64,000 nt of DNA from Catellatospora paridis (GTDB taxonomy: Bacteria; Actinomycetota; Actinomycetes; Mycobacteriales; Micromonosporaceae). Below the pieces are notes generated by a model. That model saw only the letters and a program-made list of their open reading frames with translations. It searched no databases and was not told the origin of the DNA. The DNA lies in the NCBI RefSeq assembly GCF_009720365.1, contig NZ_WBZD01000020.1, positions 62,001 to 126,000 of the forward strand, written 5' to 3'. Below, piece after piece: positions 1-64,000 of the stretch. The translations under genes were made by a program, and so were the position numbers. Every line of letters starts with the position of its first letter. The first letter of the stretch is position 1.

Positions 1-16
1 GGCGCAGTCATGTGAC

Positions 17-667
17 TCACGGGGCGACCGTAACGGGGCGGGCGGGTTCGCGCGAGACGGTGGTGGCGCGGCTGAGCGCCCACAGGAGTCCGGCCTGCAC
101 GAGCGCCGCGGCGTGGCCGATCTCGTGGGCCAGCGCGGTCACGCCCTCGGCGACGTCGAAGGCACTGGTCATGATCAGGCAGGCGGCGAGCACGAAGGCC
201 ACCGGCACGAACGCGCGGGCGCGTTCCGGTCGCCACGCGGCCAGCGCGAAACCGACCGCGAGCGCGATGTCGAACGAGGCCGCCTCCCGGCCGGTGTGCA
301 GCCCGCCGCCGCCCGCGAACAGCGCCGGCAGCGCCAGCAGCATCTGGATCACGGCGGTCGTGCCGAGCGCGACGCGCAGGATCTGCCGCCGCCCCTCGGC
401 CTGCCGCCGGGCGGCCCGGGCCGCGCCGTCCCGCTCGGCCGCGACCGCGGCGAGGATCGGGGCGGTCAGGTCGGGCACCGCGACCGCCTGCACCCGCACC
501 GCGCGGGTGAGCTGCTCGGCAGCCCGTGACCAGGTGCGGCAGTCGGCGCACCCGGCCAGGTGCCCGTCGAGCGCGTCCGGCGCGAGCCCGGCCTGCGCAG
601 CCCAGGCCTCGGCCTCGCCGTCCAGCCGCGCGGACAGCCCGACCCGCACCTCGTCGCAGTTCGTCAT
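17..667 (-). CDS. Putative anti-sigma factor, zinc-finger (zf-HC2/ZAS-like) membrane protein
   Basis: 216 aa. The N-terminal part has an H36-x3-C40-x2-C43 arrangement plus Cys4, as in zinc-binding anti-sigma (ZAS) domains. The C-terminal half has about four hydrophobic segments (roughly residues 95-205), so it is probably an integral membrane protein. It is divergent from an ECF sigma gene starting near 708, with only a short gap, which suggests it controls that sigma factor. Known ZAS proteins hold their sigma factor and release it on a redox or envelope signal; partner and signal here are inferred. The downstream sigma-strand genes encode thiol-redox proteins, which would fit a redox role. 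Confidence 0.7.
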   Translation of the reverse strand: MTNCDEVRVGLSARLDGEAEAWAAQAGLAPDALDGHLAGCADCRTWSRAAEQLTRAVRVQAVAVPDLTAPILAAVAAERDGAARAARRQAEGRRQILRVALGTTAVIQMLLALPALFAGGGGLHTGREAASFDIALAVGFALAAWRPERARAFVPVAFVLAACLIMTSAFDVAEGVTALAHEIGHAAALVQAGLLWALSRATTVSREPARPVTVAP

Positions 668-707
668 GGGCGGGTAGTCGCCGCGTGCCGCGGTTCAGTT
701 CCCGCCG

Positions 708-1562
708 GTGTCCCAGGACACGCGTGTCGTCACCGCCCGGAGTGAGCCCGACCGGCGGTTAGGCTTGCTCCCCGTGCCCCCCGTGCCACGAGACGACACG
801 CTCCCGGACGACGGTGTCCCCGTCGCCCGCGATGGCGGGCGCGCGCAGCCGACCCCGCCGACGCTGGCCCAGCAGCCGTCGGGCAGTGGACCTGCGGCAT
901 CGCGCTCCGTCGAGATGGTCGCGGGCTTGCCGGCCCCGCGGCGCGGCCACGGCCTGCCGGCCGAGCTGCCGGCCAGCGCCGTCGACCCGGCCAGCGCCCT
1001 CGACCGAGCCAGCGCCGTCGACCCGGGCAGCGCCGTCGACCCGGGCACCGAATGGGCACTCGCCGCCCGCACCGGTGATCCCGTCGCGCAGGCCGCGTTC
1101 GTCCGGTCCACCCAGGCCGAGGTGTGGCGGTTCGTCGCCGCGCTGGTCGACCCCGGCAGCGCGGACGACCTCACCCAGGAGACCTACCTGCGGGCGTTCC
1201 GGGCACTGCCCGCGTTCGAGGGCCGCTCGACGGTGCGCACCTGGCTGCTCGGCATCGCCCGGCGCACCTGCGCCGACCATCTGCGTACGGTGGTAAGGCA
1301 GCGCCGGCTGGGCGTGCGCCTGGCCGCACAGGCGCTGACGAGCGGGCCGCACCCGGATCCGGCGGGCCAGGTCGGGGCGGCGCAGTTGCTCGACCGGCTG
1401 TCGCCGGAGCGCCGGGAGGCGTTCGTGCTGACCCAGCTGCTGGGGTTGTCGTACGAGCAGGCGGCGGCGGTGCAGGAGGTGCCGGTCGGCACGATCCGGT
1501 CCCGGGTCGCGCGCGCCCGCGCCGAACTGGTGGACGACGTCGTTAGCGCCTTAGCCGCCTGA
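708..1562 (+). CDS. ECF-type RNA polymerase sigma factor with repeat-bearing N-terminal extension
   Basis: 284 aa if the first start is used. The region 2 helix (DDLTQETYLRAF, about residue 150) and region 4 (from LSPERREAF through a TIRSRVARAR recognition helix) are clear, and no other sigma region is present, so this is an ECF sigma. About 110 residues precede region 2, which is long for the family. Much of this extension is Pro/Ala-rich and includes four 6-residue repeats of the type ASAVDP, so the true start may lie further in, for example GTG codons near 774 or later. A MauE-like gene follows 33 bp downstream, suggesting one operon. The likely anti-sigma gene is divergent. Confidence 0.85.
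   Translation: MSQDTRVVTARSEPDRRLGLLPVPPVPRDDTLPDDGVPVARDGGRAQPTPPTLAQQPSGSGPAASRSVEMVAGLPAPRRGHGLPAELPASAVDPASALDRASAVDPGSAVDPGTEWALAARTGDPVAQAAFVRSTQAEVWRFVAALVDPGSADDLTQETYLRAFRALPAFEGRSTVRTWLLGIARRTCADHLRTVVRQRRLGVRLAAQALTSGPHPDPAGQVGAAQLLDRLSPERREAFVLTQLLGLSYEQAAAVQEVPVGTIRSRVARARAELVDDVVSALAA
972..1043 (+). repeat. Four tandem 18-bp units in the sigma-factor gene
   Basis: The unit is close to GCCAGCGCCGTCGACCCG and is repeated four times with a few substitutions. It stays in frame and gives the hexapeptides ASAVDP, ASALDR, ASAVDP, GSAVDP just before the conserved sigma domain. It may be a linker or may lie upstream of the true start codon. Confidence 0.85.
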
Positions 1563-1595
1563 GGCGGCCGCACGCGGGGGCCAAGGAGGAACACG

Positions 1596-2165
1596 ATGGA
1601 CGAGCGCACCGGCTGGCACAGGGCCCAGCCGTGGGTCAGCCTGCTGGTCAGGCTCGGCCTGGCCGGGATCTTCCTGGTCGCGGGCGGGCTCAAGGTCACC
1701 GACCTGGCCGCCAACGGCCGCGCCGTGAACGCGTACCAGATCATGTCGTATGACGCCGCGATGGTCGTCGGCGCGATCCAGCCCTTCGTGGAGATCGTCG
1801 TCGGCCTGCTGCTCCTGGTGGGCCTCGCCACCCGGCTGGCCGCGTGGCTCTCGGCGGGCATGATGGTCGCCTTCATCGCGGGCATCAGCTCGGCCTGGGC
1901 CCGTGGCCTGAACATCGACTGCGGGTGCTTCAGCAAGGGCGGCCAGCTGCCGCCCGGGGTGACGCCCAACTATCTTCCGGAGATCTTCCGGGATGTGGCC
2001 TTCCTCGCGATGGCCATCTTTTTGATCATCTACCCGGTCAGCCGTTTCTCCCTCGACGCACGACTGGATCGACCGTTCTCCGCCGGGCTGCCGGCGGATG
2101 ACGACGTGCTGGAGGAAGACAGTGAATCGAGCGAGCACACCGCCCCCCGCCGCGAGCGGGCCTGA
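1596..2165 (+). CDS. MauE/DoxX-family membrane protein
   Basis: 189 aa with four predicted membrane helices (about residues 12-30, 50-75, 82-100, 125-150). The motif NIDCGCF after the third helix is typical of MauE-type proteins, which are related to DsbD/DoxX and are thought to pass reducing power across the membrane or help disulfide formation. A strong AAGGAGG ribosome site lies 8-10 bases before the ATG. The next full gene is a membrane-anchored DsbA-like thioredoxin, so the pair probably forms an extracytoplasmic disulfide system. The charged C-terminal tail is cytoplasmic. Confidence 0.8.
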   Translation: MDERTGWHRAQPWVSLLVRLGLAGIFLVAGGLKVTDLAANGRAVNAYQIMSYDAAMVVGAIQPFVEIVVGLLLLVGLATRLAAWLSAGMMVAFIAGISSAWARGLNIDCGCFSKGGQLPPGVTPNYLPEIFRDVAFLAMAIFLIIYPVSRFSLDARLDRPFSAGLPADDDVLEEDSESSEHTAPRRERA

Positions 2166-2190
2166 GCAGGGCGCTGCGGCGGTGCGGGCC

Positions 2191-2268
2191 ATGAGCGAGC
2201 GTAGCGAGCGAATCAGCAAGCTCAGTGCAGCGCCTGCACGCGACGAGCGCAGCGAGGAGCGGGCATGA
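2191..2268 (+). CDS. Short leader ORF (MSERSERI type) coupled to dsbA-like gene
   Basis: 25 codons starting [10 protein letters not shown] and ending ERSEERA. Its TGA stop overlaps the ATG of the DsbA-like gene as ATGA. The DNA is built from two copies of a dispersed repeat (GAGCGAGCGTAGCGAGCG and GACGAGCGCAGCGAGGAGC); the second copy also supplies the GAGGAG ribosome site of the next gene. The same design occurs at three other junctions in this window (16224, 24697, 25565). Translation is inferred from the repeated arrangement; a functional peptide product is doubtful. Confidence 0.5.
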   Translation: MSERSERISKLSAAPARDERSEERA

Positions 2269-2999
2269 GCAGCCGTAAGGATCAGAACGCGGCTGCCCGG
2301 ATGGTCCGGGACCAGATCGCCAAGGAGCAGCGCCGCAAGCGCACCATGTGGATCTCCATCGCGGCGGTGGCCGCGCTGGTCATCGCCGGCCTGATCGGCT
2401 GGGGCATCTACGCGGGCTCCAAGACGACGGACTTCACCGCCCCGAAGGGGGCCAACGCCGCCGGCAACGGCATCGCCACCGGCAGCGGGCCGGTCGTCGT
2501 CGACGAGTACGTCGACTTCCTCTGCCCGCACTGCAAGAGCTTCCACGACGAGGCCGGACCCTCGGTCGCGCAGCTCGCCGCCGACGGCAAGATCACCCTG
2601 GTGACGCACCCGGTGGCGTACCTCGACGGCGCGTCCACCAACCGGTACTCCACCCGCTCGTCGGCCGCCTCCGGCTGCGCCGCCGAGTTCGGCAAGTTCA
2701 CCGAGTTCTCGAACGTGCTGTTCGACAACCAGCCCGCCGAGGGCGGGGCCGGACCCACCGACGACGATCTGATCGTGCTCGGCCGGCAGGCCGGGCTCGG
2801 CGACGACTTCGCGCAGTGCGTACGCGACAAGCGTTTCCTCACCTGGACCAACCACGTCAGCGAGGAGGCCGGCCGCGCCGGCGTCACCGGCACCCCGACC
2901 GTCCTGGTCAACGGCAAGCCCACCCAGGCCAACGCGGCGCAGATCGCCGCCGCGGTCGCCGCCGCCACCGGCGCCAACCCGTCCGCGAGCACCAGCTGA
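2265..2999 (+). CDS. DsbA-family thiol-disulfide oxidoreductase, membrane-anchored
   Basis: 244 aa. An N-terminal basic stretch is followed by one membrane helix (about 27-48), and the rest lies outside the cell. The thioredoxin-fold domain carries the active site CPHC (about residue 87) in the context VDFLCPHCKSF, and the cis-proline loop GVTGTPTVLVNG is present near residue 210. It belongs to the thioredoxin_4/DsbA-like group that oxidises or isomerises exported proteins. The MauE-like protein encoded just upstream is the likely membrane redox partner. The GAGGAG ribosome site sits in the repeat-derived leader ORF that overlaps the start codon. Confidence 0.88.
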   Translation: MSSRKDQNAAARMVRDQIAKEQRRKRTMWISIAAVAALVIAGLIGWGIYAGSKTTDFTAPKGANAAGNGIATGSGPVVVDEYVDFLCPHCKSFHDEAGPSVAQLAADGKITLVTHPVAYLDGASTNRYSTRSSAASGCAAEFGKFTEFSNVLFDNQPAEGGAGPTDDDLIVLGRQAGLGDDFAQCVRDKRFLTWTNHVSEEAGRAGVTGTPTVLVNGKPTQANAAQIAAAVAAATGANPSASTS

Positions 3000-3019
3000 C
3001 ATGAGCTGAGCAGGAGCAG

Positions 3020-4117
3020 ATGACACCCCTCACGGCACAGCGGGTGGGCGCGGTCCTCGGGACCGCGCTCACCCTGCTGCTCACCCTCGCCACCCCCGCC
3101 GCCGCGCACGGGGCCGACGCCCCCGACGCCACGAACTACCGCACCGCCATCACCGGCACGCCTGACCTGCCCGGCCTCGAAGTGATCACGATCGAGGCGG
3201 GCGCGCGGCTGCAACTGACCAACCACAGCGGCAAGCCGGTCGAGGTGCTCGGCTACAACAACGAGCCCTACCTGGAGGTACGCCCCGACGGGGTGTACGA
3301 AAACATCCACTCCCCCGCCACGTACCTGAACATCACCATCGCGCACGTCGACCCGCCCGCGCACGCCGACCCGACGGTGCCCCCGGAGTGGCGCAAGGTC
3401 AGCGACGAGCCCGTGTACCGCTGGCACGACCAGCGCGCCATCTGGACCGACCCGGCCGAGCCGCCCGCCGTCGCCGCCGCGCCCGGCCAGCCCCACCGCA
3501 TCCGCGAGTGGACCGTGCCGATGCGCACCGAGGTGACCCCGCTGCAGGTCACCGGCACGCTCGACTGGGTCCCGCCGCCGAACCCGGTGACCTGGTGGAT
3601 CGCCGCCGTCGCCGGCGCGCTCGCCATCGCCCTGCTCGGCCTGGTACGCGGCCGCCCCCGCGCGATCACCGTCGCGCTCTCCGTCGCCGCGATCGCCGCG
3701 GGCGTCCTGGCCCTCGCCTACGCGGTCGCGCGCGAGATCGACGCGGGCAACCACAGCATCGGCCCGATCCTGCTCGAACTGCTCACTGTCCAGCTGTGGG
3801 CCGTGGTCAGCGCCCTGGCCGCGATCGCCGCGGGGGCGTACTCGCTGACCCGCCGCGCCGCGGGCGACTTCGCGCTGGCGCTCGGCGCGGCCGCGGTCGG
3901 CCTGTTCGCGGGCATGGTCAACGCGGCGGTCTTCCACCGCTCCATCGCCCCGGTCCCGTGGGGCGACACCGCGGCCCGGATCGCCGTCGCCACCGTGATC
4001 GCCCTCGGCGTCGGCGTCGCCGCCGCCGGCATGCTCCGCCTCCGCGGCACCACTTCGGGCACCCCCACCCCGACCGAGTCCCCCACGGACACGGCCACCG
4101 AACCATCCCACCCCTGA
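3020..4117 (+). CDS. Exported membrane protein with extracytoplasmic N-terminal domain, function unknown
   Basis: 365 aa. A signal peptide (about 1-30, ending AAAHG) precedes an extracytoplasmic domain of about 150 residues with no motif recognised with certainty. Five hydrophobic helices follow (about 193-211, 216-240, 250-275, 280-302, 315-338), then a Thr/Pro-rich tail. An AGGAG ribosome site is at 3010. It follows the DsbA-like gene by 20 bp and is the last gene before a strong hairpin, so it belongs to the redox operon. It may be a client or partner of the disulfide system; that is inferred from position only. Confidence 0.7.
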   Translation: MTPLTAQRVGAVLGTALTLLLTLATPAAAHGADAPDATNYRTAITGTPDLPGLEVITIEAGARLQLTNHSGKPVEVLGYNNEPYLEVRPDGVYENIHSPATYLNITIAHVDPPAHADPTVPPEWRKVSDEPVYRWHDQRAIWTDPAEPPAVAAAPGQPHRIREWTVPMRTEVTPLQVTGTLDWVPPPNPVTWWIAAVAGALAIALLGLVRGRPRAITVALSVAAIAAGVLALAYAVAREIDAGNHSIGPILLELLTVQLWAVVSALAAIAAGAYSLTRRAAGDFALALGAAAVGLFAGMVNAAVFHRSIAPVPWGDTAARIAVATVIALGVGVAAAGMLRLRGTTSGTPTPTESPTDTATEPSHP

Positions 4118-4180
4118 TAGACATTGGCCTATCTGGATGAAAAATCAGCGATCGAACTCATCCAGATAGGCCAACGTCTA
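4118..4180. terminator. Bidirectional terminator (long inverted repeat)
   Basis: Two 23-base arms (4118-4140 and 4158-4180) pair with one mismatch around a 17-base loop. It lies between two convergent genes. The hairpin is AT-richer than its surroundings and has a short T/A run on each side, so it can act as a terminator for both strands. Confidence 0.75.
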
Positions 4181-4206
4181 TTAAAACGGGTCGTGGCGAC
4201 GCCGGC

Positions 4207-4965
4207 TCAGGACACCGGGACGGCGAAGCCGTACGGGAGTTCCAGGCGGTGGCGGGCCAGCAGGTCGGCGTCGGCCAGCAGCTCCCGGGTCGGCCCGTCG
4301 GCCACGATGCGGCCGTCGTCCAGGATCACCGAGCGCGCGCACAGCTGCAGCGCGTACGGCAGGTCGTGGGTGACCATCAGCAGCGTCACGTCCAGCCCCA
4401 GCACGATCTCCGCGAGTTCCCGCCGCGCCTGCGGGTCCAGGTTGGACGACGGCTCGTCCATGACCAGCAGATCGGGCCGCATCGCCAACACCGTCGCGAC
4501 GGCGACGCGGCGGCGCTGGCCCAGCGACAGGTGATGCGGGGCGCGGTCCTTGACGTCGCTCATGCCGACCGCGGCCAGCGCCTCGTCCACCCGCGCGGCC
4601 AGCTCGGCCCCCCGCAGACCCAGGTTCGCCGGCCCGAACGCGACGTCCTCGGCGACGGTCGGCAGGAACAGCTGGTCGTCGGGGTCCTGGAAGACCAGCC
4701 CGACGCGGCGGCGGATCTCGGCGAGGCCGGGCCGGTCCTTCGGGTCGACGGTGCGGTCGCCGACCGACACCGTGCCGGACGAGCCGGTCAGGCCGGATGC
4801 GGGCAGGATGCCGTTGAGGTGCAGCACCAGCGTGGTCTTGCCGGCGCCGTTCGGGCCGAGCAGGGCGACCCGCTCGCCGGGCGCGATGCCCAGGCTCACG
4901 CCGTGCAGCGCCTGGTGGCCGTCGGGATAGGCGTAACGCACGTCGTCGAGCAGCAGTGCGGTCAT
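4207..4965 (-). CDS. cbiO: Nickel/cobalt ECF transporter ATP-binding protein (CbiO/NikO type)
   Basis: 252 aa ABC ATPase. Walker A is GPNGAGKTT (37-45), the signature is LSLGQRRR, and Walker B is LLVMDEPSSNLDP followed by the H-loop VTHDLPYA. It energises uptake of Ni2+ or Co2+ with the T component (next gene, overlapping by 4 bp) and the substrate component NikMN. The N-terminal sequence and the gene order M(N)-Q-O are those of group I energy-coupling-factor transporters. Nickel is preferred as substrate because of the Nur-type box upstream of the operon. Confidence 0.92.
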   Translation of the reverse strand: MTALLLDDVRYAYPDGHQALHGVSLGIAPGERVALLGPNGAGKTTLVLHLNGILPASGLTGSSGTVSVGDRTVDPKDRPGLAEIRRRVGLVFQDPDDQLFLPTVAEDVAFGPANLGLRGAELAARVDEALAAVGMSDVKDRAPHHLSLGQRRRVAVATVLAMRPDLLVMDEPSSNLDPQARRELAEIVLGLDVTLLMVTHDLPYALQLCARSVILDDGRIVADGPTRELLADADLLARHRLELPYGFAVPVS

Positions 4966-5732
4966 ACCAGGAACCTATCCGTCAGCAGGACCATGACGGC
5001 GAGCGCGGGCACCGCGGCCCCGACCGCCCACTGCCGGGCGGTGGCGACGCTGCCCTCGTGCAGCGCGGCGGGCAGCCGCCCGGTGTAGCCGCGCGAGCGC
5101 ATGGCCAGGAAGACCCGCTCGCCGCGCTCGAACGCGCGCAGGAACAGGGTGCCCAGCCCGGCCGCGAAGCCGCGCAGCTGCCACAGGAAGCGCGGATCGT
5201 CGAGCCGGGACAGCCGGGCGATCCGCATGCGCCGCGCCTCGTCGGCGAGCACGTCGAGGTAGCGGAGCATGAACAGGGCGATCTGGGTGATCGCCTGCGG
5301 GGTGCGCAGCCGGTCCAGGCCGACCAGCACGTCGCGGGCCGGGGTGGTGCCGGCCAGCAGCAGCGCGATGAGCACGCCGAGCGTGCCCTTGACCAGGATG
5401 TTCCAGCCCGCCCACAGCCCTTCGACGGCGACCGACAGCCCGAGCACGTCGGTGCGGGGCCCGGCGGCGAAGAACGGCAGCAGCACGGCGGTCGCCACGA
5501 ACGGCAGCTCGATCAGGCTGCGCCGGGCCAGCCACCCGGCGGGGATCCGGGCCAGCACCGCGAGCACCGCCACGATCACGGCGTACGCCCCGAAGGCGGG
5601 CAGCAGCTCGCGCGGCGTCGCCACCACCACGATCGTGAACAGCACCGAGACCGCGATCTTGACCTCGGGCGCGAGGTGGTGCACGGGCGAGTGCCCGTGC
5701 ACGTACATCGGATGGGTGTGCCCGGCGCCCAC
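4962..5732 (-). CDS. cbiQ: ECF transporter transmembrane (T) component CbiQ/NikQ
   Basis: 256 aa with about five membrane helices. The cytoplasmic stretch RMRIARLSRLDD and the later AMRSRGYTGRLP motif correspond to the two Ala-Arg-x coupling helices of T components that dock on the ATPase. It sits 2 bp after the end of the NikMN gene and overlaps the ATPase gene by 4 bp, so the three genes are one transcript. The N-terminus has a His-rich start (GHTHPMYVHGHSPVHH), which could gather metal ions; that is an inference. Confidence 0.9.
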   Translation of the reverse strand: MGAGHTHPMYVHGHSPVHHLAPEVKIAVSVLFTIVVVATPRELLPAFGAYAVIVAVLAVLARIPAGWLARRSLIELPFVATAVLLPFFAAGPRTDVLGLSVAVEGLWAGWNILVKGTLGVLIALLLAGTTPARDVLVGLDRLRTPQAITQIALFMLRYLDVLADEARRMRIARLSRLDDPRFLWQLRGFAAGLGTLFLRAFERGERVFLAMRSRGYTGRLPAALHEGSVATARQWAVGAAVPALAVMVLLTDRFLV

Positions 5733-5734
5733 GG

Positions 5735-6793
5735 CTACTTCTCCGCGGGTACGGCGACCGGGGTCGGCTCGCTCGCCGCGGACCCGGTGTCCGCGTGCCG
5801 GCGGCGGCGCACCGACCAGAAGATCGCCAGGCCGATCGCGAAGGTCAGCGCGACGCCGATGAGCCCGGCCAGGCCGGTCGCGTTGTCGATGCCCTTGATG
5901 CCGTAGTCGGCCAGGAACGAGCCGCCGAGTTCGTGGTCGGCCGCGCGCTGCGCGATACAGCTGCCGCCGGTGATCACCCCGTCGGCGTCGACCGTGCAGC
6001 CCTCCAACGTGGTCGCGTCGAGGCCGTCCGGGGAGCCCGAGGCCAGGTAACTGGCTCCGCCGGCCAGGACCGCGGCGACGGCCAGGCCGCCGAGCACGAA
6101 GACCCTGGTGGGTACGCCGCCGGTCGCGGGCCGTTCCAGGCGCGCCCCGCGCAGCGCGTACACCAGGTCGGGGCGCACCTTGGCCACGGTGGTGACCGTG
6201 ACGGCCGCGATCAGGCCCTCACCGATGCCGATCAGCGCGTGCACACCGGCCATGGTCGCCGAGATCTGCCCGTAGCCGATGGTCAGCGGCACCTCGCCGC
6301 CGAGCACGAACTGCAGCACGAAGCCCTGCGAGGCGAGCACCACGGAGACGATCGAGGCGAGGAACACGGCCAGGCCGACGCCCGCCGCCGTGCGCGGCAG
6401 CAGCTTCAGCAGGCCGACCAGCACCAGGTAGCCGACGGCGGTGCCGAGCAGCGCCATGTTGGAGATGTTGAGGCCCAGCGCGCTGATGCCGCCGTCGGCG
6501 AAGACCAGCGCCTGCACGATCAGGACGACCGAGACGCACAGCGCGCCGACCCACGGGCCGACCAGCGCGGCCGCCAGCGCGCCGCCCAGCAGGTGCCCGC
6601 TGACGCCGGGCAGCACGGGGAAGTTGAGCATCTGCACCGCGAAGATGAACGCGGCCACCAGGCCCGCCATGGGCGCCAGCCGGTCGTTGAGGTCCTGGCG
6701 CGCCCGGCCCAGGCACAGGACCAGCAGCCCGACGGCCACCACGCCGTAGGCGAGCGAGACCGGCCCGCCGATGATGCCGTTGGAGATGTGCAT
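5735..6793 (-). CDS. Nickel/cobalt ECF transporter substrate component, fused CbiM-CbiN/NikMN
   Basis: 352 aa from the ATG at 6793. In NikM/CbiM proteins the N-terminal Met amine and His2 bind the metal, and the sequence from this ATG reads MHISNG. The upstream in-frame GTG at 6805 would add four residues and destroy the site, so the ATG was chosen. The M domain covers about 1-220 with six or more helices. A helix, an outside loop with two Cys and a last helix follow; the PDGLD segment near residue 260 marks the fused N (PDGLE-type) component. It is the first gene of the operon, with a Nur-type operator at 6824-6840. Confidence 0.88.
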   Translation of the reverse strand: MHISNGIIGGPVSLAYGVVAVGLLVLCLGRARQDLNDRLAPMAGLVAAFIFAVQMLNFPVLPGVSGHLLGGALAAALVGPWVGALCVSVVLIVQALVFADGGISALGLNISNMALLGTAVGYLVLVGLLKLLPRTAAGVGLAVFLASIVSVVLASQGFVLQFVLGGEVPLTIGYGQISATMAGVHALIGIGEGLIAAVTVTTVAKVRPDLVYALRGARLERPATGGVPTRVFVLGGLAVAAVLAGGASYLASGSPDGLDATTLEGCTVDADGVITGGSCIAQRAADHELGGSFLADYGIKGIDNATGLAGLIGVALTFAIGLAIFWSVRRRRHADTGSAASEPTPVAVPAEK

Positions 6794-6823
6794 CGCGATA
6801 TTCACTCAGCCAGACTAAGGTTG

Positions 6824-6840
6824 TTGCAAAAGACTTGCAA
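6824..6840. promoter_or_regulatory. Nur-type (nickel-responsive Fur family) operator
   Basis: The sequence is TTGCAA, five bases, TTGCAA. This exactly matches the published Streptomyces Nur box pattern (tTGCaa-N5-ttGCAA). It lies 31 bp before the NikMN start, where binding would block transcription. It predicts repression of the transporter when nickel is plentiful. Confidence 0.75.
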
Positions 6841-6891
6841 TAAGCTGCGTCGGTCCCGCCCTCACCTGCGGCGTCCGACGGCACGGATAGG

Positions 6892-7377
6892 GTGTCCGGT
6901 GTGACGGAGAACGTACGACTCGCGCCCGGCGACGCCGCCCCCGACTTCAGCCTGCCGACCGCCGACGGCGGCACGCTCAGCCTGTCCGACCTGCGCGGCA
7001 AGAAGGTCGTCCTGTACGCCTACCCGGCCGCGATGACCCCCGGCTGCACCACCCAGGCCTGCGACTTCCGCGACTCGCTCGCCTCGCTCACCGCCAAGGG
7101 GTACGCCGTCGTCGGCATCTCCCCCGACGCGCCCGCGAAGCTGGCCAAGTTCGTCGAGCGCGACGCGATCACCTTCCCGCTCGTCAGCGACCAGGACAAG
7201 TCGGTCCTCGTCAGCTACGGCGCGTACGGCGAGAAGAAGAACTACGGCAAGGTCGTGCAGGGCGTCATCCGGTCCACCTTCGTCATCGACGAGAAGGGCC
7301 TGATCGAGCACGCCTTCTACAACGTCAAGGCCACCGGCCACGTCGCCAAACTCCGCCGCGACCTCAAGATCGACTGA
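6892..7377 (+). CDS. bcp: Thioredoxin-dependent peroxiredoxin, Bcp/PrxQ type
   Basis: 161 aa, normal for the family. The peroxidatic motif is MTPGCTTQACDF, where the first Cys reduces peroxides and the second, five residues on, is the PrxQ resolving Cys. The AhpC/TSA fold covers about residues 7-155. It reduces H2O2 and organic peroxides in the cytoplasm with thioredoxin. Two in-frame GTG starts (6892 and 6901) are possible. It is transcribed divergently from the nickel transporter operon, sharing a gap of about 100 bp that also holds the Nur-type box. Confidence 0.93.
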   Translation: MSGVTENVRLAPGDAAPDFSLPTADGGTLSLSDLRGKKVVLYAYPAAMTPGCTTQACDFRDSLASLTAKGYAVVGISPDAPAKLAKFVERDAITFPLVSDQDKSVLVSYGAYGEKKNYGKVVQGVIRSTFVIDEKGLIEHAFYNVKATGHVAKLRRDLKID

Positions 7378-7446
7378 AATCGCCTAGCCTGCATCACGAT
7401 CGTCGGCGAGGATGAGCGAGAATACGGCGGGCAGCTGATGCCCCCT

Positions 7447-7519
7447 GGGGCCGTAGCCCAACGGCAGAGGCACGCGGTTTAGGTCCGCGCCAGTGCGGGT
7501 TCGAATCCCGCCGGCCCTA
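7447..7519 (+). tRNA. Class I tRNA with UAG anticodon (unusual, Leu by anticodon)
   Basis: A full cloverleaf can be drawn: acceptor GGGGCCG with CGGCCCT (first pair G-U), 3-bp D stem, anticodon stem CGCGG/CCGCG, loop TTTAGGT, 5-nt variable loop, T stem GCGGG/CCCGC, discriminator A at 7519. The anticodon is TAG, which reads CUA (Leu), yet normal tRNA-Leu has a long variable arm and this one does not. The identity is therefore unclear. CCA is not encoded. Confidence 0.75.
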
Positions 7520-7530
7520 CTCACTCCCGC

Positions 7531-7884
7531 TCAGCTCGGCCCGAGCCCGCGCAGGTGCTCGGCGGCGACGCGTTTGGGCACGCACATGCGCCAGGCGTCG
7601 ACGATCAGCTCGCGCATCTCGTCGGAGTCGAGCGCGGCCATCCGCGCCTGCACCCAGTGGTAGCGCAGGTCGGACGTACGCGGCAGGAAGAACTTGTCCG
7701 GCTCGGCCGCCACCAGCGCGTCGCGGGCCTCCTTCGGATAACCGAAGCCCAGCTCCGTCTCGTCGGCGGAGAAGGCGGCGAACACGATCCGTCCCACCCG
7801 GAACTTGACCCGGTCGCGCACCAGCGCCTCGTACGCCCTCGGCAGCGACAGCGCGACCTGTCGCACCTGTTCCACCGTGACCAT
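7531..7884 (-). CDS. MmcQ/YjbR family protein
   Basis: 117 aa from the ATG at 7884, which gives the usual family N-terminus MVTVEQVRQVALSLP. An upstream extension is possible but lacks family similarity. The core pattern (KFRVGRIVFAAFS, then RYHWVQARMAAL and ELIVDAWRMCVPKR) is typical of this small DNA-binding-like fold, whose cellular role is not established. It is a single gene convergent with the tRNA, with no partner nearby. Confidence 0.8.
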   Translation of the reverse strand: MVTVEQVRQVALSLPRAYEALVRDRVKFRVGRIVFAAFSADETELGFGYPKEARDALVAAEPDKFFLPRTSDLRYHWVQARMAALDSDEMRELIVDAWRMCVPKRVAAEHLRGLGPS

Positions 7885-8062
7885 TCGCGCCCCCCGTTCG
7901 CCGGCCGTTCCCGAATCAGCCTGTGGCCGGCACCGCATCCCAGTCTGCTCTGCACCGGTGACATTCCGGGCGCGTCTCCGCAGAAGACAGCATGTCTATT
8001 GACATATTTAACGGTGTTCCGAAAGGCTCGGTGCGCGAGTCCTTCGACACCCTGGAGGGGCA

Positions 8063-11000
8063 GTGAGGAAACTACGAGTCGTGGCGGTGTGCCTCGGCAT
8101 GATCGGCGCCATCGCGCTGGTCGTGCCGGCAAGCGCGAAACCCGTCGGTGACGGCGATCGGGCGAAGAATCCGCTCGACGTGTACGTTGGCGAGCTCGAT
8201 CAGAGCCAGCTGGAACAGTTCCGCAAGCTCGGCATCGACAACGAGGAGTTGCGGACCGCGCCGCTGCCCGGCGGCAAGGTGAAGGTCGAGGCGGTGCTCT
8301 CCGAAGTGGAGGCGTCGCGGCTGGCCGGTCGCGGTGTGCAACTGTCGGTGAAGATGATCCGCGGCCAGAAGGCCTCGGACGCGCTGCGCAGGCAGGCGCT
8401 GGCCGGCAACGTGGTGTACCGGCCGTACAGCGGGCCTGGCGGCCTGCGCGAGGAACTGGAGAAGATCGCGGCGGACTACCCGTCGATCACCAAGTTGCTG
8501 ACGATCGGGCACACCGTGCAGGGCAAGCCGATCCGGGGCATCAAGCTGTCCCTGGGCGCGCGTTACCTGCCCGACGGGACCAAGCCGTCGGTGGTCTACG
8601 GTGCCGCCCAGCACGCCCGCGAGTGGATCACGCCGGAGATGGTGCGCCGGCTGCTGCACCACTACCTCGACGGGTACGGCAGCAATGCCGAGCTGACCAA
8701 CCTGATCAAGACGCGTGAGCTGTACTTCTTCCCGGTGGTCAACCCGGACGGCTACGACTTCACGTTCACCGAGGGCAACCGGTTGTGGCGCAAGAACCTG
8801 CGCGACAACAACGGCGACGGCCAGATCACCGCGGGCGACGGCGTCGACCCGAACCGCAACTACGCCTTCAAGTGGGGCTACGACAACGAGGGCTCTTCGA
8901 CCGACCCGGCCAGTGAGACCTACCGGGGCAGCGGCCCGAACTCGGAGCCGGAGAGCAAGGCGCTCGACTCGTTCTTCAAGCGGGTGCGCCCGGACTACTA
9001 CATCAACTACCACTCGGCCGCGGAGCTGCTGCTCTACGGCACGGGCTGGCAGGTCAGCACCCCGACGCCGGACGACGTCATCTACAAGGCGCTGGCCGGC
9101 GACGACGCGAACCCGGCGGTGCCCGGCTACGACCCGGACATCTCCGCCGAGCTGTACACCACCAACGGCGACGTCGACTCGCACATGCAGGCCAAGTACG
9201 GCACGCTCGGCTTCACCCCCGAGATGACCACCTGCGAGACGGTGTCGAACTCGATCCCGGACGACGAGTGGGTGGCCGAGGACTGCGCCAGCGGCTTCAA
9301 CTTCCCGGACGACGAGGAGCTGATCCAGGCGGAGTTCGCCAAGAACATCCCGTTCGCCCTGTCGCTGGCGAAGTCGGCGGCGCGGCCGGACGACCCGGTG
9401 TCCTCGCTGGGCCACGTCACCCCGCACTTCGTGACCGACGCCTTCGACGTGTCGTACGGCCGCACCCAGGCCGTCGCCGCGACGATCCGCCGATCGCTGA
9501 AGAACGTGAAGGTGCACTGGAAGATCAATGGTGGCTCCACCAAGAGCGGCTCGGTGAAGGAGTGGAAGGGCGGCGAGCGCTACGGCGACGAGAACAGCGA
9601 CTTCTACGCCGAGTTCCGCGGCACGGTGACCGGGCAGAAGCCCGGTGACCAGGTCGAGGTGTGGTTCAGCGGGTTCTCCGTGACGCCGGGACGGGCCGGG
9701 GCGGTGACCAGCGACCACTTCACCTACCGGGTGAACGGCGACATCGGCGGCAAGGTGCTGATCCTCGCCGCGGAGGACGTCACCGGCATCAGCCCGGCGC
9801 AGGGCGTCACCACGGCGAAGTTCGCCGCGGACTACGCCGCATCGCTGAGCGCGGCCGGCTACTCCAGCGACGTGTACGACTTCGACGCGCAGGGCCGCAA
9901 GGCGCCGCACCACCTGGGCGTGCTGTCGCACTACAAGGCGATCGTCTGGGAGACCGGCGACGACGTCATCCTGCGGTCCACCGGGCAGCCCGGCGGCACC
10001 GCCGCGAAGGCCGCGCTCGACATCGAGCTGGCCGTGCGCGACTACCTGAACGAGGGCGGCAAGCTGCTGCTCACCGGGCAGAACGCGCTGTTCGCGCAGT
10101 CGGCCGACGGGGCGTACTTCTACCAGCCCGACGCGCCGGCGCAGCCGGAGTGCACGGTGCGCGCGTACCCGTGCCTGCCGCTGCTGAACGACTTCATGCA
10201 GTACTACCTCGGCGCGTACACCTACGTCAGCGACGGCGGCACCGACCCGGACGGCGCGCCGTACGGGGTCGGCGGCGGCGCGGGCGCGTTCAGCGGCTTC
10301 TCGGGCACGCTCAACGCGGCCGGCTCGGCGGACAACCAGACGCACACCGCGTCGTTCCTGACCACGTCGAGCTTCCTGCCGCCGGCGCAGTTCCCGCAGT
10401 TCAACAGCTCCGCCCCGGCGGACTGGCTGCGCCCGGGAGCGGCGCCGTTCGACCCGCGCACCGGTGACTGGTACGCCTACAGCGACCGGGCGGACACGTC
10501 GTACAAGCGGCTCACCCGGACTGTGGACCTGACCGGGAAGACCTCGGGCGAGCTGCGGTTCTGGTCGTCGTACGACACCGAGCCGAACTGGGACTTCCTC
10601 TTCGTGGAGGCGCACCCGGTCGGTTCGGACGACTGGACCACGCTGCCGGACACCACCGGGCACAGCACCCAGGTGACCGGTGACAGCTGCGCGAGCGGCT
10701 GGTCCGACCTGCACCCGTTCATCTCGCACTACCAGGGCGCGGACTGCTCGCCGACGGGCACGACGGGCGCGTGGCACGCGCTGACCGGTCCCTCCGGGGG
10801 CTGGACGGAGCTGGCCTTCGACCTGACCCCGTACGCGGGCCAGCAGGTCGAGCTCTCGATCTCCTACGTGTCCGACTGGGGTACGCAGGGGCTCGGCGTG
10901 TTCCTCGACGACGTGACGGTGAGCGCCGACGGCGCCCAGGTCGCGACGACCTCGTTCGAGGACGGCTTCGGCGGCTTCACCGTCGCCGCGCCGCCGGCCG

Positions 11001-11170
11001 GCTCCCCGGCCGGCAGCAACACCTGGGTGCGCAGCCAGCAGGCGTTCGAGGAGGGTTCGATCGTGGTCACCCGTGACACGGTCTTCACCGGCTTCGGCGC
11101 CGAGGGCCTGACCCCGGCGCAGCGCAACGATCTGGTCAAGCGCTCGATGAAGCACCTGCTCGGGCACTGA
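8063..11170 (+). CDS. Secreted M14 zinc carboxypeptidase with large C-terminal region
   Basis: 1035 aa, starting at a GTG with GGAGGGG just upstream. A signal peptide (about 1-25, ending ASAK) is followed by a prodomain (30-115) and the M14 catalytic domain (about 120-430). Zinc ligands are H184 and E187 in QHAREW and H317 in NYHSAAE; R265 in DPNRNYAF binds substrate carboxylate; the catalytic Glu is in GFTPEMT. A calcium-like DNNGDGQITAGDG loop is inserted near 248. The C-terminal 550 residues contain a GATase-like or Rossmann-like part and a jelly-roll region similar to immune-inhibitor-type proteases. It probably degrades extracellular protein. Confidence 0.88.
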   Translation: MRKLRVVAVCLGMIGAIALVVPASAKPVGDGDRAKNPLDVYVGELDQSQLEQFRKLGIDNEELRTAPLPGGKVKVEAVLSEVEASRLAGRGVQLSVKMIRGQKASDALRRQALAGNVVYRPYSGPGGLREELEKIAADYPSITKLLTIGHTVQGKPIRGIKLSLGARYLPDGTKPSVVYGAAQHAREWITPEMVRRLLHHYLDGYGSNAELTNLIKTRELYFFPVVNPDGYDFTFTEGNRLWRKNLRDNNGDGQITAGDGVDPNRNYAFKWGYDNEGSSTDPASETYRGSGPNSEPESKALDSFFKRVRPDYYINYHSAAELLLYGTGWQVSTPTPDDVIYKALAGDDANPAVPGYDPDISAELYTTNGDVDSHMQAKYGTLGFTPEMTTCETVSNSIPDDEWVAEDCASGFNFPDDEELIQAEFAKNIPFALSLAKSAARPDDPVSSLGHVTPHFVTDAFDVSYGRTQAVAATIRRSLKNVKVHWKINGGSTKSGSVKEWKGGERYGDENSDFYAEFRGTVTGQKPGDQVEVWFSGFSVTPGRAGAVTSDHFTYRVNGDIGGKVLILAAEDVTGISPAQGVTTAKFAADYAASLSAAGYSSDVYDFDAQGRKAPHHLGVLSHYKAIVWETGDDVILRSTGQPGGTAAKAALDIELAVRDYLNEGGKLLLTGQNALFAQSADGAYFYQPDAPAQPECTVRAYPCLPLLNDFMQYYLGAYTYVSDGGTDPDGAPYGVGGGAGAFSGFSGTLNAAGSADNQTHTASFLTTSSFLPPAQFPQFNSSAPADWLRPGAAPFDPRTGDWYAYSDRADTSYKRLTRTVDLTGKTSGELRFWSSYDTEPNWDFLFVEAHPVGSDDWTTLPDTTGHSTQVTGDSCASGWSDLHPFISHYQGADCSPTGTTGAWHALTGPSGGWTELAFDLTPYAGQQVELSISYVSDWGTQGLGVFLDDVTVSADGAQVATTSFEDGFGGFTVAAPPAGSPAGSNTWVRSQQAFEEGSIVVTRDTVFTGFGAEGLTPAQRNDLVKRSMKHLLGH

Positions 11171-11188
11171 CCCGCCGGGCACTGAGTC

Positions 11189-11271
11189 AAGAAGGGCACC
11201 TTCTTCCACGCATAGCGTGCTGAGCCATCGCTCGGCTCGCTGACGCGAACCGGCGAAGGTGCCCTTCCTCT
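11189..11271. repeat. Dispersed palindromic repeat, family R1 (copy a)
   Basis: About 83 bp. The outer arms GAAGGGCACCTTC and GAAGGTGCCCTTC flank a core that, on the minus strand, reads TTCGCGTCAGCGAG and then GCTCAGCACGC. The same layout recurs at 20042, 35736 and 41712, with a fragment at 42484. This copy lies behind the carboxypeptidase gene and could also fold as a transcript end. Confidence 0.8.
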
Positions 11272-11301
11272 GCGCCCAGCGGGGGTTCGTAGGATCGGAT
11301 C

Positions 11302-11817
11302 ATGCGCTTTGAGCTGGACCCCGAGCTGACCGACGACGTACGCGAGCAGATCATCGGCATGTGGACCGATGTGTCGAACGCGGGCGGATCGGTCGGCTTC
11401 GTGGGGCAGGTGACCCGGAGCGACGTCGAGCCGGTGGCGCGGGCGGCGTTCGACGGGATCGCGGCCGGGATCGACCGGCTGGTGGTCGGTTACGACGAGG
11501 ACGGTGCCGTCGCGGCCATGCTGATCCTGGTCAGCAAGCGGTTCGCGCTGGCGGCGCACTGGCGCACGGTGGGCCGGGTCATGGTGCACCCGCGGCGGCA
11601 AGGGCGGGGCGAGGGCGCGGCCCTGATGCGCGAGGGCACGCGGATCGGCCGCGAGATGGGCCTCGAAGGTCTGCACATCACCGTGCGCGGCGGGATGGGT
11701 CTGGAGCGGTTCTACACGCCGCTGGGCTACCGGGAGATCGGCCGGCTGCCGGGCGCGCTGCGGGTGGCCCCCGGCGACGACCGCGACGAGGTGGTGATGT
11801 GGCTCGACCTCAGCTGA
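11302..11817 (+). CDS. GNAT family N-acetyltransferase
   Basis: 171 aa. The acetyl-CoA pyrophosphate-binding motif is RRQGRGEGAALM (about residues 98-109), following a beta strand ending VMVHP, and the C-terminal part WRGGMGLERFY-like region (GGMGLERFYTPLGYRE) closes the GNAT fold. The acceptor substrate cannot be told from sequence. The gene is monocistronic and overlaps the end of the convergent MOSC gene by 8 bp. Confidence 0.85.
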   Translation: MRFELDPELTDDVREQIIGMWTDVSNAGGSVGFVGQVTRSDVEPVARAAFDGIAAGIDRLVVGYDEDGAVAAMLILVSKRFALAAHWRTVGRVMVHPRRQGRGEGAALMREGTRIGREMGLEGLHITVRGGMGLERFYTPLGYREIGRLPGALRVAPGDDRDEVVMWLDLS

Positions 11818-12640
11818 GCGGGAACCGGTCGAGCACCTCGACCGGGTCGCCGACTCTGATCTCCCCGAGCGTGTCGGGGATCAGGTTGATGCCGAAGAGC
11901 AGCTTCTGGTCGACGTTGCGGTAGCGGGCCAGGGTGCGCAGCGGCTCGCGGCCGCGTACGCCGGTCTCCTGGTCGGTGGTGGTGACCACGCAGCGGCCGC
12001 ACGCCTTCGCGGCCCGGAACTCGACGGCGCCGATGCGCAGCCGGTGGCCGAGCCAGTCGTCCTCGGCGAACGCCGCCGCGCCGCCGACCACCACGTTGGG
12101 CCGGAACCGGGCCATCGGCAGCGGCCCCTCGTCGGAGCCGGACTCGGCGATCCAGTCGTTGAGCCGGTCCAGCGAGGCGCTGTTGGCCAGCAGCAGCGGG
12201 TAGCCGTCGGCGTAGGAGACGCGGTCGGTGGGCAGCGCGTACTCCGGCTCGACGGGGCGGCGGCTCGCCGGGTCGTCCATCCAGACCAGCCGCACGTCGC
12301 GGCCGAGTTCCTTGCTGAGCAGCGCGTCGGCCGCGGGGCCTGCCGCGGTCGCGGGATAGGGCTGCTGCCACAGGGTCGAGTGCGTCACCGGATCCGGGAC
12401 GGGCTGGGCGACCAGCAGCGGCGCGGACTCGGGGAACCGGAGTTCGAGGCCGCCGCCGACGGGCCTGACGCGCAGCAGCGCGAGCCGGGCGACCTCACGC
12501 TGGGTCACCTCGGAGCCGTCCAGATTGATGATCATCCAGCGGCGGTCGCCGGCCAGGCCCCACGGCTCGACCGCGGCCTGCTGGTGGTCGATCCGCCGGC
12601 AGCCCTTGACCGGGTAAGTGTGCAGCGCGCTCACTCGCAT
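11810..12640 (-). CDS. MOSC domain protein (YcbX/mARC-like)
   Basis: 276 aa. It has an N-terminal MOSC beta-barrel domain (about 1-120, beginning MRVSALHTYPVKGC) and a C-terminal MOSC domain (about 140-270). The conserved cysteine lies in KACGRCVVTT near residue 217; in mARC/YcbX enzymes this Cys ligates molybdenum cofactor and the protein reduces N-hydroxylated compounds. No electron-transfer domain is fused here, so a separate ferredoxin or reductase would be needed. A molybdoenzyme and fdhD elsewhere in the window show that the cell makes the cofactor. Confidence 0.85.
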   Translation of the reverse strand: MRVSALHTYPVKGCRRIDHQQAAVEPWGLAGDRRWMIINLDGSEVTQREVARLALLRVRPVGGGLELRFPESAPLLVAQPVPDPVTHSTLWQQPYPATAAGPAADALLSKELGRDVRLVWMDDPASRRPVEPEYALPTDRVSYADGYPLLLANSASLDRLNDWIAESGSDEGPLPMARFRPNVVVGGAAAFAEDDWLGHRLRIGAVEFRAAKACGRCVVTTTDQETGVRGREPLRTLARYRNVDQKLLFGINLIPDTLGEIRVGDPVEVLDRFPLS

Positions 12641-12709
12641 GACGCGACGTTATCAGCGTGTCACGCGGCAGGGTGCCCGCTGTCGGCGACGCGTCCGGCA
12701 CCGTCCGCG

Positions 12710-13552
12710 TCAGCGCCAGGCTGCCCCGATGCCGTCGCCCGGATACCAGTGCTCCTTCGGCTGCTCGCGGAAGGCCAGGAAGCGCCGGCCGGTCTTCTCC
12801 GCGTGCTTGAGCAGCACGGCGGTGATGGTGACGTTGTCGGTGAGCAGCAGCGCCCGCTCGGACAGGTGCGGCTCGACCGCGGTGAACTCGCGCTGCTCGT
12901 GCCCGGCGCTGTGGTCGCTGTCGTGCAGGAACATGTCCACTGGGCGGTCCAGCGCGTTGAGCGTCGCGATCGAGTCGCCGATGACCAGGTCCACCACCCC
13001 GGCCCAGGGCTCGGCCTTGGCCAGGTAGCCCGCCTCGGGGTTGATGTCCAGCGAGGTGACCCGGCCCGGGTGGCCCTCGGCCGCGTTGCGCAGCAGCGCC
13101 GCGGCCAGCACGCAGGTGCCCAGGCCCTTGTCGACGCCGGTCTCCACCACGTGGCGCGGCTTGCGCGCGCGCACCAGGGCATACCAGCCGACCCGGCGGG
13201 CGTAGCGGACCTGCTTGTCGGCCAGGCCGCGGCGGGCGGACTTCGCGGTGGCCTGCTCGATGTGCGCGCGCAGCACGTCGTCGGTGTCGATCTCCGCCAT
13301 CCAGCCGCGCACGTCGGCGATGGGCGCCTCGGCGACCAGGCTGACGAACCAGGCCAGGTGCTCGCGGTTGAGCGGAGTCAGGTCGTAGGTGTAGTTGTGA
13401 TGTTCGCGGGAGGTCACCAGCCAGCGGGCGGACTGCCGGATTACTTTGGCATCGTGCCTGGCCACCCGGGCGAGCCGCTTCGGCAGCGCGGCCAGCGGAG
13501 CCAGCGCGGTGCGCGACACGGCACGCCTGATCCGGGTCTTTCGGTCGGGCAT
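12710..13552 (-). CDS. Class I SAM-dependent methyltransferase (Methyltransf_24 type)
   Basis: 280 aa from the ATG at 13552; the longer upstream reading frame runs through the divergent rpiR-type gene and was not used. Motif I, VVETGVDKGLGTCVLAAAL (about 137-155), and an acidic strand TSLDINPEAG mark the SAM fold. FLHDSDHSAGHEQREF after the fifth strand is typical of this family, which includes O-methyltransferases in sugar or natural-product pathways. The N-terminal 60 basic residues are not recognised. The substrate is unknown. Confidence 0.8.
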   Translation of the reverse strand: MPDRKTRIRRAVSRTALAPLAALPKRLARVARHDAKVIRQSARWLVTSREHHNYTYDLTPLNREHLAWFVSLVAEAPIADVRGWMAEIDTDDVLRAHIEQATAKSARRGLADKQVRYARRVGWYALVRARKPRHVVETGVDKGLGTCVLAAALLRNAAEGHPGRVTSLDINPEAGYLAKAEPWAGVVDLVIGDSIATLNALDRPVDMFLHDSDHSAGHEQREFTAVEPHLSERALLLTDNVTITAVLLKHAEKTGRRFLAFREQPKEHWYPGDGIGAAWR

Positions 13553-13666
13553 GAGGACGCACCTTCCACGGCGAACATGAATCCGTGTGCGAGTTCTATC
13601 ATGTCCGACCGCCCTGCGGACAGACCCGAGATTGTCACTGAATGAAAGTTTGCATACAGTGTCGTT

Positions 13667-14542
13667 GTGAATGTGGTGCCAACAACCGACGCGCCGACCG
13701 GGGCTGCAGCCGGGGCGACGGCGGGCGTGCGCGCGCTCGTGCAGGGCGCCCGCCTGACCCCCACCCAGCGGCGCATCGCCCGTGAACTCGTGCACCACGC
13801 GGACACCGTCGCCTACCTGTCCGCCGCCGAGGTCGCCGAGCTGGCGCAGGTCAGCCAGCCGTCGGTGACCCGGTTCGCGATGGCGCTGGGCTTCGACGGC
13901 TACCCCGCGCTGCGCCGCCGCCTGCGTGAACTGACCACGGGGCCGCGCACCACGACCGCCCCGGACGGCGACAACGACCTGCAGCGTGCCGTACGCGGCG
14001 AGATGGCCAACCTGACCCGGCTCGCCGACCACCTCGCCGACCCCGCCGCGGTGCACGCCGCCGCCGGGCTGCTGGCCGCCAGCCGCCCGCTGCCCGTGGT
14101 CGGCCTGCGCGCCGCCGCCCCGCTCGCGGGCTACTTCGGCTACTTCGCCGCCAAGATCCACCCCGAGGTGCGGGTGCTGGACACCGGCGGCAGCCTGCTC
14201 GCCGAACGGCTCGAACAGGCCGCCGACTCCGGCGCGCGGGCCGTGCTGGCATACGCGCTGCCGCGCTACCCCCGGGAGCTGCGCGACGCCCTCACCGAGG
14301 CCCGCAGCCTGGGCCTGAAGATCGTCGTGGTGACCGACTCACCGGTCAGCCCCGCCACCGACCTCGCCGACGTGACGCTCACCGCCGCGGTCGGCTCCCA
14401 GCTCGTGTTCGACCTGCACACCGCCCCCATGGTGCTGACCATGGTGCTGCTGCAGGCCATCAGCGACGTCGACCCGGCGGCCACCCAGCGCCGGCTCGAA
14501 CACTTCGAGAGCTCGGCCACCCGCCGCAGCATCTTCATTTAA
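13667..14542 (+). CDS. MurR/RpiR family transcriptional regulator of the hut cluster
   Basis: 291 aa, GTG start. An N-terminal HTH_6 domain (about 25-100, with VAELAQVSQPSVTRFAMALGF as recognition region) precedes a SIS domain (about 115-260). The SIS domain normally binds sugar phosphates or other small ligands. It is 32 bp upstream of hutU in the same direction, so it is probably the local regulator of histidine use. This differs from the HutC (GntR) repressor found in many bacteria. No operator could be assigned with confidence in the AT-richer gap 13620-13666. Confidence 0.85.
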   Translation: MNVVPTTDAPTGAAAGATAGVRALVQGARLTPTQRRIARELVHHADTVAYLSAAEVAELAQVSQPSVTRFAMALGFDGYPALRRRLRELTTGPRTTTAPDGDNDLQRAVRGEMANLTRLADHLADPAAVHAAAGLLAASRPLPVVGLRAAAPLAGYFGYFAAKIHPEVRVLDTGGSLLAERLEQAADSGARAVLAYALPRYPRELRDALTEARSLGLKIVVVTDSPVSPATDLADVTLTAAVGSQLVFDLHTAPMVLTMVLLQAISDVDPAATQRRLEHFESSATRRSIFI

Positions 14543-14574
14543 TTAGGCACAGTACGGAATAGGTAGGGGAAGCG

Positions 14575-16224
14575 ATGGACCAGATCATCCGTGCCGCGAC
14601 CGGCACCACCCGCACCGCGTTGGGCTGGCCGCAGGAGGCGGCGATCCGGATGCTGTGCAACAACCTGGACCCGGACGTCGCCGAGCGCCCGCAGGACCTG
14701 GTGGTGTACGGCGGCACCGGCAAGGCCGCCCGGGACTGGCCCAGCTTCCACGCGCTGATCCGCACCCTGACCACGCTCAAGGACGACGAGACCATGCTGG
14801 TCCAGTCGGGCCGCCCGGTCGGCGTGTTCCGCACCCACGAGTGGGCCCCGCGCGTGCTGCTGGCCAACTCGAACCTGGTCGGCGACTGGGCCACCTGGCC
14901 CGAGTTCCGCCGCCTGGAGCAGCTCGGCCTGACCATGTACGGCCAGATGACCGCCGGCTCCTGGATCTACATCGGCACCCAGGGCATCCTGCAGGGCACC
15001 TACGAGACCTTCGCGGCCGTGGGCGAGAAGAAGTTCGGCGGCACCCTGGCCGGGACGCTGACGCTGACCGGCGGCTGCGGCGGCATGGGCGGCGCGCAGC
15101 CCCTCGCCGTCACCATGAACGGCGGCGCGTGCCTGATCGTCGACGTCGACAAGACCCGGCTCGACCGGCGCGTGCAGACCCGCTACCTCGACGTGGTCGC
15201 CGACTCCCTCGACCACGGCATCGAGCTGGCGCTGGCCGCCAAGCGCGAGCGCCGCCCGCTGTCGGTCGGCGTGGTGGGCAACGCCGCCGCCATCTTCCCG
15301 GAGCTGCTGCGCCGCGGCGTCGAGATCGACATCGTGACCGACCAGACCAGCGCCCACGACCCGCTGTCCTACCTGCCCGAAGGCGTGTCCATGGAGGAGT
15401 GGCAGACCTTCGCGGCCGACAAGCCGGAGGAGTTCACCGAGCGGGCCCGCGCCAGCATGGTCAGGCACGTCGAGGCCATGGTCGGCTTCATGGACGCCGG
15501 TGCCGAGGTGTTCGACTACGGCAACTCGATCCGCGGCGAGGCCCAGCTCGGCGGGTACGACCGCGCGTTCGCGTTCCCGGGCTTCGTGCCCGCGTACATC
15601 CGGCCGCTGTTCGAGGAGGGCAAGGGACCCTTCCGCTGGGCCGCGCTGTCCGGCGACCCGGCCGACATCGCCGCCACCGACAAGGCCGTGCTGGAGCTGT
15701 TCCCGCAGAACGAGTCCCTGTCCCGCTGGATCAAGATGGCCCAGGAGAAGGTCGCCTTCCAGGGCCTGCCCGCCCGCATCTGCTGGCTCGGCTACGGCGA
15801 GCGCGACAAGGCCGGCGTCCGGTTCAACGAGATGGTCGCCGACGGCACGCTGAAGGCCCCGATCGTCATCGGCCGCGACCACCTCGACTGCGGCAGCGTC
15901 GCGTCCCCGTACCGGGAGACCGAGGCGATGCTCGACGGCTCCGACGCGATCGCCGACTGGCCGCTGCTCAACGCCCTGGTCAACACGGCCTCCGGCGCGT
16001 CGTGGGTGTCCATCCACCACGGCGGCGGCGTCGGCATCGGCCGCTCCATCCACGCCGGCCAGGTCACCGTCGCCGACGGCACCCCCCTCGCCGCCCAGAA
16101 GATCGAGCGCGTCCTGACCAACGACCCCGGCATGGGCGTCATCCGCCACGTCGACGCCGGCTACGACCTCGCCGCCGACGTCGCCGCCGACCGCGGCGTC
16201 CGCATCCCCATGCGCGAGTCCTGA
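14575..16224 (+). CDS. hutU: Urocanate hydratase
   Basis: 549 aa, the usual length. The segment [17 protein letters not shown] and the NAD-binding [13 protein letters not shown] region are diagnostic, and the C-terminal [13 protein letters not shown] block is conserved. It converts urocanate to imidazolone propionate, step two of histidine degradation, with tightly bound NAD+. The ribosome site GGGGAAG lies just before the ATG. The stop overlaps the start of a short leader ORF (TGATG), which in turn overlaps the M20 hydrolase gene. Confidence 0.97.
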
Positions 16225-16367
16225 TGAGCGAGCACAGCGAGCTCGGCAGTTTCGGGGAAACTGCGGGAATCCGGGCTGGTTTTCCTGCAGTTTCCCCGAA
16301 ACTGCACTTCCACGCGCGGATCCAGCGCGACGCGCGGGTGCGGGTCGGCGTGGAGGTGTCGGCATGA
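16224..16367 (+). CDS. Short leader ORF (MSEHSE type) bridging hutU and the M20 gene
   Basis: 47 codons. The ATG overlaps the hutU stop as TGATG and its own TGA overlaps the M20 start as ATGA, so ribosomes could pass straight through. It begins [10 protein letters not shown], resembling the MSERSER leaders at 2191, 24697 and 25565, and its middle is formed by a nested palindrome (16246-16305). A peptide function is doubtful; a coupling role is inferred. Confidence 0.5.
   Translation: MSEHSELGSFGETAGIRAGFPAVSPKLHFHARIQRDARVRVGVEVSA
16246..16305. repeat. Nested perfect palindrome in the hutU-M20 junction
   Basis: Two 19-base arms (16246-16264 and 16287-16305) are perfect inverted copies around a 22-base loop. 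Each arm is itself nearly palindromic (GCAGTTTC...GAAACTGC). The RNA could form one long hairpin or two small ones, which could modulate expression of the downstream hut genes. Confidence 0.85.
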
Positions 16368-17563
16368 GCACGTTCGCGGAGCTGTGGGCGCAGCTGGCGC
16401 CGGTCGGGCGGGACGCGGAGACCGGCGGTTACCTGCGCTACGCCTTCGGGCCGGCCGAGATGACCCTGCGGGGTTGGTTCGTCGGGCAGGCCAAGGCACG
16501 TGACCTCGTGATCGAGGAGGACGGCAACGGCAACATCTTCGCGTGGTGGGGCGATCCCGCCGCCGGGGACGCCGTGCTGACCGGCTCGCACCTGGACTCG
16601 GTGCCGCACGGTGGGGCATACGACGGCCCGCTCGGTGTGGTCAGCGCCCTGCTCGCCGTCGACGAGCTGCGGGCCCGGGGCGTCGCCCCGGCCCGCCCGA
16701 TCGGCATCGCGGTGTTCGCCGAGGAGGAGGGGTCCCGGTTCGGGCTCGCCTGCCTCGGCTCACGCCTGCTCGCGGGCCTGGTCGACCCGGCCGCCGCGGC
16801 GGCGCTGACCGACCGCGAAGGCGTCACCCTCGGCGCGGCCATGCACGAGGCGCTAGGCGCGGGCCCGTCCGGGGCGCGGCCGGAACTGCTGGGCCGGATC
16901 GGCTGCTACGTCGAGCTGCACGTGGAGCAGGGCCGGGCCCTGGTCAACCTGGACCGCCCGGTCGCCGTGGCCAGCGCCATCTGGCCGCACGGCCGCTGGC
17001 GGCTGGACTTCACCGGCGAGGCCAACCACGCCGGCACCACGCTGATGGCCGACCGCCGCGACCCGATGCTGACCTTCGCGGCCACGGTGCTGGCCGCGAA
17101 CGACGAGGCCAGGCGCCTCGGCGCGCACGCCACCATCGGCCGCGTCCAGGTCTACCCGAACGCCACCAACGCCGTCCCCGGCAAGGTCAGCGCCTGGCTG
17201 GACGCCCGCGCCGACTCCCCCGACACGATGGAGCAGGTCGTCGCCGGGGTCCACCTGCACGCCCAGCACCGCGCGCTGACCGACGGCACCAAGGTCACCC
17301 TGACCGCCGAGTCGGTGTCGCCGGAGACCGAGTTCCACACCGGCCTGCGCGACCGCCTCGCGAAGCTACTCGACGACGCCCCCATCCTGCCCACCGGCGC
17401 AGGCCACGACGCGGGCGTCCTGAGCGCCTTCGTCCCGACGGCGATGCTCTTCGTCCGCAACCCCACCGGCATCTCCCACTCCCCCGCCGAACACTCCACC
17501 GACACCGACTGCGAAGCCGGCATCCACGCCCTCGCCGACGTCCTCCAGGACCTGGCGTGCTGA
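16364..17563 (+). CDS. M20 family amidohydrolase (allantoate amidohydrolase/N-carbamoylase type) in hut operon
   Basis: 399 aa. Metal-binding and catalytic blocks are clear: TGSHLDSVPHGGAYDGPLG, then AEEEGSRFG, then ELHVEQG. The dimerisation domain is inserted at about 210-320, and the C-terminal GAGHDAG block completes the zinc site. The family removes carbamoyl or allantoate-type groups. Between hutU and hutF it fills the slot of the N-formylglutamate deformylase needed after HutF, and no hutG is visible. It may therefore hydrolyse N-formyl-L-glutamate; this is inferred from context. Its end overlaps hutF by 7 bp. Confidence 0.85.
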   Translation: MSTFAELWAQLAPVGRDAETGGYLRYAFGPAEMTLRGWFVGQAKARDLVIEEDGNGNIFAWWGDPAAGDAVLTGSHLDSVPHGGAYDGPLGVVSALLAVDELRARGVAPARPIGIAVFAEEEGSRFGLACLGSRLLAGLVDPAAAAALTDREGVTLGAAMHEALGAGPSGARPELLGRIGCYVELHVEQGRALVNLDRPVAVASAIWPHGRWRLDFTGEANHAGTTLMADRRDPMLTFAATVLAANDEARRLGAHATIGRVQVYPNATNAVPGKVSAWLDARADSPDTMEQVVAGVHLHAQHRALTDGTKVTLTAESVSPETEFHTGLRDRLAKLLDDAPILPTGAGHDAGVLSAFVPTAMLFVRNPTGISHSPAEHSTDTDCEAGIHALADVLQDLAC

Positions 17564-18939
17564 TCCACTGCCAGTACGCCTGGCTCCCCGACGGCGTCTT
17601 CCCCGACGTCCTCCTGGAGATCCGCGAAAACCGCCTGACCCGCGTGACCCGCTTCCAAGATCGCGGCGATCTTGCGCGAACTGTTAGGGATATGCCCGAT
17701 TCAGGTGTGTCGTCCCCACAGTCCACGCAAGATCGTCGCGGCGAGGCGGGCGGCGGGGTGGTTTATCGGGTCGGGTTGACGATGCCGGGGTTCGCGAACG
17801 CGCACTCTCACGCTTTTCACCGGGCGTTGCGGGGGCGTACGCACGCTGACCGGGGGTCGTTCTGGACCTGGCGGGAGCAGATGTACCGGGTGGCGGCGGC
17901 GCTGGACCCGGACTCGTACTACCGGCTCGCGCGCGGGGTCTACGGGGAGATGGCGCTCGGCGGGATCACCTCGGTGGGCGAGTTCCACTACCTGCACCAC
18001 GGGCCGGGCGGCACGCCCTACGCCGACCCGAACGCGATGAGCCACGCGCTGATCGCCGCGGCTCAGGAAGCCGGGCTGCGGATCACGCTGCTGGACACGC
18101 TCTACCTGACCGCGTCCGTGGACGGCAAGCCGCTCGAAGGGCCGCAGCTGCGGTTCGGCGACGGGGACGCGCTGCGCTGGGCGGACCGGGTCGACGCTCT
18201 GCCCGACGCGCCGCACCTGGTCGTGGGGGCGGCGATCCACTCGGTGCGGGCGGTGCCGCTGCCGCAGATGGCGACCGTGGCCGCGTGGGCGGCCGGGCGG
18301 CCGTTGCACGCCCACGTGTCGGAGCAGCGCGGCGAGAACGAGGCATGCCTGGCCGAGCACGGCCGTACGCCGACCGAGGTGCTCGCGGACTTCGGGGCGG
18401 TGCACGAGACGTTCACGGCGGTGCACGCCACGCACCTGACGCACCGGGACATGGCGCTGCTGTCGGACTCGTACGCCTGCTTCTGCCCGACCACCGAACG
18501 CGACCTCGGCGACGGCATCGGCCCGGCGCGCACCCTGGCCGACGCGGGCACCCGGCTGACCTTGGGCAGCGACAGCCACGCGGTCATAGACTTCTTCGAG
18601 GAGTCCCGGGCCCTGGAGCTGGACGAACGCCTCGCCACCGAACAGCGCGGGCACTTCACCGCGGCCGAGCTGCGGGCCGCGGCGACGGCGACCGGGCACA
18701 CCAGCCTGGGCTGGCCCGACGCCGGGCACCTCGTAGTGGGGGCGCGCGCCGACCTGGTCACCGTGGCCCTGGACAGCCCGCGCACCGCGGGGATCGACCC
18801 CGAGGGCGTGCTGTTCGCGGCGAGCGCCGCCGACGTCACCCACGTGCTGGCCGACGGCCGGGAGATCGTCCGGGACGGGCGGCACGTCGCCGTCGACGTG
18901 GCCCGCGAACTGCAGGAGGCGATCTCGTGTCTCTACTGA
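17557..18939 (+). CDS. hutF: Formimidoylglutamate deiminase with repeat-derived N-terminal insertion
   Basis: 460 aa from a GTG that overlaps the M20 stop (GTGCTGA). It belongs to the amidohydrolase superfamily, with the metal motif [16 protein letters not shown] after the first strand and later [12 protein letters not shown]. It converts N-formimidoyl-L-glutamate to N-formyl-L-glutamate and ammonia. Residues about 34-62 (from QDRGDLART to STQDRRG) are encoded by a dispersed repeat (R2, also at 23060 and 30444) that stays open in this frame. Homologues normally have only a short loop between the first beta strands and the NAHSHAF block. Confidence 0.93.
17657..17741. repeat. Dispersed palindromic repeat, family R2 (copy a), inside hutF
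   Basis: About 85 bp, bounded by GATCGCGGCGATCTTGC and GCAAGATCGTCGCGG in inverted orientation. The core contains ACTGTTAGGGATATGCCCG. A close copy lies at 23060-23140, matching at most positions, and a weaker one at 30444-30517. This copy is in the coding frame of hutF. Confidence 0.85.
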
Positions 18940-20144
18940 TCACCAACATCGGCGAGCTGACCACGAACGATCCGGAGCTCGGCATCCTGCGCGACGCCGC
19001 GATCGTGGTCGGCGAGCGGGTCGAGTGGGTCGGCCCGGCCGCCGCCGCGCCCGCCGCCGACGAGCGCGTCGACGTGCGCGGGGCGGCGGTGCTGCCCGGT
19101 TTCGTGGACAGCCACAGCCACCTGGTGTTCGCCGGGGACCGCGCGCCGGAGTTCGCGGCGCGCATGGCCGGGGAGCCGTACACCGGCGGCGGCATCCGCA
19201 CCACGGTCGCCGCGACCCGGGCCGCCACCGACGACCAGCTGCGCGCCAACGTGGCCCGCCTGGTCGGCGAGGCGCTGCGGCAGGGCACGACCACCATCGA
19301 GATCAAGAGTGGGTACGGCCTCAGCACGCTCGACGAGGCCCGCTCGGTCCGGATCGCATCGGAGTTCACCGACGAGGTCACCTTCCTCGGCGCGCACGTC
19401 AAACCCGCCGACTCCCCCGACGGCTACGTGGACCTGGTCACCGGCCCGATGCTGGACGCCTGCGCGAAGTACGCGGGCTGGGTCGACGTGTTCTGCGAGC
19501 GCGGCGCGTTCGACGTCGAGGAGTCGCGCCGGGTGCTCAAGGCGGGCATCGCGGCCGGGCTGCGCCCGCGCATCCACGCCAACCAGCTCACCATGGGCGG
19601 CGGCGTGCAGCTCGCCGTCGAACTCGACTGCGCCAGCGCCGACCACTGCACCCACCTGTCCGACGCCGACGTCGACGCCCTGGCGAACTCGAACACCGTC
19701 GCGACCCTGCTCCCGGGCGCGGAGTTCTCCACCCGCGCGCCCTACCCCGACGCGAGAAGGCTGCTCGCTGCCGGCGCCACCGTCGCGCTGGCCTCGGACT
19801 GCAACCCCGGCTCCTCGTACACCTCGTCCATGCCCTTCTGCATCGCCCTCGCGGTGCGGGACATGTTCATGACCCCCACCGAGGCCGTCTGGGCCGCGAC
19901 GGCAGGAGGCGCCCGCGCCCTGCGCCGTCCCGACCTCGGCCACCTCGCCCCCGGCGCGTCCGCGGACCTGATCGTCCTCGACGCCCCCTCTCACCTGCAC
20001 CTGGCCTACCGGCCCGGCGTGCCGCTGATCGCTTCCGTAGTAAGGAAGGGCACCCTCCAATCGCTATGCGTAGAGGAAGGGCACCTTCTTAACGCTTCGG
20101 GGCCGCACCATCCGGAATCTCCGCACAAGGGAGTGCTCTCATGA
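18927..20144 (+). CDS. hutI: Imidazolonepropionase with repeat-derived C-terminal tail
   Basis: 405 aa from a GTG inside the end of hutF (13-bp overlap). Metal-site motifs are [14 protein letters not shown] and later RIHANQL, DHCTHL and ASDCNPGSS. It hydrolyses imidazolone propionate to N-formimidoyl-L-glutamate. The conserved part ends near GVPLIASVV (about residue 372). The last 33 or so residues run through an R1 repeat (20042-20098) and then to the TGA that overlaps the hutH start (ATGA). The tail is therefore probably a late gain that kept translational coupling. Confidence 0.94.
20042..20098. repeat. Dispersed palindromic repeat, family R1 (copy b), at the hutI 3' end
   Basis: About 57 bp with GGAAGGGCACC at both the left and right parts and the typical end GAAGGGCACCTTCTTAACGC. 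It is shorter than the other copies and lacks the GCGTCAGCGAG core. It codes for [19 protein letters not shown] in hutI. Confidence 0.75.
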
Positions 20145-21676
20145 CCGTCATCGTCGAACCCACCGGCATCGCCCCGAGCGCCGTCGCTGCCGTGGCCCGC
20201 GCCGACGCGCAGGTCGCCATCAGCGACGCCGCCGTCGCCGCGATGCAGGCCAGCCGCGCCATCGTCGATGACATCGAGCGCGACGGCCGCCCCGTGTACG
20301 GCGTCTCCACCGGCTTCGGTGCCCTGGCCAACACCTTCATCGCCCCCGAGCGGCGCGCCGAGCTCCAGCACTCGCTGATCCGCTCGCACGCCGCCGGCAT
20401 CGGCGCGCCCATGCCGCGCGAGGTGGTCCGGGCCATGATGCTGCTGCGGGTCCGCTCGCTGGCGCTCGGCCACTCCGGCGTACGCCCGCTCGTCGCCCAG
20501 GCCCTCGTCGACCTGCTCAACCACGACATCACCCCGTGGGTGCCCGAGCACGGCTCGCTCGGCGCGTCCGGCGACCTGGCCCCGCTGGCGCACTGCGCGC
20601 TGGTGCTGATGGGCGAGGGCTGGGTGCTCGGCAAGGACGGCGCACGCGTATCCGCCGAGGACGCCCTGCACGCCGCCGGGCTCACCGGGATCTCGCTCAG
20701 CTCCAAGGAGGGCCTGGCGCTGATCAACGGCACCGACGGCATGCTCGCCATGCTGCTGCTGGCCTGCGACGACCTGGGCCACCTGTGCACCATGGCCGAC
20801 GTGACCGCGGCGCTGTCGATCGAGGCCATGCTCGGCACCGACCGGCCGTTCCATCCGTCGATCCACGAGATCCGCCCGCACCCGGGCCAGGGCGCGAGCG
20901 CCGCCAACATGTACAAGCTGCTCCAGCAGTCGTCGATCATGGACAGCCACCGGGACGACCACGAGCACGCGGTGCAGGACGCGTACTCGATGCGCTGCGC
21001 CCCGCAGGTCGCCGGCGCGGCCCGCGACACCCTGGAGTTCGCCCGCACCGTCGCCGCCCGGGAACTGATCAGCCTCGCCGACAACCCGGTGGTGCTGCCC
21101 GACGGCCGGGTCGAGTCGACCGGCAACTTCCACGGCGCACCGCTCGGCTTCGCCGCGGACTTCCTGGCCATCGCCGCCGCCGAGATCGGCTCGATCAGCG
21201 AGCGCCGGGTCGACCGGCTGCTCGACATGACCCGCTCGCGGGACCTGCCGCCGTTCCTCAGCCCCGACGCGGGCGTCAACTCCGGCCTGATGATCGCGCA
21301 GTACACCGCGGCGGGCATCGTGGCCGAGAACCGCCGGCTGGCCTCACCCGCCAGCGTCGACACCATCCCGACGTCGGGCATGCAGGAGGACCACGTCAGC
21401 ATGGGCTGGGCCGCGGCAAAGAAGCTGCGCACGGTCCTGGACAACCTGACCAGCCTGCTCGCGGTGGAACTGCTGGCCGCGGTACGCGGTCTGCAGCTGC
21501 GCGCGCCGCTGACCCCGTCGCCCGCGGGCCGAGTCGCCATCGCGCAGCTCACGCCCGTCATCGGCCTGCCCGGCCCGGACGTCTTCATGGCCCCGATCCT
21601 GGAGCAGGTCCGCGCCGTCGTCTCCGGCCCCGACCTCCTCGACGCCATCGAAACCGAGGTAGGCCCCCTCGCCTGA
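20141..21676 (+). CDS. hutH: Histidine ammonia-lyase
   Basis: 511 aa, normal length. The autocatalytic MIO cofactor forms from A142-S143-G144 in [14 protein letters not shown]. The active-site Tyr lies in [10 protein letters not shown] and [12 protein letters not shown] and FHGAPLGF are conserved. It deaminates L-histidine to urocanate, the first step of the pathway. In this operon it is last, coupled to hutI by an ATGA overlap. The GGGAG ribosome site is at 20130. The pathway in the window thus runs hutH, hutU, hutI, hutF and probably the M20 enzyme. Confidence 0.97.
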
Positions 21677-21732
21677 CCCCGCCAACGCCGCGCCGCGCCG
21701 AACCACGGCACGGCGCGGCCGCTCACCCAGTA

Positions 21733-21793
21733 GTTGATCATGAAGTTATGCCGGTGACACGCCGTCGAGCCGTGCCATAAGTTCATGATCAAC
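21733..21793. repeat. 61-bp palindromic repeat, family R3 (copy a)
   Basis: It begins GTTGATCATGAAGTT and ends AAGTTCATGATCAAC, with a core containing GACACGCCG. Copies of the same 61-bp length lie at 27038 (inverted) and 36651. It lies between two convergent genes and has no T run, so it is not a standard terminator. Confidence 0.9.
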
Positions 21794-21830
21794 GCGGGAG
21801 GGCGGCGGGCCTGGCCCAGGGCGGGTGGGG

Positions 21831-23045
21831 TCAGGAGATGTGTTCGGGGCGGATGCCGCGGCCGACCAGGCGGGCCGGGACGGCCTGCAGGGCGGGGAAG
21901 CGCTGGAAGAGTTTCAGCACGCCGGGGGCCTTGATCGGGGCATCAGCGCGCAGCACCGCGCCGACCAGGCGGCTCTGCGCGACCCGCTGCGCCCGCTGGG
22001 TCACCCGGGTCGGGAACATGCGGCGCTTGCGTACCAGGTCCAGGTCCTCGGTATGCAGCCGTCCCGCCTTGAGTTTCGGCCCGAGCAGCCGGGCCGCGGC
22101 GACCGCGTCCTGCACCGCGAGGTTGATCCCGACCCCGCCCACCGGGCTCATCGCGTGGGCGGCGTCGCCGATGCACAGCGCGCCCGGCACGTGCCACTTC
22201 TCCAGCCGGTTGACCTGCACGGTCAGCAGGTGCAACTGGTCCCACGAGGCGATCTCGCCGACCCGGCTCGCCACCATGGGGGCGAGCCCGGCGACCCGCC
22301 GCCGGAAGCCGTCCAGACCCTCCGCCTGCAGCCGTGCGTAGCCGCCCTTCGGGATGACGTACCCGCACTGGTAGTAGTCGTGCCGGTCGATCATGACCAG
22401 CATCGCCCCCGGCCCGACCCGGCCGAGCAGCCCCGCCGGATCGGCCGGCTCCCGTGAGATCCGGAACCACAGCACGTCCATCGGCGCGCCGAAGTCCACC
22501 GGCACCAGCCCCAGCCTGTCGCGGATCACCGAGGACCGCCCGTCGCACGCCACCGTCAGCTCGGCGTGCACCCGCACCGCCGCCCCGTCCGGACCGACCG
22601 CGGCGACGCCGGTGACCCGCCCGGTCTCGTCCCGCAGCACGTCCACCGCCTCGGTGGAGCGCAGCAGCGTGAACCCGGGCAGCTTCGCGGCCTCGGCGGC
22701 GATCAGGTCCAGGAAGTCCCACTGCGGCAGGATCAGCAGGTAGTTGTGCGGCTTGCGCAGCCGGGTGAAGTCGCCGACCTGGTACGTGCCGTCGTCGAAC
22801 GAGACCGTCACGCCCGGCTCGCGGCGTCCCGGCAGCTGCGCGATCGCGTCGCCCAGTCCGAGTTCGTCGAGCACGTCCAGGGTGGACGGATGGATGGTGT
22901 CCCCACGGAAGTCCCGAAAGAAGTCGGCGTGCTTCTCCAGCAGCACGACCTCGATCCCCTGCCGCGCCAGCAAGAACGCCAGCATCAACCCCGCCGGCCC
23001 ACTCCCCACGACGCACACCCGCGCCCGCAACTCCCGCTCCGCCAC
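21831..23045 (-). CDS. FAD-dependent monooxygenase (UbiH/PHBH-like)
   Basis: 404 aa from a GTG with GAGGAG six bases upstream; the frame is open further to 23078, but that part lies in a repeat. The N-terminal FAD-binding fold VCVVGSGPAGLMLAFLLA, the EKHADFFRDFRGDTIHP segment and the second FAD motif GDAAHAMSPVGGVGINLAVQ are typical of aromatic hydroxylases in the PHBH group. The DG motif CDGRSSVIRDRLGL is also present. The substrate is unknown. It is a single gene with no recognisable pathway partners beside it. Confidence 0.9.
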   Translation of the reverse strand: MAERELRARVCVVGSGPAGLMLAFLLARQGIEVVLLEKHADFFRDFRGDTIHPSTLDVLDELGLGDAIAQLPGRREPGVTVSFDDGTYQVGDFTRLRKPHNYLLILPQWDFLDLIAAEAAKLPGFTLLRSTEAVDVLRDETGRVTGVAAVGPDGAAVRVHAELTVACDGRSSVIRDRLGLVPVDFGAPMDVLWFRISREPADPAGLLGRVGPGAMLVMIDRHDYYQCGYVIPKGGYARLQAEGLDGFRRRVAGLAPMVASRVGEIASWDQLHLLTVQVNRLEKWHVPGALCIGDAAHAMSPVGGVGINLAVQDAVAAARLLGPKLKAGRLHTEDLDLVRKRRMFPTRVTQRAQRVAQSRLVGAVLRADAPIKAPGVLKLFQRFPALQAVPARLVGRGIRPEHIS

Positions 23046-23059
23046 GCCCCGCTCCTCAT

Positions 23060-23140
23060 GATCGCGACGATCTTGCACGTACTGTTACGGATATGCCCGG
23101 TTCGAGTGTGTCGTACCCGCAGTCCCCGCAAGATCGCCGC
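23060..23140. repeat. Dispersed palindromic repeat, family R2 (copy b)
   Basis: Bounded by GATCGCGACGATCTTGC and GCAAGATCGCCGCG, with the core ACTGTTACGGATATGCCCG. It matches copy a inside hutF over nearly its whole length. It lies in the gap between rdgB and the FAD monooxygenase gene, directly upstream of the latter's start. Confidence 0.85.
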
Positions 23141-23163
23141 GCCGGAGGGGGCGGGGCGGTGGG

Positions 23164-23787
23164 TCAGGCGAGGTTTTTGGCGATGACGGCGGCGAGGGCG
23201 CGGAAGGCCTTGCCACGGTGGCTGATGGCGTCCTTCTCGGCGGGTTCGAGTTCGGCGGTGGTGCGGGTGTGGCCTTCGGCGACGAAGATGGGGTCGTAGC
23301 CGAAGCCGCCCTCGCCGCGCGGGGCGCGCAGCAGGCGACCCGTCATCTTGCCGCTGACCAGGTGCTCACGGCCGTTGGTCGAGGTGCCGCCGCCCGGGAG
23401 GACCAGGGCCGCCGCGCAGACGAACGCCGCGCCGCGGTGCTCGTCGGGCACGTCGCCGATCTGCGCCAGCACCAGGTCCAGGTTGGCCCGGTCGTCGCCG
23501 TGCCGGCCGGACCAGCGGGCGCTGAAGACGCCCGGCATGCCGTTGAGCGCGTCGACGGCGAGGCCCGAGTCGTCGGCGACCGTGGGCAGGCCCGTGTGCT
23601 TGGCCCCCTCGCGCGCCTTGAGCAGGGCGTTCTCCGCGAAGGTCAGCCCGGTCTCGGGGACCTCGACATACGGCGGGACGTCGTCGAGGCCGACCAGCTC
23701 GACCTTGAGCAGCTCCGGCGAGCCGGCCAGGATGCGGCGCAGCTCGTCGAGCTTCTTGACGTTGCGCGTGGCGAGCAGGAGCTTCAC
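23164..23787 (-). CDS. rdgB: Non-canonical purine NTP pyrophosphatase (RdgB/HAM1)
   Basis: 207 aa from a GTG that overlaps the rph stop (GTGA). The N-terminal [14 protein letters not shown] loop, [10 protein letters not shown], the catalytic [11 protein letters not shown] block, GFGYDPIF and ISHRGKAF are all present. It hydrolyses dITP, ITP and XTP to the monophosphate and so keeps deaminated purines out of DNA and RNA. It follows rph in the same order as in other actinobacteria and is the last gene of the murI-MBL-rph-rdgB series. Confidence 0.95.
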
Positions 23788-24560
23788 CGGCGGAACACCT
23801 CCAGCAGACCGGCCGCGTCCAGCGTGGGCAGGCCCAGCGTGGTGCGCTGCAGCGTGGTCAGCGTCTCGCAGCCCGCCACGCCCAGGTCGAGCAGCGCGTT
23901 GAGCTGCTTGCGGTCGAAGACGCCGTCCTCGCCCGTGCCCTGCACCTCGACGAAGTCGCCGGTGCCGGTGCAGACCACGTTCATGTCGACGGCGGCCGTC
24001 ACGTCCTCTTCGTAGCACAGGTCCAGCCGCGGCTCACCGGCGACGATGCCGACGCTGACCGCGGCGATCGAGCGGTGCAGCGTGGTCTCGACGGTCTGCT
24101 TGCGGGTGAGCATGTTCTTGGCGGCCAGCCAGCTCACCGCGTCGTGCAGGGCCACGTACGAGCCGGTGATCGCGGCGGTGCGGGTGCCGCCGTCGGCCTG
24201 CAGCACGTCGCAGTCGATGACGATGGAGTTCTCGCCCAGCGCCTTCAGGTTGACGCAGGCCCGCAGCGCGCGGCCGATCAGGCGGGAGATCTCGTGCGTA
24301 CGCCCGCCGACCTTGCCCTTGACGCTTTCCCGGTCGGACCGGGTCGTCGTGGCGCGCGGCAGCATGGCGTACTCGGCGGTGACCCAGCCCTGGCCGGTGC
24401 CCTTGCGCCAGCGCGGCACGCCCTCGGTCACGCTCGCCGTGCACAGCACGCGGGTGTTGCCGAACTCCACGAGCACGGAGCCCTCGGGATGCATGCTCCA
24501 GTTCCGGGTCAACGTGACCGGGCGGAGCTGGTCGGCCGCACGGCCGTCAGGTCTGGTCAT
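23784..24560 (-). CDS. rph: Ribonuclease PH
   Basis: 258 aa, slightly longer than usual. Conserved RNase PH features include VLCTASV, the RGWVTAEY-like segment [29 protein letters not shown] and the phosphate-binding [13 protein letters not shown]. It trims tRNA 3' ends phosphorolytically. The start ATG overlaps the stop of a repeat-encoded leader ORF (24557-24697), whose DNA also supplies the GAGGAA ribosome site. Upstream lies the MBL hydrolase gene, often annotated as RNase Z-like, which would fit a tRNA-processing pair. Confidence 0.95.
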
Positions 24561-24697
24561 GCCAGTTCCTCGCTACGCTCGTCACCGGCAGCGCCGGACC
24601 CCATGATTCGCTCGCTGCGCTCGCTCATGCCGACTCCTCGCTGCGCTCGTCGCCAGCATGGACGCGGCTCCATGATTCGCTCGCTGCGCTCGCTCAT
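24557..24697 (-). CDS. Short leader ORF (two MSERSERIM blocks) coupled to rph
   Basis: 46 residues. MSERSERIM occurs twice, followed by a DERSEELA end; the TGA overlaps the rph ATG (ATGA). The DNA consists of two full units of the repeat ATGAGCGAGCGCAGCGAGCG plus the GACGAGCGTAGCGAGGAA half that provides the ribosome site. No family similarity is apparent. Translation is inferred from the same design at three other junctions. Confidence 0.5.
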
Positions 24698-24714
24698 GCG
24701 CCCACCCTATGGGG

Positions 24715-25461
24715 TCAAACTTCGTACCGGGCACCGGGGCGGACGATCTCGACGGGTCCGGCGAACGTGGCGGCCGCGTTGTTCAGCGTCTCGGCCTCCG
24801 AGCCCCACGCGGTCACCAGATGCGTCAGCAGCAACCGGCGCACCCCCGCCTTGGTGGCGATCTCACCCGCCTCGCCGCCGGTCAGGTGCAGGTCCGGCGG
24901 GTTGTCCACGCCGTCGAGGTAACTCGCCTCGCACAGGAACAGGTCCGCGCCCTGGGCCAGCCGCAGCAGCGCGTCGCACGGCGCCGTGTCGCCCGAGTAC
25001 GCCAGCACCCGCCCGTCGTGCTCCAGGCGCACGCCGTACGTCTCCACCGGGTGGTTGACCCGGTCCACGCTGACCTGGAACGGTCCGATCGGGAAGCTGC
25101 CCGGCTGCAGCGCGTAGAACGTGTAGACGTCGTCCAGCGGACCCTCGTCGAGGCTGTACGCCGTCGCGATGCGCTCCGGCGCGCCCGCCGGCGCGTACAC
25201 CGGGATGGGCGGGTAAGGGCCGTCCGGGGCGTAGCGGCGCACCACCACGTATGAGCAGGCGTCGAGCATGTGGTCGCAGTGCAGGTGGCTGAGCAGGATC
25301 GCGTCGACCGACTTCAGGCTCGCGTAGCGCTGCAGCGCCGACAGCGAGCCGGCGCCGAAGTCCACCAGCAGCCGGAAGCCGTCCGCCTCCACCAGGTATG
25401 CCGAGCAGGCCGACTCCGGCCCGGGAAAGCTGCCCGCGCAGCCCAGGACAGTCAATCTCAT
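24715..25461 (-). CDS. MBL-fold metallohydrolase
   Basis: 248 aa. The metal site motif is LSHLHCDHMLD, with further ligands in YSGDTAPCDAL and LTHLVTAWGS. The N-terminal LGCAGSFPGPESACSAYLVE is typical of the RNase Z-like/phosphodiesterase-like branch found beside murI and rph in actinobacteria. Its real substrate is not known: a tRNA-processing or cyclic-nucleotide role is possible. The start codon lies within a 16-bp-arm hairpin and overlaps the stop of a leader ORF that links it to murI. Confidence 0.88.
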   Translation of the reverse strand: MRLTVLGCAGSFPGPESACSAYLVEADGFRLLVDFGAGSLSALQRYASLKSVDAILLSHLHCDHMLDACSYVVVRRYAPDGPYPPIPVYAPAGAPERIATAYSLDEGPLDDVYTFYALQPGSFPIGPFQVSVDRVNHPVETYGVRLEHDGRVLAYSGDTAPCDALLRLAQGADLFLCEASYLDGVDNPPDLHLTGGEAGEIATKAGVRRLLLTHLVTAWGSEAETLNNAAATFAGPVEIVRPGARYEV

Positions 25462-25497
25462 GCTGGAGCTCCGCTTCGCGCAGCTCCAGCATGAGAT
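25455..25497. promoter_or_regulatory. Perfect hairpin covering the start codon of the MBL gene
   Basis: Arms ATCTCATGCTGGAGCT (25455-25470) and AGCTCCAGCATGAGAT (25482-25497) pair perfectly over 16 bp with an 11-base loop. The MBL start codon (25461-25459) is inside one arm. In the murI-leader-MBL transcript it would hide the start until ribosomes arriving through the leader ORF open it. Confidence 0.7.
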
Positions 25498-25565
25498 CCG
25501 AGGTCACAGCGCCCCATGCTCAGTCTCATCGCGCGCTCGCGCGCCTGTTCGCTTCGCTCACTCAT
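25458..25565 (-). CDS. Short leader ORF (MSERSEQ type) bridging murI and the MBL gene
   Basis: 35 residues starting [11 protein letters not shown]. Its ATG overlaps the murI stop (ATGA) and its TGA overlaps the MBL start (ATGA), so the three frames form an unbroken coupled series. The second half is the coding side of the perfect hairpin at 25455-25497. The peptide itself has no recognised similarity. Confidence 0.5.
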
Positions 25566-26356
25566 GCCCGCGCTCCCGCAGGGTCCAGCGCGGATCCGAG
25601 GAACCGCTTCGCCAGCCGGTCGAAGATCTCCTGGTCGCCGGTGCACAGCAGCTCGTGGGCGGGAGCCGGGGCGTCGTCCGGACGCAGCAGGTCGCGCTCC
25701 ACGAGGACGCGATAGACGTCGCGTGCCGTCTCGTCCGCGCTCGACACCAGGGTCACCTGATCCCCCATCACGAGGCTGATCACACCGGTGAGCAGCGGAT
25801 AGTGCGTGCAACCCAGGACCAGCGTGTCCACCTGGGCCCGCTGTAGCGGCTCCAGGTAGGCGCTGGCCAGGCCGAGCAGCGCCCGGCCGGACGTCACCCC
25901 GCGCTCCACCAGTCCCGCGAACTGCGGGCAGGCGGCCGCGGTCACGGCGATGTGCGGCGCGGCGGCGAACGAGTCCTGGTATGCCCCTGAGTTGATCGTA
26001 GCCGTGGTGCCGATGACACCGACCCTGCTGTTGCGCGTCGCGGCCACGGCGCGCCGCACCGCCGGCCGGATGACCTCCACCACCGGAACGTCGTAGCGCT
26101 CGCGCGCGTCGTGCAGGCAAGCCGCCGATGCCGTGTTGCAGGCGATGACCAGCATCTTCACGCCGCGCTCGACGAGCCGGTCCAGACAGTCCAGCGCGTA
26201 TGAGCGCACGTCCGCGATCGGTTTCGGCCCGTAGGGCATGTGCGCGGTGTCGGCCAGGTAGACGACCCGCTCATGTGGCAACTGGTCGAGAATGGCCCGG
26301 GCCACCGTCAGCCCACCGACCCCCGAGTCGAAGATGCCGATCGGCGCGTCCGTCAC
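25562..26356 (-). CDS. murI: Glutamate racemase
   Basis: 264 aa from the GTG at 26356, giving [17 protein letters not shown], the conserved N-terminus; the open frame further upstream is not conserved. The two catalytic cysteines are in [10 protein letters not shown] and [10 protein letters not shown]. It makes D-glutamate for peptidoglycan. It heads the murI-leader-MBL-leader-rph-rdgB set on this strand. An ORF of unknown function is divergent from it. Confidence 0.96.
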
Positions 26357-26523
26357 GCTGCGCAGCCTACTTGGCCAACCCCCCTTCCGGGGAACGGTCC
26401 GTTCCGAGGTGTCGCGAACGTGACACGGTAATCGGCCTGCCGTTACGGACGGTCGCCAACATCCGTTGCACTCAGTGCACGGCCCGATCAACGGGCAGGT
26501 CAGGCAGAGGATTGGCGAGCACA

Positions 26524-27012
26524 GTGCGTACTGAGTCGAACTCCGAGCGCGACGGCGACGGCGTCCTCGCCACCGCGGTGCCGACCGGCACCCCCGGCAA
26601 CCCGCCGAGCACTGCCAGTGACGAGCACGCGGTGATGCCGTCGGCCCGCACCGCTCCCGACGACCAGGACGGCGCGGGCCGCCTGCGCACCGCCGTGTCG
26701 TCGCGATTCCGGCTGCCCGGCGAGGACGACCCGTCCCCTCGTACCGGCCGGTTGCTGGGCCTGTGCGTCTGGGCCGCGGCACTGGGCTTCCTCGGTCTGA
26801 TCCCCGGCGGCCGCCTGGCCGTCGCGCTGGCGGTCAACCTCGACGTGCCCATCTGGTACGCCCCCACCGCCCTGACCATCGGGGTGCTCGGCCTGGCCGC
26901 GATCGCCGCGGGCTTCGCCGCGATCCACCGCTACCGCCTCCCCCTCATCCTCTTCACCATCGCCACCGCCCTCCTCCTCACCAACATCACCCTCGCCTAC
27001 GCCACCCTCTAA
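26524..27012 (+). CDS. Small membrane protein of unknown function
   Basis: 162 aa from a GTG at 26524, the first plausible start after the gap to murI; later starts are possible. The first 75 residues are polar and look disordered. Three hydrophobic segments follow (about 80-98, 113-131, 137-160). No motif is recognised. It sits where many actinobacteria carry a rhomboid-like gene between murI and cysM, but no rhomboid GxS or H motif is visible. Confidence 0.6.
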
Positions 27013-27037
27013 CCCCCGCCCCGCCCCGCCCCGCCGC

Positions 27038-27098
27038 GTTGATCATGAACTTAGGGGCAGGTTCGGCGGCGTGTCGTTGACATAACTTCATGATCAAT
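27038..27098. repeat. 61-bp palindromic repeat, family R3 (copy b, inverted)
   Basis: It starts GTTGATCATGAACTTAGG and ends ATAACTTCATGATCAAT. Read on the minus strand it aligns with the copies at 21733 and 36651 over all 61 bases, including GACACGCCGCCGAAC. It lies between convergent genes. Confidence 0.9.
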
Positions 27099-27127
27099 GC
27101 CACGGACCGGGGGCCGGTGCAGGCATA

Positions 27128-27165
27128 CGACTGAGCCCGACCGGGTTACCGGTCGGGCTCAGTCG
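27128..27165. terminator. Terminator hairpin after cysM and the convergent membrane-protein gene
   Basis: Perfect 17-base arms (27128-27144 and 27149-27165, core GAGCCCGACCGG) with a 4-base GTTA loop. It lies 29 bp beyond the cysM stop. No T run is seen, as is common in high-GC actinomycetes. Confidence 0.75.
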
Positions 27166-27193
27166 ATGATCAGCGCGGTGGTGCGGGTGGGGG

Positions 27194-28294
<1,101 letters not shown>

Positions 28295-28335
28295 TCAGGA
28301 CCACGAAACGCGCGAGATCGTCGCGGCGGGGAAGG

Positions 28336-28650
28336 TCAGCGGCCGAGGACGGCGGCCGCGGCGGCGAGGCCGAAGGCGCCACCGGCGACGGCCGGCAGGA
28401 TGGTGACCGTGTCACCGTCGCTGATCTTGGCGTCGAGCGAGCCGAGGAAGCGCACGTCCTCGTCGTTGACGTAGATGTTCACGAAGCGGTGCAGGCCGCC
28501 CTCGGGCGTGATCAGCCGGCCGCGCAGGCCCGGGTATGCCCCGTCGAGGTTGGTGAGCAGCTCGGCAAGGCTCTCCCCGGCGCTGGAGACGGCCTTGGCG
28601 CCGCCGGTGTAGGAGCGCAGGATCGTGGGGATGCGAACGTCGATGGCCAT
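28336..28650 (-). CDS. cysO: Sulfur-carrier protein CysO with C-terminal extension past GlyGly
   Basis: 104 aa of the MoaD/ThiS ubiquitin-like fold. CysO normally ends in GlyGly, whose last carboxyl is thiolated. Here the GG motif (residues 90-91, in ILPAVAGG) is followed by 13 more residues, AFGLAAAAAVLGR, before the stop. Such a form would have to be cut to become active, and the neighbouring JAMM protease Mec is an obvious candidate. The gene is 65 bp after mec and 173 bp before cysM on the same strand. A strong AGGAGTTC ribosome site precedes it. Confidence 0.92.
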   Translation of the reverse strand: MAIDVRIPTILRSYTGGAKAVSSAGESLAELLTNLDGAYPGLRGRLITPEGGLHRFVNIYVNDEDVRFLGSLDAKISDGDTVTILPAVAGGAFGLAAAAAVLGR

Positions 28651-28715
28651 GGCAGAGAACTCCTGTAAGAAGAAAAAGTCGAACGGACGGTCGTCGGGAC
28701 TAGGGCGAGATCAGC

Positions 28716-29231
28716 TCAGCGCCGACACTCGTAGTCCACCGCCGCCGGGCTCTGCCCGAACATGAACGACTGCACGGCGTGCGGGTCGCCGTTCTCCTCG
28801 TAGCTCCGCATGGCGTCCATACTCTCACCAACGAGCTGGACCGGCTCCTCGGACACCTGCCCGTCCAGAATGCGGAACGAGCGGATCTCCGCGGTCTGCG
28901 GGTCGCGGGTCGAGACGAGAAGGTAGTGGGCGTTCGGTTCGCCCGCGTAGGAGACGTCGGTACGCGAGGGGTACGGCTCCGTCGCCGTGTGCGAGTGGTA
29001 GATCACCACCGGCTCCTCGTCGAGGTCGTCCATCTCCCGCCACACGCGCAGCTGCTCCGTCGAGTCGAAGCGGTAGAACGTGGTGGAACGCTCCGCGTTC
29101 TCCATCGGGATGTGGCGCGCCGCAGCGTCCGAACCCACGGGACCGGCCACGACACCGCAGGCCTCGTCCGGGTGGTCCCGGCGGGCGTGGGCGACGATCG
29201 CCTCGATGATCTCCCTGTGGATGGTCAGCAC
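28716..29231 (-). CDS. mec: JAMM/MPN+ metalloprotease Mec (M67 family)
   Basis: 171 aa. The JAMM zinc motif is HSH-x7-S-x2-D in YHSHTATEPYPSRTD, with the upstream Glu in DEACGVV. In mycobacteria Mec releases cysteine from the CysO-cysteine adduct. The usual actinobacterial protein is about 140-150 aa, so this one has a slightly longer C-terminus (MRSYEENGDPHAVQSFMFG). It is first in the mec-cysO-cysM set. It might also trim the extended CysO of this organism; that is inferred. Confidence 0.92.
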   Translation of the reverse strand: MLTIHREIIEAIVAHARRDHPDEACGVVAGPVGSDAAARHIPMENAERSTTFYRFDSTEQLRVWREMDDLDEEPVVIYHSHTATEPYPSRTDVSYAGEPNAHYLLVSTRDPQTAEIRSFRILDGQVSEEPVQLVGESMDAMRSYEENGDPHAVQSFMFGQSPAAVDYECRR

Positions 29232-29265
29232 GGCGACCAGCCTACCGATCCTCCCCCACCCACCG

Positions 29266-29311
29266 ACAGCCTTGTGATCCGTGCCATTACAGCCTTGTGA
29301 TCCGCGCCATT
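29266..29311. repeat. Two tandem 23-bp units
   Basis: The unit is ACAGCCTTGTGATCCGTGCC plus ATT, present twice with one difference (T or C). It lies just upstream of the mec start and borders the larger 120-bp tandem duplication. Confidence 0.9.
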
Positions 29312-29314
29312 ACA

Positions 29315-29544
29315 TGGCGCCCGCCTCCGCGGGCGCGGGGTTCGGCCCGGGAGGCCTCCCTTACCCGCCGGTCGCTCGTCCGCTGCGCGGACTTCCACTC
29401 CTGGCGGGTGCGGTCGGCGGCCGAACTGAGCTGCTGGCGCCCGCCTCCGCGGGCGCGGGGTTCGGCCCGGGAGGCCTCCCTTACCCGCCGGTCGCTCGTC
29501 CGCTGCGCGGACTTCCGCTCCTGGCGGGTGCGGTCGGCGGCCGA
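29315..29544. repeat. 120-bp tandem duplication in an intergenic region
   Basis: Two copies (from 29315 and from 29435) have a period of exactly 120 bp and are identical over about 110 bp except for one base (CCACTCC against CCGCTCC). Each copy contains several short palindromes (CGCCTCCGCGGGCG, GGGAGGCCTCCC, GTCCGCTGCGCGGAC). They fill the 324-bp gap between DUF2017 and mec. No gene is seen in the gap; reading frames through it are repeat-derived. Confidence 0.95.
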
Positions 29545-29555
29545 ACCCAGCCGCG

Positions 29556-30071
29556 CTAGCGCCGGAAGTCGGCGCCGATGACGGCTTCGAGGAGGGACTC
29601 CTGCAGGTAGCCGAGATAGGAGTAGACGCTGAGCTGGAACACGCGGGCCGAGCCGGCGTCCTGCTCCAGGGCCTCCTCCAGCTCGTACTCCACCACCGTG
29701 TCGTCGGTCAGCTCCAGCCGGATGCCGAGCGCGAGCCGGGCGTCGTTGATCGCCCGTAGCCACGCCTCGGCGGACTCGGTGTCCAGGCGCACCTCGCCCT
29801 TGCCGGCCTCCGGCAGCCCGGCCAGCACCGCGCCGGCCTGGTCGATCTTCGCGGTCTTCAGGTCGCCCTCGGTGAAGCGCCGGAACTCGGCAGAGTTCTT
29901 CACGTCCTCGGGGTACACGTCGGGGAACAGTCGTCCGACGACGGGGTCCTCGCGGTCGAAGCCGTCGGTCAGCAGACCTACGACCTCTTCGGCGACCTTG
30001 CGCAGTACCCGTACCTCGTCCTCGCGAAAGTCCGCCACGCATTCCGCGCCGACTCTGCGGAAGATCGTCAT
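29556..30071 (-). CDS. DUF2017 family protein
   Basis: 171 aa. The N-terminal EDEVRVLRKVAEEVVGLL segment, a FPDVYPED motif near residue 50 and the long alpha-helical rest match the actinobacterial DUF2017 family always found beside clpS. Its function is not known; the position suggests a link to ClpP-dependent proteolysis. The start ATG is 10 bp after the clpS stop, so the two are co-transcribed. The C-terminus ends next to a large tandem repeat. Confidence 0.88.
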   Translation of the reverse strand: MTIFRRVGAECVADFREDEVRVLRKVAEEVVGLLTDGFDREDPVVGRLFPDVYPEDVKNSAEFRRFTEGDLKTAKIDQAGAVLAGLPEAGKGEVRLDTESAEAWLRAINDARLALGIRLELTDDTVVEYELEEALEQDAGSARVFQLSVYSYLGYLQESLLEAVIGADFRR

Positions 30072-30081
30072 GCGCGCTCGC

Positions 30082-30384
30082 TCACTGTCTGTCGACCGTG
30101 GCCCACAGGCCGTACGTATGCAGCCTGCTGGCGTCGTGCTCCATGCGCTCGCGGGCGCCCGCCGACACGACGGCCCGGCCCTTCTGGTGCACGTCGAGCA
30201 TCAGCAGTTCGGCCTTGTCCCTGCTGTAACCGAAGAGCTGCTGGAAAACCCAGGTCACGTAGCTCATCAGGTTCACCGGATCGTTGTGCACGATGGTGAC
30301 CCAGGGTCGGGCGAATTCCGACGCTTCGTCTATGTCCGGTTTATCAACCGGAACTGTCTGTGGGGCGGCGGTCACGTCCCCCAT
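30082..30384 (-). CDS. clpS: ATP-dependent Clp protease adaptor ClpS
   Basis: 100 aa from the ATG at 30384. The conserved [19 protein letters not shown] block holds the N-degron pocket (Asn, Asp), and VHQKGRAVV and the C-terminal [13 protein letters not shown] are typical of actinobacterial ClpS. It delivers substrates with destabilising N-terminal residues to ClpC/ClpA. It is the first gene of the clpS-DUF2017 pair, divergent from pncB. Confidence 0.94.
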
Positions 30385-30443
30385 CCTACGAGTTGATTCG
30401 GGCAACACACAGGCACGAAGAAGTGCCGTCCTGGCGCGGTCGT

Positions 30444-30517
30444 CGCGATCTTGCCCGAACCGTCCCCGGCCAGGCCCGCCCCCGCATGTCACGGGGGACA
30501 TCTCCGCAAGATCGGGC
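30444..30517. repeat. Dispersed palindromic repeat, family R2 (copy c, diverged)
   Basis: Outer arms GTCGCGATCTTGC and GCAAGATCGGGC match families copies at 17657 and 23060, but the core differs and includes its own CCCGCATGTCACGGG-type sequence. It lies in the divergent promoter gap between clpS and pncB. Confidence 0.65.
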
Positions 30518-30536
30518 AAGGCCATAGGGTGTGGGG

Positions 30537-31829
30537 ATGCATGCAGGGGCGCCGAGTCTGCTGACGGACCACTACGAGCTGACCATGATCAGCGCAGCGC
30601 TGCGCGACGGCACGGCCCACCGCCGCAGCGTTTTCGAGGTCTTCGCCCGGCGGTTGCCGCAGGGTCGGCGCTACGGCGTGGTCGCCGGCACCGGCCGCCT
30701 GCTGGAGCAGCTCGCCGCGTTCAGATTTCACCCGGACGAGGTAGGTTTCCTGCGCGACCGGGGCGTCGTCGACGAACAGACCGCGGCCTGGCTGGCCGAC
30801 TACCGCTTCCGCGGCGACCTCGACGGATATGCCGAGGGCGAGCTCTTCTTCCCCGGCTCCCCCGTGCTGACGGTGTCCGGCACGTTCGCCGAGTGCGTGG
30901 TGCTGGAGACGCTGATCCTGTCGGTCCTCAACCACGACTGCGCGATCGCCGCGGCCGCGGCCCGCATGGTCACCGCGGCCCGGGGCCGCCCGCTGATCGA
31001 GATGGGCTCGCGCCGGGCGCACGAGGAGGCCGCGGTGGCCGCCGCCCGTGCCGCCTACCTGGCCGGTTTCGCCTCGACCTCGAACCTGGCCGCGGGCCTG
31101 CGCTACGGCATCCCCACCGCGGGCACCGCCGCGCACGCCTTCACGCTGCTGCACGACGACGAGAAGGCGGCGTTCGCCTCGCAGGTCGCGGCGCTGGGCG
31201 AGCAGACCACACTGCTCGTCGACACGTACGACATCAGCCAGGGCATCCGCAACGCGATCGCGGTCGCCGGCCCCGGCCTGCGCGCGGTACGCATCGACTC
31301 GGGCGACCTGTCGGTGCTGGCCGCACAGTCGCGCGCGCTGCTCGACGAGCTGGGCGCGCCCGACGTGAAGATCGTCGTCAGCGGTGACCTGGACGAGTAC
31401 GCCATCGCCGCGCTCGCCGCCGAGCCGGTCGACGTGTACGGGGCGGGCACCGCGGTGGTGACCGGCTCCGGCGCGCCGACCGCGGGCCTGGTCTACAAGC
31501 TGGTCGAAGTGGACGGCCGCCCGGTGGTCAAGCGCTCCGAGAACAAGGCGACCGTGGGCGGGCGCAAGACGGCGTACCGCCGGCACAAGCCGACCGGGAC
31601 CGCGGTCGAGGAGATCGTGCTGTCCCAGCAGGCCACGCCCCCGGCGCAGCCCGGCGACCGGCTGCTGCAGCGCCCGTTCGTGCGCGGCGGCGAGTTCGTC
31701 GCGGACCTGCCCACCCTGGCCGACAGCCGCGCCCACCTGCGGGACTGTCTGATCACGATCCCGTGGGAGGGCCTGAAGCTGTCCGCGGGCGACCCCGCGG
31801 TGCCGGTGACGGTGACCACCGCCACGTGA
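30537..31829 (+). CDS. pncB: Nicotinate phosphoribosyltransferase
   Basis: 430 aa from the ATG at 30537; a GTG two codons earlier is also possible. Hallmarks are [10 protein letters not shown] at the N-terminus, [20 protein letters not shown], the VDTYD-type PRPP region and IRIDSGDL-like VRIDSGDLS. It joins nicotinate to PRPP, the committed step of NAD salvage. The nicotinamidase gene follows 80 bp later, so together they turn nicotinamide into nicotinate mononucleotide. The position next to clpS is conserved in actinobacteria. Confidence 0.95.
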
Positions 31830-31908
31830 TCGTTGCGGGACGGCGCTGACCGGAGCAGCATGGGCAGCGGTGGGAAGGCACCACCGTTGACTGTCCGGGG
31901 AGGCGGCC

Positions 31909-32484
31909 ATGGCCCGCGCACTGATCATCGTCGACGTGCAGAACGACTTCTGCGAGGGCGGCTCGCTGCCCGTGGCGGGCGGGGCGGCGGTGGCGGTCGG
32001 GGTGTCGGCGCACCTGGCCCAGGACGAGGGCGCGTCGCCGCGCCGCTGGGACCACATCGTCGCCACCAAGGACCACCACCAGGACCCGGGCGGGCACTTC
32101 GGCAACCCGCCGGACTACTCCAGCAGCTGGCCGGTGCACTGTGTCGCGGATACCTTCGGCGAGCAGTTCCACCCCGCGCTGGACACCGACCGGATCGAGG
32201 CGATCTTCCTCAAGGGCGAGTACGCCGCGGCGTACTCGGGGTTCGAGGGGCAGAGCAGCGGCATCGGCCTGGCGGCCTGGCTGCGCATGCGCGACGTGAC
32301 CGAGGTGGACGTGGTGGGCATCGCCACCGACCACTGTGTACGGGCGACCGCGCTGGACGCGGCCCGCGAGGGCTTCGCGACCACGGTGCTGCTCGACCTG
32401 ACCGCCGGCGTCGCTCCGGAATCGACGAAGCTCGCCCTCGCGACCCTCCGCGAGTCCGGTGTGGAGATCGCCAACGCGAGCTGA
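31909..32484 (+). CDS. pncA: Nicotinamidase (isochorismatase family)
   Basis: 191 aa with GGGGAGG before the ATG. The catalytic triad is visible as Asp in IIVDVQNDFC, Lys in FLKGEYAAAYSGF and Cys in IATDHCVRATALDA; the metal site follows KDHHQDPGGHF. It converts nicotinamide to nicotinate. It acts just before the product of pncB and probably shares its transcript. Confidence 0.95.
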   Translation: MARALIIVDVQNDFCEGGSLPVAGGAAVAVGVSAHLAQDEGASPRRWDHIVATKDHHQDPGGHFGNPPDYSSSWPVHCVADTFGEQFHPALDTDRIEAIFLKGEYAAAYSGFEGQSSGIGLAAWLRMRDVTEVDVVGIATDHCVRATALDAAREGFATTVLLDLTAGVAPESTKLALATLRESGVEIANAS

Positions 32485-32602
32485 AATCCCTGTTCAGAAG
32501 CCCTTAAAGGATGTTTTAGGTAAACGCTCTTCCATTTTAAGGAAAGTTAACTTAATGTTTGGCCGCATCGGGGGGATAGGTGTCAATCATTAAGGGAGAG
32601 CC

Positions 32603-34240
<1,638 letters not shown>

Positions 34241-34253
34241 TCCAGCAGGGCTG

Positions 34254-34298
34254 GGCGGCCCGTCGGAACCTCGGGGTTCCGGCGGGCCGCCGCCTTTT
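34254..34298 (+). terminator. Rho-independent terminator of the chitinase gene
   Basis: Arms beginning GGCGGCCCG and ending CGGGCCGCC (34254-34291), with an inner CGGAACC/GGTTCCG stem, are followed by CGCCTTTT. One of the few classical terminators with a T run in this window. Confidence 0.9.
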
Positions 34299-34400
34299 CG
34301 CGCCCCGGCGCGGTGACGGAACTAACCCCGTTGACCACCGTTAATCACTGACGCGCCGTCGGGGGGCTCGGGCAGGATGGGCGCGGAGGTAAAGACCGCA

Positions 34401-35732
34401 ATGACCATCGAGCCTTACCGCAAGATCCTCGGACTCCCCGGCGTACGCGCGCTGATGCTGGTGGGGTTGGTGGCTCGTGTCCCGGTCATCGCCGCAGGCA
34501 TCGTGCTGACGCTGCACGTCGTCAACACCATGCACCTCGGCTACGCCCAGGCCGGTCTCGTCGGCACCGCCTCCACCCTCGGCTCCGCGATCGGCTCCCC
34601 GCTGGCCGGACGGCTGCTCGACCGGCACGGCCTGCGCCCGGTGCTGATCGTCACCACCGCGGCCCAGGCATTGTTCTGGAGCATCGCCCCGCAGCTGAGC
34701 TACCACGTCCTGCTGGTCGGTGCGCTGGTCGCCGGCGTGCTCGGCCTGCCCGTGTTCAGCCTGGTCCGGCAGTGCATCGCCGCGCTCATCCCGGCCGACC
34801 AGCGCCGCCCCGGGTTCGCCCTGGACTCCATGGCGGTCGAGCTGTCCTACATGCTCGCCCCCGCGGCCGCCGTCGCCGCGGTGACCGCCTTCGGCAGCCG
34901 CCCCACCATGTACGCCGTCGGCATCGGCGTGGTCGGCGCGGGCCTGGCGCTGATCGCCCTCAACCCGCCGACCCGCTCCGCGGCGGAGCAGGCCAACCCG
35001 CAGGCCGCGGTGCCGCGCCGGCAGTGGCTGCGGCCGCGCCTGTTCGCGCTGCTGTCGATCACCGCGGTGCTGACGTTCGTGCTCACCGCCACCGACCTGA
35101 CCCTGATCGCCACGCTCAAGGGCAGCGGCCAGGAGACCTGGATCGGCCTGGTCATCGCCGTGTGGTGCGGCTACTCCCTGATCGGCGGCTTCGTCTACGG
35201 CGCACTGCACCGCAGCATCTCGCCGCTGCTGCTGGCCGGGGTCATGAGCGCGCTGACCATCCCGCTCGGCCTGGTCGGCGGCGGCTGGTGGTGGCTGCTG
35301 CTCGCGCTGATCCCGGCGGGCGTGCTGTGCGCGCCGTCGCTGTCGGCCACCATCGACACGATGAGCCAGTGGGTGCCGTCGGCCGCCCGCGGCGAGGCGA
35401 TGGGCCTGCACGGCACCGCGCTGACGATCGGCGTGGCCGCGGGCGCGCCGTTCGCCGGGACGATCATCGACGGGTACGGCCCCGGCTGGGCGTTCGCCGC
35501 CACCGGCACCGCCGGCGTGCTGCTGGTCCTGATCGCGCTCCCGTTCTGGCGGCTGGCCGGCGCGGGTGTCCGCACGGACGAGCCCGTCGCGACGGCGGCG
35601 GCCGACGGCGCGGACGCGGAGTCGGCCTGGGAGGGCTCCCTGCTCGCCGACGCCGCCATCTCAGGCGCAGCGCCAACCATGCCCACACTCGACGCGGCGA
35701 ACACCTCCCGCACCCCCGCCACCCACCGCTGA
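34401..35732 (+). CDS. MFS transporter
   Basis: 443 aa from the ATG at 34401, which has GGAGG 13 bases upstream; an earlier ATG (34377) lacks a ribosome site. Twelve predicted helices lie in two halves of six with a central loop near 195. The GRLLDRHGLRP sequence after helix 2 is the usual MFS loop motif. The substrate cannot be told from sequence; an efflux role is likely for such small actinomycete MFS proteins. The C-terminal 50 residues are polar. Confidence 0.85.
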   Translation: MTIEPYRKILGLPGVRALMLVGLVARVPVIAAGIVLTLHVVNTMHLGYAQAGLVGTASTLGSAIGSPLAGRLLDRHGLRPVLIVTTAAQALFWSIAPQLSYHVLLVGALVAGVLGLPVFSLVRQCIAALIPADQRRPGFALDSMAVELSYMLAPAAAVAAVTAFGSRPTMYAVGIGVVGAGLALIALNPPTRSAAEQANPQAAVPRRQWLRPRLFALLSITAVLTFVLTATDLTLIATLKGSGQETWIGLVIAVWCGYSLIGGFVYGALHRSISPLLLAGVMSALTIPLGLVGGGWWWLLLALIPAGVLCAPSLSATIDTMSQWVPSAARGEAMGLHGTALTIGVAAGAPFAGTIIDGYGPGWAFAATGTAGVLLVLIALPFWRLAGAGVRTDEPVATAAADGADAESAWEGSLLADAAISGAAPTMPTLDAANTSRTPATHR

Positions 35733-35735
35733 CGA

Positions 35736-35818
35736 AAGGAAGGGCGCCGTCGGATCGCGTCAGCGAGATGAGCAGCTGCTCAGTACATCGCTAGGCGTTG
35801 TAGAAGGTGCCCTTCCCC
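35736..35818. repeat. Dispersed palindromic repeat, family R1 (copy c), at the nei 3' end
   Basis: About 83 bp from AAGGAAGGGCGCC to GAAGGTGCCCTTCC, with the core TCGCGTCAGCGAGATGAGCA and CTGCTCAG. It is clearly related to copies a and d. Its right arm encodes the last residues of the convergent nei gene (GKGTFYNA) and supplies the TAG stop. Confidence 0.85.
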
Positions 35819-36618
35819 ACCGCGTCGGCGGGTGCGGGCTGGCAGCGCGGGCACCAGTAGGTGATGCGTTCGCCGTCACCGTCCTTCTTGGCGATCGGGC
35901 CGTTGCAGCGGCGGCAGGGCTGGGCGCGGCGGCCGTACACGTAGCTGGTCTCGCCGCGGTGCAGCGATCCGGTGGTGGACTGGGTCCAGCGGCCCCGGTT
36001 GGCCGCCAGCAGCCGCTGGCCGAGCGTCACCATGCCGGGCAGGTCGGGCACGTCGCCGACCGGGGTCCACGGCCACACGCCGCGCAGGAACAGCAGCTCG
36101 CACTTGTAGAGGTTGCCGATCCCGGCGAGATTGCGCTGGTCGAGCAGCGCCTCGGCGACGGGGCGGGCGGGGGCGGCCGACAGCCGCCGCACCGCCTCCG
36201 CGGGATCCCAGTCGGGCCCGAGCAGGTCGGGGCCGAGGTGGCCGACCAGCTCCGGCTCCCGCGCGGTCGGCACGAGTTGGAGGTCGTGCAGGTGATATCC
36301 GACGGCGACGGATTTCTCGGTGCGCAGCACGACCCGGATCAGATGCGCGGGCCGACCCGCCCAGCGCTCGCCTGGGGCGTACACCCGCCAGGCCCCCTCC
36401 ATGCGCAGGTGCGAGTGCAACGTCAGCTCGCGGTGCCGGGGCGATACCAGCCGCAGCAGCAGGTGCTTGCCCCGGCTCAGCGACTCGGCCACCCGGTAAC
36501 CCGCCAGGTCGACGGTGGCCAGGTGCGGCACGCGGAAGTCCGACCCGGTCAGCTCCGCGTCCTCCAGCCCGTCCCGCAGCACCTTGGCGGTGTTCCAGAC
36601 GGTGTCCCCTTCCGGCAT
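35791..36618 (-). CDS. nei: Fpg/Nei family DNA glycosylase (endonuclease VIII-like)
   Basis: 275 aa from the ATG at 36618. The mature N-terminus PEGD carries the catalytic proline and glutamate. The helix-two-turn-helix motif is LLDQRNLAGIGNLYKCE, and a C-terminal zinc finger C-x2-C-x16-C-x2-C (CRRC...CPRC) is intact. It removes oxidised pyrimidines and cuts the abasic site. The protein ends GKGTFYNA inside an R1 repeat, which also provides the stop codon, so its original end was probably different. Confidence 0.92.
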   Translation of the reverse strand: MPEGDTVWNTAKVLRDGLEDAELTGSDFRVPHLATVDLAGYRVAESLSRGKHLLLRLVSPRHRELTLHSHLRMEGAWRVYAPGERWAGRPAHLIRVVLRTEKSVAVGYHLHDLQLVPTAREPELVGHLGPDLLGPDWDPAEAVRRLSAAPARPVAEALLDQRNLAGIGNLYKCELLFLRGVWPWTPVGDVPDLPGMVTLGQRLLAANRGRWTQSTTGSLHRGETSYVYGRRAQPCRRCNGPIAKKDGDGERITYWCPRCQPAPADAVGKGTFYNA

Positions 36619-36650
36619 GGCTCCATCCTGCCCCACCGCCCGCCCACTTT

Positions 36651-36711
36651 GTTGATCATGAGGTTGTGGCAGCGACACGCCGCCGAACACGGCCATAAGT
36701 TCATGATCAAC
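36651..36711. repeat. 61-bp palindromic repeat, family R3 (copy c)
   Basis: It starts GTTGATCATGAGGTTGTGG and ends CATAAGTTCATGATCAAC, with GACACGCCGCCGAAC in the core. It is the same length as the copies at 21733 and 27038 and lies between nei and ctaD. Confidence 0.9.
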
Positions 36712-36719
36712 CCAAAAGG

Positions 36720-36756
36720 CAGGGGCCCGGGCCGCTGGAAGCGGACCGGGCCCCTG
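36720..36756 (-). terminator. Terminator hairpin after ctaD
   Basis: Arms CAGGGGCCCGG (36720-36730) and CCGGGCCCCTG (36746-36756) pair perfectly. On the minus strand a TTTT run (36718-36715) follows within a few bases, as expected for the end of ctaD. Confidence 0.8.
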
Positions 36757-36773
36757 GGTGGGTCGGGTGAGGA

Positions 36774-38498
36774 TCAGACCTCGTGGTCGCCGCCGTGGCG
36801 ACCGTGGGAGTAGCTGGGGGCCTCGATGACGGGGGCCTTGGTGCCGGTGGAGATGGCCAGGTGGGGGAACTTGGCGTCGAATGCGGGGCGCTCCGAGCGG
36901 ATGCGGGGCATGCGGTCGAAGTTGCGCAGCGGCGGCGGGCAGCTCGTCGCCCACTCCAGCGAGTTGCCGTGGCCCCACGGGTCGTCGACGGTCACCAGCG
37001 GGCCGGTGCGGTACGACTTCCACACGTTGTAGAGGAACGGCAGCGTGGACGCGCCCAGGATGAACGCGCCGACGGTGGAGAACGCGTTCAGGAACGTGAA
37101 GCCGTCCGACGGCAGGTAGTCGGCGTACCGGCGGGGCATGCCCTCGGCGCCCAGCCAGTGCTGCACCAGGAAGGTCCAGTTGAAGCCGATCACGGTCAGC
37201 CAGAAGTGCACCTTGCCGAGCTTCTCGTCGAGCATCCGGCCGAACATCTTCGGGAACCAGAAGTAGACGCCGGAGTACACGGCGAACACGATGGTGCCGA
37301 AGAGCACGTAGTGGAAGTGCGCGACGACGAAGTACGAGTCCGAGACGTGGAAGTCGATCGGCGGGCTGGCCAGCAGCACGCCCGACAGGCCGCCGAAGAG
37401 GAAGATCGCGAGGAAGCCGATGGCGAACAGCATCGGTGTCTCGAACGTTATCTGCCCTCGCCACATGGTGCCGATCCAGTTGAAGAACTTCATACCGGTG
37501 GGCACGGCGATCAGGAAGCTCAGGAACGAGAAGAACGGCAGCAGCACCTGGCCGGTGGCGAACATGTGGTGCGCCCACACGCTCATCGACAGGGCGGCGA
37601 TCAGCAGGGTCGCGGCGACCAGACCGGTGTAACCGAAGATCGGCTTGCGGCTGAAGACCGGGATGACCTCGGAGATGATGCCGAAGAACGGCAGCGCGAC
37701 GATGTACACCTCAGGGTGGCCGAAGAACCAGAAGAGGTGCTGCCACAGCATGGGGCCGCCGGTGGCGGGGTCGAACACGTGCGCGCCGAGGCGGCGGTCG
37801 GCCAGCAGGGCCAGCAGCGCGGCGGCCAGCAGCGGGAAGACCATGATCACGAGCAGGCTGGTGACCAGGATGTTCCAGGTCATGATCGACATGCGGAACA
37901 TCGTCATGCCGGGCGCGCGCAGGGTCAGGATCGTCGTGATCATGTTGACCGCGCCGAGGATGGTGCCCAGACCCGACAGCACCAGGCCGGCGATCCACAT
38001 GTCCGCGCCGATGCCGGGCGAGTTGATCGCGTCATTCAGCGGCGCGTACGCGAACCAGCCGAAGTCGGCCGCGCCACCCGGCGTGATGAACCCGGCGGTC
38101 GCCAGGCTCGCGCCGAACAGGTAGAGCCAGTACGCGAAGGAGTTCAGTCGCGGGAACGACACGTCGGGCGCGCCGATCTGGATCGGCACCACGAAGTTCG
38201 CGAACGCGAACACGATCGGCGTCGCGAAGAACAGCAGCATGATCGTGCCGTGCATGGTGAACAGCTGGTTGTACTGCTCCGGGGAGAGGTACTGCATGCC
38301 CGGCGCGGCCAGCTCGGCGCGCATGAGCAGCGCCATCAGACCGCCGATCAGGAAGAACACGAAGGCGGTGACCATGTACATGATCCCGATCTGCTTCGCA
38401 TCCGTGGTGCGCAGCAGGCGGGCGATCGCGGAACCCTTGACCTGCTTGCGCACGGGGTAGGGCCGGGTCGCGATCGGCTGCGGTGCGACGGTGGTCAC
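36774..38498 (-). CDS. ctaD: Cytochrome c oxidase subunit I (aa3 type)
   Basis: 574 aa from a GTG with AGGAGGCC upstream; the frame is open further but without similarity. Twelve membrane helices. Haem and copper ligands are visible in [25 protein letters not shown] (the His-Pro-Glu-Val-Tyr cross-link site), [10 protein letters not shown] and [11 protein letters not shown]. It is the catalytic subunit that reduces oxygen with electrons from cytochrome c in the bc1-aa3 chain. The other subunits are not in this window, as is usual for ctaD in actinobacteria. Confidence 0.97.
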
Positions 38499-38782
38499 GT
38501 CTGGCCTCCTGTAGCTGGCCCGGCTGCTCGCGACGCCCCACTCTCGCGTCGCCACCCGGATTGATCATTCGAGGCGTACCTCGGAGGCAGAATAATCCTT
38601 CGCAGGCGACCCCGGAGCACGGGGTGCCCAGGCCGCGCCGAACTCTGTCATGCGGAGCCCGCTCCGCGGCCTTAATCGGTCGTCCATCCTCCGCTGCGCT
38701 CCGGATGTACACCGAGCGGCCGCTCCGACGGGCTCCTTGGTGGTGCGGGGCCCGCCGGAGCGTCGCACGTGGACGTGGCCGG

Positions 38783-39073
38783 TCAGCGTGTGCCGGCCGA
38801 CGCGCCGAGGTTGAACTCGATCGCACCGGCCGCGACGGCGCCCAGCGCCAGCAGGATCACGCCCCAGCCGATGAGCCGGTCGGCGGCGTTGATGCGGTGC
38901 AGCCAGCGCGAGAACCTGTTGCCGTTGGTGGTGGCGGTCCCGCCCAGGGGGTCCGTGCCGGCCGGGGTGCCGGCCGGGTCGGGGGTGAGCGTCTTGACCA
39001 CGGTCACCGTGGCTCCGGCCAGGACGAGCAGGGTGCCCAGCACGGCCAGCAGGCCGGCGATCCATTCCTTCAT
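38783..39073 (-). CDS. Small two-helix membrane protein, unknown function
   Basis: 96 aa from the ATG at 39073, which is six bases after GGGAGG; the ATG at 39079 is too close to the ribosome site and longer starts lack one. Two hydrophobic helices (about 5-30 and 68-90) flank a polar loop rich in Thr and Pro. No family is recognised. It is divergent from the molybdoenzyme gene and separated from ctaD by 284 bp in which nothing is recognised. Confidence 0.6.
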   Translation of the reverse strand: MKEWIAGLLAVLGTLLVLAGATVTVVKTLTPDPAGTPAGTDPLGGTATTNGNRFSRWLHRINAADRLIGWGVILLALGAVAAGAIEFNLGASAGTR

Positions 39074-39180
39074 GATCATCCTCCCCACGAGGGACGTCGC
39101 CGGTCGGGGCGCCGGCGAACGACTCAGGTTAGACCTGAGCTCGGCTGGGCGATGCAACCTGGACGTGAGATCGTTTGAAC

Positions 39181-41451
39181 ATGGCAAAGAAGCCGCCGCG
39201 CGACGACGTGGGTGACCGGAATCTCACTGTGCGCGGCCCCGAGGTCGCGGCGGCGGGGCTGCCCGGCGTGCGGCACGGCCTGGCCGCCGCGATGAACCAC
39301 ATGGGCGTACGCCGCACCGCGCTCACCCTGCTCAAGGTCAACCAGGCCGAGGGGTTCGACTGTCCCGGCTGCGCCTGGCCGGAGCCCGCGCCGAAGCATC
39401 GCGCGACCGCCGAGTTCTGCGAGAACGGCGCCAAGGCCGTGGCCGAGGAGGCCACCCTGCGCCGGGTCACCCCGGAGTTCTTCGCCGCACACCCGATCGC
39501 CGAGCTGGTCGGGCGCAGCGACTACTGGCTGGGCCAGCAGGGCAGGATCACCCACCCGATGGTCAAGCACCCCGGCGCGACGCACTTCACACCGCTGCCC
39601 TGGGCGCAGGCGTTCGCGCTGGCCGCCGAGCACCTCAAGGCGATCGAACCGGACCAGGCGCTGTTCTACACCTCCGGGCGCACCTCCAACGAGGCCGCAT
39701 TCCTGTACCAGTTGTTCGCGCGGGCGTACGGGACCAACAACCTGCCCGACTGCAGCAACATGTGCCACGAGTCCTCGGGCGTGGCGCTGGGCGCGACCAT
39801 CGGCATGGGTAAGGGCTCGGTCACCCTCGACGACATCCACGACGCGAAGCTGATCGTGGTGGTCGGCCAGAATCCGGGCACCAACCACCCGCGCATGCTC
39901 GCCGCGCTGGAGAAGGCCAAGCAGCGCGGCGCGAAGATCATCTCGATCAACCCGCTGCCCGAGGCGGGGCTGATGCGGTTCAAGAACCCGCAGAAGGTCG
40001 GCGGTCTCGTCGGCTCCGGCACCCCGCTGGCCGACCTGCACCTGCCGATCCGGGTCGGCGGCGACCTGGCCCTGTTCCAGGCCATCGGCGCGCTGCTGGT
40101 CGAGTGGGGCGCGGTGGATGAGGCGTTCGTCACGGCGTACACCTCGGGGTTCGAAGGTTATGCCGCCGCGGTGCGGGAGGTGGACGCGGACCTGGTGGCC
40201 CGCGCGACCGGCCTGAGCACCGACGAGATCGAGGCAGCGGCGCGCCTGTTCGCCGCGTCCGAGGCGACCGTGGTCTGCTGGGCCATGGGACTCACCCAGG
40301 GGCGCGACGCGGTCGCGACGATCTCCGAAGTCGTCAACGTGCAGCTGCTGCGCGGCATGATCGGCAAGCCCGGCGCGGGCCTGTGCCCGGTGCGCGGGCA
40401 CTCCAACGTGCAGGGCGACCGGACCATGGGCATCTGGCACGAGCCGCCGACCTGGCTCGGCCGGCTGGGCGACCGGCTGGGCCTGACCATGCCGACCCGG
40501 CGCGGGCATGACACGGTCGAGGCGATCCGGGCCATGCGCGACGGCCACGCGAAGGTGTTCGTGGCGGTCGGCGGCAATTTCGCCGCGGCCAGCCCCGACA
40601 CCGACGTCACCGAGGCCGCGCTGCGCCGCTGCACGCTCACCGCGCACGTGTCGACCAAGCTCAACCGCTCGCACGTGGTCACCGCCGATGAGCAGACCGT
40701 GCTGATCCTGCCCTGCCTGGGCCGCACCGAGCGCGACGCCCAGACCGCCGGGGACCAGTTCGTCACCGTCGAGGACTCGATGTCGAACGTGCACGCCTCG
40801 CAGGGCCACCTCGACCCGGCCTCGCCGCTGCTGCGCTCCGAGGTCGCCATCGTGTGCGGGCTGGCCCGCGCCGTGCTGCCGGACTCGACGATCCCGTGGG
40901 AGTCGTACGCGCAGGACTACCGCGCGATCCGGGCGCTGATCGGGCAGACCGTGCCCGGCTTCGACGACTTCGAGGCGAAGGTGCGCACCAAGGCCGGGTT
41001 CACCCTGCCGCACCCGCCCCGCGACAGCCGCAGTTTCCCGACCCCGGACGGCAGGGCGCGGTTCACCGTCAGCCCGCTCGAGGTGCTGACCGTGCCCGCG
41101 GGCCGCCTGCTGCTGCAGACGCTGCGCAGCCACGACCAGTACAACACCACCATCTACGGCCTCGACGACCGTTACCGCGGCGTCAAGGCGGGCCGGCGGG
41201 TGGTCTTCGTCAACCCCGACGACCTGGCCGAACTCGGCATCGCCGACGGGTCGACCGTCGATCTGATCTCCGAGTGGGCCGATGGCGAGCGGCGCGCGCC
41301 GAGTTTCCGCGTCATCGGATACCCGACCGTGCGCGGCTGCGCCGCCACCTACTTCCCCGAGGCGAACGTGCTGGTGCCGCTGGACTCCACCGCGACCGGG
41401 TCGAACACGCCGACCTCGAAGCAGATCATCGTCCGGCTGCAGCCCGTCTGA
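39181..41451 (+). CDS. Molybdopterin oxidoreductase of the FdhF/YdeP type
   Basis: 756 aa. The N-terminal GFDCPGCAWPEP segment and the long molybdopterin domain (YTSGRTSNEAAFLYQLFARAYGTNN, then NPGTNHPRMLAALEKAK) match the YdeP family, related to formate dehydrogenase alpha subunits. A C-terminal molybdopterin-dinucleotide-binding domain (about 640-755) is present. The classical N-terminal four-Cys [4Fe-4S] site is only partly present. YdeP is linked to acid resistance in Escherichia coli but its reaction is uncertain. fdhD, which sulfurates the cofactor, overlaps its stop by one base. Confidence 0.9.
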   Translation: MAKKPPRDDVGDRNLTVRGPEVAAAGLPGVRHGLAAAMNHMGVRRTALTLLKVNQAEGFDCPGCAWPEPAPKHRATAEFCENGAKAVAEEATLRRVTPEFFAAHPIAELVGRSDYWLGQQGRITHPMVKHPGATHFTPLPWAQAFALAAEHLKAIEPDQALFYTSGRTSNEAAFLYQLFARAYGTNNLPDCSNMCHESSGVALGATIGMGKGSVTLDDIHDAKLIVVVGQNPGTNHPRMLAALEKAKQRGAKIISINPLPEAGLMRFKNPQKVGGLVGSGTPLADLHLPIRVGGDLALFQAIGALLVEWGAVDEAFVTAYTSGFEGYAAAVREVDADLVARATGLSTDEIEAAARLFAASEATVVCWAMGLTQGRDAVATISEVVNVQLLRGMIGKPGAGLCPVRGHSNVQGDRTMGIWHEPPTWLGRLGDRLGLTMPTRRGHDTVEAIRAMRDGHAKVFVAVGGNFAAASPDTDVTEAALRRCTLTAHVSTKLNRSHVVTADEQTVLILPCLGRTERDAQTAGDQFVTVEDSMSNVHASQGHLDPASPLLRSEVAIVCGLARAVLPDSTIPWESYAQDYRAIRALIGQTVPGFDDFEAKVRTKAGFTLPHPPRDSRSFPTPDGRARFTVSPLEVLTVPAGRLLLQTLRSHDQYNTTIYGLDDRYRGVKAGRRVVFVNPDDLAELGIADGSTVDLISEWADGERRAPSFRVIGYPTVRGCAATYFPEANVLVPLDSTATGSNTPTSKQIIVRLQPV

Positions 41452-42485
41452 TGGGCCGGGCCAGCGACCGCAGGCAGGTGACCCGCATCGACCTGGGCGG
41501 GCCGTCCACCGTGCGCCGCCAGGACACCCTGGCCGCCGAGGAGCCCCTGGAGATCCGCGTCGGCCACCGCCACGGCCCCCGCCCGCCGCTCGCCGTCACC
41601 ATGCGCACCCCCGGCGACGAGCTGGACCTCGCCCTCGGCTTCCTCCTCACCGAAGGCGTCATCACCGCTCCCGCTGACATCCTCACCGCCCAGCTCTGCG
41701 CCGGCTCAGGCGAAAGGAAGGGCATCGTCGGCTCGCGTCAGCGGGACGAGCAGGAGCTCAGCACGTCGGAACATGTGGAGGAAGGGCACCTTCTCAACAT
41801 CGGCCGGGCGGGAGCTGCGGCGGGCCAGGCGGTCGCCGCCGGACTGCGGACGGCGGGGCGCATGCTCGGCGAATCCGCCGCGGGCGAGGATGCCGAACCT
41901 GCGGCCCCGGCGAACACCTACAACGTCGTCGACGTCGTGCTCGCCGACCACGTGCCGCCGCCGGCCGCCGGGACCGAGCGCAACTTCTACACCACCTCCT
42001 CGTGCGGCGTATGCGGCAAGGCCAGCATCGACGCCATCCGCACCCGCTCCCCGCACGACGTGGCGGCCGACCCGGTCACCGTCGACGCCCGGACCCTGAC
42101 CCTGCTGCCGGACCGGCTGCGGGCCGCCCAGCGCACTTTCGAGCGCACCGGCGGGCTGCATGCGGCGGGCCTGTTCACGCCGGCGGGCGAGCTGATCGCG
42201 GTACGCGAAGACGTCGGCCGGCACAACGCGGTCGACAAGCTCATCGGCGCTCAGCTGCAGGCCGGACGGCTGCCGCTGGCCGGGCACGTGTTGCTGCTGT
42301 CCGGCCGGGCCAGCTTCGAGCTGACCCAGAAGGCCTGGATGGCCGGCATCAGCGTGATGGCGGCCGTGTCCGCGCCCAGCACGCTCGCCGTCGACCTCGC
42401 CGCCGAGGCGGGCATGACCCTGGTCGGCTTCCTGCGGGGCCAGACCATGAACGTGTACGCAGGCCCGCAGCGCATCACCACCTGA
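41451..42485 (+). CDS. fdhD: Formate dehydrogenase accessory sulfurtransferase FdhD with repeat-derived insertion
   Basis: 344 aa, against about 270-280 usually. The conserved parts are the N-terminal EEPLEIRV...MRTPGDELDLALGFLLTEG and the loop SSCGVCGKASID with the two catalytic cysteines, followed by GLHAAGLFTP and EDVGRHNAVDKL. It transfers sulfur from IscS-type enzymes to the molybdenum cofactor of the neighbouring enzyme. Residues about 88-147 are extra: the first 30 are encoded by an R1 repeat (41712-41800) and the next 30 are Ala/Gly-rich. The frame stays open, so the protein may tolerate the insertion. Confidence 0.93.
   Translation: MGRASDRRQVTRIDLGGPSTVRRQDTLAAEEPLEIRVGHRHGPRPPLAVTMRTPGDELDLALGFLLTEGVITAPADILTAQLCAGSGERKGIVGSRQRDEQELSTSEHVEEGHLLNIGRAGAAAGQAVAAGLRTAGRMLGESAAGEDAEPAAPANTYNVVDVVLADHVPPPAAGTERNFYTTSSCGVCGKASIDAIRTRSPHDVAADPVTVDARTLTLLPDRLRAAQRTFERTGGLHAAGLFTPAGELIAVREDVGRHNAVDKLIGAQLQAGRLPLAGHVLLLSGRASFELTQKAWMAGISVMAAVSAPSTLAVDLAAEAGMTLVGFLRGQTMNVYAGPQRITT
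41712..41800. repeat. Dispersed palindromic repeat, family R1 (copy d), inside fdhD
   Basis: About 89 bp from GAAAGGAAGGGCATCGTCGG to GAAGGGCACCTTCTCAAC, with the core CTCGCGTCAGCGGGACGAGC. The left 40 bases match copy c at 35736 closely. It lies in frame in fdhD. Confidence 0.85.
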
Positions 42486-42511
42486 CGCGAGCCGACGGTG
42501 CCCCTCCTTAG
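42484..42511. repeat. Truncated R1 repeat (copy e)
   Basis: On the minus strand it reads AAGGAGGGGCACCGTCGG followed by CTCGCGTCA, matching one arm and half of the core of copy d. It spans the stop of fdhD and contains the TAA stop of the convergent NUDIX gene. Confidence 0.65.
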
Positions 42512-43332
42512 GGGCGGAGGGCGTGGGAGTGGTGGTAGTCGCCGTCGGCGGAGACGAGCCAGCTGTGCAGGGGGGTGTCGGCGACCAGGGCCGTGGTGGC
42601 GGTGAGGCGGCACAGGCGGGTGGCGAGTTCGAGCTCGCTGACCCCGGTGGCGCGGGCCAGCGAGTCCCCGGCGCTGAGTTCGCAGCCGTACGCCGGGTCA
42701 CCGGCGTCGGGGTTGATCCAGACGGTCGCGCGCACGTCGGCCGCGCCCATCAGGTCCTCGGCGGTGCCGGTGAAGACGTCCGCCGGGTCCAGCCCGTACG
42801 CCTCGTGCAGCGACTGCCGCAGTGCCTGCGCCGGCGTCCCGGACGCGAAGGCCACGCTGTAACTCGCCCGGCCGTCCTGCGCGGCCTGCCACACCTGGTC
42901 GATCGCCGCCCGCAGGTACGCCGCGACGCCCTCGGGCTGCATGTTCAGGTCCCCGATCGCCTCCGCCGTGAACGGCACCCGCACCACGTCGTACGTGCCC
43001 TTGGCCGGGTCGCCGAACTCCTCGCCGTAGCGGTTCGCGACGTCCATCGAGACCAGGCGGCACGCGAAGAGGTGCTGGCGCTGCCAGAGGCCGTCCTCGC
43101 GCTGCGCGTCGACGAAGGTCAGCGGCACCGGCGCGGTGACCACCGCCCGCAGTTCCTCGTCGAGCTCCCGGTACAGCGCGGCGAGCAGGTTGGCGTCGTG
43201 CTTGTCCACGCCGCCGCCGGGTGTCGCCCAGTAGCGCCGCGGCACGCCGGGGCGGGTCCGTTCGAACAGGATCAGGTCGTCGCCGTCGAGGAGCACGGCG
43301 CGCACACGCTGACGGTCGGGCACGGCAACCAT
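42508..43332 (-). CDS. NUDIX hydrolase with long C-terminal region
   Basis: 274 aa from the ATG at 43332. The N-terminal NUDIX fold (about 1-150) carries a box WATPGGGVDKHDANLLAAL...RELDEEL, with REL-EEL intact but a longer spacing before it than the usual G-x5-E. The substrate, probably a nucleotide derivative, is unknown. The C-terminal 120 residues are not recognised. It is convergent with fdhD, and its TAA stop lies in a truncated repeat. Confidence 0.8.
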   Translation of the reverse strand: MVAVPDRQRVRAVLLDGDDLILFERTRPGVPRRYWATPGGGVDKHDANLLAALYRELDEELRAVVTAPVPLTFVDAQREDGLWQRQHLFACRLVSMDVANRYGEEFGDPAKGTYDVVRVPFTAEAIGDLNMQPEGVAAYLRAAIDQVWQAAQDGRASYSVAFASGTPAQALRQSLHEAYGLDPADVFTGTAEDLMGAADVRATVWINPDAGDPAYGCELSAGDSLARATGVSELELATRLCRLTATTALVADTPLHSWLVSADGDYHHSHALRP

Positions 43333-43510
43333 GTCACCAGCCTCGTCGCCCGTGACGCCTTTGTCGACCGGAAGGCCGATTCCGCCCCGTCCGAACGAGG
43401 TGCGTCCCCCGCCTGTAGGGGCCCGTGCGAAACATGATTGAGTCTCGCCAAGCACGCGCCGTGCTGATATATGTGATTGCCGTAACCCCGGGTCACAGGA
43501 GGTGGTCATC

Positions 43511-44209
43511 ATGGTGAGTTCAGCCGACCCCTCTGCGGGGGAGGAAGAGACCATCAACATGCTGTTCCACCTGTCGCGGCGCTCGCAGGCGATGGTCGAC
43601 CGGCTGATCAGCTGCCTGGACCGGATGGAGCAGGTCGAAGAGCCGGACGCGGACCGCATGAAGGACGTCTTCGAACTCGACTTCCTCGCCATCCGCATGC
43701 GGCGCAACGACGAGAGCCTGCTGGTGCTGGCCGGCGGCGAGTCGGCCCGGATCCGCCGCGAGCCGGTGTCCCTGGTCGACGTGCTGCACGGGGCGCGCTC
43801 CGAGGTCGAGGACTTCCGCCGGATCGAGTTCGGTGTGATCGACGACGGCCTGGTGGTGGTCGCCCCGGCCGTGAACGACCTGGTGCACCTGCTGGCGGAG
43901 CTGTTCGACAACGCGGCCGCGTTCTCCCCGCCGGACAGCACGGTGCTGGTCGAGGCGCGCCGGGTGGCCGACCGGGCGGTGCTGCTGATCGAGGATCGCG
44001 GCATCGGCATCGGCGCCGAGCGCCTGCGCGAGCTGAACCACCGGCTGGCCCACCCGAGCCCGGTGACCGCCGCGATGTGCCGGCAGATGGGCATCGAGGT
44101 GGTCAGCCGCCTCGCCCAGCGCCACGAGATGCGCGTCGAGCTGGAGCCCGTCGGCGACCGCGGCATCGCCGCCTCCGTCGTCCTGCCCGCCCACGCCCTC
44201 GTGAACTGA
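43511..44209 (+). CDS. Stand-alone HATPase_c protein (sensor-kinase-like, lacks receiver and sensor)
   Basis: 232 aa from the ATG at 43511, about eight bases after AGGAGG. An N-terminal helical dimer-like part (about 15-65) has RRSQAMVDRLISCLDRMEQ where a phospho-acceptor His would normally be, and a GHKL ATPase follows (95-225), with the N box ELFDNAAAFSPP and the G1 box EDRGIGIG. This resembles the C-terminal part of the nitrate-sensor-like CvnA kinases of actinomycete conservons, but without their sensor region. No CvnB-D partners are adjacent. Confidence 0.78.
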   Translation: MVSSADPSAGEEETINMLFHLSRRSQAMVDRLISCLDRMEQVEEPDADRMKDVFELDFLAIRMRRNDESLLVLAGGESARIRREPVSLVDVLHGARSEVEDFRRIEFGVIDDGLVVVAPAVNDLVHLLAELFDNAAAFSPPDSTVLVEARRVADRAVLLIEDRGIGIGAERLRELNHRLAHPSPVTAAMCRQMGIEVVSRLAQRHEMRVELEPVGDRGIAASVVLPAHALVN

Positions 44210-44244
44210 CCCACCCCGCCGCCCCCACCACCCGCGGGCGCACT

Positions 44245-44272
44245 GCGCGCCGCGCGCCGCGCGCCGCGCGCC
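44245..44272. repeat. Short tandem GCGCCGC repeat
   Basis: About four units of the 7-mer GCGCCGC in the gap between the HATPase gene and lysS. This 273-bp gap otherwise holds only the presumed lysS promoter. Confidence 0.8.
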
Positions 44273-44482
44273 GAGATCGGTCGACTTGCCTGGCAGGTGG
44301 GCGAATGGGTGGTCAAGACACGCACAGGTGCCGGGCAAGTCCGGTGATCTTGAGCACGTGCCGCGGGCGTGGAGGTACGTGGGGCGGGCGGCGGATCACG
44401 GTGGGTAGGGGCGTCGCGAAACGCGCTCGACCGATCCGGGAGAATGGCACCATCTCGCTTCTCATGGAAGGACGTGCCGATC

Positions 44483-46207
44483 GTGGCCGCAACCCCGGAG
44501 GCCGACTGGGTCTCCCGCTTCGCTGACGAGGTCATCGCCGAGGCAGAGCGTCGCGCTCCGGGCAAACCGATCGTCTGCGCGTCCGGCCTGAGCCCGTCGG
44601 GCCCGATCCACCTGGGCAACCTGCGCGAGGTGATGACCCCGCACCTGGTCGCCGACGAGGTCCGGCGCCGCGGGCACGAGGTCGTGCACATCATCAGCTG
44701 GGACGATTACGACCGCTTCCGCAAGGTGCCGGCCGGCATCGACGAGTCCTGGGCCGAGCACATCGGCAAGCCGCTGACCTCGGTGCCGGCCCCGGCCGGC
44801 AGCGCGTACCCGAACTGGGCCGAGCACTTCAAGGCCTCGATGACCGAGTCTCTGGCGCAGCTGGGCGTGGAGCACCGCGGCATCAGCCAGACGCAGATGT
44901 ACACCTCGGGGGCGTACCAGGAGCAGATCCTGCTGGCCATGCGCGAGCGCGCCAAGATCGACGCGGTGCTGGACCGTTACCGCACGAAGGGGCGCACCGG
45001 TGCGGGCGCACCGCAGCAGGGCAAGCTCGACGAGGACGAGGCCGCCGCGGCGCAGGAGGCCGCGGAGGGCTCCGGCGCGGCCGCCGAGGACGACGGCACG
45101 GGCGCGGCGGGCTACTACCCCTACAAGCCGTACTGCTCGGTCTGCGAGCGCGACCTGACCACCGTGGTGGCCTACGACGACGAGTCGACCGAGCTGACCT
45201 ACACCTGCCAGTGCGGGCACACCGAGACGGTGCTGCTGTCCGAGCACCACCGCGGCAAGCTGGTGTGGAAGGTCGACTGGCCGATGCGCTGGGCGTACGA
45301 GGGCGTGGTGTTCGAGCCCTCGGGCGTGGACCACTCCTCCCCCGGCTCGTCGTTCCAGGTCGGCGGGCAGATCGTCGGCGAGGTGTTCGGCGCGCAGCAG
45401 CCGATCGGCCCGATGTACGCCTTCGTCGGCATCTCCGGCATGGCGAAGATGAGCAGTTCGAAGGGCGGCGTGCCGACCCCTGCCGACGCGCTGGAGATCA
45501 TGGAGCCGCCGCTGCTGCGCTGGCTCTACGCGCGCCGCCGTCCGAACCAGGCGTTCAAGGTCGCCTTCGACCAGGAGATCCAGCGCCTCTACGACGAGTG
45601 GGACACCCTGGGCCGCAAGGTGGCCGAGGGCACCGCGAACGCCGCCGACACCGCCGCGCACAGCCGCGCCGTCGGCACCGCCGCGGGCCTGCTGCCGGTG
45701 ACGCCGCACCCGCTGCCGTACCGCACGCTGGCCTCGATCGTGGACATCACCACCGGCGACCCGGAGCAGACCCTGCGCATCCTGCGCGACCTGGACCCGG
45801 CCGACCCGGTGGCCTCGCTCGACGAGACCCGACCGCGCCTGGACCGCGCCCAGCACTGGATCACCACCCAGGTCCCGGCGGAGCAGCGCACCCGCGTCCT
45901 GCCCGAGCCCGACACCACCCTGCTGGCCAAGCTCGACGACGACCAGCGCGAGTCCCTGCGGCTGCTGCTGGCGGGCCTGGACGACCACTGGTCCCTGGAG
46001 GGCCTGACCACCCTGCTCTACGGCGTCCCCAAGACCCGCCTGGGCCTGCCCATGGACGTCAAGCCGACGCCCGAGCTCAAGGTCGCCCAGCGCGAGTTCT
46101 TCGCCCTGCTCTACCACCTGCTGGTAGGCCGCGACACCGGCCCGCGCCTGCCCACCCTGCTCCTCGCCGTCGGCCCCGACCAGGTCCGCACCCTGCTGAC
46201 CCCCTGA
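44483..46207 (+). CDS. lysS: Lysyl-tRNA synthetase, class I
   Basis: 574 aa from the GTG at 44483, about ten bases after GGAAGGA; an ATG at 44444 would add 13 residues and a GTG at 44474 three. The HIGH-like motif is HLGN (43-46) and the KMSKS-like motif KMSSSKG starts at K322. A zinc ribbon C-x2-C...C-x-C-x-H lies near 215-250, preceded by an acidic Ala/Glu-rich insert (about 185-205). Class I LysRS is typical of archaea and some bacteria including actinomycetes; whether a class II copy exists elsewhere cannot be seen. Confidence 0.95.
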   Translation: MAATPEADWVSRFADEVIAEAERRAPGKPIVCASGLSPSGPIHLGNLREVMTPHLVADEVRRRGHEVVHIISWDDYDRFRKVPAGIDESWAEHIGKPLTSVPAPAGSAYPNWAEHFKASMTESLAQLGVEHRGISQTQMYTSGAYQEQILLAMRERAKIDAVLDRYRTKGRTGAGAPQQGKLDEDEAAAAQEAAEGSGAAAEDDGTGAAGYYPYKPYCSVCERDLTTVVAYDDESTELTYTCQCGHTETVLLSEHHRGKLVWKVDWPMRWAYEGVVFEPSGVDHSSPGSSFQVGGQIVGEVFGAQQPIGPMYAFVGISGMAKMSSSKGGVPTPADALEIMEPPLLRWLYARRRPNQAFKVAFDQEIQRLYDEWDTLGRKVAEGTANAADTAAHSRAVGTAAGLLPVTPHPLPYRTLASIVDITTGDPEQTLRILRDLDPADPVASLDETRPRLDRAQHWITTQVPAEQRTRVLPEPDTTLLAKLDDDQRESLRLLLAGLDDHWSLEGLTTLLYGVPKTRLGLPMDVKPTPELKVAQREFFALLYHLLVGRDTGPRLPTLLLAVGPDQVRTLLTP

Positions 46208-46219
46208 CCTGGCCCGTCC

Positions 46220-46252
46220 CCCCGGCCCTGCCGAAACCGCACAGGGCCGGGG
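46220..46252. terminator. Terminator hairpin between lysS and the convergent phosphatase gene
   Basis: Arms CCCCGGCCCTG (46220-46230) and CAGGGCCGGGG (46242-46252) pair perfectly with an 11-base loop, 13 bp after the lysS stop. Confidence 0.75.
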
Positions 46253-46265
46253 CCGGCGGTCCCGG

Positions 46266-46994
46266 TCAGGGTTCGAGCAAGGTGGCGCGGAGGCGGGCGA
46301 CGTAGGCGTCGTCGATGCCGAGCTGCTTCTCGGCGTAGCCGCGCAGAGAGCCGTGGTTCTCCTCGGCCCAGGCGAGGAACAGGGTCATCACCTCGCCGGG
46401 CGCGCGGCCGTAGCCGGGCCAGGTGGGCGCGACGCCCATCAGCGCGGTGATGTCCGCGACCAGGCCCGCCGTGGCCAGTTCGGTGAGCGCGAAGTCCTCG
46501 ACGATGACCTCGTCGGGCACGTCGAGCAGGGTCAGCACCAGGGCGGCGAGCAGGCCGGTGCGGTCCTTGCCGGAGGCGCAGTGGAACACCACGGGCGCGT
46601 TCTCGGCCGCGACGATCACGTCGAGCGCCTGCCGCAGCTCGACCACCCCGTCCTGCGCGACCTCGGCGTACTTGCCCGCGAGGAACGGCCCGGTCGCCAC
46701 CTCCGGCCCCAGCTCCGCCTGCCGGTACGGCCGGTGCTCCACGCTGAGGTTGTGGTACGCCAGCCCGTCGTGCTCGCGCACCCGCCCGTGACGGGCGATC
46801 TCGAACGGGTACCGCAGGTCGATCACGGTCTTGACGCCCAGCTCGCGGAACCGGGCCCAGTCCGCGTCATCCATCTTGGACAGCGCGTCGGACCGGTAGA
46901 GCCGCCCCCAGCGCACGGTGCGGCCCTCGAATCCCCGGTAGCCGCCCAGATCACGGAAGTTGCGCAGATGCCCGAAGGCGAGGTGTCTGTCCAC
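46266..46994 (-). CDS. Tyrosine/serine protein phosphatase (Y_phosphatase3 type)
   Basis: 242 aa. The catalytic P-loop HCASGKDRTG (Cys-x5-Arg) is near residue 137, and the N-terminal NFRDLGGY motif is typical of bacterial dual-specificity or lipid phosphatases such as MptpB. The general acid and the Lys-Asp after the catalytic Cys fit this group. The substrate is not known. It is a single gene, divergent from geosmin synthase. Confidence 0.88.
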   Translation of the reverse strand: MDRHLAFGHLRNFRDLGGYRGFEGRTVRWGRLYRSDALSKMDDADWARFRELGVKTVIDLRYPFEIARHGRVREHDGLAYHNLSVEHRPYRQAELGPEVATGPFLAGKYAEVAQDGVVELRQALDVIVAAENAPVVFHCASGKDRTGLLAALVLTLLDVPDEVIVEDFALTELATAGLVADITALMGVAPTWPGYGRAPGEVMTLFLAWAEENHGSLRGYAEKQLGIDDAYVARLRATLLEP

Positions 46995-47026
46995 AGCCGC
47001 ACGCTAGCTCAGCCTGATCTTCCTAG

Positions 47027-49336
<2,310 letters not shown>

Positions 49337-49354
49337 GCCACACCCGGCGCACAC

Positions 49355-49397
49355 CCGTGGCGCCGCACCCGGATCACCTCCGGATGCGGCGCCACGG
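49355..49397 (+). terminator. Terminator hairpin after geosmin synthase
   Basis: CCGTGGCGCCGCA...CCGGA pairs with TCCGG...TGCGGCGCCACGG (49355-49397) around a 5-base loop, 19 bp after the stop codon. Confidence 0.8.
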
Positions 49398-49449
49398 TGC
49401 GCTCGGCCCCACCGGCGAGCCTGCGAGCTGCGCCCGAAGCGTTCAATAT

Positions 49450-49510
49450 ATCGATGTTAATAGATTGTTTCAAGCCATCATCTCATATCGATATCTGACA
49501 GTCTATCGAT
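49450..49510. promoter_or_regulatory. AT-rich promoter region with three ATCGAT palindromes
   Basis: ATCGAT occurs at 49450, 49487 and 49505, the last two as TATCGATATCTG and TATCGATCTATGG. The block 49440-49515 is much AT-richer than the flanks and lies 83 bp before the start of the exported protein gene. A regulator-binding site is plausible but unidentified. Confidence 0.5.
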
Positions 49511-49592
49511 CTATGGCCACGCTTAGTGTATCGGTGGTCGTCGAAGCGTGACTATCGGCGACCGTACCCGTCCCCTAGATCGGAGGCCCCTG

Positions 49593-50129
49593 GTGGTCCG
49601 ACTCGTCCGTGTCGCACTCACCGCCCTACTGGTGCTCGGCGGCACCCTGATCGCCGCCGCGCCGGCGAACGCGGCGGTGCTCGACGTGCAGTGCACCTCG
49701 CCGAGCAGCACCAACACCATCACGTTCACCCCGCCGCTCACGCTGGTGAACCAGCCCACCGTGGTGTCGCGCACCACGAACTACAAGCCCTGCCGCGCCC
49801 CGCGCTGGCCCAACCTGGTCTCCGGGTTCGAGACCAAGACGATCACCATGCTCGACGACTGCACCATGGTGCTCGGCACGCTGACCGTGAACTTCACGAT
49901 CACCTGGAACACCGGCCAGACCACCACGGTCAACGCCATCCGCACCGCGTCGCTGTCGGGTTCGAGCCTCGTGGTGACCTTCACCGGCACCGTCACCGCC
50001 GGGCTCTTCCTCGGCAGCAACGTCAACCAGGTGTTCGTCGGCTCCGGGGTCGACCTCATCAACTGCCTCGCCGGGCGGGGCGCGGTGAAGAGCATCGTGT
50101 CGCGGGTGAACCTGACCATCTCGCACTGA
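49593..50129 (+). CDS. Small exported protein of unknown function
   Basis: 178 aa from the GTG at 49593, six bases after GGAGG; an earlier GTG (49548) lacks a ribosome site. A signal peptide (about 1-32, ending APANAA) is clear. The mature part, about 145 residues, is rich in Thr, Val and Asn with four Cys and looks like an all-beta domain. No family is recognised. Its AT-rich upstream region holds three ATCGAT palindromes. Confidence 0.7.
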   Translation: MVRLVRVALTALLVLGGTLIAAAPANAAVLDVQCTSPSSTNTITFTPPLTLVNQPTVVSRTTNYKPCRAPRWPNLVSGFETKTITMLDDCTMVLGTLTVNFTITWNTGQTTTVNAIRTASLSGSSLVVTFTGTVTAGLFLGSNVNQVFVGSGVDLINCLAGRGAVKSIVSRVNLTISH

Positions 50130-50242
50130 CACCCGCACCGGGGCCGTGGCGGCCGCAGCCCGAAACCGCCGCCACGGCTCCACCCCGCCCGCCGAACACC
50201 TCGCGCCCCCACGGATCACGCCGGCACTCGTACCGTGAGCAC

Positions 50243-50785
50243 ATGCCCGAACCGACGGTCCGCAGCCGGTGGCAGAACGCCGCCATGGCGGCGGCCATGC
50301 TGGCGATGGGGACGGCCGGCGCGCTGGGCTGCTTCATCCAGATCACCCGGATCGCGCCGGATTCGACGCTCACCGTCCTGGCAGCCGCGGCCGCGGCGGT
50401 GGCCTGCGCCACGGCCGGCTCGACGCTCGCCATACGGGCGGCGCGGAGCGGCGTCACCGCCGAGCGGGACGTCCTCGTGATACGCGGCATGCTGAGCACG
50501 CGGCACGTCCCCCGCGCGGACGTGATCGCGGTGCCGGTCGTCAAGGCACCCAACGGCCGCGGCGGCACCTACTTCACACCGGTGATCGCCTACCGGGTCG
50601 ACCCGAAGGCGCGTGGCCGCACAGCGCGGCGCGAGCTGGTCACCGCCCTCGGAGTGCCGGCCGAGCCCCGGACCGCATCCGTGTTCCTGCTCCGGCTCGC
50701 GTCGCTGTCGGAGCGAGCCGCGCAGCGTCACGCCGACCGCATCAGGACGATGGCCACCCGTCCCCGCGTCGACCCTGGGCCGTAG
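50243..50785 (+). CDS. Two-helix membrane protein, PH-like, unknown function
   Basis: 180 aa. Two hydrophobic helices (about 12-32 and 40-62) precede a hydrophilic domain with the pattern GVTAERDVLVIRGMLSTRHVPRADVIAV, which resembles actinobacterial membrane proteins with a PH-like fold. The exact role is unknown. It is the last chromosomal gene before the integrated element. Confidence 0.65.
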   Translation: MPEPTVRSRWQNAAMAAAMLAMGTAGALGCFIQITRIAPDSTLTVLAAAAAAVACATAGSTLAIRAARSGVTAERDVLVIRGMLSTRHVPRADVIAVPVVKAPNGRGGTYFTPVIAYRVDPKARGRTARRELVTALGVPAEPRTASVFLLRLASLSERAAQRHADRIRTMATRPRVDPGP

Positions 50786-50818
50786 GCGTCCGGCCGCACA
50801 TCCCGGCTGAACAAAGCG

Positions 50819-50847
50819 AAACGCCCAGGTCAATGACCTGGGCGTTT
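50819..50847 (-). terminator. Terminator of the tRNA at the element junction
   Basis: AAACGCCCAGGTCA and TGACCTGGGCGTTT form a perfect hairpin with a short loop, 11 bp beyond the tRNA 3' end on the minus strand. It presumably ended the original tRNA transcript before the element split it. Confidence 0.8.
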
Positions 50848-50857
50848 GCCTCTCCGG

Positions 50858-50898
50858 TGGAGCCGAGGGGACTCGAACCCCTGACCCCCACACTGCCA
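50858..50898 (-). other. Attachment site: 3' part of a tRNA gene
   Basis: On the minus strand the T arm AGGGG-TTCGAGT-CCCCT and acceptor strand CGGCTCC plus A are intact, but no 5' acceptor or D arm follows in the next 60 bases. The end is like actinobacterial tRNA-Ala. This is the remnant left when an element integrates in a tRNA 3' end; the complete tRNA should lie beyond the right edge, past the integrase. Confidence 0.7.
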
Positions 50899-51004
50899 GG
50901 ACTGAGCGAGGGATAGCGCCCCACCAGGCAAGCCTCTGACCTGCATCCTTGCGACGGTCCGCACCCCGACTCACCGCCATTCCCCGTTGCGTGCCCCTCG
51001 ATGT

Positions 51005-51120
51005 GGCACGGATGCGGCACGGATAAATCACATACACCTATACGCATATTACTATGTTTTGTTAACTAGGTGAGCTTGCTGAAACATCAGCGCGCAGCGG
51101 CAGCGCGCAAGTGTTTCAGC
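51005..51120. repeat. Direct and inverted repeats near the left attachment site
   Basis: GGCACGGAT occurs at 51005-51013 and 51016-51024 (period 11), resembling arm-type sites for an integrase. An inverted repeat follows, GCTGAAACA (51078-51086) with TGTTTCAGC (51112-51120), and an inner GCGCGC pair. The gap 50899-51304 has no gene; these repeats and the copy at 51130 are all that is visible in it. Confidence 0.55.
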
Positions 51121-51129
51121 CGCTCTTCC

Positions 51130-51240
51130 CGATCATGAGGGACGCGGGGGACAGCATGATCACTCAGTTGTCCCTCATGATCAGTTATGTTCGTGCCGGT
51201 CAGGGCCAATTGGGGGACACCGGGGACACGGGGGACACCA
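51130..51240 (-). repeat. Element-internal repeat (copy B) with GGGGACAC units
   Basis: On the minus strand it contains GTGTCCCCC repeats, then CTGACCGG, then AACTGATCATGAGGGAC and CATGCTGTCCCCCG. It aligns over about 105 bp, at roughly 75% identity by eye, with 63291-63400 (direct strand). A 13-bp inverted repeat GATCATGAGGGAC (51131-51143 with 51170-51182) is inside it. Confidence 0.75.
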
Positions 51241-51304
51241 CTCCGCCACAGTCCTTCGGGTTGCAGCGCGAGATGCGCTACCGCTCGCGGTATTGTCATC
51301 GATC

Positions 51305-52126
51305 GTGGACGCTCTGACTGACGACCCTTTGGCGCTCCCCGATCAGGACGTCCTGATTGAGGGCGTACCAGACCATCTCGTGGAACCGCTGCGCGCATGG
51401 CTCAGAAGTCAGCTCCGCAGCAAGTCAGAATGGAACGAGGTGTTGGCGCGGGCAATCCTTCTGCGAATTCGTCGGTCGAAGGCACCCCAGGTCAACTACT
51501 ACGGAACTGCGCTGGTCAACTGCCCGCAAGGCGATTTGCTCAGGGCGATCAACGCTCTTCTGCAGTTGGTTGACAAGAAACACCTTAAGATTGACACCTT
51601 CGAGCTAGATCACCTCCTGTCATTCGGTGGATCTGCATATCGAGTCAGCAGCGACCTCGATCGCCTCGTTCACCGCGTGCCAGAGCAAGCGCAGGCCGCA
51701 TTCGATACGGCGGCAAAGACCGCGCCAGAAGCCGCCGCACGTCACCTCCAAGATGCCTGGGTGGCGACGTACGGGCTAGACCCGGATTACGACAAGGCAG
51801 TCTCTTCATCAATAAAGGCAGTTGAGGAGATACTGCTTCCCCTCGTTAGCCCCACCAACGACGGTCACCGCACTTTGACGAAGAGTCTTGCCACGCTGAA
51901 ACGTGAGGCATCCGACTGGGAGGTCGCGTTGCCGAACCTGCCTTCCGGCTCGTCCGCCATTTCGATCTTGAGCGACTTGATGCACGCAATGATGAAGGCG
52001 CACTCCTCGCGTCATGGTGGATCATCCACATCTCGAATTCCATTCGCAGTTGAAGCGGAAACCGTGCTCCACCTCGCGATTGCGCTTGTTCAAGTGCTAT
52101 CGATCGGCGGGCTGAAGAAGGCATAG
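51305..52126 (+). CDS. Cargo protein of unknown function with Abi_C/HEPN-like C-terminal region
   Basis: 273 aa from the GTG at 51305 (a TTG at 51293 is possible). TATTGT at 51291-51296 looks like a -10 box only 9 bases upstream, so the mRNA may be leaderless. The protein is soluble and mainly helical. The C-terminal part, with SSIKAVEEILLPLVSP, then ILSDLMHAMMKAHSSRHGG and a last long helix, resembles widespread uncharacterised actinobacterial proteins and the layout of Abi_C-type domains. Base composition is clearly lower in GC than the flanking chromosome. It may be a defence gene; not shown. Confidence 0.65.
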   Translation: MDALTDDPLALPDQDVLIEGVPDHLVEPLRAWLRSQLRSKSEWNEVLARAILLRIRRSKAPQVNYYGTALVNCPQGDLLRAINALLQLVDKKHLKIDTFELDHLLSFGGSAYRVSSDLDRLVHRVPEQAQAAFDTAAKTAPEAAARHLQDAWVATYGLDPDYDKAVSSSIKAVEEILLPLVSPTNDGHRTLTKSLATLKREASDWEVALPNLPSGSSAISILSDLMHAMMKAHSSRHGGSSTSRIPFAVEAETVLHLAIALVQVLSIGGLKKA

Positions 52127-52341
52127 ACCCGCATCGCCGCACAGCAGCCCACAGCAGTTCGGCCCAGCCCATCAGTCCGAAGTCCAGCACTCGCCGCCGC
52201 ATCGTCGCTGAGCGCCGCGGCTGGTGCGCCCGGCCGAAGATCGAGCCTTCCGGTCAGCACATGTTCGGCCGCTACCGGATCGCCGGCCGCAATCCGGTAG
52301 CCGCGACGCACGTTGCGCGCCGCCAGCTCGGCGAACTTCAT
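52090..52341 (-). CDS. Small protein of unknown function downstream of a repeat-borne promoter
   Basis: 83 aa starting MKFAELAARNVRRGYRIAAG. GGAGCTGATC precedes the ATG, a good ribosome site, and its 5' region is copy C of the element-internal repeat. The C-terminal half is poor in recognisable structure, and the end overlaps the convergent cargo gene by 37 bp, so the gene may be truncated. GC content is higher than in the neighbouring cargo genes. Confidence 0.5.
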   Translation of the reverse strand: MKFAELAARNVRRGYRIAAGDPVAAEHVLTGRLDLRPGAPAAALSDDAAASAGLRTDGLGRTAVGCCAAMRVYAFFSPPIDST

Positions 52342-52397
52342 GATCAGCTCCGTTGTTGCTGGTCAGGCCGGGTTGGGGGACACGGAGACACGAGAGT
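52338..52397 (-). repeat. Element-internal repeat (copy C, partial)
   Basis: On the minus strand it reads CGTGTCTCCGTGTCCCCCAA, then GGCCTGACCAG, then CTGATCATG. The order and spacing match copies B (51130-51240) and A (63291-63400). The final ATG is the start codon of the small gene 52090-52341. Confidence 0.65.
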
Positions 52398-52484
52398 CGG
52401 CAAAGGATCGGCCCCAATGCGCACAACCGACTCGGACTGTATGTGGGATGCCCAAGTCCACCAGGCTGAGGCACCATATCGTTC

Positions 52485-54332
52485 GTGTCGATGCCCTCAC
52501 AGAGCACCAGCTCTTCTGGCAGTCATGATCCGCTGATCTCAGAAGCAACGATTTACTACACCTTCACCAGCGCCACCGAAAAGCCACTTGATCTACATAA
52601 GGCAGCGACACGACTACTCAAGTCCGGTGTGGCTGAAACTGTGTGCTCGCCAGCAGAAGGTGAGGTGAGGGTTTCACCGAGGTATCGCCAACTTGCCAAA
52701 CTCCACCGAAAAGCCACCAGGCTCCAGGAGAGCCAGAGGTTACTGTCAGAGGGACAATTTCGGTCGCTGATTACACGGCACCCTCTTATGGCTATGCGGG
52801 TTGCAGCCTCTATCGGCCGCTCACTGCTTCGGGGTGAGATTCCCCAAGAGGACGTGGTAGAAGAGGACACGAGTCCTGATGATTCCACACTTGACGAGGC
52901 AATCGAGCTTATAGAGCGATCCGTTGCCGCCAGACAATCAGTTAGCGGTGCTCAACATGCCATAGAATCGACATTGCTTCGATCTGCCTATCGCGATAGC
53001 GAGCCGTACCTACGCTTGCTTCTACGACCATCTCGGCACTGGCTAATACATATGGCAGGCGGAACACAGCGCGAGATTGACGACTTCGGCTCCCCCAGTC
53101 ACGTTGAGGCGCTTCTGCTAATTCACCGCTCTGGCGTACTACAGATTACGTTCGCACTAACCCTTCCCGAAAATCTCAAAGGCAGCGCCTTTTCCGCTTT
53201 TACCTTCGGCGGAAATCTTGTTTGTCAAGCATCCGAGATATCCGAACCAATAATTGCGAACGCCGCACGCGATCGTTACGAGAGAGATGTTTCACACTGG
53301 CTGGGAGAATGGAGGGAGGAGGAAGAGGAGGGAACACGCTGGCGGCGAATGCAGTTCAGGGAGCACGCAAGCTTTGCAGACCTGTTTGCGCTATATATTG
53401 ACGCAATTCTAAAAGTCGTGAAACAGGATGGTGGGCATGAATGGCAGTGCTATCCAGTAATCTGTATCGACAAGGTCACATGCTGCGATGGCGAATCTGA
53501 GTGGCTAGAGGCTCACGGGGCATACATGGCGACCATCTGCAACGGTGGGCCGTCGAAGCTACGAGAGTCAGCCATTGCCGAGCTGTCACCAAAGAACCGA
53601 TCCCTCGTGCCTGACCATTCAGTTTTCGTGACGGCTACCAATAGTTTGCGTATTGCGTGGACGGAGTCCGATTACGAAAGCTCCTTCATCGACCATCTTC
53701 AACTGATCGTTCCGATCGAAATCACTCTACTTCAACATTGGCAGCTCAGAAACCTTGAGTCCCGCCTACACGCTACAGATGAACGCGGATTCGATGTGCA
53801 GGCAGTCCAACACGAGGCAATCTACGGACTTCGCGAGTATCGACAAAGCAGCCTTCAGCACGGCACTGCAATCGAATTAACTGAGCACCTACTAGGTGCG
53901 TGGCGGACAGAGAGGCTCCACGCACGGATCATCGATTCGCTGGATCAGCTACAACAACTTGCAGCCATGGAGCAAACCCGCCAGTCGGCCAGCCGAGCCA
54001 ACCGTCTAGCAGCGGCAGCAGTAGTGGTCGCCCTCGCTGTCGGATTGCCCGCCATCGAGGACACCATGGAAATCGCTAAGAAGATACCCGAAGATGGACT
54101 ATGGGGAACGCTCGCATGGCCACTAAAGCACTTCGCCAATCAGGGCGATCTCGGCTATTGGAAGCTCTACATAGTCCTACTAGGAACTGTGACCGCCGCA
54201 TACATCGCGCTGCTGCTAAAACGCTATCGTTTCGGGGTCATGGTACTGCGCAGGGCTGGATACTCTTGGCAACAGGTAACAATTGCCAGTCCGTCGCAGC
54301 GAAGCGAAGAGGGCGCTGACTCCGACGGGTAA
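52485..54332 (+). CDS. Large cargo membrane protein of unknown function, two C-terminal helices
   Basis: 615 aa from a GTG (ATG two codons later is an alternative). The first 500 residues are hydrophilic, with an alpha-helical middle and an acidic stretch (EWREEEEEG). A long helix near 470-510 leads into a membrane helix (about 511-530), a 38-residue loop, and a second helix (about 563-582). This layout recalls CorA-like channels, but no GMN motif is visible. The GC content is about 50% where sampled, against over 70% in the chromosome, so it was acquired from elsewhere. It may work with the gene at 51305. Confidence 0.7.
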   Translation: MSMPSQSTSSSGSHDPLISEATIYYTFTSATEKPLDLHKAATRLLKSGVAETVCSPAEGEVRVSPRYRQLAKLHRKATRLQESQRLLSEGQFRSLITRHPLMAMRVAASIGRSLLRGEIPQEDVVEEDTSPDDSTLDEAIELIERSVAARQSVSGAQHAIESTLLRSAYRDSEPYLRLLLRPSRHWLIHMAGGTQREIDDFGSPSHVEALLLIHRSGVLQITFALTLPENLKGSAFSAFTFGGNLVCQASEISEPIIANAARDRYERDVSHWLGEWREEEEEGTRWRRMQFREHASFADLFALYIDAILKVVKQDGGHEWQCYPVICIDKVTCCDGESEWLEAHGAYMATICNGGPSKLRESAIAELSPKNRSLVPDHSVFVTATNSLRIAWTESDYESSFIDHLQLIVPIEITLLQHWQLRNLESRLHATDERGFDVQAVQHEAIYGLREYRQSSLQHGTAIELTEHLLGAWRTERLHARIIDSLDQLQQLAAMEQTRQSASRANRLAAAAVVVALAVGLPAIEDTMEIAKKIPEDGLWGTLAWPLKHFANQGDLGYWKLYIVLLGTVTAAYIALLLKRYRFGVMVLRRAGYSWQQVTIASPSQRSEEGADSDG

Positions 54333-54479
54333 GCCACATGCCGCCGTTAGACGGATGCGATCATGTAGCAAGCTCATCTGCGCTACTGAATTAGCGTCCG
54401 CTCGGCCCTCGCCTGGTTGGGTGGCAATGCCGGTAACACGGCCATCATGTCGAGGTCGCTCCAACCAGATCGGACACGG

Positions 54480-55022
54480 TCACGACCGGTAGCTGGACAC
54501 CTCACCGACTTCGCGCTCGAAAAGAGCCCCGGAGCCGCGATGCCCATAGTTCATCGTCCGGACGTGTCGGAAGCCCTGACGCTCGTAGTAACTGTGGAGT
54601 GCGTGGTTCGTCTGCCATGCGTCGAGCCGAAGCCAGCGCTTGCCCTGGCGGGCGGCTTCAGCCGCTGCCCAGTCGAGAAGCGCCTTGCCCACGTCTCCGC
54701 CAGCCGCCTGACGGCTAACGATCATGCGGTGAACGTACAGTGCCTCTTCCGGCCGGTCCTCCGGAGCCCAGAATTCCGGGTCAGCGAATTCGTCGAGTGT
54801 CAACGTCCCAACAACCTGGTTATTGAGGCGCGCGACATAACATGTCCCGGCCAGGATTGCCCTCTCGATCCGCCCACGAACTTGCTCCAGGTGCTGCACC
54901 TGCGACACGCCAGCAGGCTGCCACTGCCCCAGCCCTTTGCTCTTCAACCATGCCTGCGCCTCGCGGTACAGATCGAAGATCGCGTCGAGGTCGGCCGGAA
55001 ACGCAAGGCCCATCTCGAACAT
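54480..55022 (-). CDS. GNAT family N-acetyltransferase of the integrative element
   Basis: 180 aa. The core has an N-terminal DLDAIFDLYREAQAWLKSKG helix and the acetyl-CoA region VHRMIVSRQAAGGDVGKALLDWA, followed by LRLDAWQTNHALHSYYERQGFRHV, typical of GNAT enzymes. The substrate is unknown. Its start overlaps the stop of the GntR regulator gene by one base (TGATG), so the two are one unit under the regulator's control. Confidence 0.85.
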   Translation of the reverse strand: MFEMGLAFPADLDAIFDLYREAQAWLKSKGLGQWQPAGVSQVQHLEQVRGRIERAILAGTCYVARLNNQVVGTLTLDEFADPEFWAPEDRPEEALYVHRMIVSRQAAGGDVGKALLDWAAAEAARQGKRWLRLDAWQTNHALHSYYERQGFRHVRTMNYGHRGSGALFEREVGEVSSYRS

Positions 55023-55792
55023 CAGCTTTCGGCTTCCTTCGCCCGGTCCCGCTCGAACACGATGACGTGGCGATCACCAGGAAGGATGTTGATCACGACG
55101 CGCACCGGACGGCCGTCCTCTGTTAGCCCAGTACAGATGTGGCAGGAGACAGGGGTTCCTGGACCGAGCTGGAGTCGTGCGGCCTCGTCTGGAGTGGGCA
55201 TCCGTACGTAGATTTCATCAAGCGCGCGAACCTGATGTGCACCGTTCTCCGTGAGCACCTGATTCGCCCCACGCGCGATGTCGTGCGGCATCATGATCTC
55301 AGTTCCCTGCGCGAGCGCCAGCGGGAAGTAGCTGTCGTTAGTGTTGTACGGCTCGCCATCCAGATACCGGACGCGCCGGCGCACTACCGCCAACTCCCCC
55401 GGTTCGAGTCGCAGCCTCTTCGCAACATCTGATGATGGCTCGACTATCGCCACATCGATCGTCTGCTTAGGCTCTCGACCTGCTTCCGAATGCTCGGCAA
55501 GGAAGATGTCCATCTCAGGGCTCAGGGGTCGAGGCCGGAACTCGGTCTGCGGCCTGTAGTACAGCGGCTTGCGATCTTTGACGAAGTAACCACGTGGCGG
55601 CTGAGGCACGACGAGACCTTCGTTCACCAGCGCGGTTAGTGCCTGCCGTGCGGTCGCACGGGCGACGCTGTAGCGGCTCGTCAGCTCGCTCTCCGTTGGG
55701 AGCTGCGCACCTGGCGCGAGTGTTCCGTCAGTGACCTGATTGCGCAGGTCAGCTGCAATCTGCTGCCACTTGGACCGGCTCTGTCCAGGCAT
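55022..55792 (-). CDS. GntR/HutC-family regulator (KorSA-like)
   Basis: 256 aa from the ATG at 55792 with GAGGGAG upstream. The N-terminal winged helix (about 8-75, with TESELTSRYSVARATARQAL) is followed by a UTRA ligand-binding domain (about 95-245). In pSAM2 the GntR protein KorSA represses transfer and replication genes; the position here, divergent from the transfer operon, suggests the same job. The palindrome CTGTCTAGACAG is present twice in the divergent promoter region. Confidence 0.85.
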   Translation of the reverse strand: MPGQSRSKWQQIAADLRNQVTDGTLAPGAQLPTESELTSRYSVARATARQALTALVNEGLVVPQPPRGYFVKDRKPLYYRPQTEFRPRPLSPEMDIFLAEHSEAGREPKQTIDVAIVEPSSDVAKRLRLEPGELAVVRRRVRYLDGEPYNTNDSYFPLALAQGTEIMMPHDIARGANQVLTENGAHQVRALDEIYVRMPTPDEAARLQLGPGTPVSCHICTGLTEDGRPVRVVINILPGDRHVIVFERDRAKEAES

Positions 55793-55822
55793 TCTCGCTC
55801 CCTCGGGACCTCCAGCGCACAT

Positions 55823-55893
55823 CTGTCTAGACAGTATAGGCAGTGGCCTTGACAAGCCATCACCCATGCGTCACAGTCTTACTGTCTAGACAG
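55823..55893. promoter_or_regulatory. Twin operator sites for the GntR regulator and divergent promoters
   Basis: CTGTCTAGACAG occurs at 55823-55834 and 55882-55893, centre to centre 59 bp, with a half-site ACTGACTAGACG at about 55900. A TTGACA box is at 55849-55854. Perfect palindromes of this sort are typical GntR-family operators; the match to the adjacent gene's product is inferred. Confidence 0.75.
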
Positions 55894-55929
55894 TCTGGAC
55901 TGACTAGACGAGGCTCTGCGTATGGCCAG

Positions 55930-56058
55930 GTGGATGCGGGGAAGGCGACCGACGTCGCACGCCCACAGCTGCCTGTGATCGGTCGTTCCTTGACAAGTGA
56001 ATGGGTGGTCCACCTGCCCGAGAACGAAGGTGGACGCGCACGGCTGAGGTTCGTGTAG
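55930..56058 (+). CDS. Possible small protein at the start of the transfer region
   Basis: 42 aa from a GTG at 55930, ending LPENEGGRARLRFV. The frame stays open further upstream, and the ribosome site is weak. The position, just behind the operator region and before a run of small genes, supports a gene. Nothing is known of its role. Confidence 0.4.
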   Translation: MDAGKATDVARPQLPVIGRSLTSEWVVHLPENEGGRARLRFV

Positions 56059-56180
56059 ATCTGCCCGGCGTGGCCGGGCCTCAGAGCTTTGCAAGTAGCA
56101 CCGGGACGCGGCCCGGCCTGGAAACCATCTGGCCGCGCCCCGGCTTCCCATCCACCCACTGAGTAGGAGGAGGTACCTCC

Positions 56181-56348
56181 ATGGTCGCAAATCTGCGCGT
56201 CACGATCCGCAGCTGCGCCGTGTGGCGCACCTGCGAGTGCGGGGCGCTGGCTCCGCTGTCTGCCGACGAGGACCGCTGTGCGGACTGCCGCAGCGGCAAA
56301 CGTGCCCCCGGCCGTCGCCGGTCGGTGCGTCCCCGAGGAAGGAAGTAG
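56181..56348 (+). CDS. Small zinc-ribbon-like protein
   Basis: 55 aa, behind a perfect AGGAGGAGGT ribosome site. Cys18-x-Cys20 and Cys33-x2-Cys36 suggest a zinc ribbon, and the basic tail (from GKRAPGRRR on) could bind nucleic acid. It opens the co-directional gene series of the element and is followed 8 bp later by the next gene. No family name can be given. Confidence 0.65.
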   Translation: MVANLRVTIRSCAVWRTCECGALAPLSADEDRCADCRSGKRAPGRRRSVRPRGRK

Positions 56349-56355
56349 CGCAACC

Positions 56356-56622
56356 ATGGCTTTCCTGGATGACATCGACGGCCCTTCCGATGCGGAGCTG
56401 GCCGCGGTCGAGCTGGAGTGGCCGCTGATCGCGGCCGAGATGGACCTCGCCGAGATCGAGGCGCAGATGCTGACCGCCGAGTGCGGTCCGGTCGAGCTGG
56501 ACTGGCGCAGGCTGCGCCGGGCGGAGCGGCGCGTGCTGCGGGTCCTGGTCGAGCTGCTCGACCTCACCGACGACGCGAACCGGCAGAGCGAGCAGGAGCA
56601 GCGGTTGGCGGTGGCTGCCTGA
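56356..56622 (+). CDS. Small conserved AICE protein (DUF6284-like)
   Basis: 88 aa from the ATG at 56356, with GAGGAAGGAAG ahead of it. It is acidic and helical; the pattern AAVELEWPLIAAEMDLAEIEAQM and then ELDWRRLRRAERRV resembles small proteins found in many actinomycete integrative elements (assigned from memory to DUF6284). The function is unknown. It overlaps the next gene by one base (TGATG). Confidence 0.65.
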   Translation: MAFLDDIDGPSDAELAAVELEWPLIAAEMDLAEIEAQMLTAECGPVELDWRRLRRAERRVLRVLVELLDLTDDANRQSEQEQRLAVAA

Positions 56623-56987
56623 TGAGCGCGCAGATTCCGCCGCACGTGCCCCTGCCCCGGCTGGTGAAGCTCATCGACGCTCACGCCGCTGAGCTGCTCA
56701 ACCCCACAGAGCTTTATCCACAGCTTGTGGACGCAGTCGGCAAGCGCCGCGCCCGCTGGATGTGGGCGGTTGCTCTGGCGATCATCACCGTTCGCGATGA
56801 CCTGGTTCGCGATGACGTGTCCGCTACCGAGGTGTTCGCGTCGCTGTTCGGGCTGATCTTCCTGCTGCTGATGCTCGCGGTTGATGGCTGGTGGGACGGC
56901 GCGCTGTGCGGCGCGGCTGTCGCGCTGTTCGCGGTGTCGCTGACCAAGACCCTGTTCCGGCAGATCCGAGACGAGTGGTGGTCGTGA
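56622..56987 (+). CDS. Small membrane protein of the transfer region
   Basis: 121 aa. The N-terminal 45 residues are soluble. Two or three hydrophobic helices follow (about 46-60, 72-90, 92-108). No domain is recognised. It overlaps both neighbours by one base, so the genes are translated as a chain. In pSAM2-like elements, small Spd membrane proteins at this place help the plasmid spread within recipient hyphae; that role is inferred. Confidence 0.6.
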   Translation: MSAQIPPHVPLPRLVKLIDAHAAELLNPTELYPQLVDAVGKRRARWMWAVALAIITVRDDLVRDDVSATEVFASLFGLIFLLLMLAVDGWWDGALCGAAVALFAVSLTKTLFRQIRDEWWS

Positions 56988-58066
56988 TGGCCAGCCGCTC
57001 TGCGCTTCCCCTCACGCCCGGCGACGCCGGGGCCGTTCCCGCTTCCTGGAGGCACGAGATGGACACCCCTGAGCGGGCCAAGGGTCCGCTGCACCTGCTG
57101 TTCGTGTTCTACCTGGCCATGGCTGGGCTGGCGCTCTACGGCCAGTCCGATGGCCTGATGGCCTGGCTGAACATCGACCGTATCCCTGCGCTGCTGATCG
57201 GGTTCGCGATCGAGCTGCTCGCGGCGGTGCTGCTCGGGTTCGCCGACTGGCGGCGCACCGACCGGGGCGAGCAGGCGATTGCGGCCCGCCTCCTGTCGAT
57301 CGCGGTGGCGCTGGGGGTGGCCGGGCTGAACTTCTTCGGCCATGACGCCAGCGTCGGGCAGCGGCTGCTATTCACCGGGGCGAGCCTGGCCGGATACGCG
57401 GTGTGGACGCTGCACAGCAACGCCCGTCGCCGTGACGCGCTGCGCGCGGCCGGTCGGCTTGCCGGCCAGCCGCCCGTGTTCGGGCTCGGGGCCTGGCTGC
57501 GGGAGCCGAAGGTGGTCTGGCGGGCGCGCCAGCTTGCCACCGCTGACACGGCGCTGAGCGTGCACGACGCGATGGCGCAGGCCCGTGCCGATATGGCGGC
57601 TGAGGAGCGGCACCGGGCGATCGCCGCAGCGCTGCGCCGCAAGCTGGCCAAGTCCCTGGACAGCACTTCGGCGGACATCGCGATGGTGTCTTACGACCTG
57701 GACGAGGTAGCCGCACGGCTGGCCAAGTCCGTGGACTACGGAAGGCTGACCGGACTGCTCGCGGCCGACATCCACCCGGATCGCATCGCCGAGGGCCGGA
57801 CCGCCAAGCGCTCTGCCCCGAATGCTGCGCCGGACGCGGTCCGTGTCGATGATGCGGACAAACCGCAGCCTAAGCCCACCAATACCCGCAAGGCCGACAG
57901 CGGACGTAAGGCGGACGCGGCGACCCGCGTTCGGGCGGCGCTGGCGGACAACCCCGGCGCGACACAGGCCGAGATTGCCCGCGCGGCTCGGACCTCCGAC
58001 CGGACGGTGCGGCGTGTGCTGTCGGCCGCGCGTCCGGACATCGTCGCCATCGCCGCTGCCGCCTGA
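56987..58066 (+). CDS. Four-helix membrane protein with C-terminal HTH (DUF2637-like), spread/transfer role likely
   Basis: 359 aa from the ATG at 56987. Four hydrophobic helices (about 34-55, 63-83, 99-118, 125-143) are followed by a long soluble region. The last 50 residues form a helix-turn-helix, AALADNPGATQAEIARAARTSDRTVRRVL. Membrane proteins of this type, ending in an HTH, are common just upstream of the FtsK-like gene in AICEs and are often annotated DUF2637. The direct DNA target is unknown. Confidence 0.75.
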   Translation: MASRSALPLTPGDAGAVPASWRHEMDTPERAKGPLHLLFVFYLAMAGLALYGQSDGLMAWLNIDRIPALLIGFAIELLAAVLLGFADWRRTDRGEQAIAARLLSIAVALGVAGLNFFGHDASVGQRLLFTGASLAGYAVWTLHSNARRRDALRAAGRLAGQPPVFGLGAWLREPKVVWRARQLATADTALSVHDAMAQARADMAAEERHRAIAAALRRKLAKSLDSTSADIAMVSYDLDEVAARLAKSVDYGRLTGLLAADIHPDRIAEGRTAKRSAPNAAPDAVRVDDADKPQPKPTNTRKADSGRKADAATRVRAALADNPGATQAEIARAARTSDRTVRRVLSAARPDIVAIAAAA

Positions 58067-58228
58067 GGCCGCGGTATCGGCCGATCGCCAACAACCTAAC
58101 TGGCAGTTAGAGGCGGGCGCGTTCTGCGCCCATAGCGTCACTCGCGGTTGGACACAGCGGGGTGCGGCACCAGGCCTGAGAAACCGCGCCGCACCCCTCG
58201 CCCCTCTACCGAAGGAGCTGTCTTCAGC

Positions 58229-60106
58229 ATGCCAAAGTACGAGTTCCGGACGGTGCAGCACACCCCCGCGCGGGTTGTGTACCGGTTCCTGTCCGGCCGA
58301 TTCCTCGACGGAGAGCGGCGCACCGATGGCGGCTACCTGCGGCCCGGTCGCCGCGTGCTGGCCGAGTCCGGGCACGCCTCGAAGTGGGCGATGCTGCCGG
58401 GCTGGCAGCGTCAAGCCTGGCGACTGGGTACGCCCGTCGCGCTGTGCGGGGTTTCCTCCGCCTACCTGACCAGCCCCGACCTGACGGCCGGCACAGCCGC
58501 CGTACTGGCCGCTGTCGGCGGCACGCGGGTCGCTCGGCGGGCGCGGGCGGCGTGGCGGATGCGCAGGTTCAACGCCGCCTACATCAACCCCACCCTCGCC
58601 GCGCTCACGGGCGCGCTCGGGGACGCACCGGTGAGGCTGCACGTGTCACCGGAGCTGGGCAGCCTGGTGCCCCGGCTGGTCAAGCCGATGAGCCCTGCCG
58701 AGAAGGCCGTACGCGCCTGGTACGGCGAACACGTGGAACCGGCGGTGCGCTGGGCACCCGAGCACATCATGCGGGCGCTCTGGCTGGCGCAGAAGAAGGC
58801 CAGCCCGGTAACGCGCTGGCTGGAGCAGTTCCGACGACCGGTCGACAGCGACACCGGGCCGCGTATCGAGCTGCTCACGTCGGTGCCGTACCTGACCGAT
58901 GACCAGCGCCGCTACGTGTCGTCGGTGGTCAATGCCAAGATTCCGGCCGGTGACCTCAACGAGCGCTGGGACCAGGTCGGCCCGCAGGTGCGGGTCACGT
59001 GGACGGTGCGCAAGCGCCCGCCGTCGAAGGTCGGCTACGCGGACCTGTCGGCGCGGCTGGCGCAGCTGGCTGAGTGGGAGTACTTCCTGGGGCTGGGCGT
59101 GGGCGGCAAGCCGGTCACGATCAGCCTTAAGGAGGACTCGCCGCACATCGCGTGTTCGGCCGGCAGTGGTGCGGGCAAGAGCGTGCTCGCGCAGACCGTC
59201 GCCGTTCAGGTCCTCGCCAGGGGCGGGCGCGTGGTCATCCTCGACCTGAAGGGCTCGCACCGGTGGGCGCTGAACCTGCCGGGCGTGGACTACTGCACCA
59301 GCCCGGAGCAGATGCACAAAGCCCTGGTCGCGCTGGCGCGGCTGGCTGAGGAGCGCAACAGCCGCGCGCTGCACGAGAGCGAGGACTGGGACCCCGGCTA
59401 CCGGGTGTTCGTCATCGCCGAGGAACTGAACGCCACGTTCGCCAAGCTCAAGGACTACTGGAGCGAGGCACGCGGCACGGGGGACGCGAAGGTCAGCCCG
59501 GCAGTGCGCGCGTTCCGTGACCTGCTGTTCATGGGTCGCTCGGCGAAGGTGAACGTGTTCGCGGTCGCGCAGATGCTCACCGCGCACACCACCGGCGGGC
59601 CGGAATCGCGGGAGAACTTCGGCATCCGCGCCCTGGCCCGCTACACCAAGAACAACTGGCAGATGCTCGCTCCTGAGGCGGGCATGCCGCGTGCTTCGCG
59701 CACGCTCGGCCGGTGGCAGATCGTCGTGGGCGGTGTGGCCACCGAATGTCAGGTGGCGTACCTCAGCCCGGCTGAGGCGCGTCTGCTCGTGCACAAGCAC
59801 GCGCCCGTGTCCCCGACCGCGCAGTCACCCTTGATGGGCGCTCACCAGGAAATGTCCCCGAGACAGACGACTGTCGGGGACAGCGTCCCGGCTGTCGTGG
59901 ACCCGCTGAGCGAGACCGTGACCCTCCGGGACGCGGTCGCGCGAGGCATCTCCCCGTGGGCGTTCGACGCGACCAAGAAGCGGCTCCAGCGCGCCCGCAA
60001 GGCTCAAGCGCCCACGGCACCGGCGCCGGTGGGCAAGGAAGGGCTGGCCGACGTGTACCGCGTCGGCGACCTCGTGATCTGGATCGAAAGCGAGCTGGTG
60101 GCCTGA
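58229..60106 (+). CDS. FtsK/SpoIIIE-type DNA translocase (TraSA/TraB-like)
   Basis: 625 aa from the ATG at 58229, behind GAAGGAG. One or two membrane helices lie near 60-100. The motor domain has Walker A CSAGSGAGKSVLAQT (about 307-321) and Walker B YRVFVIAEELNA (about 391-402). Such proteins form a hexameric pore that moves double-stranded DNA between hyphae, the only transfer protein needed in actinomycete conjugation. The C-terminal 100 residues, including DAVARGISPWAFDATKKRLQRARK, may form the DNA-recognition winged helix. Confidence 0.9.
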   Translation: MPKYEFRTVQHTPARVVYRFLSGRFLDGERRTDGGYLRPGRRVLAESGHASKWAMLPGWQRQAWRLGTPVALCGVSSAYLTSPDLTAGTAAVLAAVGGTRVARRARAAWRMRRFNAAYINPTLAALTGALGDAPVRLHVSPELGSLVPRLVKPMSPAEKAVRAWYGEHVEPAVRWAPEHIMRALWLAQKKASPVTRWLEQFRRPVDSDTGPRIELLTSVPYLTDDQRRYVSSVVNAKIPAGDLNERWDQVGPQVRVTWTVRKRPPSKVGYADLSARLAQLAEWEYFLGLGVGGKPVTISLKEDSPHIACSAGSGAGKSVLAQTVAVQVLARGGRVVILDLKGSHRWALNLPGVDYCTSPEQMHKALVALARLAEERNSRALHESEDWDPGYRVFVIAEELNATFAKLKDYWSEARGTGDAKVSPAVRAFRDLLFMGRSAKVNVFAVAQMLTAHTTGGPESRENFGIRALARYTKNNWQMLAPEAGMPRASRTLGRWQIVVGGVATECQVAYLSPAEARLLVHKHAPVSPTAQSPLMGAHQEMSPRQTTVGDSVPAVVDPLSETVTLRDAVARGISPWAFDATKKRLQRARKAQAPTAPAPVGKEGLADVYRVGDLVIWIESELVA

Positions 60107-60134
60107 GCGCCGCCCGACATCCACGGAGGAACCA

Positions 60135-60368
60135 GTGATCAAGCGCATGTATGAGGCCATCATCGGCACGCCCTGGACCACGGGGCGCAGCTGCACCGCC
60201 GATTTCGGCCCGACCATCGCAGCCCGCTACGTGGCCGAGATTCTCAGCCTGACCGAGCAGGAGCTGCACGCGCTCCACCCGGCCATCGCGGTCGCCTACC
60301 TCGAACACGTCCGGGAGATCCACGCCCTGGACGACATGGAGCACCCGTCGGCGCTCACCCGCCACTGA
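60135..60368 (+). CDS. Small protein of unknown function in the element
   Basis: 77 aa from a GTG behind GGAGGAACC. It is mixed helical, with LTEQELHALHPAIAVAYLEHVREIHAL in the C-terminal half. It follows the translocase gene by 28 bp and is closed by a terminator hairpin. No family is recognised. Confidence 0.6.
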   Translation: MIKRMYEAIIGTPWTTGRSCTADFGPTIAARYVAEILSLTEQELHALHPAIAVAYLEHVREIHALDDMEHPSALTRH

Positions 60369-60382
60369 CCACACCGACCCGA

Positions 60383-60417
60383 GGGCGCGGCCGACCAGCA
60401 AGGTCGGCCGCGCCCTT
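60383..60417 (+). terminator. Terminator between the transfer and replication modules
   Basis: GGGCGCGGCCGACC (60383-60396) pairs perfectly with GGTCGGCCGCGCCC (60402-60415), with a 5-base loop and a short TT. It lies 15 bp after the small gene and just before the ribosome site of the methyltransferase gene. Confidence 0.8.
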
Positions 60418-60433
60418 CCGTAAGGAGGACCGG

Positions 60434-61180
60434 ATGAGCGCCACCAGCACCGACATAGAAAACCGACGGGCTGGCGTACCCGCCACCCACCGTAAGGCTC
60501 GGACGAAGCAGCCCCGACTGCTCGACCTGTTCTGCTGCGCCGGCGGGGCCACCCACGGCTACCAGCGGGCCGGATGGCACGTCACCGGCGTCGACCTCCT
60601 ACCCCGTCCCGACTACTGCGGTGACGAGTTCATCGCGGCCGACGCCGTCTCGTTCGTTCGGGCGCACGGACACGAGTTCGACGCGATCCACGCCAGCCCA
60701 CCATGCCAGGACCACAGCATGCTCACCCGCTCCAACCGCAAGCGCGCCGGTTGGACAGACGGGCACGTCAACCTCATCCCGCCCACCCGCGCGGCGCTGC
60801 TGGCCACCGGCCGGCCGTGGGTCATGGAAAACGTCGTCGGCGCGCCGCTGCGCCCGGATCTGGTGCTGTGCGGGCTCATGTTCGACCTGCGGGTGTTCCG
60901 TCACCGCGTGTTCGAACTTCACGGCTTCGCCGCGTTCTCGCCCGCGCACCGCACACACCGTGGGCACCGGGTCGCCGGTTGGCGGCACGGCGTGCGCCAC
61001 GACGGGGACATGGTCGCCGTGTACGGCGACGGGGGCGGCAAGGGCACCACCGAGCAGTGGCAGGCCGCGATGGGCATCGACTGGACCGCTGATCGGGAAG
61101 CCATCGCTCAGGCCATCCCACCCGCGTTCGCCCACTACATCGGCGATCACCTGATGACCGCTGTCGGGGCGATCGCATGA
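60434..61180 (+). CDS. Orphan DNA cytosine-5 methyltransferase-like protein
   Basis: 248 aa. Motif I is LLDLFCCAGGATHGYQRAG, the catalytic motif IV is ASPPCQDHS (Pro-Cys), and motif VI is MENVVGAPL. It is shorter than typical restriction-type enzymes because the target-recognition part is small (about 170-215). No restriction endonuclease gene is next to it, so it probably protects or marks the element's own DNA. Such short enzymes are common in actinophages and AICEs. It overlaps the next gene by an ATGA. Confidence 0.85.
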   Translation: MSATSTDIENRRAGVPATHRKARTKQPRLLDLFCCAGGATHGYQRAGWHVTGVDLLPRPDYCGDEFIAADAVSFVRAHGHEFDAIHASPPCQDHSMLTRSNRKRAGWTDGHVNLIPPTRAALLATGRPWVMENVVGAPLRPDLVLCGLMFDLRVFRHRVFELHGFAAFSPAHRTHRGHRVAGWRHGVRHDGDMVAVYGDGGGKGTTEQWQAAMGIDWTADREAIAQAIPPAFAHYIGDHLMTAVGAIA

Positions 61181-61422
61181 GCACGATCAGCACCGATGTC
61201 GAGATCTGGCTTACCGGCGACGCCGCCAGCGTCAGCCGCGCGATCAGCGCCCTGGCCGCCGATGCCCGGATCACTCAGCTCAGCGAGGAGCACCCTCTGG
61301 TGGGTGCCGACGCTGGCCGGGTGCGCCGTTACGTGCGGCTGGCCAAGCACACCAGCGGCCCGCAGCGACCCGCACGGCCCGCCGCCGAGCAGCTGCCCAT
61401 CACGAAGGAGACAAGCCGATGA
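61177..61422 (+). CDS. Small protein of unknown function in the replication module
   Basis: 81 aa, coupled on both sides by ATGA overlaps. The first 60 residues form an alpha-beta pattern (STDVEIWLTGDAASVSRAIS...RRYVRLAK); the tail is Pro-rich. The N-terminus resembles the start of a small ferredoxin-like fold, but no family can be named. The position suggests a role in replication or methylation. Confidence 0.6.
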   Translation: MSTISTDVEIWLTGDAASVSRAISALAADARITQLSEEHPLVGADAGRVRRYVRLAKHTSGPQRPARPAAEQLPITKETSR

Positions 61423-62285
61423 CGACACCCCACCTGGTCGCGGTCGCCCTCGGCCTGGCCGAGCAGGGCTGGCACATCTTCCCCCTGATCCCCGGCGACA
61501 AGCGTCCCGCCGTCGAGCGTTGGGAGCAGCGCGCCACCACCGACCCTGAGCGCATCCGCCGCTGCTGGTCGGCTGGCCCGTACGGCATCGGGATCGCGTG
61601 CGGCCCGTCCGGGCTGGCGGTGCTCGACCTGGACCAGCCCAAGCCCGATCAGGCCGTGCCCGCACAGTGGACGGGGCACCGGGACGGCTGGCACGTGCTC
61701 GGCACGCTCATGCGCCGGGCGCACGCGAGCCTGCCGGCAACGTTCACCGTGCAGACGGGGCGCGGCGGGACGCACCTGTACTTCCGCCACCCAGCCAGCG
61801 GCCCGCAGCTGCGCAACACAGCTGGCAAGCTCGGCTGGCTCATCGACACCCGCGCCCACGGCGGCTACGTCGTCGCACCTGGCAGCACCGTCGCTGGCCA
61901 GCCGTATCAGATCGTGTGCGAGCTGCCCGCTGCCGAGCTGCCCGCGTGGGTCGCTGAGCGGCTCGCGCCGGAGGAGCTGCCGCCGCAGCAGCCGGTCACA
62001 GTCGCGCTCTCCGACGACCAGCACGGCCGCTACGTCGCCGCCGCGATCAGCCGCCAGCTCGCGCACCTCGCCCAGGCGGGCGAGGGAGAGCGCAACCACG
62101 CGCTATACCGTTCCGCAGTCGCGCTCGGCCAGCTCGCCGCTGGCGGGGCGATCGGGCAGGCAGAAGTAGAGGGCCTGCTGACGCAGGCTGCCTACAGCGC
62201 CGGGCTGCGCCCGGCCGAGACACGCCGCACCATTACCTCCGGTCTACGTGCGGGCGCGCGCCGTCCCCGGAGCGTGACCGCATGA
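61419..62285 (+). CDS. Prim-Pol domain primase/polymerase
   Basis: 288 aa. The N-terminal Prim-Pol pattern is present: ALGLAEQGWHIFPLIPGDKRPAVERW, then YGIGIACGPSGLAVLDLD with the acidic metal site, then GRGGTHLYFR and a GGYVVAPGS loop. The C-terminal part (about 190-288) is helical. It primes DNA synthesis at the element's origin. In AICEs a Prim-Pol protein next to a RepA-like ATPase makes up the autonomous replication module. ATGA overlaps couple it to both neighbours. Confidence 0.88.
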   Translation: MTTPHLVAVALGLAEQGWHIFPLIPGDKRPAVERWEQRATTDPERIRRCWSAGPYGIGIACGPSGLAVLDLDQPKPDQAVPAQWTGHRDGWHVLGTLMRRAHASLPATFTVQTGRGGTHLYFRHPASGPQLRNTAGKLGWLIDTRAHGGYVVAPGSTVAGQPYQIVCELPAAELPAWVAERLAPEELPPQQPVTVALSDDQHGRYVAAAISRQLAHLAQAGEGERNHALYRSAVALGQLAAGGAIGQAEVEGLLTQAAYSAGLRPAETRRTITSGLRAGARRPRSVTA

Positions 62286-63430
62286 CCGCAGCGAACGCCG
62301 CGCACCTCAGCGTCGTGCCGGCAGGGCCGCAGCCGGAGCGCAAGCGGCCCGCGCTCGGCGGGACGTGGACGGCCGACAAGCTCATGGGTGCGGAGTTCCC
62401 GCCACCGGCGTGGGCGGTGCCGGGCATCCTGCCCGAAGGGCTCACACTGCTGGCGGGTGCGCCGAAGGTGGGCAAGAGCTGGCTGTCGCTTGGGCTGGGG
62501 CTGGCGGTCGCGTCCGGTGGCATGGCGCTGGACAGCATCCCCGTCCAGGCCGGGCCGGTGCTCTACCTCGCGCTGGAGGACACTCCACGGCGGTTGCAGT
62601 CGCGCATGGGGCGCATCCTCGGCGGGCAGCCCGCACCGGCAGGACTCACCCTGGCCACCGAGTGTCCGCCCCTGCGGGCGGGGGGTGCGCAGGCCATCGC
62701 CGATTGGATCAAAGCCAACCGGGGCGCGCGCATGGTCGTCATCGACGTGTTCGCCAAGGTGCGCGGCAACAACGCACCCGGCATCAGCCCATACGAAGCC
62801 GATTACGCCGCGATGACACCCGCCAAGATGCTCGCCGACCGGTTCGGCATCGCTGTCGTGCTGGTCCACCACGTACGCAAGGCAGCGTCCGAAGACTTCC
62901 TCGCCGAAGTCTCAGGCACCAACGGCCTTGCCGGCGCGGCTGACACCACGATCGTGCTCAAGCGCGGGCGTGGCCAGGCCGATGGCGTCCTGCACACCAC
63001 CGGTCGTGACGTAGACGAGGCGGAGTACGCGCTGTCGTTCCACGCAGCGGCGGGCGCGTGGCAGTTGCTCGATGGTCCCGCCGTGGACCACACGCTGAGC
63101 GACACCCGCAGCGCGATCCTGCGCCACCTGCGCCAGCACGGCCAGGCACAGCCACCCAAGGCGGTCGCTGAGGCCACCAGCCTGGCGTACGACACGGTCA
63201 AACGCACCTGCCTGCGGATGGCCGCAGACGGACAGCTCATCTCTGACGCCAGCGGGCGCTACGGCGTCCCCGCCGATGGGGCACCCGCTGTCCCCCGTGT
63301 CCCTCGTGTCCCCCAATCAGGTCTGACCAGTGGTAATGAAACTGATCATGGGGGACACCGGAGTGACCATGCTGTCCCCCGTGTCCCCCATGTTCGCCAA
63401 ATCGACGAGGAGAGGAGCACCGATGCCTGA
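62282..63430 (+). CDS. RepA-like RecA-fold ATPase (AAA_25), probable replicative helicase
   Basis: 382 aa. Walker A is AGAPKVGKSWLSLGLG (about 59-74), Walker B is RMVVIDVFAK, and the sensor region LVHHVRKAASEDFLAEVSGTNGLAGAADT is typical of the RepA/KaiC-like AAA_25 group. The C-terminal part (about 280-330) carries a winged-helix-like segment. The last 45 residues, with PRVPRVPQ, are encoded by repeat copy A (63291-63400) and overlap the xis start by 8 bp. It works with the preceding Prim-Pol protein. Confidence 0.85.
   Translation: MTAANAAHLSVVPAGPQPERKRPALGGTWTADKLMGAEFPPPAWAVPGILPEGLTLLAGAPKVGKSWLSLGLGLAVASGGMALDSIPVQAGPVLYLALEDTPRRLQSRMGRILGGQPAPAGLTLATECPPLRAGGAQAIADWIKANRGARMVVIDVFAKVRGNNAPGISPYEADYAAMTPAKMLADRFGIAVVLVHHVRKAASEDFLAEVSGTNGLAGAADTTIVLKRGRGQADGVLHTTGRDVDEAEYALSFHAAAGAWQLLDGPAVDHTLSDTRSAILRHLRQHGQAQPPKAVAEATSLAYDTVKRTCLRMAADGQLISDASGRYGVPADGAPAVPRVPRVPQSGLTSGNETDHGGHRSDHAVPRVPHVRQIDEERSTDA
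63291..63400 (+). repeat. Element-internal repeat (copy A) with GGGGACAC units
   Basis: It contains three GTCCC units (GTCCCCCGTGTCCCTCGTGT), then CCCCCAATCAGGTCTGACCAG, AAACTGATCATGGGGGACAC and CATGCTGTCCCCCGTG. It matches 51130-51240 in inverted orientation. It lies within the 3' end of the RepA-like gene and upstream of xis and int. Confidence 0.75.
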
Positions 63431-63641
63431 GAAGTACCTCACCATCCCCCAAGTCGCCGAACGGCTCGGCACGACCGAGCGCTTTCCGCGACGCCTCGTC
63501 GAGGAACGCCGGATCGAGTTCAAGCGGTTCGGCCGGCACGTCAGGATCGGAGAGAGTGTGCTGGCCGCGTACATCGAGTCATGCACGATCACCCCCGTCG
63601 AGCGTCGGCGAGGTCGCACCCGCCGGAGCGTGAGCCGATGA
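63423..63641 (+). CDS. xis: Excisionase (Xis), MerR-like HTH
   Basis: 72 aa. The sequence MPEKYLTIPQVAERLGTTERFPRRLVEERRIEFKR is a typical excisionase-type winged helix (helix_turn_helix_17), followed by a beta hairpin (FGRHVRIGESVLAAYIE) and a basic tail. It helps the integrase remove the element from the chromosome. It overlaps the RepA-like gene by 8 bp and the integrase gene by ATGA. Confidence 0.9.
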   Translation: MPEKYLTIPQVAERLGTTERFPRRLVEERRIEFKRFGRHVRIGESVLAAYIESCTITPVERRRGRTRRSVSR

Positions 63642-64000
63642 GCGGGCGCAAACGGAGCCGCAAGCGCGAGTTCGGCAGCGTTCGAAAGCTTCCTTCCGGC
63701 CGCTACCAGGCCCGCTACACCGGGCCGGATGGAATGATCCGGCCCGCCCCGGACACGTTCGACACGCAGAAAGCAGCCACTGAATGGCTGGTCGAGAAGC
63801 AGGCCGAGATCCTTCGTAGCGAATGGATCGACCCTGATGCTGGCACCATCACCTTCGGCGAGTACGCCGCCCGGTGGGTTAAGGACCGCGACCTCAAGCC
63901 ACGCACACGGGTGGAGTACGAACGGAACCTGCGGCTGCACATCAAGCCGCAGCTCGGAGAGAAGGCCCTCAACGGCGTCACTCCCCCACAGGTCCGGGCA
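63638..64000 (+). CDS. int: Site-specific tyrosine integrase, 5' part (cut by the window end)
   Basis: 121 codons are visible. The N-terminal part has the basic start MSGRKRSRKREFGSVRKLPS, the arm-binding domain GRYQARYTGPDG and the core-binding domain start ITFGEYAARWVKDRDLKPRTRVEYERNL. The catalytic domain with R-H-R-Y is beyond the edge. It inserts the element in the tRNA 3' end; attR and the complete tRNA should lie downstream. It overlaps xis by ATGA. Confidence 0.93.
   Translation, partial: MSGRKRSRKREFGSVRKLPSGRYQARYTGPDGMIRPAPDTFDTQKAATEWLVEKQAEILRSEWIDPDAGTITFGEYAARWVKDRDLKPRTRVEYERNLRLHIKPQLGEKALNGVTPPQVRA

Follow-up and report, generated by a model that had tools for sequence, protein, structure and literature searches.

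Why should short reading frames with near-identical first residues stand at four unrelated gene junctions of one stretch of DNA, each of them closing on the start codon of the next gene? The question arises from a 64,000-nucleotide stretch of the Catellatospora paridis genome (hereafter "the window"), for which an original prediction described leader ORFs ahead of dsbA-like, M20, rph and MBL genes and proposed that a dispersed repeat family acts there as a portable leader or translational-coupling element. Here we ask what these leaders are made of, how they are placed across this and related genomes, and what their anatomy suggests about movement and translation.

Gene junctions in the window

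All four leader ORFs are present as described, and each closes as ATGA with the next gene. The neighbouring genes match, by Pfam, MauE/DoxX and DSBA-like (DsbA junction), urocanase and Peptidase_M20 (M20 junction), and Asp/Glu racemase, a beta-lactamase-superfamily fold and RNase PH (murI, MBL and rph), while an Rfam search of the window returned one tRNA and nothing else. Two of the leaders were also said to overlap the preceding stop, and both do: the hutU stop and the M20 leader start share 1 nt (TGATG), and the murI stop and the MBL leader start share 4 nt (ATGA). The further claim that three leaders are built from one dispersed repeat stands only in part. Allowing up to 2 mismatches, GAGCGAGCGNAGCGAGCG occurs four times in the window against 0.17 expected from shuffles, with exact copies at the dsbA junction (one) and the rph junction (two, in tandem) and at no other junction; the M20 copy differs at 2 positions, and the MBL copy, which has diverged further, lies outside these four matches.

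The element unit at the dsbA junction (74 nt, 2191..2264, plus strand) follows the MauE/DoxX gene and precedes the dsbA-like gene, and its leader ORF, MSERSERI... (2191-2268, plus strand), ends in a TGA that overlaps the dsbA ATG at 2265. The unit opens with a left hairpin, RTGAGCGAGC-NNN-GCGAGCGAAY (2191..2213, plus strand), identified through covariation among 79 distinct genus heads (see below), and closes with a right hairpin (2232..2268, plus strand; covariance model R1, E 1.2e-8) that holds GAGGAG and the dsbA start codon, the outer stem being imperfect there. On the minus strand, the rph leader ORF (24697-24557) covers two tandem units, the first of 69 nt (24629..24697, with the ORF start at 24697) and the second of 68 nt (24561..24628), and its TGA and the rph ATG (at 24560) overlap; model R1 places a right hairpin in both (24625..24661, E 1.7e-9, and 24557..24593, E 6.3e-8, both minus strand), and the rph start codon lies within the second hairpin. 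The junction of murI with the MBL-fold gene holds a variant element of 104 nt (25462..25565, minus strand) in which the frame is kept (104 = 2 mod 3). Its leader ORF (25565-25458, minus strand) overlaps the murI stop with its start and the MBL start (25461) with its stop, and its predicted right hairpin (25458..25494, minus strand) is a Watson-Crick stem that takes in the MBL start codon under a GC-GAA-GC cap.

The M20 leader-like ORF (16224..16367, plus strand) was ruled out as a full member of the family, since it consists of an incomplete head and, after it, an unrelated palindromic repeat (16246-16307) with numerous counterparts among the 11 genus genomes. As another repeat makes up most of this junction, support for the pattern comes from three of the four junctions, and with this limit the idea of a repeat family acting as a leader element largely holds.

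Copies across the genome and their reading frame

Scanning the whole genome (8.97 Mb, 35 contigs) recovered 48 exact heads (GAGCGAGCGNAGCGAG) and 86 right ends (GACGAGCGNAGCGAGGA), against 1 and 0, respectively, for the same patterns read backwards. Model R1, built from 31 diverged copies out of 41 (the other ten were set aside by eye), matches at least 117 places in the genome at E up to 0.01, a lower bound because 150 of 21662 candidates were scored.

Relative to start codons, these copies are far from randomly placed. In 468 kb of the genome, chosen for holding the motif, a DTGA (RTGA-type) start follows exactly 7 nt after the right end in 89 of 99 right-end cores, 8 nt after it in three and 10 nt after it in one; one of the remaining cores has ATGC at 7 nt and five have no start there. 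A head was recognised ahead of 62 of the 99 right ends, 60 of them having both head and start, and in 58 of these 60 units the head-to-start distance is 2 mod 3 and the leader stop overlaps the start. The 58 units measure 68 nt (23 units), 71 nt (25), 74 nt (9) or 83 nt (1), and the two exceptional units, of 69 and 70 nt, have a frame that runs through. Steps of 3 nt in unit length are what a translated leader calls for, and hairpins do not call for them. Counted from the 48 exact heads, the leader ORF ends in a start overlap in 40, and in 31 of these 40 the upstream frame that ends at the leader RTGA is open for at least 60 codons. The other eight heads comprise four fused in frame to a long ORF, three without a start codon and one with an early stop. 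At 1 of 48 exact heads, closure of the frame before the next gene is rare.

Filled and empty sites

Comparison of the same sites among 11 genomes of the genus, including that of the window, revealed both occupied and unoccupied junctions. The MBL-rph junction is filled in three genomes (two units in G000, one each in G109 and G129, from which the first tandem unit is missing) and empty in eight. The murI-MBL junction is filled in six and empty in five, and at the empty sites murI and MBL overlap as ATGA themselves or stand close. At the DoxX-dsbA junction, G000 is filled and G125 has a decayed copy, with no full element recognised in the other nine genomes. Additional pairs of filled and empty sites were found elsewhere in the genus genomes. 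These exact empty sites in sister species imply that the element moves, in agreement with the portability originally proposed.

Once inserted, the element has RTGA at both ends, and which of the two copies represents the target gives a mixed picture. At C3:741819 and C15:24379 it is the right RTGA that corresponds to the empty site seen in the nearer relatives, and at C8:73469 and C3:581391 it is the left one. A fifth locus, C2:811366, differs between species, its left pair switching jointly from G/C to A/T.

Hairpins and covariation

In the left hairpin, GC pairs alternate with tandem G-A mismatches. Covariation was evaluated in 136 genus heads, 79 of them distinct, picked by the G-A positions. 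Among the 79, the outermost pair R1-Y23 is A-T in 50, A-C in 6, G-T in 1, G-C in 17 and other in 5 (p 7e-11, which like all p values of this section is too small because the copies are related). Pairs 9-15 (p 8e-6) and 5-19 (p 0.03) covary as well, nothing clear was seen for pairs 6-18 and 10-14 in the same 79 heads, and double changes at C2-G22 were not relied on. The same outermost pair in other families is A-T, A-C, G-T and G-C in 35, 3, 2 and 23 heads, and other in 7 of 70 (p 7e-12). We rejected an alternative register of the left hairpin, the one chosen by the folding program for the ATGA form with further bases, as its pairs occur without excess over expectation.

At the right end, YCATGCC pairs with GGCRTGA around a GC-GNA-GC cap. 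Across 195 right ends, 20 of which come from the scan of named genomes and all of which were required to have TGA at the expected position, the base facing the first nucleotide of the downstream gene's start codon forms T-A in 130, T-G in 2, C-A in 10, C-G in 29 and other combinations in 24 (p 5e-22). T-G wobbles are thus rarer than C-A mismatches (2 vs. 10 at the right end, 1 vs. 6 at the left), a bias not predicted by an RNA helix with wobble alone, and one that selection for ATG could cause. In 41 diverged right ends, paired cells (76.1% vs. 71.3 in shuffles), double-change cells (22 vs. 8.1) and covariation (0.173 vs. 0.103) all exceed the shuffled alignments, none of 500 shuffles being as high on any of the three, and slid versions of the alignment give no more than 17 double-change cells and a covariation of 0.097. 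The number of right-end pairs with a double change (132/500) and that of further pair types (172/500) were not above shuffles. Comparing own with permuted arms gave 0/300 for f41, 15 for f31, 8 for f27 and 116/300 for f22, and units of the own genome scored 7.47 with their own arms vs. at most 7.22 in 200 permutations. The murI-MBL variant keeps its frame in all six filled genomes; in five of them it closes with a long Watson-Crick stem that contains the start codon, and G129 is arranged differently.

Folding energies were also computed. Neither whole units (mean z -0.39 against dinucleotide shuffles; 6 of 58 below -2) nor the left hairpin alone (z 0.35 as RNA, 0.77 as DNA) showed extra stability over shuffles, and the consensus right hairpin is stabler than shuffles as RNA (z -2.63) but not as DNA (z -0.47). 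Overall, the covariation data support two hairpins, each including one of the flanking RTGA start codons and built partly on tandem G-A mismatches.

Distribution beyond the species

The right end GACGAGCGNAGCGAGGAG was detected in 8 of the 11 genus genomes, with copy numbers from 0 to 85, and, across the family, in 45 of 250 genomes representing 11 of 44 genera. The head pattern, leaving the first base, the loop and the 23rd base open, was found in 24 of 394 genomes of the class, or 13 of 138 genera. From these head-pattern genomes we assembled a cross-family set of 70 distinct heads in six other families. In 65 of these 70 the head begins a leader shorter than 60 codons that ends in a start overlap, and 59 of the 65 precede a frame of at least 60 codons; control ORFs (18-40 codons, RTGA start, from the same other-family loci) end in a start overlap in 99 of 276 cases. 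The five remaining heads include three open frames of 216, 222 and 362 codons and two short ones without overlap. Upstream, 63 of the 70 heads have an open frame of at least 60 codons, vs. 508 of 1811 control sites. The search of related genomes that the original prediction had suggested thus bears out the excess of overlaps at leader stops.

Proposed mechanism and alternative explanations

We interpret these observations as a small mobile element of the non-autonomous kind, inserted precisely at RTGA start codons, mostly in operons, with a leader that is tolerated through coupling; we give this reading a probability of roughly 0.7. Insertion at an RTGA (ATGA or GTGA) start codon would leave one copy of RTGA at each end, the left one starting the leader ORF and usually overlapping the stop of the upstream gene, the right one serving as the leader stop, overlapped with the start of the downstream gene. 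The element brings its own ribosome site and the two hairpins, with one RTGA in each. Ribosomes arriving from the upstream gene would terminate at the left RTGA and restart on the leader, then pass the right hairpin and terminate on the right RTGA, which would expose that RTGA and its ribosome site, so that the downstream gene would be started by the ribosomes that opened the hairpin. An operon carrying the element would in this way stay coupled, and the insertion would be tolerated. While place, frame, empty sites and covariation are shown by the data, the coupling that the original prediction proposed is read from the anatomy of the element, from which we infer that the tiny reading frame and the two hairpins probably keep the neighbouring genes linked in translation.

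Could the same pattern arise otherwise? ATGA-type overlaps are common, as the 99 of 276 control ORFs illustrate, and G+C-rich repeats might meet them by chance; we rejected this very improbable reading on the reversed-pattern controls (0 to 1) and the shuffle expectation of 0.17, and exact empty sites contradict it. Nearly an even bet is a selfish repeat that is tolerated at operon junctions without any regulatory role, frame and overlap being kept since breaking insertions are lost. The spread of right-end numbers among the 11 genus genomes, which implies that no host needs the element, fits such a repeat, as does the occurrence of decayed and frame-fused copies, whereas stems kept by double changes and the persisting 3-nt length steps speak against it. 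A selfish repeat is compatible with the coupled mobile element, which requires coupling for tolerance only.

It is also conceivable, if unlikely, that the hairpins act in single-stranded DNA at transposition, as in IS200/IS605 and REP elements, with the RTGA target read by base pairing and the leader ORF only making insertion harmless. The layout (RTGA - hairpin ... hairpin - RTGA) and the covariation of each RTGA copy with an internal base are in line with this idea, but the DNA folding energies are weak and the RTGA copy that equals the empty site is not consistently the same one. Y1_Tnp was detected in six of the 11 genus genomes, whose right ends number 85, 60, 66, 14, 77 and 10, and the five genomes without it have 0, 0, 0, 2 and 38; the last of these, G087, thus has 38 copies yet no Y1 match. 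The Y1 copies at the four loci inspected look like ordinary IS200/IS605 members with no element ends nearby. A Y1 transposase as mobiliser is suggested by co-occurrence with copy number, G087 excepted, and gains no support from the ends.

Relation to MIRUs and other known systems

Among known elements, the mycobacterial MIRUs, which serve routinely as typing markers, come nearest to the one described here. MIRUs are described as apparently mobile, inserted at start codons and with -4 nt coupling of their ORF (PMC12548453, citing Supply 1997), as units of 40-100 bp with 41 sites in one reference genome (PMC2734929), and as units of 77 and 53 bp (PMC4213456). The element resembles MIRUs in being a short dispersed unit, in some cases in tandem, in its size (58 of 60 units measure 68, 71, 74 or 83 nt, against about 40-100 bp in PMC2734929), and in start-codon insertion with a 4-nt ORF overlap (PMC12548453). 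Both also have GAGCGNAGCGA in common, with a variable N, followed by purine-rich GAGGAG. Among 20 MIRU units examined, the leader stop overlaps a start in seven, one of which precedes a frame of only 13 codons, and the MSERSER head hairpin was not seen in any of the 20. What we take to be the MIRU core pattern has no exact match in the C. paridis genome and is present in 13 of 249 genomes of the order, in one genus only. Model R1 reaches MIRU sites marginally (E 0.007 to 1.4) at 18 of 20 loci, two overlapping ones being left out, with one off-site match also at E 1.4, and the MIRU outer stem receives weak support (4/300 permutations). The element works like a MIRU, and is a two-hairpin variant found outside mycobacteria, in other families. 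No elements of such a kind outside mycobacteria were recognised in the open-access literature, judged mostly by titles and the beginnings of abstracts.

IS200/IS605 and REP/RAYT systems are single-strand elements with a hairpin at each end, a fixed tetranucleotide outside and exact empty sites. Likewise, covariation here places a hairpin beside the target tetranucleotide on both sides of the element, and exact empty sites occur. In contrast to these systems, the MSERSER element has no transposase, stands at start codons and carries an ORF, and no ends shared with a resident Y1 transposase were found beside the four Y1 loci examined, a subset of the Y1 matches. Translational coupling by RNA unfolding, as reviewed in PMC12548453, involves a 4-nt stop/start overlap and a predicted hairpin in the upstream ORF that holds ribosome site and start; overlap and predicted hairpin recur here, with the difference that coupling would here be provided by a dispersed element, present at many unrelated junctions.

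It is a speculative and rather improbable extension that MIRUs and MSERSER elements both belong, as branches, to a single class of actinobacterial transposons with single-strand hairpins. Members of this class would locate RTGA start codons through pairing to a guide base inside the element, and their hairpins would also serve as mRNA locks opened only by the ribosome of the upstream gene. If true, this would be a mobile element built around the operon stop/start overlap. An account of how MIRUs move was not met in the open-access literature consulted, and non-pathogenic actinomycetes with an alike design, filled and empty sites in sister species and covarying start-codon hairpins offer a tractable system for the mobilising enzyme and for the coupler question. 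Our results further suggest that some annotated MSERSER N-termini are leaders or fused insertions.

Variant MSERSER forms and other repeats

Two shortened forms of the MSERSER element, the ~70-nt mobile repeat whose head begins the leader ORF, are 26 nt long (ATGAGCGAGCGCAGCGAGGAGA.GGCATGA; L014:1501-1530 and L008:1501-1530), retain the leader frame and look like head-tail deletions. Comparable short forms precede hisH in two of the compared genomes (G129 and G100). Leaders of 35-36 codons occur at two loci of family f31 (L278 and L279), where the spacer holds an additional G+C-rich palindrome. Right ends are also found in a head-to-tail array (six, with a 60-nt period) at G009:C1:1133260-1133577, from a different genus within the family.

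Between hutU and M20, a palindromic repeat of ~62 nt (GCAGTTTCGGGGAAACTGC type) lies at 16246-16307 of the window, and this type has numerous matches on either strand in the 11 genus genomes. Among these, many matches are listed for G016, G118 and G133, genomes with 0 to 2 MSERSER right ends. A second dispersed palindrome of 61 nt (GTTGATCATGAA...TTCATGATCAAC) has three copies in the window (21733-21793, 27038-27098 and 36651-36711), which also carries two 120-nt units in tandem (29315-29554, 97% identity).
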